NCBI RefSeq assembly: GCF_003711105.1
Contig: NZ_CP023865.1
Coordinates: 248,001 to 312,000 of the forward strand
DNA: 64,000 bases
DNA from: Actinoplanes teichomyceticus ATCC 31121
GTDB lineage: Bacteria; Actinomycetota; Actinomycetes; Mycobacteriales; Micromonosporaceae
Direction of reading: 5' to 3'
In this document: piece by piece, positions 1 to 64,000 of the stretch
Position numbering within the stretch: the first letter of the stretch is position 1
Layout: every line of letters begins with the position of its first letter
The notes under the pieces: generated by a model
The model's input: the letters and a program-made list of their open reading frames with translations, nothing else
Told to the model about the DNA's origin: nothing
Databases searched by the model: none
Made by a program: the position numbers and the translations under genes

Positions 1-1725
1 CTTGCCCAGGCCCATGTCGTCGGCGAGAATCCCGCCCAGCCCGAGCCGGCTGAGGAAGTGCAGCCAGGACAGGCCGCGCTCCTGGTACGGCCGGAGCGTG
101 CCGCGGAAGCCGGTCGGAGTGGGCGTCGGGTCGAGGCGCTCCGACGCCTGACCGGAGAGCAGGTCGCCGAGGGTGCCGTCGGCGTCCACATCGACCAGTG
201 GCAGGTCCTCCTCGCCGCCCTCGACCACCTGCTGCAGCACCTCGGCCGCGGTCAGCTCGCCGCTGCGCCGCCGGTTGACCGCCTTGAGGGCGGCCCTGAG
301 CTGACGGTCGTCGAGCTCCACCCACTGCCCGCGGACCCGTACCAGCGGCACCTTGAACCGGGCCAGCTCGGCCAGCTCCTCGGCGCTGACCGGGCCGTCG
401 CCGATGACGAGGTCGAGCCGGAAGTCGACGATCTCGGTGAGGCCGAATCCGGAGCCGGCCGCCGCCCGTGACGCGCCGGCCTTGGACCGGGAGCGGGTGG
501 TCAGTTTCAGCCCGACGCCCTTGCGCCCGGCCCAGGCCGGCAGCTGCACCCCGAACCCGGCCGCCTGCAGCAGCGGGGCAGCCTGGCGCAGGAACTCGTA
601 GGCCTCCGCGGTGCTCAGCGGCATCGCGGCCGGTCGCGGTTGGCGCAGCGCGGTGTGCAGCTGGGGGAACAGCCGGACGGCCCGGCCCAGCCCGGCGAGC
701 AGCGCCTCGTCGGGGCGGCGGGGCAGCCCGGGGAAGCGCTCACCGGCCCAGACCGCCTCGGCGGGCAGATAGAGCCCGGAGTCCTCGGCCGACTGCAGGG
801 CGAACTCCAGCTCCCACTCGTCCTCCCCGGGCTCCGGCTCGACCAGCCGGAAGCTGACCCGGATCGGGCTGTTCGCCGCCTGCGCCGCGCGCATCCAGTC
901 GTCCAGTGCCCTGCGCAGGTCGCGCAGCTCGGTGCCGCCCGCCCCGGGCAGGGTGGGATCGGCCGCGGTCAGCGCCGTGACCCACCGATCGGGCAGCGGC
1001 GCCCGCGAGCCGGCGCGATGTCCGCCCAGGATCCGCTCCGGCAGGGTGGCACGGGCGGCCGCGTCCAGCATCGTCTCGAGCGCGTCCCGCAGGGTCCGGC
1101 CGACGCCCTCGCCCGCCGGCGCGGCGGCAGCGGCCCGGCCGGGTCGCGGGGGCGCGCCGAGGGCCCGGACCACCGGCGGCATCCCGGCGGCGAAGTCGCG
1201 GTAGGCGGCCAGGTCGGAGCCGGTCAGCACGGAGCGCCAGCGTGCGGCCGGAACGCCCTCCTCGATCACCAGCTGCGGCAGCATCCGGCCGTGCCGGGCG
1301 AGATCGCGGGCCCAGCCGGCGAGCAGGCAGAGATAGCGCAGCGAGGCGCCGGCCACCCAGGGCGCCGCCGGGTCCGGTTCGGCGAGCGAGCCGAGCACGG
1401 TCAGCGCCGACTCGCCCGGGACCGACAGGGTCGGCACCGTCCAGGACGCGAGGCGGACGCCGCGCGGTGCGGCGGTCTCCAGGCCGGTCTCCGGCGAGGG
1501 AACCGGGCCGCGCGGGGTGGCGGGCAACCCGATGGTGGCGACGCCGGCGGACGCCTCCGGGATCGGCAGGGCGGTGCTCAGCGTCTCGGCGTCGGCCGCG
1601 AAGGGGTGCGGTCGCACCCTGGCCCGGGAGGCCGGAGGCGCATCGGGCCCCGGAGCCTCGGCCCAGAGCAGCAACCGGCCTGGGCGCCCGGATCCGGGCG
1701 CCCAGCCGCCGTGAACGACGAGCAA
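1..1725 (-). CDS. SNF2-family DEAD/DEAH helicase (HelZ-like), 3' part missing
   Basis: Partial gene, 575 codons in the window, running off the left edge. The visible part is the long N-terminal region of actinobacterial SNF2 proteins (bacterial SNF2-helicase-associated domain). It ends exactly in the Walker A motif LADDMGLGK (last residues 567-575), preceded by the typical [12 protein letters not shown] segment, so the ATPase core lies outside. I chose the TTG at 1725 because AGGGGG sits 6 nt upstream and the product then begins LLVVHGGW, like the start I recall for M. tuberculosis HelZ. Proteins of this class are ATP-driven DNA translocases/remodellers. The exact role here is unknown. It lies 29 bp behind the VOC gene on the same strand, so the two may be co-transcribed. 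The family is secure and the specific HelZ assignment is likely. Confidence 0.85.
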
Positions 1726-1754
1726 TTCCAACCCCCTGAACGAGTCCGTCGAGA

Positions 1755-2147
1755 TTATCGGCCCGGCGCGGGCTCGGCCCAGGACGCCAACTCGTAGACG
1801 ACCCCATTGGGGTCGGTGACCAGCAGCAGCCGCTCGCCCCAGGGCTCCTCCCGGATGGGCAGCGACGGCTCGACCCCCTCGGCGCGCAGTCTGTCCTGCT
1901 CCGCGTCCAGGTCGTCGACCACGAAGGCGACGATCGTGCCGGCGACCGGCACGTGCCGCAGCTCGGGTGGCAGCACCTCCAGCCCGACGGCGTGGAACAC
2001 CACGTCCACCCCACCGTCGGCACGGCTGAGGGAGGCGAAGCCCTCGGCGGACATCCGCTCGGTGTAGCCGAAGTGGTCCGCGAGAAACTTGCTGGAGGCC
2101 GGAACGTCGTCGACGGTGAGCGCGACGACGGACGACGTGATCTGCAT
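1755..2147 (-). CDS. VOC (glyoxalase/bleomycin-resistance-like) family protein
   Basis: 130-aa protein with the two-module VOC fold pattern: an N-terminal half starting [18 protein letters not shown] and a C-terminal half with [17 protein letters not shown] and the family-typical [17 protein letters not shown] near the end. ATG at 2147 follows a GGGGAGG ribosome site. Family members bind a divalent metal and act as small glyoxalases, dioxygenases or antibiotic-binding proteins, and the substrate cannot be read from the sequence. It is divergent from the TetR gene at 2220, with a palindromic operator between them, so it is probably controlled by that regulator. The SNF2 gene follows 29 bp downstream. 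Confidence 0.85.
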
Positions 2148-2172
2148 GACGCCTCCCCGGGGGCGGGTTAGT

Positions 2173-2199
2173 TGTACGCCGTACACAATACGCCGTACA
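2173..2199. promoter_or_regulatory. palindromic operator between VOC and TetR genes
   Basis: A perfect inverted repeat TGTAC-GCC-GTACA (2173-2185) is followed by a second copy of the right half, GCCGTACA (2192-2199). It lies in the divergent promoter region of a TetR-type repressor and its presumed target. The GTAC-centred shape resembles known operators of TetR regulators with this type of C-terminal domain. Binding by the neighbouring regulator is inferred. Confidence 0.6.
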
Positions 2200-2219
2200 G
2201 GAAAGGAGTGCCACCCGAG

Positions 2220-2981
2220 ATGGCCGAAGCGCGTCGCACCATCGATCTGCTCTGGTTTCCGGAGGCGGTCGAGCGCAAGCGAGGCCGGCGTCCGGGCCTC
2301 AGCGTCGCCCGCGTGGTGGACACCGGCATCGCCCTGGCCGACGCCGAGGGGCTGGACGCGGTGTCGATGCGCCGGGTGGCGGGCGAGCTCGGCGTGGTGC
2401 CGATGACGCTGTACACCTACGTCCCGGACAAGGCCACCCTGCTGGAGCTGATGCTGGACCGGGTGTACCTGGCGATGCCGCGGGTGCCGCTGCCGGACCG
2501 GCCCTGGCGGGAGCGGCTCACGGCGATCGCCGAGGAGAACCGCGCGCTGGTCGAGAACCACCCGTGGGTGGCCGCGATGCCGGCCAACCGGCCGCCGCTG
2601 GGCCCCGGCCTGATGGCGAAGTACGAGCACGAGCTGCGCGCCTTCGACGGCTGCGGGCTGGACGACGTGGAGATCGACTCGGCGCTGACCTTCCTGATCG
2701 GCTTCGTGCAGTCCGCGGCGCGGGCCGCCGCCGACGCGCGGGCCGCGGCCGGGCGCAGCCACGAGACCGACTGGGCCTGGTGGCAGGAGCGCGGGCCGGT
2801 CTTCGAGGCGGTCTTCGACCGGCACGCCTACCCGACCGCGACCCGGGTCGGCGCGGCCGCCGGCGCGGCGCTCGGCACCGCCTACGATCCCGCGCACGCA
2901 TACGCCTTCGGCCTGCAGCGTGTCCTGGACGGACTCGGCGCGCTGATCGACAGCCGGCGCTCCGGTGACGCGGGCCGCTGA
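2220..2981 (+). CDS. TetR-family transcriptional repressor (TetR_C_1 type)
   Basis: 253 aa. The N-terminal helix-turn-helix lies around residues 27-80, with a typical core [19 protein letters not shown] then [17 protein letters not shown]. The rest is the all-helical ligand-binding domain of the tetracycline-repressor class ([21 protein letters not shown] region). ATG at 2220 was chosen, with AAAGGAG 11 nt upstream. GTG 2208 and TTG 2172 are in frame, but the latter lies inside the operator. It is divergent from the VOC gene across a TGTAC/GTACA palindrome, which suggests autoregulation and control of the neighbour. The ligand is unknown. Confidence 0.88.
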
Positions 2982-3014
2982 CGGCGGTCCGGGGGTGGAC
3001 GTACGCTTCCTCTC

Positions 3015-4259
3015 GTGACGGTGAACCCGGAGATCGACAGCATCCTGCAGCGTGGCGCTGACGGCGGGCGGATCACGCCCGAGGAGGCCCTGCTGCTCTA
3101 CACCGAGGCCCCGTTCCACGCGCTGGGCGAGGCGGCCGACGCGGTCCGGCGCCGACGCCATCCGGACGGCATCGTCACCTATCTGATCGACCGCAACATC
3201 AACTACACGAACGTGTGCGTCACCGCGTGCAAGTTCTGCGCGTTCTTCCGGGCCCCGAAGCACCGGGAGGGCTGGTCGCACCCCACCGAGGAGATCCTGC
3301 GCCGCTGCGGCGAGGCGGTCGAGCTCGGCGCCACCCAGGTGATGCTGCAGGGTGGCCACCACCCGGAGTACGGCGTGGAGTACTACGAGGAGCTGTTCTC
3401 CTCGGTCAAGCAGGCCTACCCGCAGCTGGCCATCCACTCGATCGGGCCGAGCGAGATCCTGCACATGGCCAAGGTCTCGAACACCTCGATCGAGGAGGCG
3501 ATCGTCCGGATCAAGGCCGCCGGGCTGGACTCGATCGCCGGTGCCGGCGCCGAGATGCTGCCCGAGCGGCCGCGCAAGGCGATCGCCCCGCTGAAGGAGA
3601 GTGGCGCCCGCTGGCTCGAGGTGATGGCGGTGGCGCACCGTAACGGCCTGTCCTCGACCGCCACCATGATGATGGGCACCGGCGAGACCAACGCCGAGCG
3701 CATCGAGCACATCCGGATGATCCGCGACGTGCAGGACCTGGCGGTGGCCAACGGCTACCGGGACGTCTCGGTCGAACAGTCGCACGAGGTCGGCGGCTTC
3801 CGCGCCTTCATCCCGTGGACCTACCAGCCGGAGAACAACCACCTCAAGGGCCGCACCCAGGCCACCACGATGGAATACCTGCGGTTCATCGCGGTGTCCC
3901 GGCTCTTCTTCGACAACGTCGCGCACCTGCAGGCGTCCTGGCTGACCACCGGCAAGGACATCGGCCAGCTCGCGCTGCACATGGGCGTCGACGACCTGGG
4001 CTCGATCATGCTGGAGGAGAACGTGATCTCCTCGGCCGGGGCGCGGCACCGCTCCAACCTGCGGGAGCTCATCTCGATGATCCGCACCGCCGACCGCATC
4101 CCGGCCTGGCGCGACACGTGGTACCGGCACCTCGCGGTGCACCGGACGCCCGCCGACGACCCGACCGACGACCGGGTGGTCTCGCACTTCTCGTCGATCG
4201 CGCTGCCCGGCGGCGGGTCCTCGGGCCGCACCCGGCTGCCGCTGGTGGACGCCCGGTAG
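3015..4259 (+). CDS. mqnC: cyclic dehypoxanthinyl futalosine synthase
   Basis: 414 aa radical-SAM enzyme of the futalosine route to menaquinone. It cyclises dehypoxanthine futalosine using S-adenosylmethionine and a [4Fe-4S] cluster in the cytoplasm. The cluster motif CxxxCxxC is C68-VTA-C72-KF-C75, preceded by the MqnC-typical NINYTNVC. Other family signatures are GGHHPEYG, SIGPSEI and WTYQPENN. GTG at 3015 has no clear ribosome site. A TACGCT -10-like box at 3002-3007 ends 7 nt before it, so the message is probably leaderless. Close linkage to menG, menJ and nuoA-N ties it to respiratory quinone supply. Its presence shows that at least part of the futalosine rather than the classical menaquinone route is used; mqnA/B/D are not in the window. 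Confidence 0.95.
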   Translation: MTVNPEIDSILQRGADGGRITPEEALLLYTEAPFHALGEAADAVRRRRHPDGIVTYLIDRNINYTNVCVTACKFCAFFRAPKHREGWSHPTEEILRRCGEAVELGATQVMLQGGHHPEYGVEYYEELFSSVKQAYPQLAIHSIGPSEILHMAKVSNTSIEEAIVRIKAAGLDSIAGAGAEMLPERPRKAIAPLKESGARWLEVMAVAHRNGLSSTATMMMGTGETNAERIEHIRMIRDVQDLAVANGYRDVSVEQSHEVGGFRAFIPWTYQPENNHLKGRTQATTMEYLRFIAVSRLFFDNVAHLQASWLTTGKDIGQLALHMGVDDLGSIMLEENVISSAGARHRSNLRELISMIRTADRIPAWRDTWYRHLAVHRTPADDPTDDRVVSHFSSIALPGGGSSGRTRLPLVDAR

Positions 4260-4301
4260 GACACGAGCGCCGGAAAGTACGACGGGGTCGGGCCGGTGCC
4301 T

Positions 4302-4338
4302 GCCCGGCTGCCGCGGGTGTCGGCCGGGCCGGGCTTTT
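4302..4338 (+). terminator. intrinsic terminator after mqnC
   Basis: GCCCGGC (4302-4308) can pair with either overlapping GCCGGGC copy at 4323-4334. The last copy is followed directly by TTTT (4335-4338). It lies 43 bp past the mqnC stop. Confidence 0.55.
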
Positions 4339-4350
4339 CGGCGCGCCCCG

Positions 4351-4368
4351 CCTGACCGTTCGGTCAGG
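4351..4368. promoter_or_regulatory. perfect 8-bp inverted repeat, possible operator
   Basis: CCTGACCGTTCGGTCAGG is a perfect palindrome with a 2-bp centre, too short-looped to be a terminator. It lies between mqnC and menG and resembles operators bound by dimeric TetR-type regulators. The binding protein is unknown. Confidence 0.4.
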
Positions 4369-4542
4369 GTGGGGCTCGCCGGACCGGTGAGGCTGGATTG
4401 CTCCTTCGTAACGAGCCCGCGGGTTGCCTGTACCGGCTCCATCCGGCTGGTTACGTTGCCTGTCGTAAGGCAGCGGAACACTCATTCGTCGCCAGGCGGT
4501 CAGCGTCGGTGACGAGCAGTCGGACCCGACCGATGGCGGTCG

Positions 4543-4599
4543 TATATATAACGCACAAGGCGCGGGCGGGATGGGACACCATCCCGCCCGTTCTGTTGT
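4543..4599 (+). promoter_or_regulatory. menG promoter region and 5' leader hairpin
   Basis: An AT-rich TATATATA run (4543-4550) could be the -10 element. About 12 bp further is a perfect 12-bp stem, CGGGCGGGATGG (4563-4574), loop GACA, CCATCCCGCCCG (4579-4590), then TTCTGTTGT. If transcription starts near 4555 the hairpin forms at the very 5' end of the menG message, where it would stabilise or attenuate it. Otherwise it ends an upstream transcript. Confidence 0.4.
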
Positions 4600-4622
4600 C
4601 CGGGGTGGCAGAGTGTTGCGAC

Positions 4623-5318
4623 GTGACACGCGCAGATCTGGACAAGCAGCCGCACGAGGTCGCCGAGATGTTCGACGGCGTGGCCGAGCGGTACGACCTG
4701 ACCAACACCGTGCTCGCCTTCGGCCGGGACCGCGGCTGGCGCCGGGCCACCCGGGCGGCGCTCGGCCTGCGGCCCGGGGAGCGGGTCCTGGACGTCGGCG
4801 CGGGCACCGGCGTCTCCACCGATGAGCTGGGCCGGTCCGGGGCGTTCGCGGTCGGCGCGGACCTGTCGGTCGGGATGCTGCGGGCGGGCCGGCGGGTGCG
4901 GCCGGACGTGCCGCTGCTGGCCGGTGACGCGTTGCGGCTGCCGTTCCCGGACGCCACCTTCGACGCGGTGACCATCTCCTTCGCTCTGCGTAACGTGGTG
5001 GACACGGCGGCTGCGCTGCGTGAGTTCGGCCGGGTCACCCGGCCGGGTGGCCGGCTGGTGGTGTGCGAGTTCAGCACCCCGACGAACCGGGCGTTCCGGA
5101 CGGTCTACATGCAGTACCTGATGCGGTCGCTGCCGGTGGTGGCGCGTGGCGTGTCGAGCAACCCGGACGCGTACGTCTATCTGGCCGAGTCGATCCGGGC
5201 GTGGCCGGACCAGGCGGAGCTGGCCGGGCGGATCGCCGAGGCCGGGCCGTGGGACCGGGTCGGCTGGCGGAACATGACCGGCGGCGTCGTGGCGCTGCAC
5301 CGCGCGACCCGGCGCTGA
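4623..5318 (+). CDS. menG: demethylmenaquinone methyltransferase
   Basis: 231 aa class I SAM methyltransferase of the UbiE/MenG family; it methylates demethylmenaquinone to menaquinone at the membrane face. SAM motif I is VLDVGAGTG at about residues 56-64. UbiE signatures are [13 protein letters not shown] near the N-terminus, [21 protein letters not shown] and [16 protein letters not shown] at 4623 was chosen because it aligns with the MSRAALDK-type start I recall for mycobacterial MenG; the frame stays open upstream. The 3' end, including the stop region, is duplicated about 69 bp downstream and followed by a tandem array. It stands between mqnC and menJ. Confidence 0.94.
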
Positions 5319-5545
5319 TCACCAGCCGGGCGCGGGCACGCGGCGACGCTGGACTCCCGGTCGGTCATCAGGCGCGGCCCGCGTTGATCACCGGCCGGTC
5401 GCGGGCGTGCGGCGGGCGTCGGTTCCGGGTGGGGCGCGGGCGGCGGCGGGCGTCGGTTCCGGGTGGGGCGCGGGCGTGCGGCGGGCGTCGGTTCCGGGTG
5501 GGGCGCGAGCGCGCGGCGGGCGTCGGTTCCGGGCGGGGCGCGGGC
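5311..5545 (+). repeat. menG 3'-end duplication followed by 35-bp tandem array
   Basis: The menG stop region (CTGATCACCAGCCGG from 5315) recurs 69 bp later as TTGATCACCGGCCGG (from 5384), again with TGA. It is followed by four copies of a 34-35-bp unit whose core CGTCGGTTCC starts at 5417, 5451, 5486 and 5521. No protein-like reading frame covers the array. The remaining intergenic stretch to 5684 shows no other recognisable feature. Confidence 0.8.
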
Positions 5546-5684
5546 GGGATCCCGCGGTCCTGCGGACCCGTGCCGGAGGTCCGGCGGGAGGCGGCCGGAG
5601 GCCCGGGCTGATCAACTCGCGCGTGTCAGTGACAAAAGCGGCATTCGACGTACGGAATACGAATCGGCTGTTTAGCTCGAACTC

Positions 5685-5945
5685 ATGACAAAACTCGGGC
5701 ACCTCGACGACACCGACATCGACATCGCGATCGACGACGGCGAGGCTGGTGAACGGCGCGCCACCGAGCTGGCCAACCGCATCCGGATGGTCGCCGCGCA
5801 GGATCCGCTGCTCGCGCAGGACCTGGTAGAGGAACTGATTGTCGCGCTGGACCGGGCGATGGGCGGAACCATCCGAGACCACCTGGAGGGGCCGGCGCGT
5901 GGGATGGCAGAGCGCCTTTTGGGGGAATCTGACCCGATTCGTTAG
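5685..5945 (+). CDS. small acidic hypothetical protein
   Basis: 86 aa, acidic at the N-terminus (MTKLGHLDDTDIDIAIDDGE) and then predicted helical (RIRMVAAQDPLLAQDLVEELIVALDRAMG). No known domain, signal or membrane segment is seen. ATG at 5685 lacks a clear ribosome site. Local base use is less GC-rich than its surroundings. It stands alone between menG and menJ on the same strand, about 117 bp before the menJ start. It looks like a real soluble protein rather than a chance frame, but the function is unknown. Confidence 0.55.
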   Translation: MTKLGHLDDTDIDIAIDDGEAGERRATELANRIRMVAAQDPLLAQDLVEELIVALDRAMGGTIRDHLEGPARGMAERLLGESDPIR

Positions 5946-5998
5946 CCACGCCGAAACAAATAGCCCCACCTGCGCGCGAAGATCGTCGATAGTCGGCC

Positions 5999-6037
5999 TA
6001 GACTCCGATCGAGGCATGCTTGTGAACTAATTCACGA
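5999..6037 (+). promoter_or_regulatory. menJ promoter with Rex-type operator
   Basis: A -10-like TAGACT (5999-6004) is followed by TTGTGAACTAATTCACGA (6020-6037). That matches the Rex operator consensus TTGTGAA-N4-TTCACAA with a single mismatch. Rex is the actinobacterial NADH/NAD+-responsive repressor, reported in Streptomyces to control cydABCD, rex-hem and nuoA-N. The site covers roughly +9 to +26, a position suited to repression. It lies directly upstream of menJ and, through it, of nuoA-N. Site identity is read from sequence; binding is inferred. Confidence 0.7.
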
Positions 6038-6061
6038 GCACTGCGGATCGGAGGCTGCACC

Positions 6062-7354
6062 GTGAACGACCACCCGCCATCCACCGTCACGGACGAGGCT
6101 GACGTGATCGTGGTCGGCGCGGGACCGGGCGGCAGCGCGGCCGCCTACCACCTCGCCCGGCACGGCGTACGTGTCCTGCTGCTGGAGAAGACCGAGTTCC
6201 CCCGCGAGAAGGTGTGCGGTGACGGCCTGACCCCCCGCGCGGTCCGCCAGCTGGTCCGGATGGGCGTCGACACCTCCGAGAAGGCCGGCTGGCTGCACAA
6301 CCGTGGGCTGCGCGTGATCGGCGGCGGCGTCCGGCTCGAGCTGGACTGGCCCGAGCTGGCCAGCTTCCCCAACTACGGCCTGGTCCGCACCCGCCTGGAC
6401 TTCGACGACATGCTGGCCCGCCGCGCGGTGGAGGCCGGCGCCCTGCTGCGCACGAACGTGACCGTGACCGGCCCGGTGCTGGACGAGGACGGGCAGGTGA
6501 TCGGCGTCGAGGCCAAGGCCGGCCCGGGACGTGAGCCGGTCTCGTACCGCGCGCCGCTGGTGATCGCCGCCGACGGCGTCTCCGGCAAGTTCCCGCTGGC
6601 ACTGGGCCTGGCCAAGCGTGACGACCGCCCGCTCGGCGTGGCCGTCCGGCGCTACTACCGCTCCCCGGCGCGCTCGGACGACAACTACCTGGAGTCCTGG
6701 CTGGAGCTGCGCAGCGCGCAGGACCCGAGCCGGCTGCTCCCGGGGTACGGATGGATCTTCGGCCTGGGCGACGGCCGGGTGAACGTCGGCCTCGGCATCC
6801 TGAACTCGTCGGACGCCTTCGGCAAGACCAACTACCGCGCGCTGCTGACCGACTGGCTCGGCTCCACCCCCGCGGACTGGGGGATGCGGGACGAGGCGAA
6901 CGCGGAGGGCCCGACGCTGGGCGCGGCGCTCCCGATGGGCTTCAACCGGGTGCCGCATTACACCCGTGGAGTGATGCTGGTCGGCGATTCGGGTGGCATG
7001 GTCAACCCGATGAACGGCGAAGGCATCGCGTACGCGATGGAGTCCGGCGAGCTGGCCGCCGAGGTGGCCGTGCAGGCGCTGGCCCGCCCGGCGGGGCCGG
7101 AGCGGGAGCGGGCGCTGCGGGCGTACCCGGCCGAGCTGAGCCTCCGTTTCGGCGGCTACTACCGGCTGGGCGGGGTGTTCGTGAAGCTGATCGGCAACCC
7201 GCAGATCATGCGGCTGGCCACCAAGCACGGCATGCCGCACCCGACGTTGATGAGGTTCGTCCTCAAGCTCCTGGCCAACCTCACCGATCCGCGCGGAGGC
7301 GACGCCATGGACCGCATCATCAACGGCTTGACCAGGGTGGCGCCCGCCGTCTGA
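6062..7354 (+). CDS. menJ: FAD-dependent geranylgeranyl-reductase family protein, likely menaquinone reductase
   Basis: 430 aa flavoprotein. The N-terminal Rossmann motif VIVVGAGPGGSAAAYHL (about residues 15-31) binds FAD. The family motif KVCGDGLTPRAV follows, and GDSGGMVNPMNGEGIAYAMESG-type FAD-binding sequence lies around residues 308-330. Family members reduce double bonds of isoprenoid chains. The best match to context is MenJ (M. tuberculosis Rv0561c), which saturates an isoprene unit of menaquinone. GTG at 6062 follows CGGAGG. It sits between menG and nuoA, beneath a Rex-type operator, and the gap to nuoA is only 82 bp. Archaeal-type geranylgeranyl reductases are the alternative, but the context favours quinone-tail reduction. 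Confidence 0.85.
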   Translation: MNDHPPSTVTDEADVIVVGAGPGGSAAAYHLARHGVRVLLLEKTEFPREKVCGDGLTPRAVRQLVRMGVDTSEKAGWLHNRGLRVIGGGVRLELDWPELASFPNYGLVRTRLDFDDMLARRAVEAGALLRTNVTVTGPVLDEDGQVIGVEAKAGPGREPVSYRAPLVIAADGVSGKFPLALGLAKRDDRPLGVAVRRYYRSPARSDDNYLESWLELRSAQDPSRLLPGYGWIFGLGDGRVNVGLGILNSSDAFGKTNYRALLTDWLGSTPADWGMRDEANAEGPTLGAALPMGFNRVPHYTRGVMLVGDSGGMVNPMNGEGIAYAMESGELAAEVAVQALARPAGPERERALRAYPAELSLRFGGYYRLGGVFVKLIGNPQIMRLATKHGMPHPTLMRFVLKLLANLTDPRGGDAMDRIINGLTRVAPAV

Positions 7355-7402
7355 CGACGGAATCGGGCACCCCGACCAAAGGACTACAAAAGCGAAAAAC
7401 TA

Positions 7403-7420
7403 GTGTGAAGCGGCTAACAG
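7403..7420 (+). promoter_or_regulatory. degenerate Rex-like half site before nuoA
   Basis: GTGTGAAGCGGCTAACAG keeps 6 of 7 positions of the left Rex arm but only 4 of 7 of the right arm. It lies 17 bp upstream of the nuoA start in a short, relatively AT-rich gap that could also hold a promoter. Weak on its own; listed because a strong Rex-type site precedes menJ. Confidence 0.25.
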
Positions 7421-7436
7421 TCGTACGGGAGAGAAG

Positions 7437-7802
7437 ATGACGATCAACCCATACGTCCCGATCGTCGGGTTGCTGATCCTCGGCGCGCTCTTCGCGTTGT
7501 TCTCGGTGTCCGTCGCGCCGATCGTCGGACCGAAGCGCTACAACCGGGCGAAACTCGACGCCTACGAATGCGGCATCGAGCCGGCGCCGCAACCGGTCGG
7601 CGGCGGCCGGTTCCCGGTGAAGTTCTACCTGACGGCGATGCTCTTCATCGTCTTCGACATCGAGACCATCTTCCTGTACCCGTGGGCCGTCTCGTTCGAG
7701 GCGCTGGGCCTGTTCGGATTCGTGGAAATGGTCCTGTTCATCGTCACCGTCTTCATCGCCTACACGTACGTGTGGCGGCGTGGCGGCCTCAACTGGGACT
7801 GA
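7437..7802 (+). CDS. nuoA: NADH-quinone oxidoreductase subunit A
   Basis: 121 aa, three transmembrane helices (about residues 8-30, 62-84 and 91-111). It contains the loop YECGIEP, which carries the conserved cysteine near the quinone entrance, and [22 protein letters not shown]. It forms part of the membrane arm at the junction with the peripheral arm. GGGAGAGA precedes the ATG. First gene of the uninterrupted 14-gene nuo operon. Confidence 0.97.
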
Positions 7803-7807
7803 TAACC

Positions 7808-8479
7808 ATGGGAATCGAAGAGAAGCTGCCCAGCGGCATCCTCCTCACCTCGGTCGAGAAGCTGTCGAACTGGGCCCGCAAGTCGTCGTTCTGGGGCGCC
7901 ACCTTCGGCCTCGCCTGCTGCGCCATCGAGATGATGGCCGCCGGCGGCCCGCACTACGACCTGGGTCGCTGGGGCATGGAGGTGTTCCGGGCCTCGCCCC
8001 GCCAGGCCGACCTGATGATCGTCGCCGGCCGGGTCAGCCAGAAGATGGCCCCGGTGGTCCGGCAGATCTACGACCAGATGCCGGAACCGCGTGCGGTGAT
8101 CTCGATGGGCGTCTGCGCCTCGTCCGGCGGCATGTTCAACAACTACGCCATCGTGCAGGGTGTGGACCACATCGTCCCGGTCGACATCTATCTGCCGGGC
8201 TGCCCACCCAGGCCGGAGATGCTGATCGACGCGATCCTCAAGATGCGCGAGAAGGTGATGGCCCAGCCGCTCGGCCCGAACGGCCGCAAGATGCTGGAAC
8301 AGCGCCGCGCCGAGGGCAAACTGCCGCTCGTCGCACCGGGCGCCATGCCGTCGTCGTACCGGGTGGACAAGGTCCGCCGGGCGGAATGGACGCAGGCCGT
8401 CAAGGAAGGCCGCGAGGAGCAATTGCGGATCGAGAACTGGATGAAGCTCCAGCCGCATTTGCGGGAGGGTGGCAAATGA
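7808..8479 (+). CDS. nuoB: NADH-quinone oxidoreductase subunit B
   Basis: 223 aa. Carries the terminal iron-sulfur cluster N2 that reduces menaquinone. Ligands are visible as the tandem cysteines in [11 protein letters not shown], then [10 protein letters not shown] and [13 protein letters not shown] at 7808 is 5 bp after the nuoA stop. The C-terminal tail beyond about residue 165 is longer than in E. coli NuoB, as is common in actinobacteria. The stop overlaps the nuoC start (ATGA). Confidence 0.97.
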
Positions 8480-9195
8480 CTATTCGACCCGGAACGGACG
8501 GTGACGTTCCCGTCGCCGCAACGAGTGGTGTGAATATAGGTGCACCCGCGCAGACGCCGCCCAGCCCGGATAAGGGCATGTTCGGCGTCAAAGGCACCGG
8601 AGATGTTTCCGGCTTCGGTCGCCTGGTCCGCCCCCGACCTGCTGTTCTTGGCAGCGCACGGCCGTACGGCGGATATTTCGACGACGTCTATGACGCGTTG
8701 GAGGAAGCTTATCCGGCCCTCTCCGAAGCCATCGAGAAGGTGGTGGTGGATAGGGCGGAGCTCACACTTCACATCAGGCCCGAGAAAATCAAGGACGTCT
8801 GTCAGGTAATGCGGGACGAAGGGTCCCTCAGATTCGAGCTCTGCTCCTCTGTCGACTGCGTCGACTACCTGGGCAGCGACGAGCGCCGCTTCCACATCGC
8901 GTACCAGCTCACCTCGATGACGTACCGCCGGAGGGTGCGTCTGGAGGTCGCCGTCGCCGACGGCGTGCCGGTGCCGAGCGTGACCAGCGTGTACCCGACC
9001 GCCGACTGGCAGGAGCGGGAGGTCTACGACATGTTCGGCGTGGTCTTCGCCGGCCACCCCAACCTCACCCGGATCCTGATGCCGGACGACTGGGAGGGCC
9101 ATCCCCAGCGCAAGGACTACCCGCTCGGCGGGGTGCCCGTGGAGTACAAGGGCGCCGAGATCCCGCCGCCCGACCAGCGGAGGGTCTACCAGTGA
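8476..9195 (+). CDS. nuoC: NADH-quinone oxidoreductase subunit C
   Basis: 239 aa hydrophilic 30-kDa-type subunit of the connecting arm. The family signature is at the C-terminal end: [16 protein letters not shown] followed by [17 protein letters not shown] and RKDYPLGG. The first ~60 residues are a low-complexity extension. The ATG overlaps the nuoB stop and the gene overlaps nuoD by 4 bp (GTGA), so translation is coupled. Codon use in the first half is less biased than in neighbouring nuo genes. Confidence 0.96.
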
Positions 9196-10517
9196 CAACT
9201 TCGGAATACGCGAGCGCGCGCGAGACCACCGAGGGCCGGGTCTTCACGGTCACCGGTGGCGACTGGGACAGCGTCACGTCCAGCATCGACCCGCTCAGCA
9301 ACGAGAAGATCGTCGTCAACATGGGTCCCCAGCACCCGTCCACGCACGGCGTGCTCCGGCTGGTGCTGGAGCTCGAGGGCGAGACGGTGACCGAGGCCCG
9401 CCCGGTGGTCGGGTACCTGCACACCGGGATCGAGAAGAACCTGGAGTACCGCACCTGGACCCAGGGCGTCACGTTCGTGACCCGGATGGACTACCTGTCC
9501 AACATGTCGAACGAGACGGCCTACTGCCTCGCGGTGGAGAAGCTGCTCGGGGTGACCGACCAGATCACCGAGCGGGCCACCACGATCCGGGTCATGTTCA
9601 TGGAGCTGCAGCGGATCGCCTCGCACCTGGTCTGGCTGGCCACCACCGGCATGGAACTGGGCGCGATCTCGATGATGCTGTACGGCTTCCGGGAGCGCGA
9701 GTACATCCTCGACATCTTCGAGGAGACCTCCGGCCTGCGGATGAACAACGGCTACATCCGCCCCGGCGGCCTGGCCCAGGACCTGCCCGACTCGGCGGTC
9801 CGCAAGATCCGGGACTTCCTCAAGTACCTGCCGAAGAAGCTCAAGGAATACGAGGCGATGCTCTCCGGCCAGGTGATCTGGCAGAAGCGCACGCAGGGGG
9901 TCGCCGTCCTGGACGTGACCGGCTGCCTGGCCCTGGGCATCACCGGCCCGGTGCTGCGCTCCGCCGGCCTGCCCTGGGACCTGCGCAAGACCATGCCGTA
10001 CTGCGGTTACGAGACGTACGAGTTCGACGTCCCGACCGCGACCACCGCCGACGTCTGGGGCCGCTACCTGGTCCGGCTGGCCGAGATCAGGGAGTCCCTG
10101 AAGATCGTCGAGCAGGCGCTCGACCGGCTCCGGCCGGGCCCGATCTGGATCGCGGACAAGAAGATCGCGTGGCCCGCGCAGCTCGCGCTGGGCGTCGACG
10201 GCCTCGGCAACTCGCTGGAGCACGTCGCCAAGATCATGGGTCAGTCGATGGAGTCGCTGATCCACCACTTCAAGCTCGTGACGGAAGGCTTCCGGGTCCC
10301 GCCCGGCCAGGTCTACGTGGCGGTGGAGCACCCGCGTGGCGAACTCGGCGTACACGCGGTGTCCGACGGCGGCACCCACCCGTACCGGGTGCACTACCGC
10401 GAGCCGAGCTTCGTCAACCTGCAGGCCATCCCCGCGATGGCCGAGGGCGCGCTGCTCGCCGACGTGATCGCCGGCGGCGCGTCCCTGGACCCGGTGATGG
10501 GTGGGTGTGATCGCTGA
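9192..10517 (+). CDS. nuoD: NADH-quinone oxidoreductase subunit D
   Basis: 441 aa, the 49-kDa subunit lining the quinone-binding pocket with NuoB. Typical sequence: [21 protein letters not shown] (quinone-site His within the HPSTHG loop), [16 protein letters not shown], and a C-terminal [21 protein letters not shown] strand. GTG 9192 overlaps the nuoC stop. Full family length. Confidence 0.97.
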
Positions 10518-11590
10518 TGTCCGCAAGTGCCATCGAGTTCTCGCCGGCGGCGGCTCCGCTCGCGGAGAAGCTGCTCGGCGCCGCGCAGGAGATCCTGGCC
10601 CGCTACCCGGCGGGCCGGGAGCGCTCGGCGCTGCTGCCGCTGCTGCACCTGGTGCAGACCGAGGAGGGCTACGTCAGCCCGGCCGGCGTGGCGTTCTGCG
10701 CGGAGCTCCTCGGGATCAACAAGGCCCAGGTCGGCGCGGTCGCCACGTTCTACACCATGTACAAGCGCCGGCCCACCGGTGAGTACCTGGTCAGCGTCTG
10801 CACCAACACCCTGTGCAACGTGCTCGGCGGGCAGGAGGTCTACGACCGGCTTGCCGAGCACCTCGGCGTGGGTCACGACGAGACCACCGCCGACGGCAGG
10901 ATCACGCTGGAGCACGCCGAGTGCCTGGCCGCCTGCGACTACGCGCCGGTGGTGACGGTCAACTACGACTTCACCGTCGACCAGGCCACCCCGGAGTCCG
11001 CGGTCGAGCTGGTCGACCGGCTGCGCGACGGCGAGCGCCCCACGCCCAGCCGGGGCGCCCGGATCTGCTCCCTGCGCGAGATGCAGTACCAGCTCGCCGG
11101 TTTCGCCGACCCGCGCGAGGGCGCGGTCGGCGACGGGGTGGCCGGGGCGCCGACCCTGCGCGGCGTCCGGCTCGCCCAGGAGCACGGGATCGCGGTGGCC
11201 GGCTTCCACCTGGACACCCCGATCACCAAGACCAAGCCGGCCCGCGACCCAGGCGCGCTCCCCGAGTCCACGCAGAAGCCGGCCGCGGAGAAGACGGGCA
11301 AGGTCGCGACGGCGGTCCAGGCGGTCAGGTCGGCGGTCGGCGCGGTGGCCGACAAGACCCGCCGCAACGCCGGCGAGAAGGCCGAGGACCCCCAGGTCCG
11401 TACCGCGGAACTGCGCAATCCCACCGCCGGCGAACCGGCCGAGCCGGGCGCGGACGCCGCCGGCCCGCCGCCGGCGAACGCCGCGGAGGCGGCCGGCGTC
11501 GCGGGCAACGCGCCGGCCGGGGACGCCAAACCGGCGGGTGACAGCCCGCGTACGCCCGATCCGACCCGTGGCTCGGAGGAGCAGAAATGA
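10517..11590 (+). CDS. nuoE: NADH-quinone oxidoreductase subunit E with long C-terminal tail
   Basis: 357 aa. The first ~170 residues are the thioredoxin-like 24-kDa subunit, with [2Fe-2S] ligands CTNTLC and ECLAAC (cluster N1a). A further ~50 residues (RICSLREMQYQLAGFADPREG) are shared with other actinobacterial NuoE proteins. The last ~110 residues are an Ala/Pro/Gly/Lys-rich, probably disordered tail, making it longer than the M. tuberculosis protein (about 250 aa as I recall). The start overlaps the nuoD stop (TGATG) and the end overlaps nuoF (ATGA). The tail is unlikely to touch the cluster; its role is unknown. Confidence 0.95.
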   Translation: MSASAIEFSPAAAPLAEKLLGAAQEILARYPAGRERSALLPLLHLVQTEEGYVSPAGVAFCAELLGINKAQVGAVATFYTMYKRRPTGEYLVSVCTNTLCNVLGGQEVYDRLAEHLGVGHDETTADGRITLEHAECLAACDYAPVVTVNYDFTVDQATPESAVELVDRLRDGERPTPSRGARICSLREMQYQLAGFADPREGAVGDGVAGAPTLRGVRLAQEHGIAVAGFHLDTPITKTKPARDPGALPESTQKPAAEKTGKVATAVQAVRSAVGAVADKTRRNAGEKAEDPQVRTAELRNPTAGEPAEPGADAAGPPPANAAEAAGVAGNAPAGDAKPAGDSPRTPDPTRGSEEQK

Positions 11591-12903
11591 CTCAACCCCG
11601 GCCGGAGGTGCTCCAGAAGCTGACCCCGGTGCTCACCAAGCGCTGGCTTTCGCCGGACGCCTGGCAGATCGGCGTCTACGAGCGGCTCGACGGCTACCAG
11701 GCGGTCCGCAAGGCACTCGACGTGCACCCGGACGACCTGATCCAGCTGATCAAGGACTCCGGGCTGCGCGGCCGCGGCGGGGCGGGCTTCCCGACCGGCC
11801 TCAAGTGGGGGTTCATCCCGCAGGGCGACGGCAAGCCGCACTACCTCGTGATCAACGCGGACGAGGGCGAGCCGGGCACCTGCAAGGACCTGCCGCTGAT
11901 GACGTACGACCCGCACTCGCTGGTGGAGGGGGCGATCATCGCCTCCTACGCGATCCGCGCCAGCCGGGCGTTCATCTACATCCGCGGGGAGGCGGTGCAC
12001 GCCGCCCGGCGGCTGCGCAACGCGGTCCGGGAGGCGTACGCCGCCGGTTACCTCGGGCAGAACATCCTCGGCTCCGGGTTCGACCTGGACCTGGTGGTGC
12101 ACAGCGGGGCCGGGGCGTACATCTGCGGTGAGGAGACCGCGCTGCTCGACTCGCTGGAGGGGTTCCGCGGCCAGCCCCGGCTGCGCCCGCCCTTCCCGGC
12201 CGTCGCCGGCCTGTACGCCAGCCCGACCGTGGTCAACAACGTCGGCACCATCGCCAGCGTGCCCTACATCGTGCTGGGCGGGGCCGACTGGTGGAAGAGC
12301 ATGGGCACGGAGAAGTCGGCCGGCCCGATGATCTACTCGCTCTCCGGCCGGATCGCCCATCCCGGGCAGTACGAGTGCGGCCTGGGCATCACCCTGCGTG
12401 AGCTGATCGAGCTGGCCGGCGGCATGAAGCCGGGGCACAACCTCAAGTTCTGGACCCCGGGCGGCTCGTCCACGCCGATCCTGACCGCCGAGCACATCGA
12501 CACCCCGATGGACTTCGAGGGCGTCGCGGCGGCCGGCTCGATCCTCGGCACCACGGCCATGCAGATCTTCTCGGACCAGGACTGCCCGGTCTACAACACG
12601 TGGCGGTGGCTGGAGTTCTACCACCACGAGTCGTGCGGCAAGTGCACCCCGTGCCGGGAGGGCAACTACTGGATGGTGCGCACGTACCGGCGCATTCTCG
12701 CCGGTCAGGGCACCTACGCCGACCTGGACACGCTGCAGGACACCGCGGACAACATCTTCGGCCGGTCCTTCTGCGGCCTCGGCGACGGCGCGGCGACGCC
12801 GGTCGTCTCGACGCTGAAGTGGTTCCGGGACGACTACCTCGGCTACATCGAGGGCCGCACGGCTCCCCGGCTGTCCGAGAAGAGCCTGGTGGGAGCGCAC
12901 TGA
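11587..12903 (+). CDS. nuoF: NADH-quinone oxidoreductase subunit F
   Basis: 438 aa, the NADH- and FMN-binding subunit where electrons enter complex [19 protein letters not shown] (about residues 58-75) binds [16 protein letters not shown] follows, and [13 protein letters not shown] is also present. Cluster N3 ligands are [12 protein letters not shown] and the later cysteine in [14 protein letters not shown]. It overlaps nuoE and nuoG by a few bases. Confidence 0.97.
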
Positions 12904-15401
12904 TGACCGATGTAGAGAAGCGGGCCGACACCGTCTCGCTGACCATCGACGGGGTCGAGGTCACGGCCGAGAAGGGCGAGCTGGTCATCCGGGTCGCCGA
13001 GCGGCTGGGCATCGCGATCCCGCGGTTCTGCGACCACCCGCTGCTGGCCCCGGCCGGGGCCTGCCGGCAGTGCCTGGTGGAGGTGGAGGGGCAGCGCAAG
13101 CCGGTCGCCTCGTGCACCCAGACGGTGGCCGACGGCATGGTGGTCAAGACCCAGCTCAGCTCCCCGGTGGCGGCCAAGGCCCAGGCCGGCGTGATGGAGC
13201 TGCTGCTGATCAACCACCCGCTGGACTGCCCGACCTGCGACAAGGGCGGCGAGTGCCCGCTGCAGAACCAGGCGATGAGCACCGGCCGCGCCGACTCCCG
13301 GTTCCACGAGCACAAGCGGGAGTACGAGAAGCCGATCCACATCTCCAGCCAGGTGCTGCTGGACCGGGAGCGGTGCGTGCTGTGCCAGCGCTGCACCCGG
13401 TTCTCCGAGGAGATCGCCGGCGACAAGTTCATCGACCTGATGGACCGCTCGTCCGGCGAGCAGATCAACGTGTACCGCGACGACTTCTTCGGCGGCACGG
13501 GCACCGGCGACGGCCAGGTCGGCGAGGGCGCCGGGGACGTGCCGTTCAACTCGTACTTCTCCGGCAACACCGTGCAGATCTGCCCGGTCGGCGCGCTCAC
13601 CGGCCAGCAGTACCGGTTCCGCGCCCGCCCGTTCGACCTGGTGTCCACGCCGACCGCGTGCGAGCACTGCGCCGCCGGCTGCGCCATGCGGGCCGACCAC
13701 CGGCGCGGGAAGGTGCTGCGCCGGCTGGCCGGTGACGACCCGGCGGTCAACGAGGAGTGGAACTGCGACAAGGGCCGGTGGGGTTTCCGCTACGCCACGG
13801 CCACCGACCGGATCACCACGCCGCTGGTCCGGGACGCGCGCAGCGGCCAGCTGCGCGAGGCGTCCTGGAGCGAGGCGCTGCTGGCCGCGGCGGAGGGGCT
13901 GCGGGCGGCACGCGAGCGCGGCGTCGGGGTGCTCACCGGCGGGCGGCTCACCGTGGAGGACGCGTACGCGTACGCGAAATTCGCCCGGCTCGTCCTCGGT
14001 ACCAACGACATCGACTTCCGGGCCCGTCCGGTGCGCGCCTCCGGCTCGCCGGCCGAGATCACCGAGGAGGCCGATTTCCTCGCCGCCGCGGTGGCCGGGA
14101 TCGCCGAGGTCACGTACGCCGATGTGGAGAGCGCGCCGGCCGCGCTGATCGTGGGGCTGGAGCCGGAGGAGGAGTGCCCGATCCTCTTCCTGCGCCTGCG
14201 CAAGGCGTACACCAAGAAGAAGTTGCAGGTCACGGCCATCGCACCGGGTCTGTCCCGGGGGTTGGAGAAGCTCGGCGCCGCGCTCGTCGCGGCCGTGCCG
14301 GGCGACGAGGCCCGGCTGCTGAACACCGACCCGGCGGTGGCCGCGGCGCTCCGCGCGCCGGGCAGCCTGCTGCTGGTCGGCGAGCGCCTGGCCACCGTGC
14401 CGGGCGGGCTGTCCGCGGCCACGGCGCTGGCCGCCCGGACCGGCGCCCGGCTGGCCTGGGTGCCGCGCCGGGCCGGCGACCGGGGCGCGCTCGACACCGG
14501 CTGCCTGCCGAACCTGCTGCCCGGCGGCCGCCCGGTCACCGACGCGGCGGCCCGTGCCGAGCTGTCGCTGGCCTGGTCCGTCGACGCCGGGATGCTGCCC
14601 GGCCGGCCGGGCCGGGACGTCGACGCGATCATCGCGGCGGCGGCCGACGGGACGCTCGGCGGCCTGCTGGTCGGCGGGGTGGACCCGGACGACCTGGCCG
14701 ACCCGCTGCTGGCCGAGCGGGCGCTGGACGCGGTGCCCTTCCTGGTCAGTCTGGAGCTGCGCCACAGCGCGGTGACCGGGCGCGCCGACGTGGTGCTGCC
14801 GGTCGCGCCGGCGGTGGAGAAGTCCGGCACCTACATGGACTGGGAGGGCCGGCTGCGGTCCTTCGGGACGGTCCTCCCGGGTAGCTCGGCGATGACCGAC
14901 GGCCGGGTGCTGGAGGCGGTCGCCGCGCTGCTGGACGTCACCCTGAACACCGGCGACGTGCAGGCGGTGCGGCGCGAGCTGGGTGCCATGCCGGCCGGTA
15001 CGGCCCGGCCCGAGCCGCCGTCGGTGGCGCCGGTGGCGGTCGCCGAGCCGGGGGAGCGGGCCGCGGTGCTGGCCACCTGGCATCAGCTGATCGACCGGGG
15101 CTCGCTGCTGGAGGGCGACGAGGTGCTGGCCGGCACGGCCCGCCCGCCGGTCGTCCGGCTCGGCAAGGAGCTGGCCGAGCAGCTGCGGGTCGCTGACGGT
15201 GACCTGCTCACGGTGCGCACCGATCGGGGATCGGTCTCGCTGCCGGCGGCGATCGCCGACCTGCCCCGGCAGGTGGTGTGGCTGCCCACCAACTCGCCGG
15301 CCTCGACGGTGCGCCGCAGCCTCGGCGTCACCGCGGGCGCGGTGGTCCGGTTGTCGGCCGGTCTGCCCGGTCCGCTTCTCGCCGAGGGAGCTGAACGATG
15401 A
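12903..15401 (+). CDS. nuoG: NADH-quinone oxidoreductase subunit G
   Basis: 832 aa iron-sulfur subunit. Domains in order: N-terminal [2Fe-2S] ferredoxin ([16 protein letters not shown] ... VASC); the His/Cys cluster around [19 protein letters not shown]; a two-cluster region with [13 protein letters not shown] and ICPVGALTG; then a molybdopterin-oxidoreductase-like fold with CEHCAAGC followed 27 residues later by the Cys of [10 protein letters not shown]. These are the ligands of the extra cluster N7 found only in some bacteria. The C-terminal third ends in a small molybdopterin-dinucleotide-binding-like domain. ATG 12903 overlaps the nuoF stop (TGATG). Confidence 0.96.
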
Positions 15402-16765
15402 ATCTCCTGCTCGCGGCGCACGCGGAGGACCCGACCCTGCAGACGTTCGAGCAGGATCCCTGGTGGATCCTGCTGATCAAGCTGCTCGGCGTGTTCGTCC
15501 TGCTGTTGCTGCTGACGCTGTTCACGATCAACTACGAGCGCAAGGTCGTGGCCCGGATGGCGGTCCGGCCCGGCCCCAACCAGGTCGGGCCGAAGGGGTG
15601 GCTGACCAGCCTGAGCGACGGCCTGAAGCTGCCGTTCAAGGAGGAGATCATCCCGAAGACCGCCGACAAGGTGGTCTACTTCCTCGCCCCGGTGATCTCG
15701 GCGACCACGGCGTTCACCGCCTTCGCGGTGATCCCGTTCGGCGGCGTGGTGAACATGTTCGGACACCGGACCGCGTTGCAGCTCACCGACGTGCCGGTCT
15801 CGGTGCTGGTGCTGCTGGCCTGCTCGTCGATGAGCGTGTACGGCGTGGTGCTGGCCGGCTGGGCGTCCGGCTCGACATATCCGCTGCTGGGCGGCCTGCG
15901 GTCGAGCGCGCAGATGATCTCGTACGAGGTGGCGATGGGCCTCTCCATCGTCGCGGTCTTCATGACCGCCGGCAGCATGAGCACCTCGCAGATCGTCGCG
16001 GCGCAGGCGTCCGGCGACCCGACCGAGCTGTTCGGCGTCGAGATCACCATGCCCGGCTGGTACGCCCTGCAGCTGCTGCCGAGCTTCCTGATCTACGTGA
16101 TCTCGGCGGTCGGTGAGACCAACCGGGCCCCGTTCGACCTGCCCGAGGCGGAGTCGGAGCTGGTCGGCGGCTTCCACACGGAGTACTCGTCGTTCAAGTT
16201 CGCGCTGTTCTTCCTGGCCGAGTACATCAACATGATCACCGTCTCGGCGTTCTGCACCACGCTGTTCCTGGGCGGCTGGCGCGCGCCGTGGCCGATCACC
16301 GCGGTCTGGGCGGGCGCCAACTCCGGCTACTTCGCCCTGATCTGGTTCTTCCTGAAGGTGTTCGCGCTGCTGTTCGGCTTCATCTGGCTGCGGGCCACGC
16401 TGCCCCGGCTGCGGTACGACCAGTTCATGCGGTTCGGCTGGAAGGTCCTGATCCCGATCAACCTGGTCTGGATCCTCTTCCTGGCCTACTTCAAGGTCGC
16501 CCGCAGCGGCGCGCTCTCCACCGAGGTCCGGTGGATCTCCACCGCGGCGATCGCGCTGGTCGTGCTGGTGGTCGCGTGGGCCTGGCCGTCAGCCGAGAAG
16601 CCCAAGCCGGTCTCGGTGGAGGAGGAGGTCGCCGCCCGGCCCCCGGGCAGCTTCCCGATCCCCCCGCTGGACCTGCAGGTTCCGCCGAGCCCGCGCGCCC
16701 GCCGTGCGGTCGCCGAGCGTGCCCCGGCCGCCGTCGGCGGCGACTCCGAGTCGAAGGAGGTGTGA
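15398..16765 (+). CDS. nuoH: NADH-quinone oxidoreductase subunit H
   Basis: 455 aa, eight or more transmembrane helices, with the acidic quinone-chamber loop: [19 protein letters not shown] early, then [20 protein letters not shown] and [19 protein letters not shown]. It links quinone reduction to the membrane arm. The last ~50 residues ([19 protein letters not shown] and on) are a hydrophilic tail. ATGA overlap with nuoG. Confidence 0.97.
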
Positions 16766-16766
16766 C

Positions 16767-17399
16767 GTGAACACGTTGACCGGCTCCTTCAAGGGCTTCG
16801 GCGTGACGTTCGCGCACATGTTCCGCAAGGTGATCACGACCGACTACCCGTTCTCGCCACCCAAGCCGGCCCCGCGCTACCACGGGCGGCACATCCTCAA
16901 CCGGCACCCGGACGGCCTGGAGAAGTGCATCGGCTGCGAGCTGTGCGCCTGGGCCTGCCCGGCCGACGCGATCTACGTCGAGGGCGGCGACAACACCGAG
17001 GAGCAGCGGTTCTCGCCGGGCGAGCGGTACGCGAAGATCTACCAGATCAACTACACCCGCTGCATCTTCTGCGGGCTCTGCATCGAGGCCTGCCCGACCC
17101 GCTCGCTGACCATGAGCAACGAGTACGAGCTGGCCCGGGACAGCCGCCAGGACCTGATCTTCACGAAGAAGGAGCTGCTGGCCCCGCTGCTGCCCGGGAT
17201 GGAGCAGCCGCCGCACCCGATGCGCCTGGGCGAGACCGACAAGGACTACTACGTCGGCGCGCTGACCAACCCGGGCACCTCGGCCGGCGCCGAGCGGGCG
17301 CCCTGGACCCAGGCCGGCACGCACGACGCCGCCGACCCGGCGGACCACGCGCCGCGGCCGGAGACGGCCGGCACGGTCCGGAAGGAGGGCGGGGCATGA
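16767..17399 (+). CDS. nuoI: NADH-quinone oxidoreductase subunit I
   Basis: 210 aa, two [4Fe-4S] clusters (N6a, N6b) with ligand motifs [12 protein letters not shown] (about residues 53-64) and [12 protein letters not shown] (about 98-109). It passes electrons towards NuoB. GTG at 16767 sits one base past the nuoH stop with AAGGAGG upstream. The C-terminal ~45 residues are a Pro/Ala-rich tail. The end overlaps nuoJ (ATGA). Confidence 0.97.
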
Positions 17400-18139
17400 C
17401 CCACGTATCGACCGGCGAGCAGGTCGCGTTCTGGATCCTCGGCTCGCTCGCGGTGATCGGGGCGCTCGGCATGGTGCTGGCCCGCAACGCGGTGCACTCC
17501 GCGCTGTGGCTGGTCGTCACCATGTTGAACCTGGGGTTCCTCTATGTGATCAACTCGGCGCCGTTCCTCGGCTTCGTGCAGATCATCGTCTACACCGGCG
17601 CGATCATGATGCTGTTCCTGTTCGTGCTGATGCTGGTCGGCCGGGACGCCTCGGACTCCCTGATCGAGACGCTACGCGGACAGCGGCTGGCCGCGATCGT
17701 CCTCGGGATCGGGTTCGCCGGCCTGGTCGGCACCGGCCTGGGCCGGGCGCTCGCCGACACCCCGGCGGCCGGCCTGGAGGCGGCGAACCAGCACGGCAAC
17801 GTGCCCGGCCTGGCCGCCCTGCTGTTCACCAGGTACGTCTTCGCCTTCGAGGTCACCTCGGCGCTGCTGATCACCGCGGCGGTCGGCGCGATGCTGCTGG
17901 CCCACGTGGAGCGGGCCAAGGCCGACCGGGTGGACCAGGTGACCCGGATGAAGGAGCGGTTCCGCCCCGGCAACTACCCCGGCCCCAAGCCCGGCCCGGG
18001 TGTCTACGCGAACACCATGTCGGTGGCCGCGCCGGCCCGGCTGCCGGACGGCAACGGGGCCGAGAGCAGCATCTCGCCGATCCTGCCGGTGCGGGAGCTG
18101 ACCGCCTCCGAGGCAGCCCCGAAGGGGACCGAGAAGTGA
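17396..18139 (+). CDS. nuoJ: NADH-quinone oxidoreductase subunit J
   Basis: 247 aa, five transmembrane helices in the first ~170 residues, with the family motif [20 protein letters not shown] including the pi-bulge helix of TMH3. The C-terminal ~75 residues are hydrophilic, typical for actinobacterial NuoJ. ATG 17396 overlaps the nuoI stop. Confidence 0.96.
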
Positions 18140-18175
18140 ACGCGAAGCGGAGCAACCGAAGGGCGGCGCGGCGAC

Positions 18176-18475
18176 GTGACACCTGATTACTACCTGATCC
18201 TGGCGTCGATCCTGTTCACCATCGGGGCCGCCGGGGTGCTGGTGCGGCGCAACGCGATCGTCCTGTTCATGTGCATCGAGCTGATGCTGAACGCGGCGAA
18301 CCTCGCGCTGGTCACCTTCAGCCGGATCAACGGCGGCCTGGACGGCCAGATCATCTCGTTCTTCGTGATGGTCGTCGCGGCGGCCGAGGTCGTGGTCGGC
18401 CTCGCCATCATCATGTCGATCTTCCGTACGCGGCGCTCGGCGAGCGTCGACGACGCGAACCTCCTGAAGTACTGA
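18176..18475 (+). CDS. nuoK: NADH-quinone oxidoreductase subunit K
   Basis: 99 aa, three transmembrane helices. The two intramembrane glutamates of the proton path lie in [15 protein letters not shown] and [15 protein letters not shown]. The GTG start gives the usual family length. There is a 36-bp gap after nuoJ, larger than the other joints in the operon. Confidence 0.97.
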
Positions 18476-18486
18476 AGGGGACTGTC

Positions 18487-20415
18487 GTGGAACACACTGT
18501 GGACTACGCCCCCGCGACGGGAGCGCTGAGCGGCATCTGGCTGCTCGTGGCCATCCCGCTGTTCAGTGCGGCGGTCCTGCTGCTGCTCGGCAAGCGGGCC
18601 GACAGGTGGGGGCACTGGCTCGGCGTGCTGGCGGTGGCCGGTTCGTTCGTACTCGGGCTGATCTTCTTCATCCAGCTCGGCGGCCTCGCCGACGAGCACC
18701 GGTCGGCGGAGTTGAGCCTCTTCGACTTCATCGACGTCGGCAGCCTCAAGGTCGACTTCGGGCTGCTGTTCGACCCGCTCTCCGGGGTCTTCGTACTGCT
18801 GATCACCGGCGTCGGCTCGCTGATCCACCTGTACGCGGTCGGCTACATGGCGCACGATCCGGGCCGGCGGCGGTTCTTCGCGTACTTCAACCTGTTCGTC
18901 GCGGCGATGCTGCTGCTCGTGCTGGGCAACAACTACGTGCTGCTGTACTTCGGCTGGGAGGGCGTCGGTCTGGCGTCGTACCTGCTGATCTCGTTCTGGT
19001 ACACCCGGCCGTCGGCGGCCACCGCCGGCAAGAAGGCGTTCCTGATGAACCGGGTCGGCGACGCCGGCCTGGCGATCGGCGTCTTCCTGATGTTCACCAC
19101 GCTGGGCAGCACCCAGTACGCGGACGTGTTCAACGGGGTCACCTCGCTGAGCGCGACCACGGTGCTGGTCCTCGGGTTGCTGCTGCTGCTCGGCGCGTGC
19201 GGCAAGTCCGGTCAGTTCCCGTTGCAGGCGTGGCTGCCGGACGCGATGGAGGGCCCGACCCCGGTGTCCGCGCTCATCCATGCGGCCACCATGGTCACCG
19301 CGGGTGTGTACCTGATCGCCCGGTCCAACCCGATCTTCTCGGCGAACACGACGCTCCAGCTCGTGGTGGTCAGCGTCGGCGCGCTGACGCTGCTGATCGG
19401 CTGTGTCATCGGCGCCGCGAAGGACGACATCAAGCGGGTCCTGGCCTGGTCCACGGTCAGCCAGATCGGCTACATGTTCCTCGGCGTCGGGCTCGGCGGC
19501 GCGGCGTACGGCCTGGCCATCGTGCACCTGCTGGCGCACGGCTTCTTCAAGGCGAACATGTTCCTCGGCGCCGGATCGGTCATGCACGGGATGCACGACC
19601 AGGTGGACATCCGCCGGTTCGGCGCGCTCGCCAAGCCGATGCGGATCACCTGGCTCACGTTCGCCACCGGCTGGCTGGCGATCATCGGCATCCCGCCGCT
19701 GTCCGGCTTCTTCTCCAAGGAGCCGATCATCGCGGCCGCCTTCGAACGGGAGGTGACCTGGGAGGCCTGGACCTTCGGGCTCGCGGCGCTGATCGGCGCC
19801 GGGCTGACCGCGTTCTACATGACCCGGCTGTTCGTGCTGACCTTCCACGGCCCGTCCCGGTGGACCGAGGAGAACCGGCACCCGCACGAGTCGCCGGCGA
19901 TCATGACGGTGCCGCTGGTTCTGCTGGCGATCGGCTCGGTCGCGGCCGGCTGGGTGATGAGCACGACCGTCCCGGACTGGCTCAACCCGGTCTTCGGCGC
20001 GGAGCAGGCCGAGGCGGCCGGCGTCCTGTCGCACACCGTCATCACCGTCCTGTCGCTGCTGGTCACGGTGGCCGGCGCCGGTCTGGCCTGGGCGATGTTC
20101 CGCAACGGCACCGCGCTGGAGCCGAAGCCGGCCGGGATCGTGGTCACCGCCGCCCGGCGCAACCTGTACACCGACGCGTTCAACGAGGCGGTGTTCGAGC
20201 GGCCCGGCAAGTACCTCACCCGGGCGCTGGTCTACCTGGACGCCAAGGGCATCGACGGCCTGGTCAACGGGCTGGCCGCGGCGGTCGGCGGAAGCTCCGG
20301 CCGGTTGCGGCGGCTGCAGACCGGGTTCGTCCGCTCGTACGCGCTCTCCATGCTCACCGGCGCCATGCTCGTGGTCGGCGCCTTCCTCGCGATCCAGTTG
20401 GGGTGGCTGGCGTGA
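18487..20415 (+). CDS. nuoL: NADH-quinone oxidoreductase subunit L
   Basis: 642 aa antiporter-like membrane subunit, about 16 helices, at the distal end of the membrane arm with the long lateral helix at its C-terminal part. Proton-path sequence: YLLISFWYTRPSAATAGKKAF, SGQFPLQAWLPDAMEGPTPVSALIHAATMVTAG and the Lys of WSTVSQIGYMFLG. GTG at 18487 follows AAGGGGA. Four-base overlap with nuoM. Confidence 0.97.
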   Translation: MEHTVDYAPATGALSGIWLLVAIPLFSAAVLLLLGKRADRWGHWLGVLAVAGSFVLGLIFFIQLGGLADEHRSAELSLFDFIDVGSLKVDFGLLFDPLSGVFVLLITGVGSLIHLYAVGYMAHDPGRRRFFAYFNLFVAAMLLLVLGNNYVLLYFGWEGVGLASYLLISFWYTRPSAATAGKKAFLMNRVGDAGLAIGVFLMFTTLGSTQYADVFNGVTSLSATTVLVLGLLLLLGACGKSGQFPLQAWLPDAMEGPTPVSALIHAATMVTAGVYLIARSNPIFSANTTLQLVVVSVGALTLLIGCVIGAAKDDIKRVLAWSTVSQIGYMFLGVGLGGAAYGLAIVHLLAHGFFKANMFLGAGSVMHGMHDQVDIRRFGALAKPMRITWLTFATGWLAIIGIPPLSGFFSKEPIIAAAFEREVTWEAWTFGLAALIGAGLTAFYMTRLFVLTFHGPSRWTEENRHPHESPAIMTVPLVLLAIGSVAAGWVMSTTVPDWLNPVFGAEQAEAAGVLSHTVITVLSLLVTVAGAGLAWAMFRNGTALEPKPAGIVVTAARRNLYTDAFNEAVFERPGKYLTRALVYLDAKGIDGLVNGLAAAVGGSSGRLRRLQTGFVRSYALSMLTGAMLVVGAFLAIQLGWLA

Positions 20416-21953
20416 AAGACTTCCCGTTCCTTTCCGTTCTCACGCTGCTGCCCCTGGCCGGCGCGATCGTGGTGGCCTGCATCCCGCGGGCGAGGGCCGA
20501 GCTGGCCAAGATCGTGGCCCTGGTCTGGTCGCTGGCGGTGCTGGCGCTCAGCATCGTCATGTGGGCCGCCTTCACGGTCGGCAGCACCGACCGCTTCCAG
20601 TTCCGCGAGTCGTACGCCTGGATCCCGTCCTGGGACGCGCGCTTCACCCTCGCCGCCGACGGCATCGCGCTGGTCATGCTGATGCTGATCGCGGTGCTGT
20701 TCCCGGTGGTGATCCTGGCGTCCTGGCACGACGTCGACGCCAGCCGGCGATCCGCGCCGGCCTACTTCGCCCTGCTGCTGGCCTTCGAGTTCACCATGAT
20801 CGGGGTGTTCGCCGCGGCGGACGTCTTCCTGTTCTACGTGTTCTTCGAGATCATGCTCATCCCGATGTACTTCATCATCGGCTCCTTCGGCACCGGCCAG
20901 AAGCAGTACGCCGCGGTGAAGTTCTTCCTCTACAGCCTGGTCGGCGGGCTCTTCATGCTGGCCTCGGTGATCGGGCTGTGGGTGGTCGGCGGGCACACCT
21001 TCGACTTCGCCGCGCTGGTCGAGGCCGGTAGGTCGTTCGACACCAACACCGCCCGCTGGCTGTTCCTGGGCTTCTTCGTGGCATTCGCGATCAAGGCGCC
21101 GTTCTTCCCCTTCCACACCTGGCTGCCGGACTCCGGTGGCGCGGCCCCGGCGGGCGCGGCGGCGCTGCTGGTCGGCGTGATGGACAAGGTCGGCACGTTC
21201 GGCATCCTGCGCTACTGCCTCCCGCTGTTCCCCGAGGCGTCGCGCTGGTTCGCCCCGGCCGCCCTGGTCCTGGCCGTGATCGGGATCATCTACGCGGCCC
21301 TGCTGGCGGTCGGGCAGAACGACCTGAAGCGGCTGGTGTCGTACACGTCGATCGCCCACTTCGGCTTCATCGGCATCGGCATCTTCGCCTTCACCACGCA
21401 GGGCGGCACCGGCTCGGTGCTCTACATGGTCAACCACGGGTTGGCCACCGGCCTGCTGTTCATCGTGGTCGGCATGTTCGTGGCCCGGCGCGGGTCCTCG
21501 CTGGTCAGCGACTTCGGCGGGGCCGGCAAGCTGGTCCCGGTGCTGGCCGGGGTGCTGTTCTTCGCCGGTCTGGCCTCGCTGGCCCTGCCCGGCACGGCGC
21601 CGTTCGTCAGTGAGTTCCTGGTGCTGATCGGCACGTTCAGCACCCACAAGGCGTACGCCGTGATCGCCACCGCCGGCATCATCCTGGCCGCCGCGTACGT
21701 GCTGTGGATGATCCAACGGACCACCCAGGGCACCCTCAACCCGGCCCTGGACGAGGTGCCGGCCATGCGCAAGGACCTCAGTCTGCGGGAGAAGGTCGTG
21801 GTCGCCCCGCTGATCCTGCTCCTGCTGGTGCTCGGCTTCTACCCGAAGCCGGTCACCGACGTGATCAACCCGGCGGTGCAGGCGACCCTGCAGGACGTCG
21901 GCACGACCGACCCGGCTCCCACCGCGGTCGCGGACGGAAAGGGTGGCCGATAG
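20412..21953 (+). CDS. nuoM: NADH-quinone oxidoreductase subunit M
   Basis: 513 aa antiporter-like subunit, about 14 helices. The functional Glu lies in FYVFFEIMLIPMYFIIG, the Lys helix in FAIKAPFFPFHTWLPDSG, then NDLKRLVSYTSIAHFGFI. GTG at 20412 overlaps the nuoL stop. It pumps protons during NADH oxidation. Confidence 0.97.
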   Translation: MKDFPFLSVLTLLPLAGAIVVACIPRARAELAKIVALVWSLAVLALSIVMWAAFTVGSTDRFQFRESYAWIPSWDARFTLAADGIALVMLMLIAVLFPVVILASWHDVDASRRSAPAYFALLLAFEFTMIGVFAAADVFLFYVFFEIMLIPMYFIIGSFGTGQKQYAAVKFFLYSLVGGLFMLASVIGLWVVGGHTFDFAALVEAGRSFDTNTARWLFLGFFVAFAIKAPFFPFHTWLPDSGGAAPAGAAALLVGVMDKVGTFGILRYCLPLFPEASRWFAPAALVLAVIGIIYAALLAVGQNDLKRLVSYTSIAHFGFIGIGIFAFTTQGGTGSVLYMVNHGLATGLLFIVVGMFVARRGSSLVSDFGGAGKLVPVLAGVLFFAGLASLALPGTAPFVSEFLVLIGTFSTHKAYAVIATAGIILAAAYVLWMIQRTTQGTLNPALDEVPAMRKDLSLREKVVVAPLILLLLVLGFYPKPVTDVINPAVQATLQDVGTTDPAPTAVADGKGGR

Positions 21954-21955
21954 CC

Positions 21956-23488
21956 ATGGGCGAGCTGAAACTGCCCCCGATCGACTACGGTGCGCTGGCG
22001 CCCATGTTGATCCTCTTCGGGGTCGCGTGCGTCGGGGTCCTGGTCGAGGTGCTCATCCCGCGCCGGTTCCGCAACCTGACCCAGCTGATACTCGCCCTGC
22101 TGGGCGTGGTGGCCGCGCTGGTCTTCCTGGTGATCAACCGGAACACCCGGATCGTCACGATCGGTGGCGCGGTCGCCGTGGACGGGCCGACCATCTTCCT
22201 GCAGGGCGCGATCCTGGTGCTCGGCGCGCTGTCGCTGTTCCTGATCGGGGAGCGGCAGGTGGAGGCGGGCGGCGCGTTCGTCCCCCAGGCGGCCGTCGTG
22301 GTCGGCTCGGACTCCGACACCCGGCAGACGCCCGGCCGGCCCGGGCTCACCGAGGTGTACCCGCTGGCCACCTTCGCGTTGGGCGGCATGCTGCTCTTCG
22401 TCGCCGCGAACGACCTGCTCACCATGTTCGTCGCGCTGGAGGTCTTCTCGCTGCCGCTGTATCTGCTGTGCGCGCTGGCGCGCCGTCGGCGGCTGCTGAG
22501 CCAGGAGGCCGCGCTGAAGTACTTCCTGCTCGGGTCGTACGCGTCGGCGTTCTTCCTGTTCGGCGTCGCGCTGCTGTACGGCTTCGCCGGCAGCGTCCAG
22601 TTCGACGCGATCCATCAGGCGGTGGCCAGTCCGCAGAACAGCCAGGTGCTGCTCTACGGCGGCCTCGGCCTGGTCTCGATCGGCCTGCTCTTCAAGAGCG
22701 CGCTCGCCCCGTTCCACGTCTGGACGCCGGACGTCTACCAGGGCGCGCCGACCCCGATCACCGCGTTCATGGCGGCCTGCACCAAGGTCGCCGCGTTCGG
22801 CGCGCTGCTGCGGGTGCTCTACGGCGCGTTCGAGGGGGCCCGCTGGGACTTCCAGCCGGTGCTCGGCACGGTGGCGGCGCTGACCATGCTGGTCGGCGCG
22901 ATCCTCGCGGTCACCCAGACCGACATGAAGCGGCTGCTGGCCTACTCGTCGATCGCCAACGCCGGCTACCTGATGGTCGGTGTCCTGGCGCTCACCGAGG
23001 ACGGCCTGAGCAGCACGATGTTCTACCTGGTGGCGTACGGGTTCTCGGTGGTCGCGGCGTTCGCCATCGTCAGCCTGGTGCGCGACTCCGACGGCGAGGC
23101 GACGCACCTGTCGCGGTGGGCCGGGATCGGCCGCAAGAGCCCGCTGCTCGCCGGGGTCTTCACGTTCATCCTGCTGGCCTTCGCCGGTATCCCGCTGACC
23201 AGTGGCTTCACCGCCAAGTTCGCGGTCTTCGGGGCGGCGGTCGACGGCGGGCAGACCTGGCTGGTCATCTTCGGCGTGGTCACCAGCATGTTGATCGCCT
23301 TCCCGTACCTGCGTGTGGTCGTGCTGATGTGGCTCTCCGAGCCGGGCGAGAGCACGCCGGCGGTGTCCATCCCGGGCTTCCTCACCTCGGCCGCCCTGGC
23401 GCTCGGGGTGATCGTCACGATCGCGCTCGGCGTGGTGCCCGCCCCGCTGATCGATCTGACCCGTGAGGCATCGCAGTTCGTCCGTTGA
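21956..23488 (+). CDS. nuoN: NADH-quinone oxidoreductase subunit N
   Basis: 510 aa antiporter-like subunit and last gene of the operon. Signatures are FVALEVFSLPLYLLCALAR, LFKSALAPFHVWTPDVYQG and TQTDMKRLLAYSSIANAGY. ATG 21956 is 2 bp past the nuoM stop. A strong hairpin terminator follows 22 bp after the stop, closing the nuo operon. Confidence 0.97.
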   Translation: MGELKLPPIDYGALAPMLILFGVACVGVLVEVLIPRRFRNLTQLILALLGVVAALVFLVINRNTRIVTIGGAVAVDGPTIFLQGAILVLGALSLFLIGERQVEAGGAFVPQAAVVVGSDSDTRQTPGRPGLTEVYPLATFALGGMLLFVAANDLLTMFVALEVFSLPLYLLCALARRRRLLSQEAALKYFLLGSYASAFFLFGVALLYGFAGSVQFDAIHQAVASPQNSQVLLYGGLGLVSIGLLFKSALAPFHVWTPDVYQGAPTPITAFMAACTKVAAFGALLRVLYGAFEGARWDFQPVLGTVAALTMLVGAILAVTQTDMKRLLAYSSIANAGYLMVGVLALTEDGLSSTMFYLVAYGFSVVAAFAIVSLVRDSDGEATHLSRWAGIGRKSPLLAGVFTFILLAFAGIPLTSGFTAKFAVFGAAVDGGQTWLVIFGVVTSMLIAFPYLRVVVLMWLSEPGESTPAVSIPGFLTSAALALGVIVTIALGVVPAPLIDLTREASQFVR

Positions 23489-23510
23489 GTGCGCACCGAT
23501 CGGTTCTCCC

Positions 23511-23543
23511 GCAGCGGCCCCGGCGTCTCGCCGGGGCCGCTGC
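23511..23543 (+). terminator. terminator of the nuo operon
   Basis: Perfect 15-bp stem GCAGCGGCCCCGGCG (23511-23525), loop TCT, exact complement 23529-23543. There is no T-run afterwards, as is common for actinobacterial hairpin terminators. Confidence 0.75.
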
Positions 23544-23747
23544 GGCGTTGTGGCGGGCGGCCGGGGAAAGCGCCGCGGCGGGGCCGGCCGGCCCGATCGT
23601 GGGCACCTCGGCGTACGCCGGCATCCCGTGCCGTTCCGGCAACCGGCGCCGCGGTGCCGGTGGTACCCGAACTGTCGGTTTTTGGATCTTGTGGCCTGTA
23701 CCCCTGGGACGGAAAGCGGTGAACGGGTATGGCATCGTGGGTGCGTG

Positions 23748-24761
23748 GTGAGCACCGGTGATCTGACGTTGTCGTCGCTGGGCCTCGACGTCGATCCCGC
23801 GATGGACGCGTCGGTGTCGGCGATGCTGGCCGCCGTGGAGGAAGCGCTGCGGCAGCACCTGGCGAGCGCCGACCCGCTGGTGACCGAGGCCGCCCGCCAT
23901 CTCGCCGACGCCGGCGGCAAGCGGCTCCGGCCCATCCTGGTGGCGCTGAGCGCGCAGTTCGGCGACCCGAGGCGGCCCGAGCTGATCGACGCGGCGAACG
24001 TGGTCGAGCTGACCCACCTCGCGACGCTGTACCACGACGACGTCATGGACGAGGCGCCGGTCCGGCGCGGCACCCCGAGCGCGAACGCCCGCTGGGGCAA
24101 CTCGGTGGCGATCCTCGTCGGCGACTACCTCTTCGCCCAGGCCGCCGAACTGGCCGCCAAGCTCGGCACCGAGGCGGTGCACCTGCAGGCGCAGACCTTC
24201 TCCCGCCTGGTCCACGGGCAGATCGCCGAGACCGCCGGTCCGCGCGGCACCGACCCGATCGATCACTACCTGCAGGTCATCGCGGACAAGACCGGCTCGC
24301 TGATCGCCACCGCGGCACGGTTCGGCGGCATGTTCTCCGGCGCCCGGCCCGAGGTGATCGAGGCGCTCGCCGGGTACGGCGAGATGCTCGGCCTGGTGTT
24401 CCAGCTCTCCGACGACCTGCTGGACATCGCCTCCGAGTCGATCCAGTCGGGCAAGACGCCCGGCACCGACCTGCGCGAGGGCGTGCCCACCCTGCCGGTG
24501 CTCTACGCGCTGGCCGCCGACGACACGGACGCCGCCGCGGTGCGGCTGCGGGAGCTGCTCTCCGCCGGGCCGATCACCGACGACGCGCTGCACGCCGAAG
24601 CGCTCACGCTGCTGCGCGAGTCGGCGGCGATGAAGCGGGCGCGGGAGACGGTGCGGGGCTACGCCGAGGAGGCCCGGGCGCGGCTGGCGCCGCTGCCCGA
24701 CGGCGAGCCGAAGCGCGCGATGGAAGCGCTCTGCGACTACATCGCCGACCGTACGAATTAG
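23748..24761 (+). CDS. long-chain polyprenyl diphosphate synthase
   Basis: 337 aa trans-prenyltransferase. First Asp-rich motif DDVMD within LATLYHDDVMDEAPVRRGTP and second motif DDLLD within LVFQLSDDLLDIA; AGGKRLRPILVAL binds the allylic substrate. It makes the C40-C50 side chain, most likely for menaquinone. Its place after mqnC-menG-menJ-nuo matches GrcC1 of M. tuberculosis, which is linked to menG/menJ. The start is GTG 23748 (or the adjacent GTG 23745). The first Asp motif lacks small-chain-terminating bulky residues typical of farnesyl synthases, but exact chain length cannot be fixed from sequence. Confidence 0.92.
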   Translation: MSTGDLTLSSLGLDVDPAMDASVSAMLAAVEEALRQHLASADPLVTEAARHLADAGGKRLRPILVALSAQFGDPRRPELIDAANVVELTHLATLYHDDVMDEAPVRRGTPSANARWGNSVAILVGDYLFAQAAELAAKLGTEAVHLQAQTFSRLVHGQIAETAGPRGTDPIDHYLQVIADKTGSLIATAARFGGMFSGARPEVIEALAGYGEMLGLVFQLSDDLLDIASESIQSGKTPGTDLREGVPTLPVLYALAADDTDAAAVRLRELLSAGPITDDALHAEALTLLRESAAMKRARETVRGYAEEARARLAPLPDGEPKRAMEALCDYIADRTN

Positions 24762-25241
24762 GCGCCGCCGCAGGCGTGCCGGCGCGGCAGCCGGCTGCCC
24801 GGGTGTCCCTCGTATGACCGGTGGCGCCGGCCGCCAGATTCGCCGTCACGCTCCACAGTGACCGCGGCGGTGAGCGGTGTCGCCGTGGGCGAGCGGATGC
24901 CGGCCCGGGCGGGCCGGGCCGTGACCCCGGTGGAAATGCGGCTTCGCGCCGATCTGTGCGGCCCATCCACCGGTCCGGAAGACCGGTGTCGAAACAGAAA
25001 AACAGCGGCGGTCCGGGCTCGACCGGGGTCGCGTGGCATTTCGCCTGGTCGGTCCGGTTTGGTGGAGCTGTTGTGGGGTCCGCGGCATCGGCCGCAGAGT
25101 AAGCCAATTCGGACACGCCCGGACACGGGCCGTCCTATTGATCACACCCGCTGTGCAAATCGATCGTGATCCACATGGTTTTGGCATTCCGTCTCCGGAT
25201 GATTCTTCATATGGTGTAAGTCCCTGGCCTCGGAGGTAGCT
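24762..25241. other. intergenic region without a recognised gene
   Basis: 480 bp between the polyprenyl synthase and the IclR gene. The first part is GC-rich with a short GCCGGC-type hairpin near 24778-24800 that may terminate the synthase transcript. The last ~130 bp is clearly more AT-rich and must hold the IclR promoter (for example TATGGT near 25210). No coding pattern on either strand. Confidence 0.5.
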
Positions 25242-26036
25242 GTGCGTGACCCCCTAGCGGAGCCGTCAGATCTCATCCGGAGCGTGTCGCGTGCCCTGCG
25301 CGTCCTGGAGTCGGTCGGGCGGGCGCCACGCGGGCTCACCGTGAAACAGATCGCCCGGCGCTGCGAGCTGACCGTCGCGACCACCTATCACCTCGTGCGT
25401 ACCCTGGCCTACGAGGGTTACGTGATCCGGCGTGAGGACGGCACCTACATCGTCGGTCTGGAGATCGCCGACCGGTACCGCGAACTCGTCTCGGCGTTCC
25501 GCGGCCCGCCCGCCGTCGGTGAGGCGCTGCGCCGCGCCGCGCTCGACACCGGGTACAGCCACTACCTGGGCCGGTTCGTCGGCGGCCGGATCGCGGTCAC
25601 CGCCTCCGCCGAGGGCGCCCGTTCGCCGTTCCTGGATGACGTCGCGCCCGGCTTCGACGAGGGCGGGCACGCCACCGCGCTCGGCAAGGCGCTGCTCGCC
25701 ACGCTCACCCCGGACCAGCGGTCGCGGTACCTGCGCGACTACGGGATGCGTGCGTTCACCCCGTCCACGCTGACCACCCCGGAGGCGCTGGAGACCGATC
25801 TGGCCGCCGGTGAGCGGCGCGGCATGCAGATCGAGATGGGACAGTTCCGGCAGGGGCTGGCCTCGGCCGCGGTGGTGGTGGTGGCCGACCGCGACATGGA
25901 ACGGCGGCTGGTGCTGGCCTGCTCGATGCCGGCCGCCGAGATGCTCACCTCGGCGCGGGTGGTGCGAGCCAAGCTGACCGCCGCCGCGCGGAACGTGGCC
26001 GAGGCGCTGTCCGGTGGCGAGTCCGCCACCGCCTGA
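25242..26036 (+). CDS. IclR-family transcriptional regulator
   Basis: 264 aa. N-terminal winged helix (residues ~10-70) with GLTVKQIARRCELTVATTYHLVRTLAYEGYV, then the IclR effector domain (about 85-255) including HATALGKALLATL and QGLASAAVVVVADRDMERRL. GTG at 25242 follows CGGAGGTAG. The effector pocket motifs do not identify a ligand. No catabolic genes flank it, so a local target is not evident. Confidence 0.9.
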   Translation: MRDPLAEPSDLIRSVSRALRVLESVGRAPRGLTVKQIARRCELTVATTYHLVRTLAYEGYVIRREDGTYIVGLEIADRYRELVSAFRGPPAVGEALRRAALDTGYSHYLGRFVGGRIAVTASAEGARSPFLDDVAPGFDEGGHATALGKALLATLTPDQRSRYLRDYGMRAFTPSTLTTPEALETDLAAGERRGMQIEMGQFRQGLASAAVVVVADRDMERRLVLACSMPAAEMLTSARVVRAKLTAAARNVAEALSGGESATA

Positions 26037-26082
26037 CCCTCTCCGATCGTAGTTCCGCCGGCCGGCGGGAGGATCACGGTTC

Positions 26083-26260
26083 CGCCGCCCCGGTGGGGGT
26101 TGCGTCTTTCCGCCGCCCGGTGGGGGTTGCGTTTTTCGGCCGCCCGGTGGGGGTTGCGTTTTTCGGCCGCCCGGTGGCGGTAGCGTTTTTCCGCCGCCCG
26201 GTGGCGGTAGCGTTTTCCGCTGCTCGGGAACGGTGTCGTCGTTCCGCTGCTCGGGGACGG
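26083..26260 (+). repeat. 27-bp tandem repeat array
   Basis: Exact 27-bp periodicity: the GCGT core recurs at 26101, 26128, 26155, 26182 (as AGCGT) and 26209, with two degenerate copies (CCGCTGCTCGG at 26217 and 26244). The unit contains CCGCCCGGTGGGGGTTGCG plus a T-run. It fills the gap between the IclR gene and the anti-sigma gene. Because 27 is divisible by three, frames stay open on both strands, but the translations are mere 9-residue repeats. Confidence 0.85.
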
Positions 26261-26346
26261 TGTGAGTCACCGGATCGCTACAGCTTGAGGTGCGGCTTTA
26301 AGAGATATTTGAACCTCCGGGCCGGTTGCCGCGTACCAGAGTGCGG

Positions 26347-27045
26347 ATGACGGAGAGCCGGCTGGAGGCGGAACAGATGCGCTGCGAGGACGGGCACGAC
26401 GACGCCGCGTACGTCCTCGGCGCGCTGTCGCCGGCGGAACGGGCGGCCTACGAGCAGCACCTTTCGACGTGCTCGTTCTGTCGGGAAGCGGTGGCCGACC
26501 TGTCCAGGGTGCCGGACATGCTGGACCGGCTCGACGCGGAGGAATTCGCGAAGCTGCTGGACCCGACGCTGTCGGCCGCGCCGCCGGCACGTTCCCACCG
26601 CCCGGCCGCACCGCCGGTCCGAGCCTTCCCGGTACGACTCCTGAGCACCGTCGCGGCGGTGCTGCTCATCGTGGTGCTCGGCGGCGGAGTCACGCTCTGG
26701 CTGCTGAACCGGCCGGCGCCGGGCAGCGCGGCGGCCGGGCCGGCGGTGGCGATGAGCGCGGTGGACCCCCAGTCACCGGTCTCGGCGACGATCCGGGTCA
26801 CCGGCACGGCGGGCGGGACCAAGGTGGAGATGCTCTGCCGGTACGCGGAGTCGGCGAAGCCGTACACGTTCCGGCTGATCGCTTACGGACCCGACGACCA
26901 GAGTGAACAGCTCGGCTCGTGGACGCCGAAGCCGGGTGCGGAATTCCCGATGCAGGGGGTGACGCACTTCCCGGCGGAAGGCTTGGACCGGTTGGATCTG
27001 GTGCGCTTCGACGGCAAGGTGATGCTGACCTACAAGCCCCGGTGA
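26347..27045 (+). CDS. membrane-anchored zinc-finger anti-sigma-type protein
   Basis: 232 aa from ATG 26347. The N-terminal cytoplasmic zf-HC2/ZAS domain has the motif H38-xxx-C42-xx-C45 preceded by Cys13/His17 and ALSPAERAAYEQHL. A single transmembrane helix (about residues 97-119, VAAVLLIVVLGGGVTLWLL) follows, then a ~110-residue extracytoplasmic domain resembling the RskA/anti-sigma-K region. Such proteins hold an ECF sigma factor inactive until an envelope signal. No sigma factor gene is adjacent, which is unusual. The start is uncertain: TTG 26326 and ATG 26377 are in frame. The gene ends in a hairpin that overlaps its stop codon. Confidence 0.8.
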   Translation: MTESRLEAEQMRCEDGHDDAAYVLGALSPAERAAYEQHLSTCSFCREAVADLSRVPDMLDRLDAEEFAKLLDPTLSAAPPARSHRPAAPPVRAFPVRLLSTVAAVLLIVVLGGGVTLWLLNRPAPGSAAAGPAVAMSAVDPQSPVSATIRVTGTAGGTKVEMLCRYAESAKPYTFRLIAYGPDDQSEQLGSWTPKPGAEFPMQGVTHFPAEGLDRLDLVRFDGKVMLTYKPR

Positions 27046-27070
27046 TCCCGGCGCGGCGGCCGGGATCACC
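27041..27070. terminator. bidirectional terminator between convergent genes
   Basis: GGTGATCCCGGC (27041-27052) and GCCGGGATCACC (27059-27070) form a perfect 12-bp stem with a 6-nt loop. The hairpin starts inside the last codons of the anti-sigma gene and includes its TGA. It serves the convergent RarD gene too. Confidence 0.7.
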
Positions 27071-27095
27071 GGGGTACCGGTGCGTCTATCAGCTG

Positions 27096-28016
27096 TCAGA
27101 CCGAGGCGGTGGCTTTCTCGCTCTCGGCGCGCTGGCGGGCGCCGGTGCGGGCGCTGCGGATCCCGTCCGTGGTGAAGATGGTCAGGGCGATCCAGACCAG
27201 CCCGAAACCGGCCAGCCGGGCGGCCGGCATCGGCTCGTGGTAGATCAGGATGCCGCAGGCCAGCTGCAGGATCGGCGCGACGTACTGCAGGATGCCGAGA
27301 CCGACCAGCGGCACCCGGTTCGCCGCGGCGGCGAAGAGCAGCAACGGTACGGCGGTGGCCACGCCGGAGAACAGCATCAGCGCCGTGTGCCACATCGAGA
27401 CGTGTCCGAACTCCGCGCCGCCGGTCAGGTTGAGCCAGGTCAGGTAGCCGAACGCGGGCAGCGCCAGCACCGCCGACTCGACGAACAGCCCCTCGGCCGG
27501 CGGGAGCGACATCCGCTTCTTGATCAGGCTGTACGAGCCGAACGAGGCGGCCAGCACGAGCGCGATGTACGGCAGCCGGCCGTAGTCGAGGGTGAGGATG
27601 GCCACCGCTAGCCCGCCGATGCCGACCGCGGTCCACTGCCAGGCGCGTAGCCGTTCGCGCTGCACGGTCACCCCGAGCAGGACCACCACCAGCGGGGTGA
27701 TGAAGTAGCCCAGCGCCGTCTCCACGACCCGGGACGAGTTGACCCCGTAGATGTAGGTCGCCCAGTTCACGCCGATCAGCAGCGCCGCCGCGGAGACGCC
27801 GCCGACCAGTCGTGGCGTGCGCAGCAGGCGGCCCAGGAACCGCCAGTTGCGCAGCGCGGAGAGCAGCAGCGCGACGAAGGCGACCGACCAGATCACCCGG
27901 TGCGCCAGGATCTCCAGCGGGGACGAGGGGCGGAGCAGCTTGAAATAGATCGGGAAGAACCCCCAGATCACGTACGCCGTGAGGCCGTACAGATATCCGC
28001 GCCGCTCATTGCTCAT
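27096..28016 (-). CDS. rarD: EamA-family transporter, RarD-like
   Basis: 306 aa, ten predicted transmembrane helices, EamA repeats. RarD-type signatures are YGLTAYVIWGFFPIYFKLL at the start, EILAHRVIWS, GVNWATYIYGVNSSRVVETALGYFITPL and LGILQYVAPILQLACG. RarD proteins are drug/metabolite-type permeases of unproven substrate. ATG 28016 has TACGGT ending 6 nt upstream, the spacing of a leaderless promoter, although GTGAAGG could also be a ribosome site. Convergent with the anti-sigma gene. Confidence 0.9.
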   Translation of the reverse strand: MSNERRGYLYGLTAYVIWGFFPIYFKLLRPSSPLEILAHRVIWSVAFVALLLSALRNWRFLGRLLRTPRLVGGVSAAALLIGVNWATYIYGVNSSRVVETALGYFITPLVVVLLGVTVQRERLRAWQWTAVGIGGLAVAILTLDYGRLPYIALVLAASFGSYSLIKKRMSLPPAEGLFVESAVLALPAFGYLTWLNLTGGAEFGHVSMWHTALMLFSGVATAVPLLLFAAAANRVPLVGLGILQYVAPILQLACGILIYHEPMPAARLAGFGLVWIALTIFTTDGIRSARTGARQRAESEKATASV

Positions 28017-28190
28017 GCCTTCACCGTAGGGTCGGCCTCCGCCCGCGGCCTGTCGCCTATGTTTCACCTCACGAGGCCAATCGCCCCGAGCTGGCCTGCT
28101 CCGCGGTGCGCGGACCGGGTGGCCGTGGCGGCTCGGGCCGGGCCGGCCCCGGTGTGTGGATCGTTTCGGTAGCCGTGGGGCCCGGGTGTG

Positions 28191-28382
28191 TGCCTCAGTC
28201 GGGAACCGTGGCGGCCCGGACCCGTGCCGGCGGTGTGTGCCTCAGTCGGAACCGTGGCGGCCCGGACCCGCGTCGGCGGTGCGTGCCTCAGTCGTAACCG
28301 TGGCGGCCCGGACCCGCGTCGGCGGTGCGTGCCTCAGTCGGAACCGTGGCGGCCCGGACCCGTGCCGGCGGTGCGTGCCTCA
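28191..28382 (-). repeat. 46-bp tandem array made from the 3' end of the holin-like gene
   Basis: Four copies of a 46-47-bp unit; TGCCTCAGTC recurs at 28191, 28238, 28284 and 28330, and the fifth occurrence at 28376 runs into the true stop codon (TCA at 28380-28382) of the neighbouring minus-strand gene. Every copy carries that TCA, so the array repeats the gene end including its stop. Units differ by few substitutions. The rest of the 28068-28190 gap shows no feature. Confidence 0.85.
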
Positions 28383-28757
28383 GTCGTCGCCGTCCGGGAC
28401 GAGCATGTTGAGCACCCAGCTGACGATGCCGACGAGTAGCGCGCCGAGGACCGCGGACAGGAAGCCGTCGACGTGGAAGCCGAGCTCCAGCTCGCCGGCG
28501 ATCCAGCTGGTCAGCAGGAAGAGCAGGCCGTTCACGATCAGCGCCATCAGGCCGAGGGTGAGGATGTAGAGCCCGCAGCCAACCGTCTTGATGATCGGCC
28601 GCAGAACCGCGTTCACCAGACCGAAGATCGCCGCGACCGCCAGCAACGTGCCGGCCTTACCGGCCGAGGTGTCCGCGGAAAGCTCGATCCCGTCGATGAC
28701 CAGGGTCGTGATCCACAGTGAGATGGCCGTGATGACGAGCCGGATGATGATGCCCAT
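28380..28757 (-). CDS. holin-like small membrane protein (phage holin 4 superfamily)
   Basis: 125 aa with four hydrophobic helices: MGIIIRLVITAISLWITTLV, LLAVAAIFGLVNAVLRPIIK, LYILTLGLMALIVNGLLFLL and FLSAVLGALLVGIVSWVLNML. The motif NAVLRPIIK is typical of the mycobacterial/actinobacterial phage-holin-family membrane proteins, whose role is not lysis as far as known. ATG 28757 was chosen; an in-frame GTG lies at 28775. The 3' end is copied into the downstream array. Confidence 0.85.
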   Translation of the reverse strand: MGIIIRLVITAISLWITTLVIDGIELSADTSAGKAGTLLAVAAIFGLVNAVLRPIIKTVGCGLYILTLGLMALIVNGLLFLLTSWIAGELELGFHVDGFLSAVLGALLVGIVSWVLNMLVPDGDD

Positions 28758-28850
28758 GGCCCGGGATCGTGCCACGGCTGTGCCAGTGCTGGATACAACA
28801 CTCCGCGATCTTCATCCCCCCGCCCCCGAAAGAAGCCGACATATCGAGAC

Positions 28851-31085
28851 CTATGGCTCATCTGTCGACCGGTCCGGATCGCCTACCAGTACCTTCTCGA
28901 CAGGAGTGGGGGAGAGCATCGCCCATCGGACGGCCTGCCGATTGATCACGCCGACCATGCCCGGGCGCATCCGCGTGAGGAGTTGCGCGGTGTCGCCCAG
29001 AGCGAGCGCGGTGCCGATCAGAGCGGCTTCGGCCGACCGCAGCGCTTGCAGCAGGAGCAGGTCCGCACCGATCGCGGCGCCGACGTCAGCCGCGCCGAAG
29101 GCCTCCCGAACGGTCAGAGTGGCTGTCCACGGCCCCGCGTCTGCGGTGGCCTCGGTCCAGGCGTTCGTCGGGGGTTCGGTCCTCGCGTCTGCCGTGGCTC
29201 CGGTCCACGCGCCTGCCGTGGCCTGGGTCCTCGCGTCTGCCGTGGCTTCGGCCCGCGCCTCGGCCGTGGCTCCGGTCCACGCGCCTGCCCTGGCTCCGGT
29301 CCGCGCCTCGGCTGTGGCTTCGGCCCACGCGTCGGCTGCGGCCGGATGGGGGAATCCGCCGCTGTCCGGTTGCGTGGGCCATCCGGCTGCGATGTCCGAC
29401 GCGTTGATTGTCGCGGCATTGATGCTTGTCACGCCGGGCGCGGGATGGGCGCCCGCGCGCGGGTGAGCCGCGTTGGATGGGGGTGTGGCGCCGTCGCACG
29501 TTGCCGGACGTAGTGGGACGTCGAGGACGACCAGCAGCGGGCGCACGGGTGAACTGGGTGGAAGGTCGGCCGGGCGGTCAGGCGGCACGATGCCGATCGT
29601 GCTCCCGGGCGTGGCCGTGCCGCGGACGAACGGCTCCCACGCGTGCGGCCGGTCGGTCCGCACCAGCACCCGTGCGCCGACCGCCATCGCCCGGAATACC
29701 ACCAGCTGCGCACATCGCATCCCGCCGATCATCAGTGCCCGGGTGTGCTCCGGTCGGAACAGCCGAATCAGCACCGGATGGCCGTACCGGTTGCGACCCA
29801 CCGTCAACCCGGCCCAGGCGGTCGGTAACACCAGCCTGCCGAAGCCGGCGTCCGGTCCGGTTCGTTCGCGGTCTGGTACCTGACCTGGCTGCCGGGGTTT
29901 CCCGGCGCGGGGTTGTCGTTGCCGGCGGGGTTCGGGCTCGCCGCCGAGCTCGCCATGGGGTGAATGGTTCGTCACGCCGAGCGGGAGGGTCGCCGCGAGG
30001 CCGGGCCCATGCTCGCCGTCTCGTCTCCGGAGCCGGACGTGCTCTCCGGCGGCTAGCTGCCGCAGAGCCCCGGCCGCGGCATTGAGCGTGGCCGGCTCCG
30101 CGGCGGCCAGCCGCACGGCCACACTGATCAACGGCGGCTCGTCGGACCCGGACTCCGGAAGATCGGCCGTCAACGTCACGGTGGTCGCCGCGGCCGGAAG
30201 GTGGAGCAGCCGGGTGAGCAACGCGGCCGACGGCCCCGCCACGGCCCGGGGCTGCCCGTGGAAAGTGACCTGGGCCAGGCCGCCGACCCGTAACACCGTC
30301 CAGTCCTCGTGAATCTCGGCGGTGGGATCGGCGTACGCAAGATCGGCAAGCGTGCCGGCCGTCCCGGCCGCGTCGACCGGTTGTGCCGGCAGGCGTTTGG
30401 CCAGCCTGCGCACCTGGCCCGTCAGGGTCCGGTGCAGCTCACCGTCGGACCACCCCTCCGCCCGCAGCACCCGGACCGCCAGCATCGCCCGGGCGTGACC
30501 GAGCGCCCGGCCCTCGGTCAGCATCCGGTAGGAGCCGGCCACCGGGCCGCTTCCGAGCGTGCCGGCCGGTGCCGGCACCCCGGTCAGCAGCAGCTGGACC
30601 CGACCCGGTGGTCGTGCACGGCCGTCGTCGGACAACAGCTCCCACGGCGCGGGTAGTTCGGTGCGGGCCTCGGCCAGCAGGGCGGCCGGATCGCCGAGCT
30701 CGAGAAGCATGGTGAGGCCGGAGTCGTCGGCAAGCACCGCGGCCGGTCCGCCGGGTAGATCGGTGGAGGACAGCCGGGTGCCCTGGGTGGCGACCTGGAG
30801 AACCGTGGCGGCGGTCCGGCGCCGGGCGATGAATCGCAGGCCGATGGCAAGCCACTCGTACGCCCAGCGCTCGCGGACCCGCAGCCAGGTTGCCAGGAGC
30901 AGGGCTATCGCGCCGGCGGCGGCGACGAGCAGGATCGGGCCGCCCACGGCGGCGGAGATCAGCACCGGGACCGCGGCCGCCTGCGTGGCGACCACCTGAT
31001 GGAGGCGTACGCCATGGGGGCGGGCCCGCCATCGCGGTGCCGCTGCATCCGTCGCCACGCGAGCCTCCTCGATCGCTCCGGACAT
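28851..31085 (-). CDS. eccE: type VII secretion protein EccE with expanded repeat insertion
   Basis: 744 aa. Begins with two close transmembrane helices (about residues 29-68: VVATQAAAVPVLISAAVGG then LLVAAAGAIALLLATWL) and a large cytoplasmic/periplasmic domain of the EccE type, including RWAYEWLAIGLRF and the SYRMLTEGRALGHARAMLAVRVLR region. EccE is the peripheral membrane subunit of the ESX core complex. It is longer than mycobacterial EccE (roughly 400-540 aa), largely because of a low-complexity Ala/Thr/Glu/Trp repeat block at about residues 585-660 and a Pro/Arg-rich insert near 395-425. It is divergent from two WXG100 genes; eccB, eccC, eccD and mycP are not in the window. Confidence 0.82.
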   Translation of the reverse strand: MSGAIEEARVATDAAAPRWRARPHGVRLHQVVATQAAAVPVLISAAVGGPILLVAAAGAIALLLATWLRVRERWAYEWLAIGLRFIARRRTAATVLQVATQGTRLSSTDLPGGPAAVLADDSGLTMLLELGDPAALLAEARTELPAPWELLSDDGRARPPGRVQLLLTGVPAPAGTLGSGPVAGSYRMLTEGRALGHARAMLAVRVLRAEGWSDGELHRTLTGQVRRLAKRLPAQPVDAAGTAGTLADLAYADPTAEIHEDWTVLRVGGLAQVTFHGQPRAVAGPSAALLTRLLHLPAAATTVTLTADLPESGSDEPPLISVAVRLAAAEPATLNAAAGALRQLAAGEHVRLRRRDGEHGPGLAATLPLGVTNHSPHGELGGEPEPRRQRQPRAGKPRQPGQVPDRERTGPDAGFGRLVLPTAWAGLTVGRNRYGHPVLIRLFRPEHTRALMIGGMRCAQLVVFRAMAVGARVLVRTDRPHAWEPFVRGTATPGSTIGIVPPDRPADLPPSSPVRPLLVVLDVPLRPATCDGATPPSNAAHPRAGAHPAPGVTSINAATINASDIAAGWPTQPDSGGFPHPAAADAWAEATAEARTGARAGAWTGATAEARAEATADARTQATAGAWTGATADARTEPPTNAWTEATADAGPWTATLTVREAFGAADVGAAIGADLLLLQALRSAEAALIGTALALGDTAQLLTRMRPGMVGVINRQAVRWAMLSPTPVEKVLVGDPDRSTDEP
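29110..29345 (-). repeat. in-frame imperfect repeats inside eccE
   Basis: Tandem imperfect copies built on GAWTGATAEARAEATADA-like peptides (alternating AW-TEAT, AEAR and TQATAG modules). Reading frame is kept throughout. The block precedes the last ~90 residues of EccE. Confidence 0.75.
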
Positions 31086-31137
31086 CGATCGTCATGCGCG
31101 GCTCATGGTAGGGCGAAATTCGATTCGGCCGTGTCGG

Positions 31138-31162
31138 TTGTCCACAGGGGAAGTTATCCACA
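31138..31162 (+). promoter_or_regulatory. two DnaA-box-like sites in the ESX divergent promoter
   Basis: TTGTCCACA (31138-31146), the actinobacterial DnaA-box consensus, and TTATCCACA (31154-31162), the classic bacterial DnaA box. Both are in the same orientation, 16 bp apart start to start. They lie 53 bp upstream of eccE and about 180 bp upstream of the WXG100 genes. No dnaA, dnaN or gyrase genes are near, so this is not oriC by context. Confidence 0.55.
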
Positions 31163-31341
31163 AGCCGGGAATCGGGGGTTTCGCCGATGTCCCGTCATCC
31201 CCTAGCGTCGAGGCCCGGAGCGTGACCGGGCGGTCACTCAGCGAATGATCATCCCGCCGTGCGCCGGTTAGTGCGATGACACCGGTCGATGCAATGCCGT
31301 TTGCAATCGACGTCCACGTCGGAAATGGGGGTGACCTAGGA

Positions 31342-31659
31342 ATGGCGCTGACGCAGGCCGAGTCCGCGGTGATGGCGAGTACCGCCGCGAGATTCGATCA
31401 GGTCAACAGTGGGCTGCAGTCGATGCTCAGCACGTTGATGTCCGAGCTGTCGGTGCTCGGCGGCGCCTGGAGAGGGCTGGGCGCCACCGCCTTCGAGCAG
31501 GTCAAGACGCAGTATGCGGCCGATCTGCAGAGCCTCAACCGCGCGCTGGCGGAGACCGCCCAGGCGATCCGGGCGTCCGGCGCCGGGTACCACGCCACCG
31601 ATACCGACGCCGCCAGCCGTGTCGCCCGTACCGGTGGCACCTTCACGCTGCCGCTCTGA
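31342..31659 (+). CDS. WXG100-family (ESAT-6-like) secreted protein
   Basis: 105 aa from ATG 31342. Two helices separated by the W-x-G turn (AWRGLG, Trp43), and a C-terminal export motif Y-x-x-x-D (YHATD). Such proteins are exported as helical hairpin dimers by ESX systems. An in-frame ATG lies upstream at 31276, but the conserved core starts MALTQAESAVMASTAARFD. It is the first of a tandem pair, 20 bp before the second WXG100 gene. Confidence 0.9.
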   Translation: MALTQAESAVMASTAARFDQVNSGLQSMLSTLMSELSVLGGAWRGLGATAFEQVKTQYAADLQSLNRALAETAQAIRASGAGYHATDTDAASRVARTGGTFTLPL

Positions 31660-31679
31660 CTTCTCCCGGAGGATTTCTC

Positions 31680-31973
31680 GTGAACGACGGAGTTCTGCTC
31701 GTCAACTTCGGTGCCCTGCAGCAGGCCGGCGCCGACATCGACAAGGCGCTGCGCACCCTGCGATCCCAGCTCGACCAGCTCGAGCGGGACGCCGCGCCGC
31801 TGGTGGCCACCTGGGCGGGTGACGCCCAGGAGGCGTACGCGCAGCGCCAGGCCAGGTGGCGGGCCGCCTCGACCGATCTGGAGAGCATTCTCCGTCAGAT
31901 CAGGGTCGCGGTCAGCGAGTCGGCGGCCGACTACGTGGCCACCGAGCGGGCGGCGACCCAGCGGTTCCAATGA
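31680..31973 (+). CDS. WXG100-family (ESAT-6-like) secreted protein, partner
   Basis: 97 aa from GTG 31680, with CCGGAGG upstream. The W-x-G turn is TWAGDA (Trp45), and the export motif near the C-terminus is YVATE (Y-x-x-x-E). Together with the preceding gene it forms the usual heterodimer pair. Size and spacing fit EsxA/EsxB pairs. Confidence 0.9.
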   Translation: MNDGVLLVNFGALQQAGADIDKALRTLRSQLDQLERDAAPLVATWAGDAQEAYAQRQARWRAASTDLESILRQIRVAVSESAADYVATERAATQRFQ

Positions 31974-32179
31974 CGCGAGGGGGTACCCGTTCGGGTGTTC
32001 TGCCGGCCCGATTCGGGAGGGTTCAGGTCGCCCGTTCGCGTACTGGTCCAGGCGGTTGACGCGGCTACCATCGGTTGTTGGATCATTGCGCCGGGCGATC
32101 GGGGTGCGCGTGCCAGTTCGGCGCGGGCGGCCACCGAGCGCGGCCGGACACAACTCGGCCATCAGCGCACTGCCGCCCA

Positions 32180-32207
32180 TTGTCATTGCGGTCTGGCCTT
32201 GTAGGTT
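32180..32207 (+). promoter_or_regulatory. promoter of the SseB-domain gene
   Basis: TTGTCA (32180-32185), 16-bp spacer, TAGGTT (32202-32207) fits a housekeeping promoter. It implies a start near 32215 and a ~40-nt leader before the GTG at 32253. The interval 31974-32179 after the WXG100 pair shows no other gene. Confidence 0.5.
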
Positions 32208-32252
32208 ATACGCGTTGCGTTGGCTCAGTCGCACGCGTGGGGAGAGGTGGAC

Positions 32253-35200
32253 GTGTCCGAGTGGGAACCGGCTACGGACGCCGAGGTCGCGATGCGCGAT
32301 GCGCTGCGCACCGACGATCAGGAGTCCTATTTCCGCATTCTCGCCGGGGTCGATCTCCTGCTACCGGTGTCGGCCGACGCGCTGGCCGGTCTGGCCCCGC
32401 TCGGCTGGGGCACCTGGAGCACCGGCGGGCGCACCCATGTGCTGGCGTTCACCTCCCAGGAGGCGCTGCACGCATGCCTCTCCGACTACACCGGGTCGTC
32501 ACGCCGGGTTCCGTACACGGAACTGGCCAACACGTGGCCCAACCTTGAGTGGTGGCTGGCGGTCAACCCCGGCCTGCCGATCGAGGGCTACCTGCCGGCC
32601 TGGTTCGTCGCCCAGCTCGCGCGGGGCGATCTGCGGCTCCCCACCCGGGGGCCGGGCCGTGACGTGCACGGCACCTCCAAGATCCAGGAGCTGGGTGCGG
32701 CCGCGCTGGCGGCCAGCCGGGCCGGGGACGGTCCCGGCGGGCCCACCTATGACGCTCCAGCAGCCGCAGCGGCGGGATACCCGGTCCAGCCGGCCGGGAG
32801 CCCCGGCCTGCCCCCGCCGGGCGGATCCGCCGGTGCGACCGGCGTGCCGCAGCCCGGCCCGGGTCAGCCTGCCCGGCCCGCGATGACTCCGGCGGGCCTG
32901 CCGCAGCGCGGCGCGCCGCAGCCCGGTGCACAACCCGTTCCAGCGGTTGCCGCGCAGTCCGGTCCCGGCGGTATGCCCGCTCCGGGCCAGGCGAGCCTCG
33001 GCAGCGATGCCGGCTCCGCGCGCTCCGGTGCGGGCGGCGCGTTCGGCGGGTCCCAGGCCGGTCCCGGTGGAGCGTCCGGTTCCGCCGCGTTCGGTCCGGG
33101 TGGAGTGTCCGGTTCCGCCCCGTTCGGTCCGAGTGCCACGCCTGGTGCGTCTCAGTTCGGTCCGGGCGCTGCCGCACAGGGACCGTCCGGGCAGCCTGGC
33201 GACCTCCCGGTCCGCAGCCCCGGTGCGGGCGTGCCCGCCCGCTCGGCCACGCCGTCCGGTCTGCCGATGCGGACCGCGACCGCGTCGCCGGCTCAGCCCC
33301 CCGCAGCCGGGGACATGACCCGGGCGGAGCAGGTTCCGGCGGCGTATCCGGCATCCGGCTCCGGGCGGGACCTCCCGGGCTCACCCGCCGCTCCGGCGGC
33401 GTCCTCGGGACTGCCCACTCGTAGCTTGTCGGGCAGCGCCATGGCGACGCCCGGCTGGCATTCGGACTCGCTGCCCTTCGGACCGGAGAACGACCCGCGC
33501 GGGCCGCTGCAGGACCTGAATGCGCCGCTTCCGGTGCGCACCCCGATGGCGAACACGCCCCCGGTCCCCGAGCACGTCCGGCCGTATGACCCGGCCGAGG
33601 CGCTGGTCGATCCGGGGTGGGCGGCGCTCGGTGGCCGTCCCTCCAGCGCGGGCAGCGGCGGAGCGCCCGGAATGCCAGCAGCCGCGGGTGCCGATGCCGC
33701 TGGTGGCGCGAACACCGGCACGACGCCGCCGACCAGCCCCACGCTCGCTCGTGGCGGATCCGACCTGCCGCGCCGTCAGCCCGGGCAGACTGCCGGACCC
33801 AGCCAGACCACGTCCTTCTCCGGGTTCGCCAACGCCCGGACCAATCCAGCTCCGGCGGCCGCGCCGCGCTTCCCGCAGGGGCCGGCTTCGCCGCAGGCGG
33901 TGGCTGCGCAGCCCGCGCCGGCCTCGGGCGCGCCGGCTCCCGGCACGGCGAGCTCGTCGGGCGGCCCGGGCAGTCCGCTGCCCCGCCGCCAGGTGACCCC
34001 GCCGTCCGAGCGCCCGCCGTCGATGGCGGCCGCGGCGCAGGCGCTCACCGGTGGGCGTACGCCCGCTCCGGATCCCGGCCTCCCGCAGCGGGATGTTCCG
34101 CCAGCAGCGGACCGTTTCGGCCCGTCCGGTCCGGCTCCGTCGCTGCCTCGCTCCGACGGTGCGGCCGGCGGCGATCGGCCCGCGCCGAGCTCCCGGCCAG
34201 GGCTGCTCCCCCCGGTGATCCCCGGCGCTCCCGGTGCTGATCGCGGTGCGGGCGGTGCCATGGGGAGCGGTGCCATGGGCCATGCAGGTGGGGGTGCCGC
34301 GACCGGTGCGCCCGCGCCGGGCTACGGTCCCGGCACCACGGCGCCCGGCTACGGTGCGGCCGCGGCGGCCTTCAGTGCCGCGACGTCCGGTCTCGGCCCG
34401 GCCGCGAGCGGTTCTCCCACCGCGCCCGCCTACGGCTCGCCGGTTTCCGGTGCTGCCGCGCCGGGTCATCCGGTCTCCGGGGCTGCCGCGCCCGCTCACC
34501 CGGTGTCTGGCGCCGCTGCCCCTGGCCATCCGGTCTCCGGGGCGGCTGCCCCTGGCCATCCGGTGTCCGGGGCGGCTGCCCCCGGCCATCCGGTATCCGG
34601 GGCGGCTGCCCCTGGCCATCCGGTGTCCGGGGCGGCTGCCCCCGGCCATCCGGTGTCCGGGGCGGCTACGCCTGGCCATCCGGTCTCCGGGGCTGCGGGC
34701 TTCCCTGTCTCCGGACCCGCCAACCCGGCCGGAACCGCGCCCGCCGCTCCGGGCAGCCCGTCGTCGGCCTATCCGCCCCCGGGCGCCCCGTCGTCGGCCT
34801 ATCCCGTCCCGGGCGACCCTGCCCCGGGCAGTCCGACGTTCGGCGCTCCGACGTCCGGCGGTCCGACGGCGCATACGGCTGGGTCGAGCGCGGCCTACGG
34901 TGCGACGACTCCGGGTGCTGCGTCCGGGTACGGCACGGCCGGCGCGGGCTATGGACCGGCGGGGGCGTACGCGCCCACGGCGCCGGGCTACAGCGTTCCG
35001 GCGGTGCCCGCGCCCGGGCCGGCGTTCGGCATGCCGCCGCAGGGCAGCCCCGCGTCGGCGTACGCGAATCAGGCCTTGGCCACCCAGATCATCCAGCTTC
35101 CGGCCGGGTCGGTCCCGGCGAGCGCCGCGTCGGCATCCGGGAGTTCCGGCCTGGGGGTCGCCGGCTCGGCGACCGGCGGCGGCTCCGGCCCGGGGCAGCG

Positions 35201-36179
35201 CGGCCGTGCCCACGAGGAATTCGTCCCGGCCAATGACACCGAGCGGGAGCTGCGGGAGGCCGCGGACGCCGGCAACACCGACATCTTCCTCTCCACGCTG
35301 CTGCTGGCGAACGTGCTGGTGCCGGTGGCCCACCACTCCCGGCCGGGCAGTGCGCCCGGGGAGTCCGGCTTCGCGTTCCAGCCGGAGGAGGTTGGGGGCG
35401 AGAAGTTCCTGATCGTGTTCACCAGCAAGGACCGGCTCTCCGAGCACTTCGGTGAGCCGACCCGCACGGTCGGCGTCCGCTTCTACGAGCTGATCCGCAA
35501 CTGGCCGGACCCGGACTGGTCGTTCGCCGTCAACCCGGGCACCCCGGTCGGCGCGAAGTACCCGGGTGCCCAGATCATCGCGCTGGCCAACTGGGCCACC
35601 GAGGCCGGGCTCGGCGCCGACCCGATCGACGGGCCGTCCGCGGAGGAGACCGCCGAGCCGGTGCCGGCTCCGGAGCCGGCCAGCGACGAGACGCAGCACG
35701 CCACCGTCATGCAGAAGACGATCGCCGCCGAGCAGGTCGACTACTACCTGGAGCGCGGGTACGACCGAGTGGCCGGGTTCGTGCACCGGGCGTCCGAGGT
35801 CGAGCATCTGCGGACACCGGCTGAGCTGTTCAGCGCGCTCGGGCTGTACTACGACTCGTCGCCGTTCCAGCCGGACGCCAAGGAGGCGTTCGTGCTGCGC
35901 TGGCCCGCGTTCCGGCCCAGCCTGTACCGCATTCCCTACGGCGGGCAGAACGAGCAGGCGCTGCGCGCGATGGACGGCTGGGTGATCGAGCGGCCGCCGT
36001 TCCGGGGCAACGGGTTCGCCCCGGGCGAGGGCCGCGACGTCATCGCCGAGTTCAAGGTGGACAGCGTGCGGCTGCCGCACGGCGCGCAGCTGTGGCGCAT
36101 CGACGCGGACGGCAACGAACGCATGTTGGCGATCTTCGACGCGGACGGGCCGCTCTGGCGCCGGGTGGGTGAGCAGTGA
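32253..36179 (+). CDS. giant SseB-domain protein with ~830-aa low-complexity tether (ESX-associated)
   Basis: 1308 aa. Residues ~20-125 form an SseB-type domain (SYFRILAGVDLLLPVSADALAG ... WPNLEWWLAVNPGLPIEGYLP). Residues ~150-980 are Pro/Ala/Gly/Ser-rich, with short repeats such as AAPGHPVSG. Residues ~985-1125 hold a second SseB-type domain (DIFLSTLLLANVLVPV, then NWPDPDWSFAVNPGTPVG), sharing the WP..W..AVNPG signature with the first. The last ~165 residues are a further SseB-C-like domain ending RMLAIFDADGPLWRRVGEQ. GTG 32253 was chosen for its GGAGAGG ribosome site; TTG 32220 is in frame. It has no signal peptide or membrane helix, so it should be cytoplasmic. It follows the WXG100 pair and overlaps the next small gene, suggesting a role in the ESX island, perhaps scaffolding. 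This role is inference. Confidence 0.8.
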   Translation: MSEWEPATDAEVAMRDALRTDDQESYFRILAGVDLLLPVSADALAGLAPLGWGTWSTGGRTHVLAFTSQEALHACLSDYTGSSRRVPYTELANTWPNLEWWLAVNPGLPIEGYLPAWFVAQLARGDLRLPTRGPGRDVHGTSKIQELGAAALAASRAGDGPGGPTYDAPAAAAAGYPVQPAGSPGLPPPGGSAGATGVPQPGPGQPARPAMTPAGLPQRGAPQPGAQPVPAVAAQSGPGGMPAPGQASLGSDAGSARSGAGGAFGGSQAGPGGASGSAAFGPGGVSGSAPFGPSATPGASQFGPGAAAQGPSGQPGDLPVRSPGAGVPARSATPSGLPMRTATASPAQPPAAGDMTRAEQVPAAYPASGSGRDLPGSPAAPAASSGLPTRSLSGSAMATPGWHSDSLPFGPENDPRGPLQDLNAPLPVRTPMANTPPVPEHVRPYDPAEALVDPGWAALGGRPSSAGSGGAPGMPAAAGADAAGGANTGTTPPTSPTLARGGSDLPRRQPGQTAGPSQTTSFSGFANARTNPAPAAAPRFPQGPASPQAVAAQPAPASGAPAPGTASSSGGPGSPLPRRQVTPPSERPPSMAAAAQALTGGRTPAPDPGLPQRDVPPAADRFGPSGPAPSLPRSDGAAGGDRPAPSSRPGLLPPVIPGAPGADRGAGGAMGSGAMGHAGGGAATGAPAPGYGPGTTAPGYGAAAAAFSAATSGLGPAASGSPTAPAYGSPVSGAAAPGHPVSGAAAPAHPVSGAAAPGHPVSGAAAPGHPVSGAAAPGHPVSGAAAPGHPVSGAAAPGHPVSGAATPGHPVSGAAGFPVSGPANPAGTAPAAPGSPSSAYPPPGAPSSAYPVPGDPAPGSPTFGAPTSGGPTAHTAGSSAAYGATTPGAASGYGTAGAGYGPAGAYAPTAPGYSVPAVPAPGPAFGMPPQGSPASAYANQALATQIIQLPAGSVPASAASASGSSGLGVAGSATGGGSGPGQRGRAHEEFVPANDTERELREAADAGNTDIFLSTLLLANVLVPVAHHSRPGSAPGESGFAFQPEEVGGEKFLIVFTSKDRLSEHFGEPTRTVGVRFYELIRNWPDPDWSFAVNPGTPVGAKYPGAQIIALANWATEAGLGADPIDGPSAEETAEPVPAPEPASDETQHATVMQKTIAAEQVDYYLERGYDRVAGFVHRASEVEHLRTPAELFSALGLYYDSSPFQPDAKEAFVLRWPAFRPSLYRIPYGGQNEQALRAMDGWVIERPPFRGNGFAPGEGRDVIAEFKVDSVRLPHGAQLWRIDADGNERMLAIFDADGPLWRRVGEQ
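34440..34705 (+). repeat. 30-bp in-frame repeats in the SseB-protein tether
   Basis: About nine tandem copies of a 30-bp unit encoding the 10-residue peptide AAAPGHPVSG, with synonymous variation between copies. Shorter related repeats (SSAYPPPGAP) follow. Confidence 0.9.
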
Positions 36180-36541
36180 TGCGCGACGGTTACGTGGTGA
36201 CCTGGCAGGGCCGGGAGTACGACGCGGTGCCGGACCGGGACAAGGTGCGGATCTACTCGGCACAGCCGGCGGAGGGCTTCACCGAGGTCAAGCCGGGGCG
36301 TTACGTACGGGTGCTGGAGCCGGACGAGTACGACGAGATCATGTACGTCCGGACGATGTGCACCTGGCGAGGCGAACCGTTCATCGTGCTCGCCGAGGCG
36401 GACACCTGGCTGCGGCTGGAGTACACCGGCGGCCGCGCCCCGGTGGCCCGCGAGCTCGGGCTGGAGGAGTTCGACTACGGCGTCTACCAGGGCTGGGCGC
36501 CGGCCAACGAGGTCCACGACCGCTACGAGCACCGCGTCTGA
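36179..36541 (+). CDS. conserved-looking hypothetical protein coupled to the SseB gene
   Basis: 120 aa, beta-rich, no signal or membrane segment (MRDGYVVTWQGREYDAVPDR ... YEHRV). I do not recognise a named domain. The many aromatic and charged residues and even codon bias look like a true folded protein. The ATG overlaps the stop of the SseB gene (TGATG), so the two are translationally coupled and probably work together. The array that follows belongs to the opposite-strand hydrolase. Confidence 0.75.
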   Translation: MRDGYVVTWQGREYDAVPDRDKVRIYSAQPAEGFTEVKPGRYVRVLEPDEYDEIMYVRTMCTWRGEPFIVLAEADTWLRLEYTGGRAPVARELGLEEFDYGVYQGWAPANEVHDRYEHRV

Positions 36542-36578
36542 CCGGCCGATCGAGCACCGACCGGCCGCGACGGTAAGC

Positions 36579-36840
36579 GCAGGATCCCCCGGTCGCCCCG
36601 GCCCGCGGGCCAGGCCGCGGTCTTCAATCAGTGCAGGATGCACCGGTGGTCCGCGGCCCGGGGTCTTCATTCGGCGCAGGATGCTCCGGTGATCCCCGAT
36701 CCGGGGTCCTCAGCCAGCGCAGGATCCCCCGGTGGGCCACGGCCCGGGGTCTTCAGTCGGCGCAGGATGCCCCGGTGATCCCCGATCCGGGGTCAGGCCG
36801 GGGTTTTCAGCCAGCGCAGGATCTCCCCGGTGACCACGTC
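36579..36840 (-). repeat. tandem degenerate copies of the hydrolase 3' end
   Basis: The core GCAGGAT occurs at 36579, 36633, 36676, 36719, 36762 and 36816, giving periods of 54, 43, 43, 43 and 54 bp. The last occurrence is inside the hydrolase gene (codons for EILRW). The earlier five are copies of its final ~43 bp lying outside the gene. For example, the block at 36611-36652 matches the gene end at roughly three quarters of positions. Confidence 0.85.
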
Positions 36841-37707
36841 CGGCGCCTCCTGGTGCAGGAAGTGGCCGGCGCCGGGGATCAGACGCCACTCGTACGGGGC
36901 GGTGACGTACCGCCCGGAGCCCTGCGCCGTACGCGGCAGGATCGCGGTGTCCAGGGCGCCGTGCAACTGCAGGGTGGGCATGCCGAGCGGCTGCTGCATC
37001 AGCTTGACGAACCGGTAGCCCTGCAGCCGGAGAGCGCTGCGCGCCACCCAGCGGTACGCCTCCAGCGCGCAGAACGACGCCTGCGGGATCTGCATCGCCT
37101 GCCGGCACCGGTACGAATAGTCTGCGAACTCCGGCGTGGCCGCCCACTGCGGGCTGCTCCAGTGCGCCATCAGCTCGCCGATGAGCGCCGCGTCGTCCCG
37201 GGTGAGCACGTGCTCGTAGCGCGGCACCTGGAAGCGCAGGATGGTCGCGGACGCCGCGAACTGCCCGCGCGGGTCGGCGAAGAGCGCGGCCCGTAGCCGC
37301 AGCGGGTGCGCCGCGCCGAGCACCACCAGGCGATTGATCAGTTTGGGGTGGAACGCGGCGGCCGCCCAGCCGATCATCCCGCCGGCCCCGGTCCCGACGA
37401 TCGTGGCGGAACGCTCGCCGAGCGCCCGGATCAGGCCGGTCACGTCGGCGGCCATGGTGTAGCCGTCGTACCCCCGCGGGGGTTTGTCGCTGGCGCCGTA
37501 ACCCCGCAGGTCGATGGCGGCGGCGCGGTAGCCGGCGTCGGCGACACGGGTCATGATGTCGTGCCAGGCCCACCAGAACTCGGGGAACCCGTGGAGGAAG
37601 AGGACGAGCGGGCCGGTGCCCGCCTCCACCACGTGGAAGCGGCTGCCGTTGGCGCCGACGAAACGGTGGGTCCACGGCCCCTCTTCCAACACCACCGACT
37701 CGTCCAT
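36793..37707 (-). CDS. alpha/beta-hydrolase, epoxide-hydrolase-like (EphE type), nucleophile missing
   Basis: 304 aa. Epoxide-hydrolase features: the HGxP oxyanion motif in LFLHGFPEFWWAW (residues ~37-49), RGYGASDKPPRGYDGY, a cap domain, an acid in LHGALDTA (Asp253) and the catalytic His in GAGHFLH (His282). The nucleophile elbow reads G105-T-G107-A-G109, so the Asp or Ser expected at 107 is Gly. It may therefore be non-hydrolytic or use another chemistry. As I recall, EphE of M. tuberculosis also departs from the canonical elbow. ATG 37707 has TAGGCT ending 6 nt upstream, suggesting a leaderless message. The 3' end is amplified downstream. Confidence 0.85.
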   Translation of the reverse strand: MDESVVLEEGPWTHRFVGANGSRFHVVEAGTGPLVLFLHGFPEFWWAWHDIMTRVADAGYRAAAIDLRGYGASDKPPRGYDGYTMAADVTGLIRALGERSATIVGTGAGGMIGWAAAAFHPKLINRLVVLGAAHPLRLRAALFADPRGQFAASATILRFQVPRYEHVLTRDDAALIGELMAHWSSPQWAATPEFADYSYRCRQAMQIPQASFCALEAYRWVARSALRLQGYRFVKLMQQPLGMPTLQLHGALDTAILPRTAQGSGRYVTAPYEWRLIPGAGHFLHQEAPDVVTGEILRWLKTPA

Positions 37708-37767
37708 GCGGCCAGCCTATGCTCCGGTGTCACGGACGGCGTCAGGCACTCGTGATCCCGGCCGGGA

Positions 37768-38271
37768 TCATCCGATCGGTTGCGCCTCGGTCATCGCCAT
37801 CAGCCGGCCCGGCCCGCAGTAGATCTTCAACAGGGTGGTCTCCACCTTCACCTTGACCCGGTCCCCGGCGGTCAGCTTGATGCCCTCGGTGGAGTAGAGG
37901 GCGTACCGGGTGCCGTCGTCGGCCGTGAGCCCGTAGCAGGGACCACTGCCACCGCGGGTGACCATGCCGGCCACCCAGCCGTTGTCGGGCAGGTTGTCGG
38001 TGGGCTCACGGGGTGGCTTGGCCGGATTCGTGAGGGTGGGCAGTGGCGCCGGGCTGGACGACTCGGGCCGCTGCGAGGCCGCGGTGGCGGCGGACGACGG
38101 GCCGGTGGCGGCGGACGACGGGCCGGTGGCGGCCGGCGAGCCGGTCGTGGAGGTCACCGGAGCCGGGGCCGAGGGGGCCGGGGACGGGGCGCCGGAGGAG
38201 GCTCCGCATCCGGCGGCGAGGGTGCCTGCGGCCATGGCGATGCCGACCCGGAACGTGTGGTGACTGCGCAT
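37768..38271 (-). CDS. putative lipoprotein
   Basis: 167 aa. Signal peptide with lipobox LAAGC (Cys22), then a Ser/Pro/Thr/Ala-rich linker (~residues 23-90) containing duplicated GPSSAAT, then a compact C-terminal domain of ~75 residues with two cysteines (GPCYGLTADDGTRYALYS and LLKIYCGPGRL). The C-terminal part looks like a small beta-barrel. Exported and lipid-anchored by prediction. Function unknown. Confidence 0.75.
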   Translation of the reverse strand: MRSHHTFRVGIAMAAGTLAAGCGASSGAPSPAPSAPAPVTSTTGSPAATGPSSAATGPSSAATAASQRPESSSPAPLPTLTNPAKPPREPTDNLPDNGWVAGMVTRGGSGPCYGLTADDGTRYALYSTEGIKLTAGDRVKVKVETTLLKIYCGPGRLMAMTEAQPIG

Positions 38272-38355
38272 CAGATCATCCTTCCCGCGCGGAGCGTCGA
38301 CGGTGGGACGAATCGCGGCGCGTGACGGTTCCCGTTTCTCCGGGACGGAAAAGGG

Positions 38356-38387
38356 GCAGCGCCCGGGAGTAGGGTCCCGGGCGCTGC
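38356..38387 (-). terminator. terminator of the M6 metalloprotease gene
   Basis: GCAGCGCCCGGGA (38356-38368) and its exact complement at 38375-38387 form a 13-bp stem with a 6-nt loop. On the minus strand it lies 17 nt past the protease stop and is followed by CCCCTTTTCC. It could also block transcription from the lipoprotein promoter side. Confidence 0.75.
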
Positions 38388-38403
38388 TGGTGGTGCTGGT
38401 GGA

Positions 38404-40815
38404 TCAGTAGACCGCGACGGTCATCGAGGTGCCGAGCTGGCTCAGCACCGCGATCTTGACACCGACCGCCGGCAGCTTGACGCCGTGGTTGGGCAGCTCG
38501 TCGTAGTAGTACTTGTCCTTGTCGTTGAAGATCGGGTCACCGAGCTGCGGCTTGATGACCGACTCCGCGCCGTTGAGGTGCAGGGTCATGCCGTCGGTCG
38601 GGAACAGGCTGAACGGGGCGTCGTACACCTGGACCCGGGAACGCCACGGAACACCGGTGGGGTTGTTGACCGGCTTCGGGTGCGCGTCGATGTAGAGGTT
38701 GCGTCCCGTACCCGGGTGCTCGTTGGTGTTGTTGTCGACCTGCGAGGTGTCCCAGTACGAGATCAGCAGACCGGTCTGGTAGTTGTAGTGCTCCACCCAG
38801 TCCGGCTTGGTGTTCAGCCAGCCGAAGTTGTACGGGCCGGTCGCCAGGTACTTGTCGTACGAGGTGTAGCTGCGGTAACCGGCGATGTAGTAGTTCGGGT
38901 ACTTGCTGGTGCTGGTGGCGCCGACGATCGAGAAACCGTCCGCGGTCCACGTCGAGGTGCCCTCGGCGCCCTCGGTGGAGAGGACCGCGCCGTCGGCGGT
39001 GACGGTCAGCTCGTCGCCGAAGAAACCACCCTCGGAGACGCCACCGTCGGTGACGTAGTGCAGGCGGAACTGGATGCTCTTGCCCGCGTACGCGTTCAGC
39101 GGCACCTCGATCGGCACCCAGGCGTTGCCGGTGGAGCCGGTCAGCGCCGGGCTGCCGCTGCCGTCCTTGCGGAAGGGCTCGCCGCCGACGGTGCCGTCCA
39201 GCTTGGTCCAGTTGGCCCCGCCGTCGGTGGACGCCTCGAAGTACAGGTAGTCGTAGTCCTCCTCGATCGCGTACCGGCCCTGGAGCGAGACGCTCGCGGC
39301 GCTCTTGCCGGTCAGGTCGATCGTCTTGGACAGCGAGTTGTTCAGGTCGTCCGCGTTGCCGGAGAAGAACTGCTTGCTACCGGCGAACGGGGCGCCCAGG
39401 TCGGTGGTGACCTCCTTGTCCGGGAGGTTCACCACCACGGCCTGCTTCTTGTCGGTGTTGTACTCCTCCGGGCCGAGCTTGACGACCTTCTTGTCGCCCG
39501 CCTTGACCGACGCGTAGTTGAGCCAGCCCAGCTGCAGCTTGTTCCACGCGCCGAGGTCGCCCGGGTGGGTGCCGATGCCCTGGTCGCCCTTGGCGCTGAG
39601 CCGGCTCTGCGCCATCAGGGTCCAGTGCTCGTTGCTGTTGTCGCCGAGACCGCTGGTGTCGTAGTCGTCCGGGAGGCCCAGGTCGTGGGCGTACTCGTGG
39701 ACGAAGACGCTCAGGCCGCCGTTCTCCGGCTGGATGGTGTAGTCGCCGACCCAGATGCCGCTGTTGCCGATCTGGGCGCCGCCGAGCAGGTTGCCCGTCG
39801 GGCCGGTGCGGCCGGCGTCGGTCGAGTACGCGTACCAGCGGTGGCTCCAGACCGCGTCCTCACCCTGGGACGGGTCACCGTCGGCCTGGTCACCGCCGGC
39901 GTGGACGATCTGGAAGTGGTCGAGGTACCCGTCCGGCTCGTTGAAGTTGCCGTCGCCGTCGAAGTCGTACCGGTCGTACTGGTCGTACTGCTGCAGGTCC
40001 GCCTTGATCGCGGCGTCGGTCTTGCCGGCCGCCTTCTGGTCGGCGTACCACTGGGTGACCGCGTCGTTGACCAGCGCCCAGACGTTGGTGCAGTTGCTGC
40101 TGTTGCAGACCGCCGGGTCGTCACCGTTGGCGTCGGTCGGGTTGTCGTTGGACCGGCCGTACCGGGCCTCGTTGTACTTGACCTTGACCCAGTCGGACAC
40201 CTCGCCGTCCACGCTGTAACGCCCGGACGACTGGGTCTCGAAGTAGGTCTTCACCGACTCGACGTCCTTGCCGGTGCCGAAGTACAGCTTCCGGAAGTAC
40301 TCGGGGGAGTAGTCGGCCTGCCAGATCGTGGAGTTGTCGACCTTGCGGTCCGGCTCCGGGATCGCGTTGTGCAGCGGGCCCTCGAAGGTCGACGGTCCGG
40401 CGTACGCCTCGGTCGTGTCCTTGTCGGGGAAGCTCGGGTGCCGCTCGCTGCCGAACTCCGTGAGAATCACGAAGATCTTGTCGGTCCGCTCGCGGCCCAG
40501 CTCGACGTACTGGTTGCGGCCCGGGTGACCGAAGCCGCCGTTGCCGTATGTCCGGCCCAGGTTGACGACCTTGCTGCCGTTGCGGCTCTCCACCTTGGAC
40601 TTGCCGCTGACCAGCTGGGAGACGGCTTCCTCGCGCAGCGCGCGACGCTTCTCCTCGAGGGGGTTCGGCAGATCGTCGATCGGGGCGTCGGGCGCCTCGT
40701 TCTGTGCCACCGGAGTCGGTTCTGCCGCCGGGGCCGCCGCGGCCAGGGTCGGAGTCATGGCTCCGACGCTGGTCACCATAGCGGCGCCGAGCAGTCCCGC
40801 GACTACCTTGCGCAC
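38404..40815 (-). CDS. secreted M6-family metalloprotease (immune inhibitor A-like)
   Basis: 803 aa. Signal peptide of ~28 residues (MRKVVAGLLGAAMVTSVGAM then an Ala-rich cleavage zone), propeptide, and catalytic domain with the zinc motif HEYAHDLGLPD near residue 375. A region with DRYDFDGDGNFNEPDGYLDH looks calcium-binding. The C-terminal half contains beta-sandwich/MAM-like and immune-inhibitor-A C-terminal modules. It degrades extracellular proteins. GTG 40815 follows CGGAGG at 9 nt. Well-formed terminator downstream and a 9-bp palindrome upstream. Full family length. Confidence 0.93.
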   Translation of the reverse strand: MRKVVAGLLGAAMVTSVGAMTPTLAAAAPAAEPTPVAQNEAPDAPIDDLPNPLEEKRRALREEAVSQLVSGKSKVESRNGSKVVNLGRTYGNGGFGHPGRNQYVELGRERTDKIFVILTEFGSERHPSFPDKDTTEAYAGPSTFEGPLHNAIPEPDRKVDNSTIWQADYSPEYFRKLYFGTGKDVESVKTYFETQSSGRYSVDGEVSDWVKVKYNEARYGRSNDNPTDANGDDPAVCNSSNCTNVWALVNDAVTQWYADQKAAGKTDAAIKADLQQYDQYDRYDFDGDGNFNEPDGYLDHFQIVHAGGDQADGDPSQGEDAVWSHRWYAYSTDAGRTGPTGNLLGGAQIGNSGIWVGDYTIQPENGGLSVFVHEYAHDLGLPDDYDTSGLGDNSNEHWTLMAQSRLSAKGDQGIGTHPGDLGAWNKLQLGWLNYASVKAGDKKVVKLGPEEYNTDKKQAVVVNLPDKEVTTDLGAPFAGSKQFFSGNADDLNNSLSKTIDLTGKSAASVSLQGRYAIEEDYDYLYFEASTDGGANWTKLDGTVGGEPFRKDGSGSPALTGSTGNAWVPIEVPLNAYAGKSIQFRLHYVTDGGVSEGGFFGDELTVTADGAVLSTEGAEGTSTWTADGFSIVGATSTSKYPNYYIAGYRSYTSYDKYLATGPYNFGWLNTKPDWVEHYNYQTGLLISYWDTSQVDNNTNEHPGTGRNLYIDAHPKPVNNPTGVPWRSRVQVYDAPFSLFPTDGMTLHLNGAESVIKPQLGDPIFNDKDKYYYDELPNHGVKLPAVGVKIAVLSQLGTSMTVAVY

Positions 40816-40955
40816 TACGTTTACCTCCGTTTTTGCGGCCGGGCACGGTGTGCCGGACCCAGCGTCAAACGGCCCCGGGGTTCGGGACTAACGGTGAACG
40901 TATGCAAACAAGCCGATGTTCGGGGAACGGACAGGAGATTGATGACCAATGGTTA

Positions 40956-40980
40956 CGTGATATGGCCAGGTCATATCACG
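40956..40980. promoter_or_regulatory. 9-bp perfect palindrome upstream of the M6 protease gene
   Basis: CGTGATATG (40956-40964) and CATATCACG (40972-40980) are exact complements separated by 7 bp. It is AT-rich compared with its surroundings and lies ~140 bp upstream of the protease start, between it and the acs terminator. Likely a dimeric regulator site; the regulator is unknown. Confidence 0.5.
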
Positions 40981-41000
40981 GTAGTAGGCATAAAGGACAA

Positions 41001-41032
41001 AAAGGCTGGTGGCGCGAACGCCACCAGCCTTT
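41001..41032 (-). terminator. terminator of acs
   Basis: AAAGGCTGGTGGCG (41001-41014), loop CGAA, and CGCCACCAGCCTTT (41019-41032) form a perfect 14-bp stem ending in A/T runs on both sides. It lies 11 nt beyond the acs stop on the minus strand, the best intrinsic terminator in the window. Confidence 0.9.
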
Positions 41033-41043
41033 ATAGGTGATCG

Positions 41044-43029
41044 TCAGTCTTCTGACCGCGTCGACTGCATACCGGACGAGATGAGATCCATGACGGTCGA
41101 GTCCTGCAACGTCGTGACGTCACCCAGCGACCGGTTCTCCGCCACGTCCCGCAGCAACCGGCGCATGATCTTGCCGGACCTGGTCTTCGGCAGCTCGGCG
41201 ACCAGCATGATCTGCCGCGGCTTGGCGATCGGGCCGAGCGTCCTGGCCACGTGGTTGCGCAGCTCCTTGATCAGTTCCTCGCCGGCGGTGCCGTCGGTCG
41301 CCACGTTGCCGCGCGGGATGGCGAACGCGACGATCGCCTGCCCGGTGGTCGGGTCGGTCGCGCCGACCACCGCCGCCTCGGCCACCGCCGGATGCGACAC
41401 CAGCGCCGACTCCACCTCGGTGGTGGAGATGTTGTGGCCGGAGACCAGCATCACGTCGTCCACCCGGCCGAGCAGCCAGAGCGCGCCGTCGGAGTCCTTC
41501 TTCGCCCCGTCACCGGCGAAGTAGATCCACCGGTCCCCGTCGCCCGCGCCGGCGCCGAAGCGCGACCAGTACGTGTCGATGAACCGCTGGTCGTCGCCCC
41601 AGATCGTGCGCAGCATCGACGGCCACGGCTCGGTCAGCACCAGGAAGCCACCACCGCCGTTGGGCACCGGCTGCGCCTGGTCGTCGACGACGTCCGCGCC
41701 GACGCCGGGCAGCGGGGTCATCGCCGAACCGGGCTTGGCCGCGGTCACGCCCGGCAGCGGCGAGATCATCACAGCGCCGGTCTCGGTCTGCCACCAGGTG
41801 TCCACGACCGGGGTGCGCTCGTGGCCGACGTGCTGCCGGTACCACATCCACGCCTCGGGGTTGATCGGCTCACCGACGCTGCCGAGCACCCGCAGCGAGG
41901 ACAGGTCGTACCGGGCGGGGATGTCGTCGCCCCACTTCATCATGGTGCGGATCAGCGTCGGCGCGGTGTAGAGGATCGACACCTTGTACCTGTCGACGAT
42001 CTGCCAGAACCGGCCGCGGTCCGGGGTGTCCGGGGTGCCCTCGTACATCACCTGGGTGGCGCCGTTGGAGAGCGGGCCGTAGACGATGTAGGAGTGACCG
42101 GTCACCCAGCCGATGTCCGCCGTGCACCAGTAGACGTCGGTCTCCGGCTTCAAGTCGAAGACCGCGTTGTGGGTGTAGGAGGTCTGGGTCAGGTAGCCGC
42201 CGGTGGTGTGCAGGATGCCCTTCGGCTTACCGGTGGTGCCGGAGGTGTAGAGGATGAAGAGCGGGTGCTCGGCGTCGAACGCCGGCGCCTTGTGCTCCGG
42301 GCTGGCCTGCTCGACCGTCTCGTGCCACCACTTGTCCCGGTCGGTCCAGCCGACCTCCTGGCCGGTGCGGCGGACCACCAGCACGTGTTCGATGCTCGCG
42401 CACCGAGCCACCGCCTCGTCCACGGTCGGCTTCAGCGCGGACGGCTTGCCCCGGCGGTATCCGCCGTCGGCGGTGATCACCACCTTGGCGTCGGCGTCCT
42501 GGATCCGGGTGGACAGCGCGTCCACCGAGAAACCACCGAACACCACGCTGTGCGTGGCGCCGATCCGGGCGCAGGCGAGCATCGCCACCGCGGCCTCCGG
42601 GATCATCGGCAGGTAGATCGCGACCCGGTCGCCCGCGGCGACCCCGAGGTCGGTCAAGGTGTTGGCCGCCTGCGAGACGAGCTTGAGCAGTTCCGCGTAC
42701 GTGATGGTGCGGGTGTCGCCGGGCTCGCCCTCCCAGTGGATGGCGACCCGGTCGCCGTTGCCGGCCTCGACGTGCCGGTCCACGCAGTTGTACGCGACGT
42801 TCAGCTCGCCGCCGACGAACCACTTGGCGAACGGCGGGTTGGACCAGTCCAGCACCTGATCCCACGGCTTGGCCCAGGTGAGCCGCTCGGCCTGGCGCGC
42901 CCAGTAGGCGAGCCGGTCGGCGGCGGCCTCCTCGTACGCGTCGGCCTTGACGTTGGCGGCGGCCGCAAGATCGGCGGGCGGCGGGAACTGCCGCGTCTCC
43001 GAGTACAGATTCTCCAGTGTCTCGCTCAT
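41044..43029 (-). CDS. acs: acetyl-CoA synthetase
   Basis: 661 aa AMP-forming enzyme, acetate + ATP + CoA to acetyl-CoA. Motifs are the P-loop-like [13 protein letters not shown] (about residue 262), DTWWQTETG and the C-terminal [14 protein letters not shown], whose Lys is the usual acetylation site. ATG 43029 was chosen with AGGAG upstream and a start [13 protein letters not shown] typical of the family. Single gene with its own strong terminator. The gene order acs then pseudo-Fic and HAD resembles Rv3667-Rv3661. Confidence 0.96.
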
Positions 43030-43240
43030 GAGGGCGGCTCCTCTGCCATGACCGGGGTCTCTACGTTGCACACTAGTTCTGGCCGGGGGTCCGGCGAAGG
43101 CTTGCGCGGCGGGCGCGCGCCCGATGGCGTCGTGCGCGCGCCGAATGACGTCCGCGTGAGCGGTCCTGCGCGAATCTTGCCAGTTGCACTCGTGTTTGTG
43201 CACCCCGTGTTTCCACGGGTTTACCGGTTACCGTGTTCGA

Positions 43241-43972
43241 GTGGATCCACTAGCACCCCTGCTCGACCTCGCTGACGTCGCTGAAGCCCTGGCCGCGGCC
43301 CGGGACAGCGTCGACACCGCCATGCGGCACCGCGCCCTGCGCCGGCACGGCGGCCAGGTCGCCGCCGAGGCCAGCCTGCGCGCCGCGGTCGCCAGCGCCG
43401 CGCTCGAGGGCAACCGTCACGACCTGGACGACGTCCGGGCCGGCACCGTCACCGACCCGGTCCTGCAGGGCGCGCTGCGGGTCGCCGAGGGAGTCGGCGG
43501 CCTGGTCGACCTCTGGCCCCGCGCACCCCGCCAGGTCCTGGCCAAGCTGCACGTGCTGGCCGCGCGCGGCGTGGTGCCGACCGAGCACCTGGGCCGGCTC
43601 ACCGGCGGCGCCGAGCGGATCGACGCGCTCGCCGCGCTGGTCGCCGGCAACGAGGAGACCCCGCCGCTGCTGCTGGCCGCGATCGTGCACGCCGAGCTCA
43701 TCACGCTGCGCCCGTTCGCCGGCCCGGCCGGCGTGGTGGCCCGGGCCGCCGCCCGGCTCACCCTGATCGGCCGTGGATTCGACCCGCGCGGCCTGGTCAC
43801 GGTCGAGGTGGGGCACCTCGCCCGCGAGCCGGAGTACGTCGGTTCGGCGGGCGCCTACGCGACCGGGACACCGGACGGCCTGCGCTCCTGGCTGCGTCAC
43901 TACGCGGCGGCCGTCACGGCCGGCGCCGAGGAGATCACCACGATCGGCGACGGAGTGCTGGCCACCGTCTGA
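43241..43972 (+). CDS. Fic-like protein with degenerate active site
   Basis: 243 aa. The N-terminal motif SAALEGNRHDLDDV (about residues 53-66) resembles the start of Fic domains (S-x-x-IEGN). At about residue 150, HAELITLRPFAGPAGVVARA occupies the place of the Fic motif HPFxDGNGRxxR. Here the catalytic His is Arg and the GNGR loop is rewritten, so AMP transfer is unlikely. It corresponds by position to the conserved Rv3662c-type gene next to acs. GTG 43241 lies 6 nt after TACCGT, suggesting a leaderless message. The next gene starts 33 bp downstream. The fold assignment is from motif resemblance only. Confidence 0.65.
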   Translation: MDPLAPLLDLADVAEALAAARDSVDTAMRHRALRRHGGQVAAEASLRAAVASAALEGNRHDLDDVRAGTVTDPVLQGALRVAEGVGGLVDLWPRAPRQVLAKLHVLAARGVVPTEHLGRLTGGAERIDALAALVAGNEETPPLLLAAIVHAELITLRPFAGPAGVVARAAARLTLIGRGFDPRGLVTVEVGHLAREPEYVGSAGAYATGTPDGLRSWLRHYAAAVTAGAEEITTIGDGVLATV

Positions 43973-44005
43973 CCCGTGATCGTCTCGCCGTCGCATAATC
44001 TCCGG

Positions 44006-44488
44006 GTGGCTGACAACTGGGTGCGTCCCTACGAGCCCGGCTCCGGACGGTGGCTCGTGATCGCCTGGGAGGCGTTCGCGCTGACCCTGCTGACCTGGGC
44101 ATCCATCCGGCAGTTCGACCTGATGGGGCACGGCGTGCGAGTGGTCGCCGGCCTGCTCGCCGCGGTCTGGGTGGTCGGCGCGTGGCGCATCCTGCGGCTC
44201 GGCGTCTACGTCAGCGCGGAGGGTGTGCTGATCCGCGGGCTGCTGCGGTCCCGGGCGATGCGGTGGCGCGACATCGCCGGGGTGCGGCTGCACCGCGCCA
44301 CCCACCGGCTCGGCCCGTGGCAGATCGAGAGCGGGAACACGGTGCTGCTGGAGCGCACGGACGGCGCGACCGTGCACACCGAGCTGTGGGAGAGGGGCAT
44401 GGACTTCCACTCCCGCCCCACGGTGTTCCGCGCTGTCTACCAGGAGATCCGCAACCGGCACCGGAGCGCCGCGGCCGGGCCCCACTGA
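44006..44488 (+). CDS. membrane protein with bacterial PH-like domain
   Basis: 160 aa from GTG 44006. Two transmembrane helices (about residues 17-62: WLVIAWEAFALTLLTWASI and VRVVAGLLAAVWVVGAWRI), then a PH-like beta domain (VYVSAEGVLIRGLLRSRAMRWRDIAGVRL) facing the cytoplasm. CATAAT ends 6 nt upstream of the GTG, fitting a leaderless promoter; GTG 43976 is an alternative. Function unknown. Confidence 0.75.
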   Translation: MADNWVRPYEPGSGRWLVIAWEAFALTLLTWASIRQFDLMGHGVRVVAGLLAAVWVVGAWRILRLGVYVSAEGVLIRGLLRSRAMRWRDIAGVRLHRATHRLGPWQIESGNTVLLERTDGATVHTELWERGMDFHSRPTVFRAVYQEIRNRHRSAAAGPH

Positions 44489-44910
44489 GCTGTCGCGCCC
44501 GACGGAAGAGCCGGCGTCCCGTGCGGGGGCGCCGGCTGCGCGCGTCCGGACCGGGTTATCAAGCGTGCACCTGGGTCGTTGTCGACAGTCCAGCAACCTG
44601 GTGGCGATGATCCCCGTGACGGCGGAAGCACCACCTGCGGCGCAGGTCCCGTCGCAACGTGCCTGCCGTGGCTGATCGCGCGTGGGTTCCCGGTGGCCGT
44701 GCACGGGGCTCGATCATCCGGTCAACGCCGGGTTTCTCGTTGGCCCCGCACCTCCTTTCTACGCCGCCGCGGGCATGATCACCAGCGATCAGCCGGGCAA
44801 ATCCCGCGTTTCGCTATTACTCGGACCAATGCCATCCGCGCAGGTCGCTGTGTGGGCGGGTCGGGGCGGCGGACCGCCGGGCGGGGCGGCTGCCGCTTCG
44901 GGCCGCTGCC

Positions 44911-45037
44911 GGAAGCGGCGTCCCCTTTCCCGCCTGGCGCGCCGGTGGCGGAAGCGGCGTCCCCTTTCCCGCCTGGCGCGCCGGTGGCGGAAGCGGCGTC
45001 CCCTTCCCCGCTTCGCGCGCCGGTGGCGGAAGCGGAG
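44911..45037 (-). repeat. 39-bp tandem array downstream of the HAD gene
   Basis: GGAAGCGGCG recurs at 44911, 44950 and 44989, with a partial copy at 45028, an exact 39-bp period. The unit contains GGCGCGCCGGTGGCGG, which differs by one base from GGCGCGCCGGTGACGG inside the 3' end of the HAD gene (near 45124-45139), so it may derive from that gene end. The rest of the 44489-45104 gap holds nothing else I recognise. Confidence 0.75.
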
Positions 45038-45104
45038 ACGGGGAGGCGCGCGGCGGGGCGCGTGGTCGCGGGCGGGCGGGGTGGGGCGTACCGGAAAGGA
45101 AACC

Positions 45105-45905
45105 TCAGGCGACCGCGGCCCGGGCGCGCCGGTGACGGCCGTAGAGGGCGACGCCGATGGCGACGCCGACGCCGACGCCGAGGGCGGCGGCGACCGGGAC
45201 CGCCGGGCGGTCCCGCAGGCGTTTGCCGAGGGCGATGGGGTGCCGGAATTCCAGTACGGGCCAGGAGCGCTCGATCGCGACGCGGCGCAGCGCCCGGTCC
45301 GGGTTGACCACGCTGGGATGGCCGACCGCCTCCAGCATCGGCAGGTCGCTGCTGGAGTCGGAGTAGGCGAAGCACTGACTCAGGTCGTAACCCCGGGTGG
45401 CGGCCAACTCCCGGATGCCGATCACCTTGGCCGGACCGGCCGAGTAGAACTCCACCTCGCCGCTGTAGCGGCCGTCGACGATGGCCATCCGGGTGGCGAT
45501 CACGTCGACGATGCCGAGCAGCGCACCGATCGGGCGGACCATCTCGTCACCGGACGCGGAGACCAGCACGACGTCCCGGCCGGCCGCCTGGTGCTCCGCG
45601 ATCAGCGCGGCGGCCTCGGCGTAGACATACGGATTGATCAGCTCGTTGAGCGTCTCGGCGACGATCTGCTGCACCTGCTCGACCCGCCAGCCCTTGCACA
45701 GCGTGGCGAGGTAGTCGCGGGTGCGGGCCATGGCCTGCTCGTCGGTGCCGCCGCCGAGCCGGAACATCAGCTGGGCATAGGCGGATTTCACCACGTCGCG
45801 GCGGTTGATCAGGCCATCCCGATAGAACGGCCGTCCGAAGGCCAGTGCGCTGGACTTGGCGATGACGGTCTTGTCGAGGTCGAAAAAGGCGGCGCTGGGG
45901 CCCAC
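45105..45905 (-). CDS. HAD-superfamily (SerB-like, IB) phosphatase with C-terminal hydrophobic segment
   Basis: 266 aa from GTG 45905. HAD motif I FFDLDKTVIAKSS, motif II VLVSASGDE, motif III/IV AYSDSSSDLPMLEAVG. A C-terminal hydrophobic stretch (VPVAAALGVGVGVAIGVAL) probably anchors it in the membrane. The class includes phosphoserine phosphatases and lysophosphatidic acid phosphatase-like proteins; the substrate is unknown. TACACT ends 8 nt before the GTG; an upstream in-frame start at 45926 exists. It is the positional counterpart of Rv3661, next to the 6C RNA. Confidence 0.88.
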   Translation of the reverse strand: MGPSAAFFDLDKTVIAKSSALAFGRPFYRDGLINRRDVVKSAYAQLMFRLGGGTDEQAMARTRDYLATLCKGWRVEQVQQIVAETLNELINPYVYAEAAALIAEHQAAGRDVVLVSASGDEMVRPIGALLGIVDVIATRMAIVDGRYSGEVEFYSAGPAKVIGIRELAATRGYDLSQCFAYSDSSSDLPMLEAVGHPSVVNPDRALRRVAIERSWPVLEFRHPIALGKRLRDRPAVPVAAALGVGVGVAIGVALYGRHRRARAAVA

Positions 45906-46050
45906 GGGCCGAAAGTGTAGCCGCAAGGCGTGGGCGCGCGAGTACCCCTTTCATCGTGACGCCGAGTGAAATCGGGCAGAAAGGCAGGGACCTTGCATCA
46001 AGTTACATTTGGGTACTCGACTGCCGCCTCAGTCTGAGGCAGACTTGTGT

Positions 46051-46078
46051 TTGCGACCGGGAAGTGTGTTGTTACCGT
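46051..46078 (+). promoter_or_regulatory. promoter of the 6C RNA
   Basis: TTGCGA (46051-46056), 16-bp spacer, TACCGT (46073-46078), implying a start near 46085. A small palindrome GCCTCA-GTC-TGAGGC lies just upstream (46026-46040) and might be an operator. Confidence 0.5.
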
Positions 46079-46084
46079 CGCGTC

Positions 46085-46207
46085 CCGTAGACCCCTCCGA
46101 TATGGCCCTCGGTGGCTGCGCCCCCCGCGGCCGCCGAGTTGATTCGGCTCGACCCCCCCGGAGCCGAATCCCAGGACGACCCCCGTCTCCCCCGACGGGG
46201 GTCGTTC
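46085..46207 (+). ncRNA. 6C small RNA
   Basis: Two successive hairpins with C-only or C-rich loops define the actinobacterial 6C RNA. Stem 1 is CTCGGTGGCTGCG (46108-46120) with CGCGGCCGCCGAG (46126-46138), allowing two G-U pairs, loop CCCCC. Stem 2 is GATTCGGCTC (46141-46150) with GAGCCGAATC (46161-46170), loop GACCCCCCCG. A terminator hairpin follows at 46176-46205. The location between the HAD (Rv3661-like) gene and the ssd gene is, as I recall, the same as that of M. tuberculosis 6C/B11. The 5' end is an estimate from the promoter. In mycobacteria it regulates replication and secretion-related mRNAs through the C-rich loops. Confidence 0.85.
46176..46205. terminator. terminator shared by 6C RNA and the STAS gene
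   Basis: ACGACCCCCGTC (46176-46187), loop TCCCCC, GACGGGGGTCGT (46194-46205), a perfect 12-bp stem. It ends the plus-strand 6C RNA and also lies 5 nt past the stop of the minus-strand STAS gene. Confidence 0.75.
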
Positions 46208-46210
46208 CCG

Positions 46211-46573
46211 TCAGGCCCCGGTCGCGTGTGAGGGCATCTCCTCGTCCTCGCCCTGTGCACACTCCAGGCCGAAGAACTCGCTGAGCCCGGTGACCGTGAG
46301 GACGCGGCGGAACGTCGGGCTCGGGTTGCTCACCACGTAACGGATGTTGTTCTCGGTGGCGGCACGATAACCCTCGATGAGGGCGCCGAGACCGGTCGAG
46401 TCGATGAAGGACGCATTCCGCAGATCCACGTGGACGGCCGGGGGCGACCAGTCGGTGATGGCATCCCGGATGCCGTCGGCCACCTCGTCGGCGTTGGAGT
46501 AGTCGATCTCCCCGGTCACCGTGACCGTGACCGTGCCGTCGTCCGCGAGCGTGGTCCGGATCGAGTTGTCCAT
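46211..46573 (-). CDS. STAS-domain anti-anti-sigma factor
   Basis: 120 aa single STAS domain. The phosphorylation-site motif is NASFIDSTGLGALIEG, where the Ser after Asp is the usual target of an anti-sigma kinase. It would release a sigma factor by binding its anti-sigma partner. ATG 46573 chosen; GTG 46579 is in frame. No partner kinase is adjacent. It is convergent with the 6C RNA, which ends within a few bases of its stop. Confidence 0.9.
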   Translation of the reverse strand: MDNSIRTTLADDGTVTVTVTGEIDYSNADEVADGIRDAITDWSPPAVHVDLRNASFIDSTGLGALIEGYRAATENNIRYVVSNPSPTFRRVLTVTGLSEFFGLECAQGEDEEMPSHATGA

Positions 46574-46692
46574 GCCCACTCCATCGGTGCCAGCTCCGTC
46601 GGTCCGTGTCGGCCCAACATACCCAACGCGGACCGGTCTATTCCCCTCCGGCCGCGACTGTCCGGATAGCAGACCGGGACGACGCGCGGGCG

Positions 46693-46719
46693 TTGTCCAC
46701 AGGTCCGATGTCGTCCACA
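46693..46719 (+). promoter_or_regulatory. DnaA-box-like pair upstream of the Tad locus
   Basis: TTGTCCACA (46693-46701), an exact actinobacterial DnaA-box consensus, and TCGTCCACA (46711-46719), one base off. Same orientation, 18 bp apart, in the divergent gap between the STAS gene and ssd. Confidence 0.45.
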
Positions 46720-46803
46720 GCGCCGGGTCGTCGGCGATTGCCCGGGCCGGGGCGGGCCGGGAGGTTGGGCGGGCCCGAACGTTCCTGCCCCCTGGAGACC
46801 GCG

Positions 46804-47874
46804 ATGCCCCTGCCGCCCCGCCCGCTCCTGGTCACCGCCGATGCCGATCTGCTCGACGACCTGCTGCGCCTGGCCGCCGCCGCGGGCACCGAGGTCGACG
46901 TGGCCGCCGACCCGGCCGCCGCCCGGCCGCGGCATCTGCCCGCCCCGGTCGTCCTGATCGGCGCCGACCAGGCGGTGCCCTGCCTGCGTGCCCGGCTGCC
47001 CCGCCGGCCCGGGATGATCGTGGTGGCCCGCGGCGCGCCCGGCGACGAGGTGTGGTCCGCGGCCGAGCCGCTCGGAGCGGAACACGTCGCGGTGCTGCCC
47101 GAGGCCGAACCCTGGCTGGTCGAGCAGCTCACCGGGCGACCACGCCCACCCGCGGTGTCCCGCACCCTGGCGGTGATCGGCGGCCGCGGCGGCGCCGGGG
47201 CCAGCATCCTCGCCGCCGGGCTCGCCGCGATGGCGGTCGACGCCGGCCACCGCACCCTGCTGATCGACGCCGACCCGCTGGGCGGCGGGCTCGACCTGGT
47301 CCTCGGCTGGGAGCGGGTGGGCGGCCTGCGCTGGCCCGGCCTGGCTGACGCCGGCGGCCGGGTGGACCCGCCCGCCCTGCTGGCGGCGCTGCCGCACCGC
47401 GGTGATCTGGTGCTGCTCTCGTTCGACCGCGACGAGCTGACCGGGGTGCCCGCCGAGGCGATGGCGGCCACCCTGGACGCCGCCCGGCGGGGCCGCGACG
47501 TGATCGTCGCCGACCTGCCGCGGCAGCTCGACGACGCCGCGGTGCTCGCCCTGCGGGCCGCCGACCGGACCCTGCTGGTGGTCCCGGCCGAGCTGCGAGC
47601 CACCGCGTCGGCCGCGCTCACCCTCGCCCGGATCCGCCCGCACTGCGACGAGATCGCGGTGGTGGTGCGTGGCCCGGCACCCGGCCGGCTGCGGCCCCGG
47701 GAGATCGCCCAGACGCTCGGGTTGCCGCTGGCCGGGAGCCTGCGGCCGGAGCCGTCGATGTGTCAGGCGCTGGAGCACGGCACCCCGCCCACCACGGGTG
47801 GCCGGGGCCCGCTCGCCGACCTCTGCCGCCGGCTGATCGACGAGCTGATGGGCACCCGGGCGGTGACGGCGTGA
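46804..47874 (+). CDS. ssd: CpaE-like / septum-site-determining protein Ssd
   Basis: 356 aa. The N-terminal ~110 residues are a receiver-like domain (PLLVTADADLLDDLLRLAAA). Then a MinD/ParA-type ATPase fold with a deviant P-loop GGRGGAGAS, lacking the canonical Lys, and LLIDADPLGGGLDLVLG. This is the helicase/secretion-neighbourhood CpaE homologue; the M. tuberculosis member (Rv3660c) affects septation and the Caulobacter one localises pilus machinery. GGAGA precedes ATG 46804. The stop overlaps the tadA GTG. Confidence 0.9.
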   Translation: MPLPPRPLLVTADADLLDDLLRLAAAAGTEVDVAADPAAARPRHLPAPVVLIGADQAVPCLRARLPRRPGMIVVARGAPGDEVWSAAEPLGAEHVAVLPEAEPWLVEQLTGRPRPPAVSRTLAVIGGRGGAGASILAAGLAAMAVDAGHRTLLIDADPLGGGLDLVLGWERVGGLRWPGLADAGGRVDPPALLAALPHRGDLVLLSFDRDELTGVPAEAMAATLDAARRGRDVIVADLPRQLDDAAVLALRAADRTLLVVPAELRATASAALTLARIRPHCDEIAVVVRGPAPGRLRPREIAQTLGLPLAGSLRPEPSMCQALEHGTPPTTGGRGPLADLCRRLIDELMGTRAVTA

Positions 47875-49031
47875 GCGTGGTGGACCGGGTCCGGCGGCGG
47901 TTCGCCTACGAGGGTGTGGAGGCGACCCCGGCCGCGGTGGTCAGCGCGGTCCGTCAGGAGAGCGCGGTGCTCGGTGACCGGGCGGTGCTGCGGCTCGCCG
48001 ACCGGGTGCGTGACGAACTGATCGGCGCCGGGCCGCTGGCGCCGCTGCTGAGCGACGAATCGGTCACCGATGTGCTGGTCAACGGCACCCAGGTCTGGGT
48101 CGACCGGGGTGCGGGGCTGGAGCGGGCGGCGATCCGGCTGGGCGAGCCCGCGGACGTCCGGCGGTTGGCGCAGCGGCTGGTGGCGGCCTGTGGGCGGCGA
48201 CTGGACGACGGCCAGCCCTACGCGGACGCCCGGCTGCCGGACGGCACCCGGCTGCACGCGGTGCTGGCGCCGGTCGCGACGCAGGGGCCGTACCTGTCGC
48301 TGCGGACCTTCCGGCAGCGGCCGTTCCGGCTGCCCGACCTGGTCTCGCACGGGACGGTGCCGGCGGCGGTGGCCCCGGTGCTGGAGGCGGTCGTGGCGGC
48401 GCGGCTGGCGTATCTGGTCACCGGCGGCACCGGCAGTGGCAAGACCACGTTGCTGGCCACGCTGCTCGGACTGGTGCCGCCGACCGAGCGGATCGTGCTG
48501 GTCGAGGACGCGGCGGAGTTGCGGCCGGTGCACCCGCACGTGGTGGCGCTGCAGGCGCGGACGGCCAATGTGGAGGGCGCCGGTGCGGTCGGGCTGACCG
48601 ATCTGGTCCGGCAGGCGCTGCGGATGCGGCCGGACCGGCTGGTGATCGGGGAGTGCCGGGGCGCGGAGATCGTCGACCTGCTCGGAGCGCTGAACACCGG
48701 GCATGACGGCGGGGCGGGGACGCTGCACGCCAACGCGGCCGGCGACGTGCCGGCCCGGCTGGAGGCGCTCGGGCTGCTCGGCGGCCTGCCGCGGGCGGCG
48801 CTGCACGCGCAGGTGCTGGCGGCGCTGCAGGTGGTGGTGCAGGTCCGGCGGACCGGGCACGGCCGGGTGCTGGAGTCGATCAGCGTGCTGCTGCCGTCCG
48901 GCGCCGAGAGGCTACCCACCGTGGTGCCGGCCTGGGACCGCGCCGTGGGCGCCGGGCCGGCGGCCGGGGTGCTGGCCCGGATGCTGCGCGAGCGCGGGGC
49001 CGGAGTGCCGCCGGTGCTGGGAGCGTCATGA
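47871..49031 (+). CDS. tadA: Tad/CpaF-type secretion ATPase
   Basis: 386 aa type II/IV secretion ATPase. Walker A TGGTGSGKTTLL (about residues 183-194), Walker B LVIGECRGAE, an Asp box in VLVEDAAELRP, and a His-box region TGHDGGAGTLHANAA. It powers pilin or protein export at the inner membrane. GTGA overlap with ssd and ATGA overlap with tadB show a coupled operon. Confidence 0.94.
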   Translation: MSVVDRVRRRFAYEGVEATPAAVVSAVRQESAVLGDRAVLRLADRVRDELIGAGPLAPLLSDESVTDVLVNGTQVWVDRGAGLERAAIRLGEPADVRRLAQRLVAACGRRLDDGQPYADARLPDGTRLHAVLAPVATQGPYLSLRTFRQRPFRLPDLVSHGTVPAAVAPVLEAVVAARLAYLVTGGTGSGKTTLLATLLGLVPPTERIVLVEDAAELRPVHPHVVALQARTANVEGAGAVGLTDLVRQALRMRPDRLVIGECRGAEIVDLLGALNTGHDGGAGTLHANAAGDVPARLEALGLLGGLPRAALHAQVLAALQVVVQVRRTGHGRVLESISVLLPSGAERLPTVVPAWDRAVGAGPAAGVLARMLRERGAGVPPVLGAS

Positions 49032-49987
49032 TCGCGGTGCTGATCGCCTGCCTGGCGGGCTGCACGGTGGTGATCGCCTGGCCGGGGGCGCGGGTGCTGG
49101 CCCGGCTCTCCGCCCCGGGTGACCGGCCGGCGATCGACCTGCGCCGGATGTTCCGGGTGCCTACAAATCTCGTGGCCGCCCCCGGCCGGCGTGCGGTCGG
49201 CGCGGTGGCCGGGGTCGCCGCGCTCGCCGGGCTGCTGCTGGGTGGGCCGGTGGCGGCCCTGGTCGGGGCCGTCTACGCCGGACTGGCGACGGCCGAGTGG
49301 GCGCGCCGGGTGGCGCGGAAGCGGGTCGCGGCCGGGCGGGCGGCCTCCCTGGACGGGTTGGCCGCGCTGGTGGCGGACCTGCGGGCGGGGTTGCCGCCGG
49401 TGCTGGCCGCCTCGTCCGCGGCTCCGGCCGGATCGCTCCCGGCCGCCTCTTCGCCAAGCGCCTGGACCGACCGGGCGCTGACCGCCCTCAGCGGTCGGGA
49501 GCCGAGCGTCCGGGCCGGGTGGGAGCCGGGTGCCTGGGCCGGTCCGGAGCCGGGAGGCTGGGCCGGGCCGGAGCCGGGAGGCTGGGCCGGTCCGGAGCCG
49601 GCTGCCTCGGCCGGTTCCGCTCCGGCCGGCGCTGCCGTGGCCGGTCCCGGGGACGGGCGCATCGCCCGGTTGACCGAGGCGGTCTGGCGGCTGGCCGAGC
49701 ACACCGGGGCGCCGGCGGCGGATCTGCTGGAGCGCATCGAGGCGGACGCCCGGGCCGCGGATCGCGCGGCGGCCTCGGCCGCCGCCCAGGCCGCCGGAGC
49801 GCAGGCGACAGCCTTGCTGCTGGCCGGATTGCCGGTGGGCGGAATCGGTCTGGGGTACGCGATCGGCGCCGATCCGCTGCAGATCCTGCTGCGTACGCCG
49901 GTGGGCGCGGCCTGCGCGGTCGCCGCGGTGCTGCTGCAGTGCGGTGGGCTGCGGTGGGCGCAGCGGCTCGTGGACGGACCGCGCTGA
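49028..49987 (+). CDS. tadB: Tad membrane platform protein TadB-like
   Basis: 319 aa with hydrophobic helices near the N-terminus (MIAVLIACLAGCTVVIAW), at ~58-95 and in the C-terminal third (ATALLLAGLPVGGIGLGYAIG, VGAACAVAAVLLQCGG). The cytoplasmic loop carries an in-frame repeat GWAGPEPG (three to four copies, 24-bp period, about 49520-49605), not expected in the family. It anchors the TadA ATPase. ATGA overlap with tadA. Confidence 0.85.
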   Translation: MIAVLIACLAGCTVVIAWPGARVLARLSAPGDRPAIDLRRMFRVPTNLVAAPGRRAVGAVAGVAALAGLLLGGPVAALVGAVYAGLATAEWARRVARKRVAAGRAASLDGLAALVADLRAGLPPVLAASSAAPAGSLPAASSPSAWTDRALTALSGREPSVRAGWEPGAWAGPEPGGWAGPEPGGWAGPEPAASAGSAPAGAAVAGPGDGRIARLTEAVWRLAEHTGAPAADLLERIEADARAADRAAASAAAQAAGAQATALLLAGLPVGGIGLGYAIGADPLQILLRTPVGAACAVAAVLLQCGGLRWAQRLVDGPR

Positions 49988-50241
49988 TGGGGACGTCGTG
50001 CGGGGTGGCGGCGCTGTTGCGGCCGGGTGGGCCGGTGCGGGCGCCGCTGCGGGAGTGTTGCGCGGCCGCGCTGGTCGGCGCCCGCACCGAGGCCGGTGCC
50101 TGCCGGGCGGTCGACGCCGGTCCCGGCGCGGACGACGCGGGTCCGCCCGGGGCGGTGCGGGATCTCCGGCGGCCGATGGACCTCGCCGGGTTGCCGGCGC
50201 ACCGGGCCGTTGCCGGGGGAGCGGCCGAGGCATGGCCGTGA
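49987..50241 (+). CDS. doubtful small ORF between tadB and tadC
   Basis: 84 aa (MGTSCGVAALLRPGGPVRAP ...), starting at the TGATG junction with the tadB stop and overlapping tadC by 10 bp. Coupled position favours translation, but the composition is generic for GC-rich frames and I see no domain. It may instead be the untranslated gap before tadC. Confidence 0.3.
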   Translation: MGTSCGVAALLRPGGPVRAPLRECCAAALVGARTEAGACRAVDAGPGADDAGPPGAVRDLRRPMDLAGLPAHRAVAGGAAEAWP

Positions 50242-51143
50242 CCTTGGTGTTCCCGGCCGTGGCGGAGCCCTTGGCCGCCATCGGGACGCTGCTGCGGGGA
50301 CTGCGGGCCGGGTGCGGTGGGGAGCGACTCGGTGCGGTGGGGTGGTTTTCGGGCGGGCGGGGGTTGGGGTGGCTCGGCATGGTGGGGTGGTTCTCGCGTG
50401 GGCGCGGGTTGCGGTGGCTCGGCATGGTGAGGTGGTTTTCGGGCGGGCGCGGGTTGGGGTGGCCCGGCATGGCGGGCCGGTCTTCGCCGGTGCGCCGGTT
50501 GGAGCGGCTCGATGTGGCGCCCGGCGACACGCCGCCGCAAGGCCGGGGCGAGCGGCGGAAACAGGTGCTGCTCGCCGTGCTGGCCGGGCTTGCGGTGGCC
50601 GGGCTGGCCGGGGCCTGGTGGGGCGTGCCGGTCGGGGTGGCCGCCGGGATCGGGACCGAGCGCTTCCTGCGCCGCCGCGAGCCCGCCGAGATCCGGCGGG
50701 AGCGCCGGGACGCGTTGACCGACCTGCCGCTCGGCGCGGATCTGCTGGCCGCCGCGCTGCGGGCGGGCGCTCCGGTGGACCGGGCGGCGGCTGCGGTGGC
50801 CGACGCGCTGGGTGGCCCGCTCGGCGCCCGGATGCAGCGGACCGCCCGGTCCTTACGGCTCGGCGCGGGACCGGCCGAGGCGTGGGCACATCTGGCCGAC
50901 GTCACCGGGGCCGAGCGGCTGATCGCGGCGGCGGTGCGGTCGAGCGCGAGCGGTGGCGCGCTCGCGGGTGCGTTGGAGCGGCTCGCCGGGGACCTGCGGG
51001 CCGACCGCGCGGTGGCGGTCGAGGCCGCCGCGCAACGCGCCGGGGTGCTCATCGTGCTGCCGCTCGGCCTCTGCTTCCTGCCCGCCTTTCTGCTCGCCGG
51101 CCTGGTGCCGGTGCTGGTCGCCGTGCTCGGCGACGTGCTGTGA
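50232..51143 (+). CDS. tadC: Tad membrane platform protein TadC-like with repeat insertion
   Basis: 303 aa type II secretion F-type protein. The GspF signature region is ALTDLPLGADLLAAALRAGAPV ... AEAWAHLADVTGAERLIAAAV and the C-terminal helices are VLIVLPLGLCFLPAFLLAGLVPVLVAVLG. Near the N-terminus three copies of a 45-bp unit (peptide GRGLGWLGMVGWFSG-like, 50342-50480) separate the first hydrophobic segment from the second. The start is uncertain: ATG 50232 is used. Confidence 0.8.
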   Translation: MAVTLVFPAVAEPLAAIGTLLRGLRAGCGGERLGAVGWFSGGRGLGWLGMVGWFSRGRGLRWLGMVRWFSGGRGLGWPGMAGRSSPVRRLERLDVAPGDTPPQGRGERRKQVLLAVLAGLAVAGLAGAWWGVPVGVAAGIGTERFLRRREPAEIRRERRDALTDLPLGADLLAAALRAGAPVDRAAAAVADALGGPLGARMQRTARSLRLGAGPAEAWAHLADVTGAERLIAAAVRSSASGGALAGALERLAGDLRADRAVAVEAAAQRAGVLIVLPLGLCFLPAFLLAGLVPVLVAVLGDVL

Positions 51144-51190
51144 AACCCGTGGTGCGGCAGCGGGCCGCACCCGTGACCGAGGAGGACCAC

Positions 51191-51376
51191 GTGCATCAAC
51201 TCGTCGCAGCGTTCCGGCGCCTGCGTACCGAAGCGGCCGATGCCGGGATGAGCACCGCGGAGTACGCGGTGGGCACCCTGGCCGCGGTCGCCTTCGCCGG
51301 CGTCCTGCTCAAGATCGTGACAAGCCCGGCCGTGCAGAGCGCGCTGTCCGGCCTGATCACCAAGGCGCTCAAGTGA
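51191..51376 (+). CDS. Flp-pilin-like DUF4244 protein
   Basis: 61 aa. A short charged leader, then DAGMSTAEYAVGTLAAVAFAG, which resembles the G/E(Y) processing site and hydrophobic helix of Flp pilins, ending LSGLITKALK. GTG 51191 has GAGGAGG just upstream; GTG 51140, overlapping tadC, is an alternative start. Probable major pilin of the Tad system. Confidence 0.85.
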   Translation: MHQLVAAFRRLRTEAADAGMSTAEYAVGTLAAVAFAGVLLKIVTSPAVQSALSGLITKALK

Positions 51377-51389
51377 GCGAGGTCGTGGC

Positions 51390-51758
51390 GTGACGGGGCG
51401 CCGGCGGCCCGGCCGGGACCGGGGCTCCTTCACCGCCGAGCTCGCGGCCGGGCTGCCGGCGCTCATGGTGCTGCTCCTCGTCGGCATCACCGCGGTCTCG
51501 GCGGTGCTGGCCAAGACGCAGTGCCTGGACGCCGCCCGGGAAGCGGCGCTGGCCGAGGCCCGGGGCGAGTCTTCGTCGGTGGCAGCCCGGACGGCTCCGG
51601 CCGGCGCCGACATCCGCGTCGAGGGGGATCGGGAGAGCGTCACCGCGACGGTGTCCGTGCGGGTCGGGGTGCTCGGCGCGCACCTGCCGGGCATCACGGT
51701 CACCGCGGTCGCGGTCGCCGCCCGGGAGCCGCAGACACCGGTCCCGGGCACGGACTGA
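51390..51758 (+). CDS. TadE-like minor pilin
   Basis: 122 aa. N-terminal TadE-type segment DRGSFTAELAAGLPALMVLLLVGITAVSAVL with the conserved Glu, then a small extracellular domain (TQCLDAAREAALAEARGE). GTG start 13 bp after the pilin gene. Probably a minor pilin or assembly factor. Confidence 0.85.
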   Translation: MTGRRRPGRDRGSFTAELAAGLPALMVLLLVGITAVSAVLAKTQCLDAAREAALAEARGESSSVAARTAPAGADIRVEGDRESVTATVSVRVGVLGAHLPGITVTAVAVAAREPQTPVPGTD

Positions 51759-51768
51759 GGAGGGGGAG

Positions 51769-52119
51769 ATGCCGAAGGGCGCTCAGCGGGAACGGGGCGC
51801 GGCGTCCGTCTTCGTGCTGGCGGTCGGGCTGGTGCTGGTGGCGGCGGGGCTGGCCGCGGCCACGGTCGGGTCGGCCCGGGCCGCCCGCCACACCGCGCGC
51901 AACGCCGCCGACCTGGCCGCGCTGGCCGCCGCCGGCCGGGCGGTCGAGGGCGCCGGTCCGGCCTGCGCGGCGGCCCGGCGGTATGCCGCCGCGAACGGCG
52001 CCCGGGTGACATCGTGCGAGGTGACCGGACTGGAGGTGGTGGTGCGGACGGAGGCGCCGGTCGGCTCACTGCCGACAGTGGCCACGGCTGCGGCCCGCGC
52101 CGGTCCGGCCCCTTTGTGA
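51769..52119 (+). CDS. TadE-like protein of the helicase/secretion neighbourhood
   Basis: 116 aa. N-terminal RGAASVFVLAVGLVLVAAGLAAATVG hydrophobic helix with an upstream processing-like region, then ARHTARNAADLAALAAAGRA, typical of the Rv3654c-type proteins next to the DECH helicase. Last gene of the tad operon, convergent with the helicase. Confidence 0.85.
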   Translation: MPKGAQRERGAASVFVLAVGLVLVAAGLAAATVGSARAARHTARNAADLAALAAAGRAVEGAGPACAAARRYAAANGARVTSCEVTGLEVVVRTEAPVGSLPTVATAAARAGPAPL

Positions 52120-52201
52120 AGGCGCGCTCGCGTCGTCTCACGGAGACGCCGTTCCGTGGATCGGGCGGCTGTCCCGCAGGGGCCGATTTCCGTCAAGGAG
52201 G

Positions 52202-52480
52202 TGGGGTTACCCGCGCGGCGGTGGCTCTTCCGGCCGCGTCTGGTTGACGGCGGCGGTGGGTGGGGTCACCCGCGCGGCGGTGGCCCTTCCGGCCGCACCG
52301 GGTCGACGGCGACGGTGGAAGGGATTTCCCGCGCGGCGGTGGTTCCTTCCGCCGGGGCGGCGGTTTTCCCTGCGGTGGTTCCTTCCGCCGGGGCGGTGGC
52401 TTTGCCTGCGGTGGTTCCTTCCGCCGGGGCGGTGGCTTTGCCTGCGGTGGTTCCTTCCGCCGGGGCGGGTTTCTCCGCGG
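52202..52480 (-). repeat. 59-bp duplication of the helicase 3' end and 36-bp in-frame tail repeats
   Basis: CCCGCGCGG recurs at 52210, 52269 and 52328, a 59-bp period. The middle copy holds the real helicase stop (TCA, 52266-52268). The outer copy, outside the gene, carries an equivalent TAA (TTA, 52207-52209). The inner copy lies in the coding sequence. Further inside, a 36-bp unit encoding APAEGTTAGKAT repeats about four times (to 52480). Confidence 0.85.
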
Positions 52481-54872
52481 TGGCGGTCTCCTCCGGGGGG
52501 AGGGCGGCCAGGACGGTGTCCAGCACCCGTACGGCGCCCGGCTTGTCCAACGGGTTGTTGCCGTTGCCGCACTTCGGGGACTGGACGCAGGACGGGCAGC
52601 CCGCCTCGCAGGCGCACGCCGCGATCGCTTCCCGGGTGGCCCGCAGCCAGGCGGTGGCGGTGGCGAACGCCCGCTCGGCGAAACCCGCCCCACCGGGATG
52701 GCCGTCGTAGACGAAGACCGTCGGGGCACCGGTGTCCGGGTGACCGGCCGTGGACAGCCCACCGATGTCCCACCGGTCACAGGTGGCCATCAACGGGAGC
52801 AGGCCGATCCCGGCGTGTTCGGCGGCGTGCAGCGCGCCCGGCACGTCGGCCGGCTCCACCCCGGCGTCGTCCAGCGCCTGCGGCGACACGGTGAACCAGA
52901 CCGCCACCGTACGCAGCTCGCGCACCGGCAGGTCCAGCGGCTTGGTGTCGATCACCTCACCGCTGCCCAGGCGTCGCCGCTGGTACGACACCACCTGGCT
53001 GGTCACGTCCACCTCGCCGAGGAACAGGCCGACCGGTCCGGCGTCCACGTACGACCGCACGTTCACCACCGAGACGTCCGTCACGTCGCGGGCGTGCGTC
53101 GTCCAGTCCGGCTCCTCCTGGCGCACCAGGGCGATGGCGTCGTCCAGGTCCAGCTCGTCCACCACGTACGTGACGCCCTGGTGCAGGTACACCGCGCCGT
53201 CGTGCAGCATCACGTGCGAGGACCCGTGATCGACCGTGCCCAGCAGCCGCCCGGTCGACGACTCCACCACCGAGACCGGCGCGCCGCCGGTACCGCGCAG
53301 GTCCACGTCCGGCCGCCCGCGATGCGTCCAGTACCAGCCGGACGGCCGCCGCCGCAGCACCCCCTGCTCGGCCAGCGCCCGCACCGTCGCCCGCGCCACG
53401 TCGCCGCCGAAGAGCGCGAGGTCGGCGTCGGTGAGCGGCGCCTCGGAGGCGGCACAGCACAGCTGGGGTCCCAGGACGTACGGGTTGGCCGGGTCCAGCA
53501 CGGTCGCCTCCACCGGCCGTCCGAACAGCGCCTCCGGGTGGTGCACGAGATACGTGTCCAGCGGATCGTCCCGTGCGATCAGCACCGCGAGCGCCTCCCC
53601 ACCGGCCCGTCCGGCCCGTCCCGCCTGCTGCCACAGCGACGCCCGCGTGCCCGGCCAGCCGCAGATCAGCACCGCGTCCAGCCCGGCCAGGTCGACGCCG
53701 AGCTCCAGCGCGTTCGTCGAGGCCAGTCCGAGCAGCTCCCCGGAGAGCAACGCCCGCTCGATCGCCCGCCGGTCCTCGCGCAGGTAACCGCCCCGGTACG
53801 CGGCCACCCGCTCACCCAGCCCCGGCACCGCCTCGTCCAGCGACCGCCGGGTCAGCGCGGCCACCACCTCGGCGCCCCGCCGGGAGCGGACGAACGCGAG
53901 CGTGCGGATGCCGGCCACCACCGCGTCGGTGAGCAGGTCCGCGGTCTCGCGCAACGCCGACCGCCGGACCGGTGGGGCCTCCGCCGGCTCGGCGCCGGGC
54001 TCGGGCGGCAGCAGCGGCGGTTCCCACAACGCGAAGGTGACCGCCCCGCGCGGCGACGCGTCCTCGGTCACCGCGGTCACCGGCAGCCCGGTCAGCCGGG
54101 ACGCGCTGGCGGCCGGGTCGCCCGAGGTGGCCGAGGCCAGCACGAAGGTCGGGGTGGCGCCGTACCGGGCCGCCGTCCGGCGCAGCCGCCGCAGCACGTG
54201 CGCGACGTGCGAGCCGAACACGCCGCGGTACGCGTGACATTCGTCGATCACGACGTACGCGAGCCGGCGGAGCAGGGTGGCCCACCGCGCGTGCCCGGGC
54301 AGCACGCTGTGGTGCAGCATGTCCGGGTTGGTCAGCACGAACCTGGAGTGCTGCCGGATCCACTCGCGCTCCTCGCGCGGGGTGTCCCCGTCGAGCGTGG
54401 CCGGGCGTACCCCGTCGAGCCCGAGCCGGACCAGCGCGCGCAGCTGGTCGGCGGCGAGCGCCTTGGTCGGCGCGAGGTAGAGCACCGTGGCCCTGGGGTC
54501 GGTGGCCAGGGTGGTCAGCGCCGGCAGCTGATAGGCCAGGGACTTGCCGGACGCGGTGCCGGTGGCCAGCACCACGTGCGTCCCCTGCCGGGCCAGGGTG
54601 GCGGCGTCCGCCTGATGCTGCCACGGCGCGGTGATGCCCTGGCGCACGAGCGCGTCCCGTACGGCGGGGTCGGTCCACGCCGGCCAGGGCGCGGTCCGCC
54701 CGGGCCGGGCGGTGACCTGCTCGACGTGGGTGATCGGCGACTGTGCCGCGGCGCCGGTCCGGGTGCGCAGCCGGTGCAGCAGCTCAGCGGGACCGAAGGC
54801 GGTGGCAGTCACGCCCTGCACTTTGACATCGGTATGCGCCCGGCCCCAAACGGGTAGGACGGTGGGTGCCAC
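52266..54872 (-). CDS. DECH-box helicase of the actinobacterial secretion neighbourhood
   Basis: 868 aa superfamily 2 helicase. Motif I ATGTASGKS, motif II VIDECHAYRG (DECH), motif III LASATSGD, motif VI QQAGRAGRAGG. The C-terminal DUF1998-type region has a Cys cluster (ACACEAGCPSCVQSPKCGNG) that may bind metal. Related MrfA-type enzymes repair DNA. It is the standard neighbour of ssd/tad genes in actinobacteria, though a functional link is unproven. The C-terminus ends in ~60 residues of Ala/Glu/Thr/Lys repeats. The start is uncertain: GTG 54872 or GTG 54821. Divergent from the BldG-like gene, as in Streptomyces. Confidence 0.9.
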   Translation of the reverse strand: MAPTVLPVWGRAHTDVKVQGVTATAFGPAELLHRLRTRTGAAAQSPITHVEQVTARPGRTAPWPAWTDPAVRDALVRQGITAPWQHQADAATLARQGTHVVLATGTASGKSLAYQLPALTTLATDPRATVLYLAPTKALAADQLRALVRLGLDGVRPATLDGDTPREEREWIRQHSRFVLTNPDMLHHSVLPGHARWATLLRRLAYVVIDECHAYRGVFGSHVAHVLRRLRRTAARYGATPTFVLASATSGDPAASASRLTGLPVTAVTEDASPRGAVTFALWEPPLLPPEPGAEPAEAPPVRRSALRETADLLTDAVVAGIRTLAFVRSRRGAEVVAALTRRSLDEAVPGLGERVAAYRGGYLREDRRAIERALLSGELLGLASTNALELGVDLAGLDAVLICGWPGTRASLWQQAGRAGRAGGEALAVLIARDDPLDTYLVHHPEALFGRPVEATVLDPANPYVLGPQLCCAASEAPLTDADLALFGGDVARATVRALAEQGVLRRRPSGWYWTHRGRPDVDLRGTGGAPVSVVESSTGRLLGTVDHGSSHVMLHDGAVYLHQGVTYVVDELDLDDAIALVRQEEPDWTTHARDVTDVSVVNVRSYVDAGPVGLFLGEVDVTSQVVSYQRRRLGSGEVIDTKPLDLPVRELRTVAVWFTVSPQALDDAGVEPADVPGALHAAEHAGIGLLPLMATCDRWDIGGLSTAGHPDTGAPTVFVYDGHPGGAGFAERAFATATAWLRATREAIAACACEAGCPSCVQSPKCGNGNNPLDKPGAVRVLDTVLAALPPEETATAEKPAPAEGTTAGKATAPAEGTTAGKATAPAEGTTAGKTAAPAEGTTAAREIPSTVAVDPVRPEGPPPRG

Positions 54873-54930
54873 GCGTCGCCCGATGTCGGTCGGTGGTTAG
54901 ATTCGCGGGGGAGATCAGGGAGGAGGACCG

Positions 54931-55287
54931 ATGGAGCTGTCGCTGGCGACCCGGACCGTCGCCGAGCACACGGTGCTCGAAGTCGGTGGCGAGGTCGACG
55001 TTTACACCGCTCCCCGGCTGCGTGAGCGGCTGATCGAGCTGGTCGACGCGGGTGCCCGGAACGTGGTGGTGGACCTGGAGCGGGTCGAGTTCCTCGATTC
55101 CACCGGCCTCGGGGTGCTGGTCGGCGCGCTGAAGCGGCTGCGCACGGCGCAGGGCACCTTCGGCCTGGTCTGCGCCAAGGAGCCCCTGCTCAAGATTTTC
55201 CGGATCACCGCGCTGGACCAGGTGTTCCCGATCTACCCGACGGTCGAGGCCGCCACCGAACGCGACGGCACCGGTCCCGCTTCGTGA
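54931..55287 (+). CDS. bldG: BldG-type anti-anti-sigma factor (STAS)
   Basis: 118 aa STAS protein. The phosphorylation motif is [17 protein letters not shown] and the start [20 protein letters not shown] is nearly that of Streptomyces BldG. BldG controls development and antibiotic genes by partner switching. GGAGGAGGA precedes ATG 54931. Divergent from the DECH helicase and overlapping an ATP-binding-like partner gene, the same arrangement I recall for SCO3548-SCO3550. Confidence 0.92.
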
Positions 55288-55724
55288 TGGCTACGGTTCG
55301 GCTGTCCTTCTCGCCGGCGCCGGTGCACGTGCGCACCGCGCGGCTGGTCGGTGTGGCGGTGGCCCGCCGGGCCGGGGTCGACGAGGCCCTGCTCGACGAG
55401 GTCCGCCTGGCGATCGGCGAGGCCTGCACCCGGGCGGTCGCCCTGCACCGCCAGTACGGCCTGACCGACCTGGTCACCGTGGAGATGTCCGACTCGGGGG
55501 CGTACACCGTCCGGGTCATCGACCACGCGCCGATCGAGGCCAGCATCGGCCTCACCAAGCTTCCCCCGGACGAGCTGGCCGCCGAGTCGCTCACCGAGGA
55601 CGATCTCACCACCGGCGTGGGGTTCGCGCTGCTCGCCGGGTTCGTCGACGATCTGCAGGTGCGCCCGGTCGAGGACGGGCCGGGCACCGAGGTCCGCATG
55701 GTCTGGCCGGTCGCCCGCCGCTGA
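55287..55724 (+). CDS. RsbW-like anti-sigma factor with degenerate ATP site
   Basis: 145 aa GHKL-ATPase-like fold. N-box region LAIGEACTRAVALH (residues 42-54) has Arg49 where RsbW-type kinases have the Mg-binding Asn. The G1 box reads VIDHAP instead of D-x-G-x-G. A G2-like GVGFALLAGFVDDL is present. It likely still binds BldG but may not phosphorylate it. The start (ATG 55287 or GTG 55284) overlaps the bldG stop. The last codons and the stop are repeated in the array downstream. Confidence 0.8.
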   Translation: MATVRLSFSPAPVHVRTARLVGVAVARRAGVDEALLDEVRLAIGEACTRAVALHRQYGLTDLVTVEMSDSGAYTVRVIDHAPIEASIGLTKLPPDELAAESLTEDDLTTGVGFALLAGFVDDLQVRPVEDGPGTEVRMVWPVARR

Positions 55725-55832
55725 CGGCGCCCCGCCCGCCGCTGACGGCGCCCCGCCCGCCGCTGACGGCGCCCCGCCCGCCGCTGACGGCGCCCCGCCC
55801 GCCGCTGACGGCGCCCCGCCCGCCGCTGACGG
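55711..55832 (+). repeat. 21-bp tandem array including the stop codon of the RsbW-like gene
   Basis: The gene end GCCCGCCGCTGACGGCG is repeated with exact 21-bp spacing. CTGACGG occurs at 55721 (the true stop), 55742, 55763, 55784, 55805 and 55826. Copies are almost identical, suggesting recent expansion. From 55833 to about 56290 the region has lower GC towards the hppA promoter and no gene. Confidence 0.92.
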
Positions 55833-56294
55833 ACCCGGCCACCCACCACTGACAGCCGTGACCGCACGGTCCGCCCCGATGACCCGCCGCGGACAGCCGC
55901 CACCGTACGGTCCGGCGGCGGTCGCCCGCCGCGGCCCGGTCCCGCCCGCCACTGTGCCCCGGCTGCCGGCGGTCACCACACCCCCCCGTACCGGAAAGGC
56001 TCGCCGCGGGCGCCCACCGACCCGCCGACGAAGATCGGACCGAGGCCCGCCGCAGGCGTCGGTCGCGTCGGGCGGCGGCCACCCTGCCGCGCCCGGGAAA
56101 CGGCTCCGGCATCCCGGCGTGTACGTCAGACGATCTCCGCGCCTATCCCTATCCTCAATTCTGGCATGTCGGTCATATCCGATACCCTCTCGAGACAACT
56201 CCCTGGCCAGGCAAAAGATCAACCGTTGCCGATATATCAGCCCGGGGTGTGCTAACACAGCGGCGAACATCACCGCGACACGGCCGGGTCACCA

Positions 56295-56323
56295 TGTGAC
56301 GATCGCCACGCCGGGCCTATACA
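56295..56323 (+). promoter_or_regulatory. hppA promoter
   Basis: TGTGAC (56295-56300), 17-bp spacer, TATACA (56318-56323) is a good housekeeping-type promoter. A palindrome GTCAC-CAT-GTGAC (56288-56300) overlaps the -35 element. The leader would be ~124 nt, with hairpins and a TAGGAGGA ribosome site. Confidence 0.6.
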
Positions 56324-56453
56324 GTACGCGAGTTGTCAGCTACTGCTGGTCCCGCGTCCGCGGGTCCGGCCGGTCGTTCCCCGGCTCTGGCGGGGAATGC
56401 GTCCCGGCGGCTTCGTCCGCCGTCGGGCGCAGTCGGTGTGTAGGAGGACATTG

Positions 56454-58883
56454 ATGTCCGGGACCTCGATAGACCTCGCCGCCGAGGGCGGTGGAGTGTC
56501 CCTGAGCGGGCAAAACGTCACATTCGTCATCGTCGCTCTGGCGTTCGCCCTGGTCGCTCTGGGCTTCGCCGCGATGTTCGTCCAGTCGGTGCTGCGCGCC
56601 GGCCGGGGTACCAAGAACATGCAGGAGATCGCCGGCGCCGTCCAGGAAGGCGCGTCGGCATACCTGTTCCGGCAGTTCAAGACGCTGGCCGTGTTCGTGG
56701 TGATCGCGGTCGTGCTGCTGTTCCTGTTGCCGGTGCACGACACCGACAACGAAACCTGGGTGAAGATCGGCCGGTCGCTCTTCTTCGTCGTCGGAGCGGT
56801 CTTCAGTTCGTTCATCGGCGGCGCCGGGATGGCCCTGGCGACCCGGGCCAACCTACGGGTCGCCGCGGCGGCCGGGCAGCCCGGCGGCCGGGAGACCGCG
56901 ATGGGGATCGCCTTCCGCACCGGTGGCGTGGTGGGCTTCCTGACCGTGGGGCTGGGCCTGTTCGGCGGCGCCCTGGTGGTGCTGATCTTCAAGAACGACG
57001 CGCCGACCGTGCTGGAGGGCTTCGGCTTCGGCGCCGCGCTGCTCGCGATGTTCATGCGGGTCGGCGGCGGCATCTTCACCAAGGCCGCGGACGTCGGCGC
57101 GGACCTGGTCGGCAAGGTGGAGAAGCACATCCCGGAGGACGACCCACGCAACGCCGCGACCATCGCCGACAACGTGGGCGACAACGTCGGCGACTGTGCC
57201 GGCATGGCCGCCGACCTGTTCGAGTCGTACGCGGTCACCCTGGTCGCCGCGCTGATCCTGGGCCAGGCGGCGTTCGGCCAGGACGGGCTGATCTTCCCGC
57301 TGATCGTCTCCACGATCGGTGTGGTGATCGCCATCCTGGGTGTCTTCATCACCCGGCTGCGCCCGTCCGACCGCAACGGCCTGACCGCGATCAACCGGGC
57401 GTTCTACCTGTCCGCGCTGGTCTCGGCGGTCGCGGTCGCGGTGGTCACCTTCCTGTACCTGCCGGACAGCTTCGCCGGCTTCGCCGATGCGGGCATCGCC
57501 CGGGAGGTCGTCGACAGCGGCCGCAACCCGCAGCTGGTGGCGATCGGCGCGGTCGTGATCGGCATCGTGCTCGCCGCCGCCATCCAGGCGCTGACCGGCT
57601 ACTTCACCGAGACCAACCGGCGTCCGGTGCAGGACATCGGCAAGTCGTCGCAGACCGGCCCGGCGACCGTGGTGCTGGCCGGCATCAGCGTCGGCCTGGA
57701 GTCCGCTGTGTACTCGGCGCTGCTGATCGGCGCCGGCGTCTACGGCGCCTTCCTGCTCGGCGGCTCGTCGATCACGCTGTCGCTGTTCGCCGTGGCGCTG
57801 GCCGGCACCGGCCTGCTCACCACGGTCGGCGTGATCGTCGCGATGGACACCTTCGGCCCGATCTCCGACAACGCGCAGGGCATCGCGGAGATGTCCGGGG
57901 ACGTCGACGAGCGGGGCGCGCAGATCCTGACCGAGCTGGACGCGGTCGGCAACACCACCAAGGCGATCACCAAGGGCATCGCGATCGCCACCGCGGTGCT
58001 CGCCGCGACCGCGCTGTTCGGGTCGTACACCAACACCCTGGCCAGCTCGCTGGACGAGGCCGGGATCGCCGGCGACCAGGTACAGAACCAGATCCTGAAC
58101 CTGCTCAACATCTCCAATCCGCGCAACCTGGTCGGGCTGCTGGTCGGCGCCGCGGTGGTGTTCCTCTTCTCCGGCCTGGCGATCAACGCGGTGTCCCGCT
58201 CGGCGGGTGCGGTGGTCATGGAGGTCCGCCGCCAGTTCCGGGACTTCCCCGGCATCATGGACCGCACCCAGCGGCCCGAGTACGGACGGGTGGTCGACAT
58301 CTGCACCCGGGACGCGCAGCGCGAGCTGCTCACCCCCGGCCTGCTGGCGATCATGGCGCCGATCGCGGTGGGCTTCGGGCTGGGCGCGGGCGCGCTGGCG
58401 GCGTACCTGGCCGGCGCGATCGGCGCGGGCACGCTCATGGCGGTCTTCCTGGCCAACTCCGGTGGCGCCTGGGACAACGCCAAGAAACTGGTGGAGGACG
58501 GCGCGTTCGGCGGCAAGGGTTCCGAGGCGCACGCCGCCACGGTCATCGGGGACACCGTCGGCGACCCGTTCAAGGACACCGCGGGTCCGGCCATCAACCC
58601 GCTGATCAAGGTGATGAACCTGGTCTCGCTGCTGATCGCCCCGGCCGTGGTGGCCTGGAGCGTGGGCACCGACGCGAACACCCCGCTGCGGGTGAGCGTG
58701 TCCCTGGTCGCGCTGGCGATCGTGACCGCCGCGGTGGTCTGGAGCAAGCGCAAGCCGATCTCGATGGGCGACGACGCGGCGGCGGCCGGTCTGGCGGGGG
58801 CCGCGGACACCGCCAGGGCGGTGCAGGAGGCCCGGCACGACGACGCGGCCGCGCAGGCGCGGATCCGGGACAACGTGCGCTGA
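56454..58883 (+). CDS. hppA: proton-translocating membrane pyrophosphatase
   Basis: 809 aa, about 16 transmembrane helices. It hydrolyses pyrophosphate and pumps H+. PPi-binding motifs are DNVGDNVGDCAGMAADLFE (about residues 238-256), GDTVGDPFKDTAGPAINPL near the C-terminus, and early membrane-core Glu/Asp. The motif GNTTKAITKG near residue 500 carries Lys where K+-dependent pumps have Ala, so this is the K+-independent type. ATG 56454 follows TAGGAGGA; own promoter and terminator. Confidence 0.97.
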   Translation: MSGTSIDLAAEGGGVSLSGQNVTFVIVALAFALVALGFAAMFVQSVLRAGRGTKNMQEIAGAVQEGASAYLFRQFKTLAVFVVIAVVLLFLLPVHDTDNETWVKIGRSLFFVVGAVFSSFIGGAGMALATRANLRVAAAAGQPGGRETAMGIAFRTGGVVGFLTVGLGLFGGALVVLIFKNDAPTVLEGFGFGAALLAMFMRVGGGIFTKAADVGADLVGKVEKHIPEDDPRNAATIADNVGDNVGDCAGMAADLFESYAVTLVAALILGQAAFGQDGLIFPLIVSTIGVVIAILGVFITRLRPSDRNGLTAINRAFYLSALVSAVAVAVVTFLYLPDSFAGFADAGIAREVVDSGRNPQLVAIGAVVIGIVLAAAIQALTGYFTETNRRPVQDIGKSSQTGPATVVLAGISVGLESAVYSALLIGAGVYGAFLLGGSSITLSLFAVALAGTGLLTTVGVIVAMDTFGPISDNAQGIAEMSGDVDERGAQILTELDAVGNTTKAITKGIAIATAVLAATALFGSYTNTLASSLDEAGIAGDQVQNQILNLLNISNPRNLVGLLVGAAVVFLFSGLAINAVSRSAGAVVMEVRRQFRDFPGIMDRTQRPEYGRVVDICTRDAQRELLTPGLLAIMAPIAVGFGLGAGALAAYLAGAIGAGTLMAVFLANSGGAWDNAKKLVEDGAFGGKGSEAHAATVIGDTVGDPFKDTAGPAINPLIKVMNLVSLLIAPAVVAWSVGTDANTPLRVSVSLVALAIVTAAVVWSKRKPISMGDDAAAAGLAGAADTARAVQEARHDDAAAQARIRDNVR

Positions 58884-58900
58884 TCGTGGAGCGTCCAGGA

Positions 58901-58928
58901 CGGGCACCCGGCAGATGCCGGGTGCCCG
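58901..58928 (+). terminator. terminator of hppA
   Basis: CGGGCACCCGGCA (58901-58913), loop GA, and its exact complement at 58916-58928: a 13-bp stem 17 bp after the stop, without a T-run. Confidence 0.75.
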
Positions 58929-58986
58929 CTCGGTTTGCCTCGATCGAGGCGTGTGGAGTGTCCGGCGGAGGCCGTACGCTGCTCCC

Positions 58987-59517
58987 ATGCGCGCGGTCCG
59001 AACGATCTCCCTCGCTCTCGTCCTCGTGCTCGCGGTGTCTCTCGCCGGCTGCTCCTCGGCGCACGGCGCGCAGGCCTGGGTCGCCTCGGTGTGCACGGCG
59101 CTGACCCCGTGGCGCAGCGAGATCAGCACCCTGACCACCCGCACCCAGCAGCAGATGACCACCCGCACCACGCCCGGGCAGGCGAAGGAGAACCTGGCCC
59201 GGCTCTTCGACGGCGCCCGCGCCGCGAGCGAGAAGGCGCGGGCCGGGGTGGAGCGGGCCGGGGTCCCCGACGTCAGCAACGGCGAGGCCATCGCCGCCGC
59301 CTTCGTCGGCTCGCTGACCGGTATGCGGGATGCGTACGGGAGCGCCCACGACGGCATCGAGGCACTCCCCACCAGCCCGGCCGGCACCTTCTACACCGAG
59401 GTCGGCAAGGTCGTCGAGCGGCTCAACCAGGAGTACGAGAAGAGTGGGCTGGACGTCTCGAAGCTCGATTCCGTCGAGCTCAGAGAGGCCTTCGAGTCGC
59501 TGCCCGAGTGCCAATGA
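58987..59517 (+). CDS. putative lipoprotein
   Basis: 176 aa. Signal peptide and lipobox MRAVRTISLALVLVLAVSLAGC (Cys22), then a mostly helical domain of ~150 residues (RSEISTLTTRTQQQMTT ... ARLFDGARAASEKARAGVERA ... ERLNQEYEKSG). No named domain recognised. TACGCT ends 6 nt before the ATG, pointing to a leaderless message. ATGA overlap with the next gene couples the two. Confidence 0.8.
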   Translation: MRAVRTISLALVLVLAVSLAGCSSAHGAQAWVASVCTALTPWRSEISTLTTRTQQQMTTRTTPGQAKENLARLFDGARAASEKARAGVERAGVPDVSNGEAIAAAFVGSLTGMRDAYGSAHDGIEALPTSPAGTFYTEVGKVVERLNQEYEKSGLDVSKLDSVELREAFESLPECQ

Positions 59518-60386
59518 CGGAGACCGGGTGGCCGCTGATCCCGCGTGAGGTGCTGCCTCCACCGACCCCGGTGGAGCGGCGGCCGCACCGGCGTGGCGAG
59601 CCCGGCCCGGCCGGTGGCCGGCAGCTGCCCATGTTCGGCGCGGAGACCGTCGAGCCGTCACCGGCCGATCTGGCCGGCCTGCTCGCCGGCCCGGGTCGGC
59701 TCGGCCGGATGGGGGGCACCGCCCGGGTGTCGGTGGTGGTCGACGACGCCTGGCGGGTGCACGTCCTGGTGGCCGAGCTGGTCGCCCGTGGCCTGACCGT
59801 CACATGGGCGCCGGTCGCGCAGACGCCCGGCACGCCGGCTCCGGACCGGCCCGCCGGCGAACCGCCCGCACCGGCCGTGGCGGACACGCCCGGCTCACCG
59901 GGCGGGAAGACGGCCGGGTCACCGGGCGCGGACATGCCCGGGTCACCGGGCGCGGACATGCCGGAGCCGGCCGCCGGGGAATCGCCCGGGCCGCCCGTCC
60001 CGGACGAGATCTCGGACACGCCCGAGGAGCCGTCACCTCCCCGCTTCGAGGTGCGTACCTCGTACTCCCGCCGGCTGAACACCCTGGCCCGGGCCTGGCC
60101 GGAGGCCGCCGCACAGCTCTTCCTCTCCGGGCCACGGCTGCGGCTCTGGGTGGCCGCCGCGGGCGTCGCGCGGCCCGGCGGTTACCGGCTCGGCCTGGAC
60201 CCGGCCAAGGACCCGCGCGCGGTCGACGCGGCGCTGGTCCGGGCCGGTCTGGGCGGGCGCGTGTCGGATGACGGACGGGGGTACCTCATCGCCGGCCGGC
60301 GCCGGCTGGCCCGCCTCGCCGAGCTGGTCGGGGAGCGGCCGGAGGCGGCCCCGGCAGACGTCTGGCCAGGCGGCGCGGGTGCATGA
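59514..60386 (+). CDS. hypothetical protein coupled to the lipoprotein gene
   Basis: 290 aa. N-terminal part (to ~105) with VSVVVDDAWRVHVLVAELVARGL, a middle Pro/Gly/Ala/Asp linker (~105-175) with 24-bp repeats encoding GSPGADMP, and a conserved-looking C-terminal domain (YSRRLNTLARAWPEAAAQLF ... LVRAGLGGRVSDDGRGYLI). No signal peptide. Domain unknown to me. It lies upstream of topA on the same strand with a 204-bp gap that should hold the topA promoter. Confidence 0.7.
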   Translation: MTETGWPLIPREVLPPPTPVERRPHRRGEPGPAGGRQLPMFGAETVEPSPADLAGLLAGPGRLGRMGGTARVSVVVDDAWRVHVLVAELVARGLTVTWAPVAQTPGTPAPDRPAGEPPAPAVADTPGSPGGKTAGSPGADMPGSPGADMPEPAAGESPGPPVPDEISDTPEEPSPPRFEVRTSYSRRLNTLARAWPEAAAQLFLSGPRLRLWVAAAGVARPGGYRLGLDPAKDPRAVDAALVRAGLGGRVSDDGRGYLIAGRRRLARLAELVGERPEAAPADVWPGGAGA

Positions 60387-60590
60387 TCTTCCTGGATTGT
60401 GTCCGACATAACAGTGGCCCACCGGTGTACGGTGTCGCGGTCGGACGCGCGCGGTGGCCGGACCGTTACCATCCGACTGCGGGGTTCCCGGGGAATGAGG
60501 TCTCGTCCGGCGCGTTACGTTGAACGTCTGTGCTCTGCCGGGCGCGATGACGGGAACACCGAGGATCGCAACGAAACAACTGGGAGTGCC

Positions 60591-63422
<2,832 letters not shown>

Positions 63423-63426
63423 GCGG

Positions 63427-63474
63427 CGGTCCACCCGGTGCCCGGCGGCCTCCCGCCGGGCACCGGGCGGACCG
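63427..63474. terminator. bidirectional terminator between topA and the oxidase gene
   Basis: Long stem: CGGTCC (63427-63432) with GGACCG, one mismatch, then a perfect 15-bp CCCGGTGCCCGGCGG (63434-63448) with its complement 63453-63467, loop CCTC. It fills the gap between two convergent genes. Confidence 0.8.
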
Positions 63475-63476
63475 GG

Positions 63477-64000
63477 TCACCCCAGGACGCGGTCCAGGTA
63501 GTCGTTGGTGAAGACGCGGGCCGGGTCGAGGCGGTCGCGTACCGCCAGGAAGTCGTCGAATCTCGGGTACGCCGGGCGCAGGTCCGCCGCGGTCCGGTAG
63601 TGCAGCTTGCCCCAGTGCGGCCGCCCGCCCAGCGGCTCGCAGAGCGCTTCCAGCGCGCGGAAGTACGGCTCGTACGGGCTGCCGTGGAACTGGTGCACGG
63701 CGATGTAGGCGGACTCCCGGCCGTACCCGTGCGACAGCCAGACGTCGTCCGGGCCGGTGAAGCGCACCTCGACCGGGAAGAGCACCCGGAACGGCAGGGC
63801 GTCGATCAACCGGGGCAGCGCGTCGATCACCTCGGGCAGGGCGGCGCGGGGGATCTCGTACTCCATCTCGGTGAAGCGGACCCGGCGCCGGGTGCAGAAG
63901 ACCCGATCCGATCGGCCGGTGTAGCTGCGGGCGCTCAGCGCGCGGGCGGCGACCGCGTTCAGGGTCGGCACCACGCCCGCCCACCGTTGTCCGATTTCGC
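63477..64000 (-). CDS. FAD-linked aldonolactone-oxidase-like protein, C-terminal part
   Basis: The last ~174 residues of a gene running off the right edge. The sequence matches the C-terminal domain of D-arabinono-1,4-lactone/L-gulono-lactone oxidases: ESAYIAVHQFHGSPYEPYF, the signature GGRPHWGKLHY, and ending FLAVRDRLDPARVFTNDYLDRVLG. The N-terminal FAD domain is outside. Convergent with topA. The substrate is not predictable from this part. Confidence 0.85.
   Translation of the reverse strand, partial: EIGQRWAGVVPTLNAVAARALSARSYTGRSDRVFCTRRRVRFTEMEYEIPRAALPEVIDALPRLIDALPFRVLFPVEVRFTGPDDVWLSHGYGRESAYIAVHQFHGSPYEPYFRALEALCEPLGGRPHWGKLHYRTAADLRPAYPRFDDFLAVRDRLDPARVFTNDYLDRVLG

Follow-up and report, generated by a model that had tools for sequence, protein, structure and literature searches.

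The window analysed here is a stretch of 64,000 bp (bases 248001 to 312000) from the single-contig genome of Actinoplanes teichomyceticus ATCC 31121 (8,287,152 bp), in which short tandem arrays adjoin or overlap the ends of several genes (Table 1). Tandem Repeats Finder (TRF) recovered all six of the arrays that a preliminary description of the sequence had named. The gene names are backed by domain searches, which returned a ubiE/COQ5 methyltransferase (the menG-like gene), an IclR regulator, a PF04020 holin-like protein, an alpha/beta hydrolase, a HAD protein, a DEAD helicase with an MrfA Zn-binding domain and a histidine-kinase-like ATPase (the RsbW-like gene). One array (34440 to 34693) is probably coding, though our simple gene caller left it intergenic; an SseB domain lies near the end of the open frame that contains it.

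Table 1. Tandem arrays of the window (positions counted from its first base).
Array	Position	Strand	Unit and placement	TRF
menG-like gene (4533-5318), 3' array	5302..5546	+	69-bp unit with stop, then 35-bp units	5372-5546 (69/35 bp)
IclR-type regulator gene (25242-26036), 3' array	26080..26261	+	27-bp unit, 43 bp past gene; absent from the preliminary description	detected
PF04020 holin-like gene array	28144..28386	-	46-bp unit and adjoining 34-bp stretch, across stop (28380)	28185-28386 (46 bp x 4.4)
SseB-domain open frame array	34440..34693	+	30-bp unit, 8.5 copies, inside frame 32220-36179	detected
Alpha/beta hydrolase gene array	36579..36840	-	43/86-bp unit, from last ~44 coding bases, in convergent gap	36615-36794
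HAD gene (45105-45905) array	44902..45035	-	39 bp x 3.4, begins 69 bp past stop; stop region not copied	detected
G-rich array	50336..50511	+	45-bp unit, 348 bp behind gene ending at 49987; absent from the preliminary description	detected
Helicase gene stop array	52200..52351	-	59-bp unit across stop (52266); joined to the 52336-52468 array	detected
Helicase C-terminal tail array	52336..52468	-	36-bp (12-codon) unit, within called CDS 52266-54821	detected
RsbW-like gene array	55712..55832	+	21 bp x 5.8, 100% match; first copy includes the gene's last 13 nt with TGA	detected

Other features of the window include 36-bp repeats with Lys/Ala-type codons (63276 to 63407, + strand) at the end of gene 60591-63422. 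The C-terminal tail of the helicase, an MrfA/HRQ1-like protein, consists of 12-codon repeats here, and the end of this gene in a relative (G010) is crossed by a different array, with units of 42 bp. An open reading frame of 86 amino acids (5685 to 5945, + strand), between menG and the next called gene, is well conserved in an alignment of the relatives G010, G014 and G016 and is probably a real small gene missed by the gene caller; a Pfam search with it gave no match. The sole Rfam match at gathering threshold in the window is a 6C RNA (46138 to 46210, + strand).

We scored the copying of gene ends by local alignment, with random pieces of the window as the null. The preliminary description had read five arrays (menG, holin-like, hydrolase, helicase and RsbW-like) as copies of the end of the adjoining gene, and alignment to the gene end or to a segment around its stop bears this out. 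The coding end of the hydrolase gene is found in its array with 39 of 43 nt identical (score 52; null 99%, 31), and that of the helicase gene with 45 of 51 nt (score 72; null 99%, 27). For menG, the coding end alone scored 16, not above chance, and it is the stop-centred segment (5302 to 5345) that is copied, with TGA, at 37 of 44 nt (score 49; null 99%, 26; equalled by 1 of 500 random pieces). The holin-like array similarly matches across the stop at 36 of 37 nt (score 69; null 99%, 28; equalled by 3 of 500 random pieces); the copy includes merely the last seven bases of the gene, TGA among them, and the coding end alone scored 18, below the null. At the RsbW-like gene, the last 13 nt including TGA are repeated exactly, with a score of 26 that lies between the 95% and 99% points of the null. 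The further claim that the stop codon usually lies inside the units stood for four of these five arrays. The exception is the hydrolase array, whose copy breaks off 5 nt before the gene is complete and thus carries no stop codon. The helicase copy ends 2 nt before the gene end, and the first copy of that array reads TAA at the position of the gene's TGA. The HAD array, put forward as a possible sixth case, did not hold up: its stop-centred segment has no copy in the array (score 13), which begins past the stop altogether, and the resemblance found was a 19-nt stretch within the coding end that matches the array at 17 of 19 nt (score 28; null 99%, 26).

Arrays of this kind are abundant in a sample of the genome. 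We sampled 60 stretches of 20 kb, which together with the window make up 1.264 Mb of 8.29 Mb (7,550 N), predicted genes by means of a simple trained model and then ran TRF; the caller misses some genes, such as those at 5685-5945 and 32220-36179. Between called genes, the sample holds 153 arrays at a score of at least 80 and 101 at a score of at least 150 (80 per Mb), and these strong arrays account for ~8% of the sequence there. By comparison, five rounds of Markov-simulated intergenic DNA gave 0 arrays each, against 148 (at least 80) and 98 (at least 150) in the real intergenic pieces. The megabase between 4 and 5 Mb, roughly opposite the contig start, has the highest array density (214 per Mb versus 50 to 121 in the other bins); one sampled stretch within it holds 12 arrays, several of them perhaps in uncalled coding frames.

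The arrays have the head-to-tail units of about 10 to 100 bp by which minisatellites, or VNTRs, are recognized. Among 129 arrays with scores of at least 120, the median unit is 43 bp (5 to 95% range, 18 to 88), the units are G+C-rich and the copies are often decayed, with a median match of 91%. The units are mostly unrelated to one another. The preliminary description had argued from differing unit lengths that the arrays arose by independent events and are no single dispersed element, and the all-versus-all comparison agrees: it gave just 11 similar pairs, involving 19 arrays (null 2, 0 and 2), and the remaining 110 match no other. Note that the period is divisible by 3 in 70 of 71 arrays that lie wholly in genes, and also in 67 of the 129 arrays classed as intergenic, where one third would be 43. 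Some 'intergenic' arrays must therefore sit in coding frames missed by the caller, and for this reason the position test described below was repeated without periods divisible by 3.

Arrays avoid starts and are common behind stops. The position tests used 124 arrays with scores of at least 120 and took proximity as within 60 bp. By this measure 57 arrays lie near a stop, against 24.3 ± 4.4 at random placement, and 13 near a start, against 25.1 ± 4.4; one of the 124 spans a start. Per intergenic kb, arrays with scores of at least 150 number 0.71 in convergent, 0.48 in tandem and 0.18 in divergent gaps. The claim that arrays prefer gene ends is thus upheld against a naive null, but the bias is mostly explained by avoidance of coding DNA and starts. 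A start-free null, in which each array moved at random within its own gap while its midpoint stayed at least 100 bp from any start, placed 52.5 ± 3.4 arrays near stops; 12% of replicates reached 57, and 11.0 ± 2.7 were expected near starts where 13 were observed. A same-gap null without the start exclusion gave 45.5 ± 3.8 near stops (0.4% of replicates reach 57), and one with the whole array inside the start-free gap gave 48.4 ± 3.2 (0.2% reach 57). The latter is the strongest result in favor of the earlier idea of an end-directed process; we weigh it less because it rules out overlap with coding DNA, although real arrays do overlap it. A mild residual preference for gene ends may remain.

Beyond the start-free null, several results fail to support a process aimed at stop codons, of the kind that the preliminary description had suggested. 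Among 153 arrays with scores of at least 150, stops are spanned 19 times (null 20.3) and starts twice (null 21.4). In gaps of up to 800 bp, and leaving aside everything closer than 200 bp to a start, arrays cover ~7% of the 15 bp immediately past a stop versus 21 to 22% of the bases at 60 to 150 bp; because coverage at the stop is lower than at 60 to 200 bp beyond it, the stop itself is not the center of the arrays. Furthermore, resemblance to gene ends is largely a property of arrays that overlap them. Of 23 array-gene pairs with an array overlapping the stop, 17 exceed the 99% null for similarity to the gene end, and the 3 of 3 with an array overlapping a start resemble the gene start. Arrays that begin after the stop seldom resemble the gene end (5 of 86 pairs above the 99% null, ~1 expected), with 2 of 26 at 0 to 30 bp, 2 of 40 at 30 to 100 bp and 1 of 20 at 100 to 200 bp.

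The arrays turn over between species. We compared the syntenic region in five relatives (G010, G014, G016, G017 and G006), considering arrays with scores of at least 100 within 400 bp of a gene end and counting a convergent array once per gene. In 45 comparisons of gene ends that carry an array here, 39 relatives had no array at this score and the other six had one of a different period. Lowering the score to 60 added one further weak array, of 23 bp x 2.0, at the holin-like end in G016, and even at this cutoff the menG and RsbW-like gene ends had no array in any of the five. Several sites in relatives are nearly empty. The gap behind the IclR gene, 340 bp here with its 182-bp array, measures 150, 152, 192, 64 and 326 bp in G010, G014, G016, G017 and G006, all without an array. 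Likewise, the stops of the convergent pair 36541/36793 are 251 bp apart here, in a gap made up largely of copies of the hydrolase's own end; they abut in G014 (0 bp), and 20, 23 and 41 bp separate them in G016, G017 and G006. In G010 they are 197 bp apart, with an unrelated 25-bp x 7.9 array between them. G010 also has, at the holin-like end, its own 16-bp stop-containing array together with 40-bp and 35-bp arrays, and the syntenic stretch of G016 has five arrays with scores of at least 100 behind genes that have counterparts in the window. Within the window, the fraction of bases that can be aligned is 0.88 at starts and 0.45 beyond 200 bp, falls from 0.64 just behind stops to 0.29, and is 0.12 in arrays. 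This pattern of conservation, high before starts and low behind stops, mirrors the placement of the arrays.

Richness in intergenic arrays varies among the genomes compared. The six other genomes were represented by 200-kb samples each, which resolve coarse differences only. At scores of at least 150, intergenic arrays number 80 per Mb in our genome, 65 in G010, 85 in G017, 15 in G016, 15 in G029 (same order), and 10 in each of G046 and G066 (same class). The contrast shrinks at the looser cutoff of 80 (121, 90, 135, 45, 35, 80 and 70 per Mb, in the same sequence). When all arrays with at least four copies are counted, G066 has 70 per Mb versus 45 in our genome; the arrays of G066 are mostly genic (24 in genes, 14 between). 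An approximation of our own to a published satellite search returned 70 per Mb here, 20 in G046 and 50 in G066. Among draft loci, which probably give undercounts, we found 33 arrays per Mb (score at least 150) in 33 loci of the Actinoplanes group and 24 per Mb in 47 Micromonospora loci. Tandem gaps of the Actinoplanes-group loci have 14 arrays (score at least 100) nearer to stops versus five nearer to starts. At scores of at least 80, arrays span eight stops and five starts in G066, and two stops and two starts in G046. Two candidate causes of repeat richness were rejected. Loss of NucS mismatch repair fails because NucS was found in 30 of 30 genomes searched, our own included, and differences in AAA_23, a family that we take to be SbcC/RecF-like, fail because the broad family is present in 60 of 60 genus members.

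We consider these arrays to be independently born intergenic minisatellites that grow and are lost by slippage or unequal exchange and are kept where they do no harm, a reading to which we assign a probability of roughly three in four. We infer that slippage or unequal exchange supplies the mutational step and that selection acts as the filter. A chance short tandem duplication, through slippage during replication or through exchange involving short repeats, would produce two copies, which more slippage or unequal exchange could expand into an array; arrays would later decay or vanish, quicker than species diverge. Their birth would be largely indifferent to genes. Selection would then clear arrays from coding DNA and from ~100 bp upstream of start codons, leaving as their main niche the poorly conserved DNA that runs from a stop to the following promoter. 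Where a duplication straddles a stop, the first copy would still terminate the protein properly; the protein is unchanged because the first stop stays in place, and such a duplication would be silent, with an array that looks like a copy of the gene end. At a start, by contrast, a straddling duplication would create rival start signals and be weeded out. The asymmetry between the two ends of genes, with stops spanned 19 times and starts twice, would follow because the one duplication is silent and the other adds start signals. The periods divisible by 3 of nearly all arrays within genes are consistent with the same filter.

Several observations count against selective tolerance as described above, and some of them favor mutation directed at gene ends. 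Under this alternative, duplication would be promoted where transcription terminates, by stalled RNA polymerase, R-loops or conflicts with replication. It can also be put as an addition to selective tolerance, with transcription termination mildly raising tandem duplication behind genes, so that 3' ends are hot spots that independently seed minisatellites, some with a stop codon. We regard either form as rather unlikely. Among the 60 arrays whose period is not a multiple of 3, 33 lie near stops against 27.3 ± 2.5 expected (2% of replicates reach 33). Array edges crowd into the first 15 bp after stops (12 versus 5.1 ± 2.2, in a null that keeps starts in), and coverage peaks 60 to 200 bp past stops even at least 200 bp from starts. 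At that distance from starts, coverage is 0.10 to 0.11 in divergent gaps, a figure drawn from just 3 to 6 divergent arrays, versus 0.20 to 0.26 at 60 to 200 bp from a stop; a small sample of G010 and G017 gave no steady pattern. In two species, separate arrays span the stop of the holin-like gene. Also counting against selective tolerance, two comparisons outside the genus gave no stop bias: tandem gaps of the 47 Micromonospora loci (13 arrays near stops versus 16 near starts, score at least 100) and G029, with 0.50 arrays per kb in divergent gaps (four arrays) versus 0.53 in convergent ones (three). Against end-directed mutation, the bias of the whole set is explained once coding and start-proximal DNA are excluded, and the mean GC and AT skews of the 124 arrays relative to gene direction are ~0. 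In addition, the sharing of array-bearing gene ends among relatives is not beyond chance when pooled (Fisher P = 0.10), although G010 alone gave P = 0.04.

It is improbable that the arrays are functional, for example as terminators or structural spacers favored by selection at the ends of genes. Their placement behind genes would suit such a role. A four-tract G-quadruplex motif is present in 14 of 129 arrays (mean length 164 bp) versus 10 of 276 intergenic pieces of 150 bp taken from outside arrays, an excess that may stem from repetition itself, and fold z-scores below -2 occur in 17% of 76 arrays versus 11% of 130 array-free flanks. However, mean fold z-scores are nearly equal (-0.59 in arrays and -0.42 in flanks), and we rejected a terminator or structural role on the ground that the folding of arrays is not clearly different from that of array-free flanks. 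The mostly unrelated units and the 39 of 45 orthologous ends without an array likewise speak against function.

An artefact of assembly or annotation is more doubtful still. Arrays are hard to assemble and the gene caller does miss genes (the 86-amino acid frame and the SseB frame among them), but the genome is a single contig, the copies are imperfect, and arrays are also present in the single-contig relatives G010 and G017. The least credible alternative is a dispersed mobile family that expands after insertion, in the manner of MIRU, which are one sequence family: the 11 weakly similar pairs, and three other places in the genome that match the menG array at 74 to 78%, are outweighed by the 110 arrays that match no other and by the hydrolase and helicase arrays, which are built from their own gene ends.

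The closest kin of these arrays are the tandem repeats of Borgs and the VNTRs of mycobacteria, and this genome is a repeat-rich case of a known minisatellite type. In Borgs, which are extrachromosomal elements of Archaea, the tandem repeats are described as perfect and A-rich in passages of PMC9879509. Ours resemble them in having units unique to their locus and of independent origin, in fast turnover and in occasional overlap of ORF ends; unlike them, our copies are often decayed, G+C-rich, with an AT skew of ~0, and located on a bacterial chromosome. As set out in parts of PMC2734929, the Mycobacterium tuberculosis VNTR between rnc and fpg1 begins 40 bp after the stop, in a gap that measures 1 to 54 bp in species outside the complex; it extends up to the start codon that follows, and expression correlates with its length. 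Some of the arrays here similarly lie behind stops, in gaps that are shorter in relatives, whereas starts are avoided. The MIRU of mycobacteria appear mobile and insert at start codons, according to a passage of PMC12548453. Our arrays share with them the form of short intergenic repeats in an actinobacterium, but have mostly unrelated units that lie behind stops, with 1 of 124 spanning a start. Unique, unrelated non-coding satellites are scattered in the genomes of Methanobrevibacter ruminantium and Clostridioides difficile, as reported in passages of PMC6749651, and the arrays here are comparable, though the search criteria differ; the main text of that paper makes no mention of Actinoplanes, and its passages on satellites give no position relative to stops. 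Our searches of the open-access literature returned no paper on stop-codon or intergenic tandem repeats in Actinoplanes.

Given the ~8% of intergenic DNA that arrays cover in our sample and the turnover between species seen in the window, our findings indicate that intergenic gaps in this organism grow and shrink by the birth of minisatellites. If this is true more widely, the arrays would provide strain-typing markers for Actinoplanes, and short-read drafts may lose such stretches. They would also provide a natural experiment on whether the ends of transcripts make duplication more frequent.
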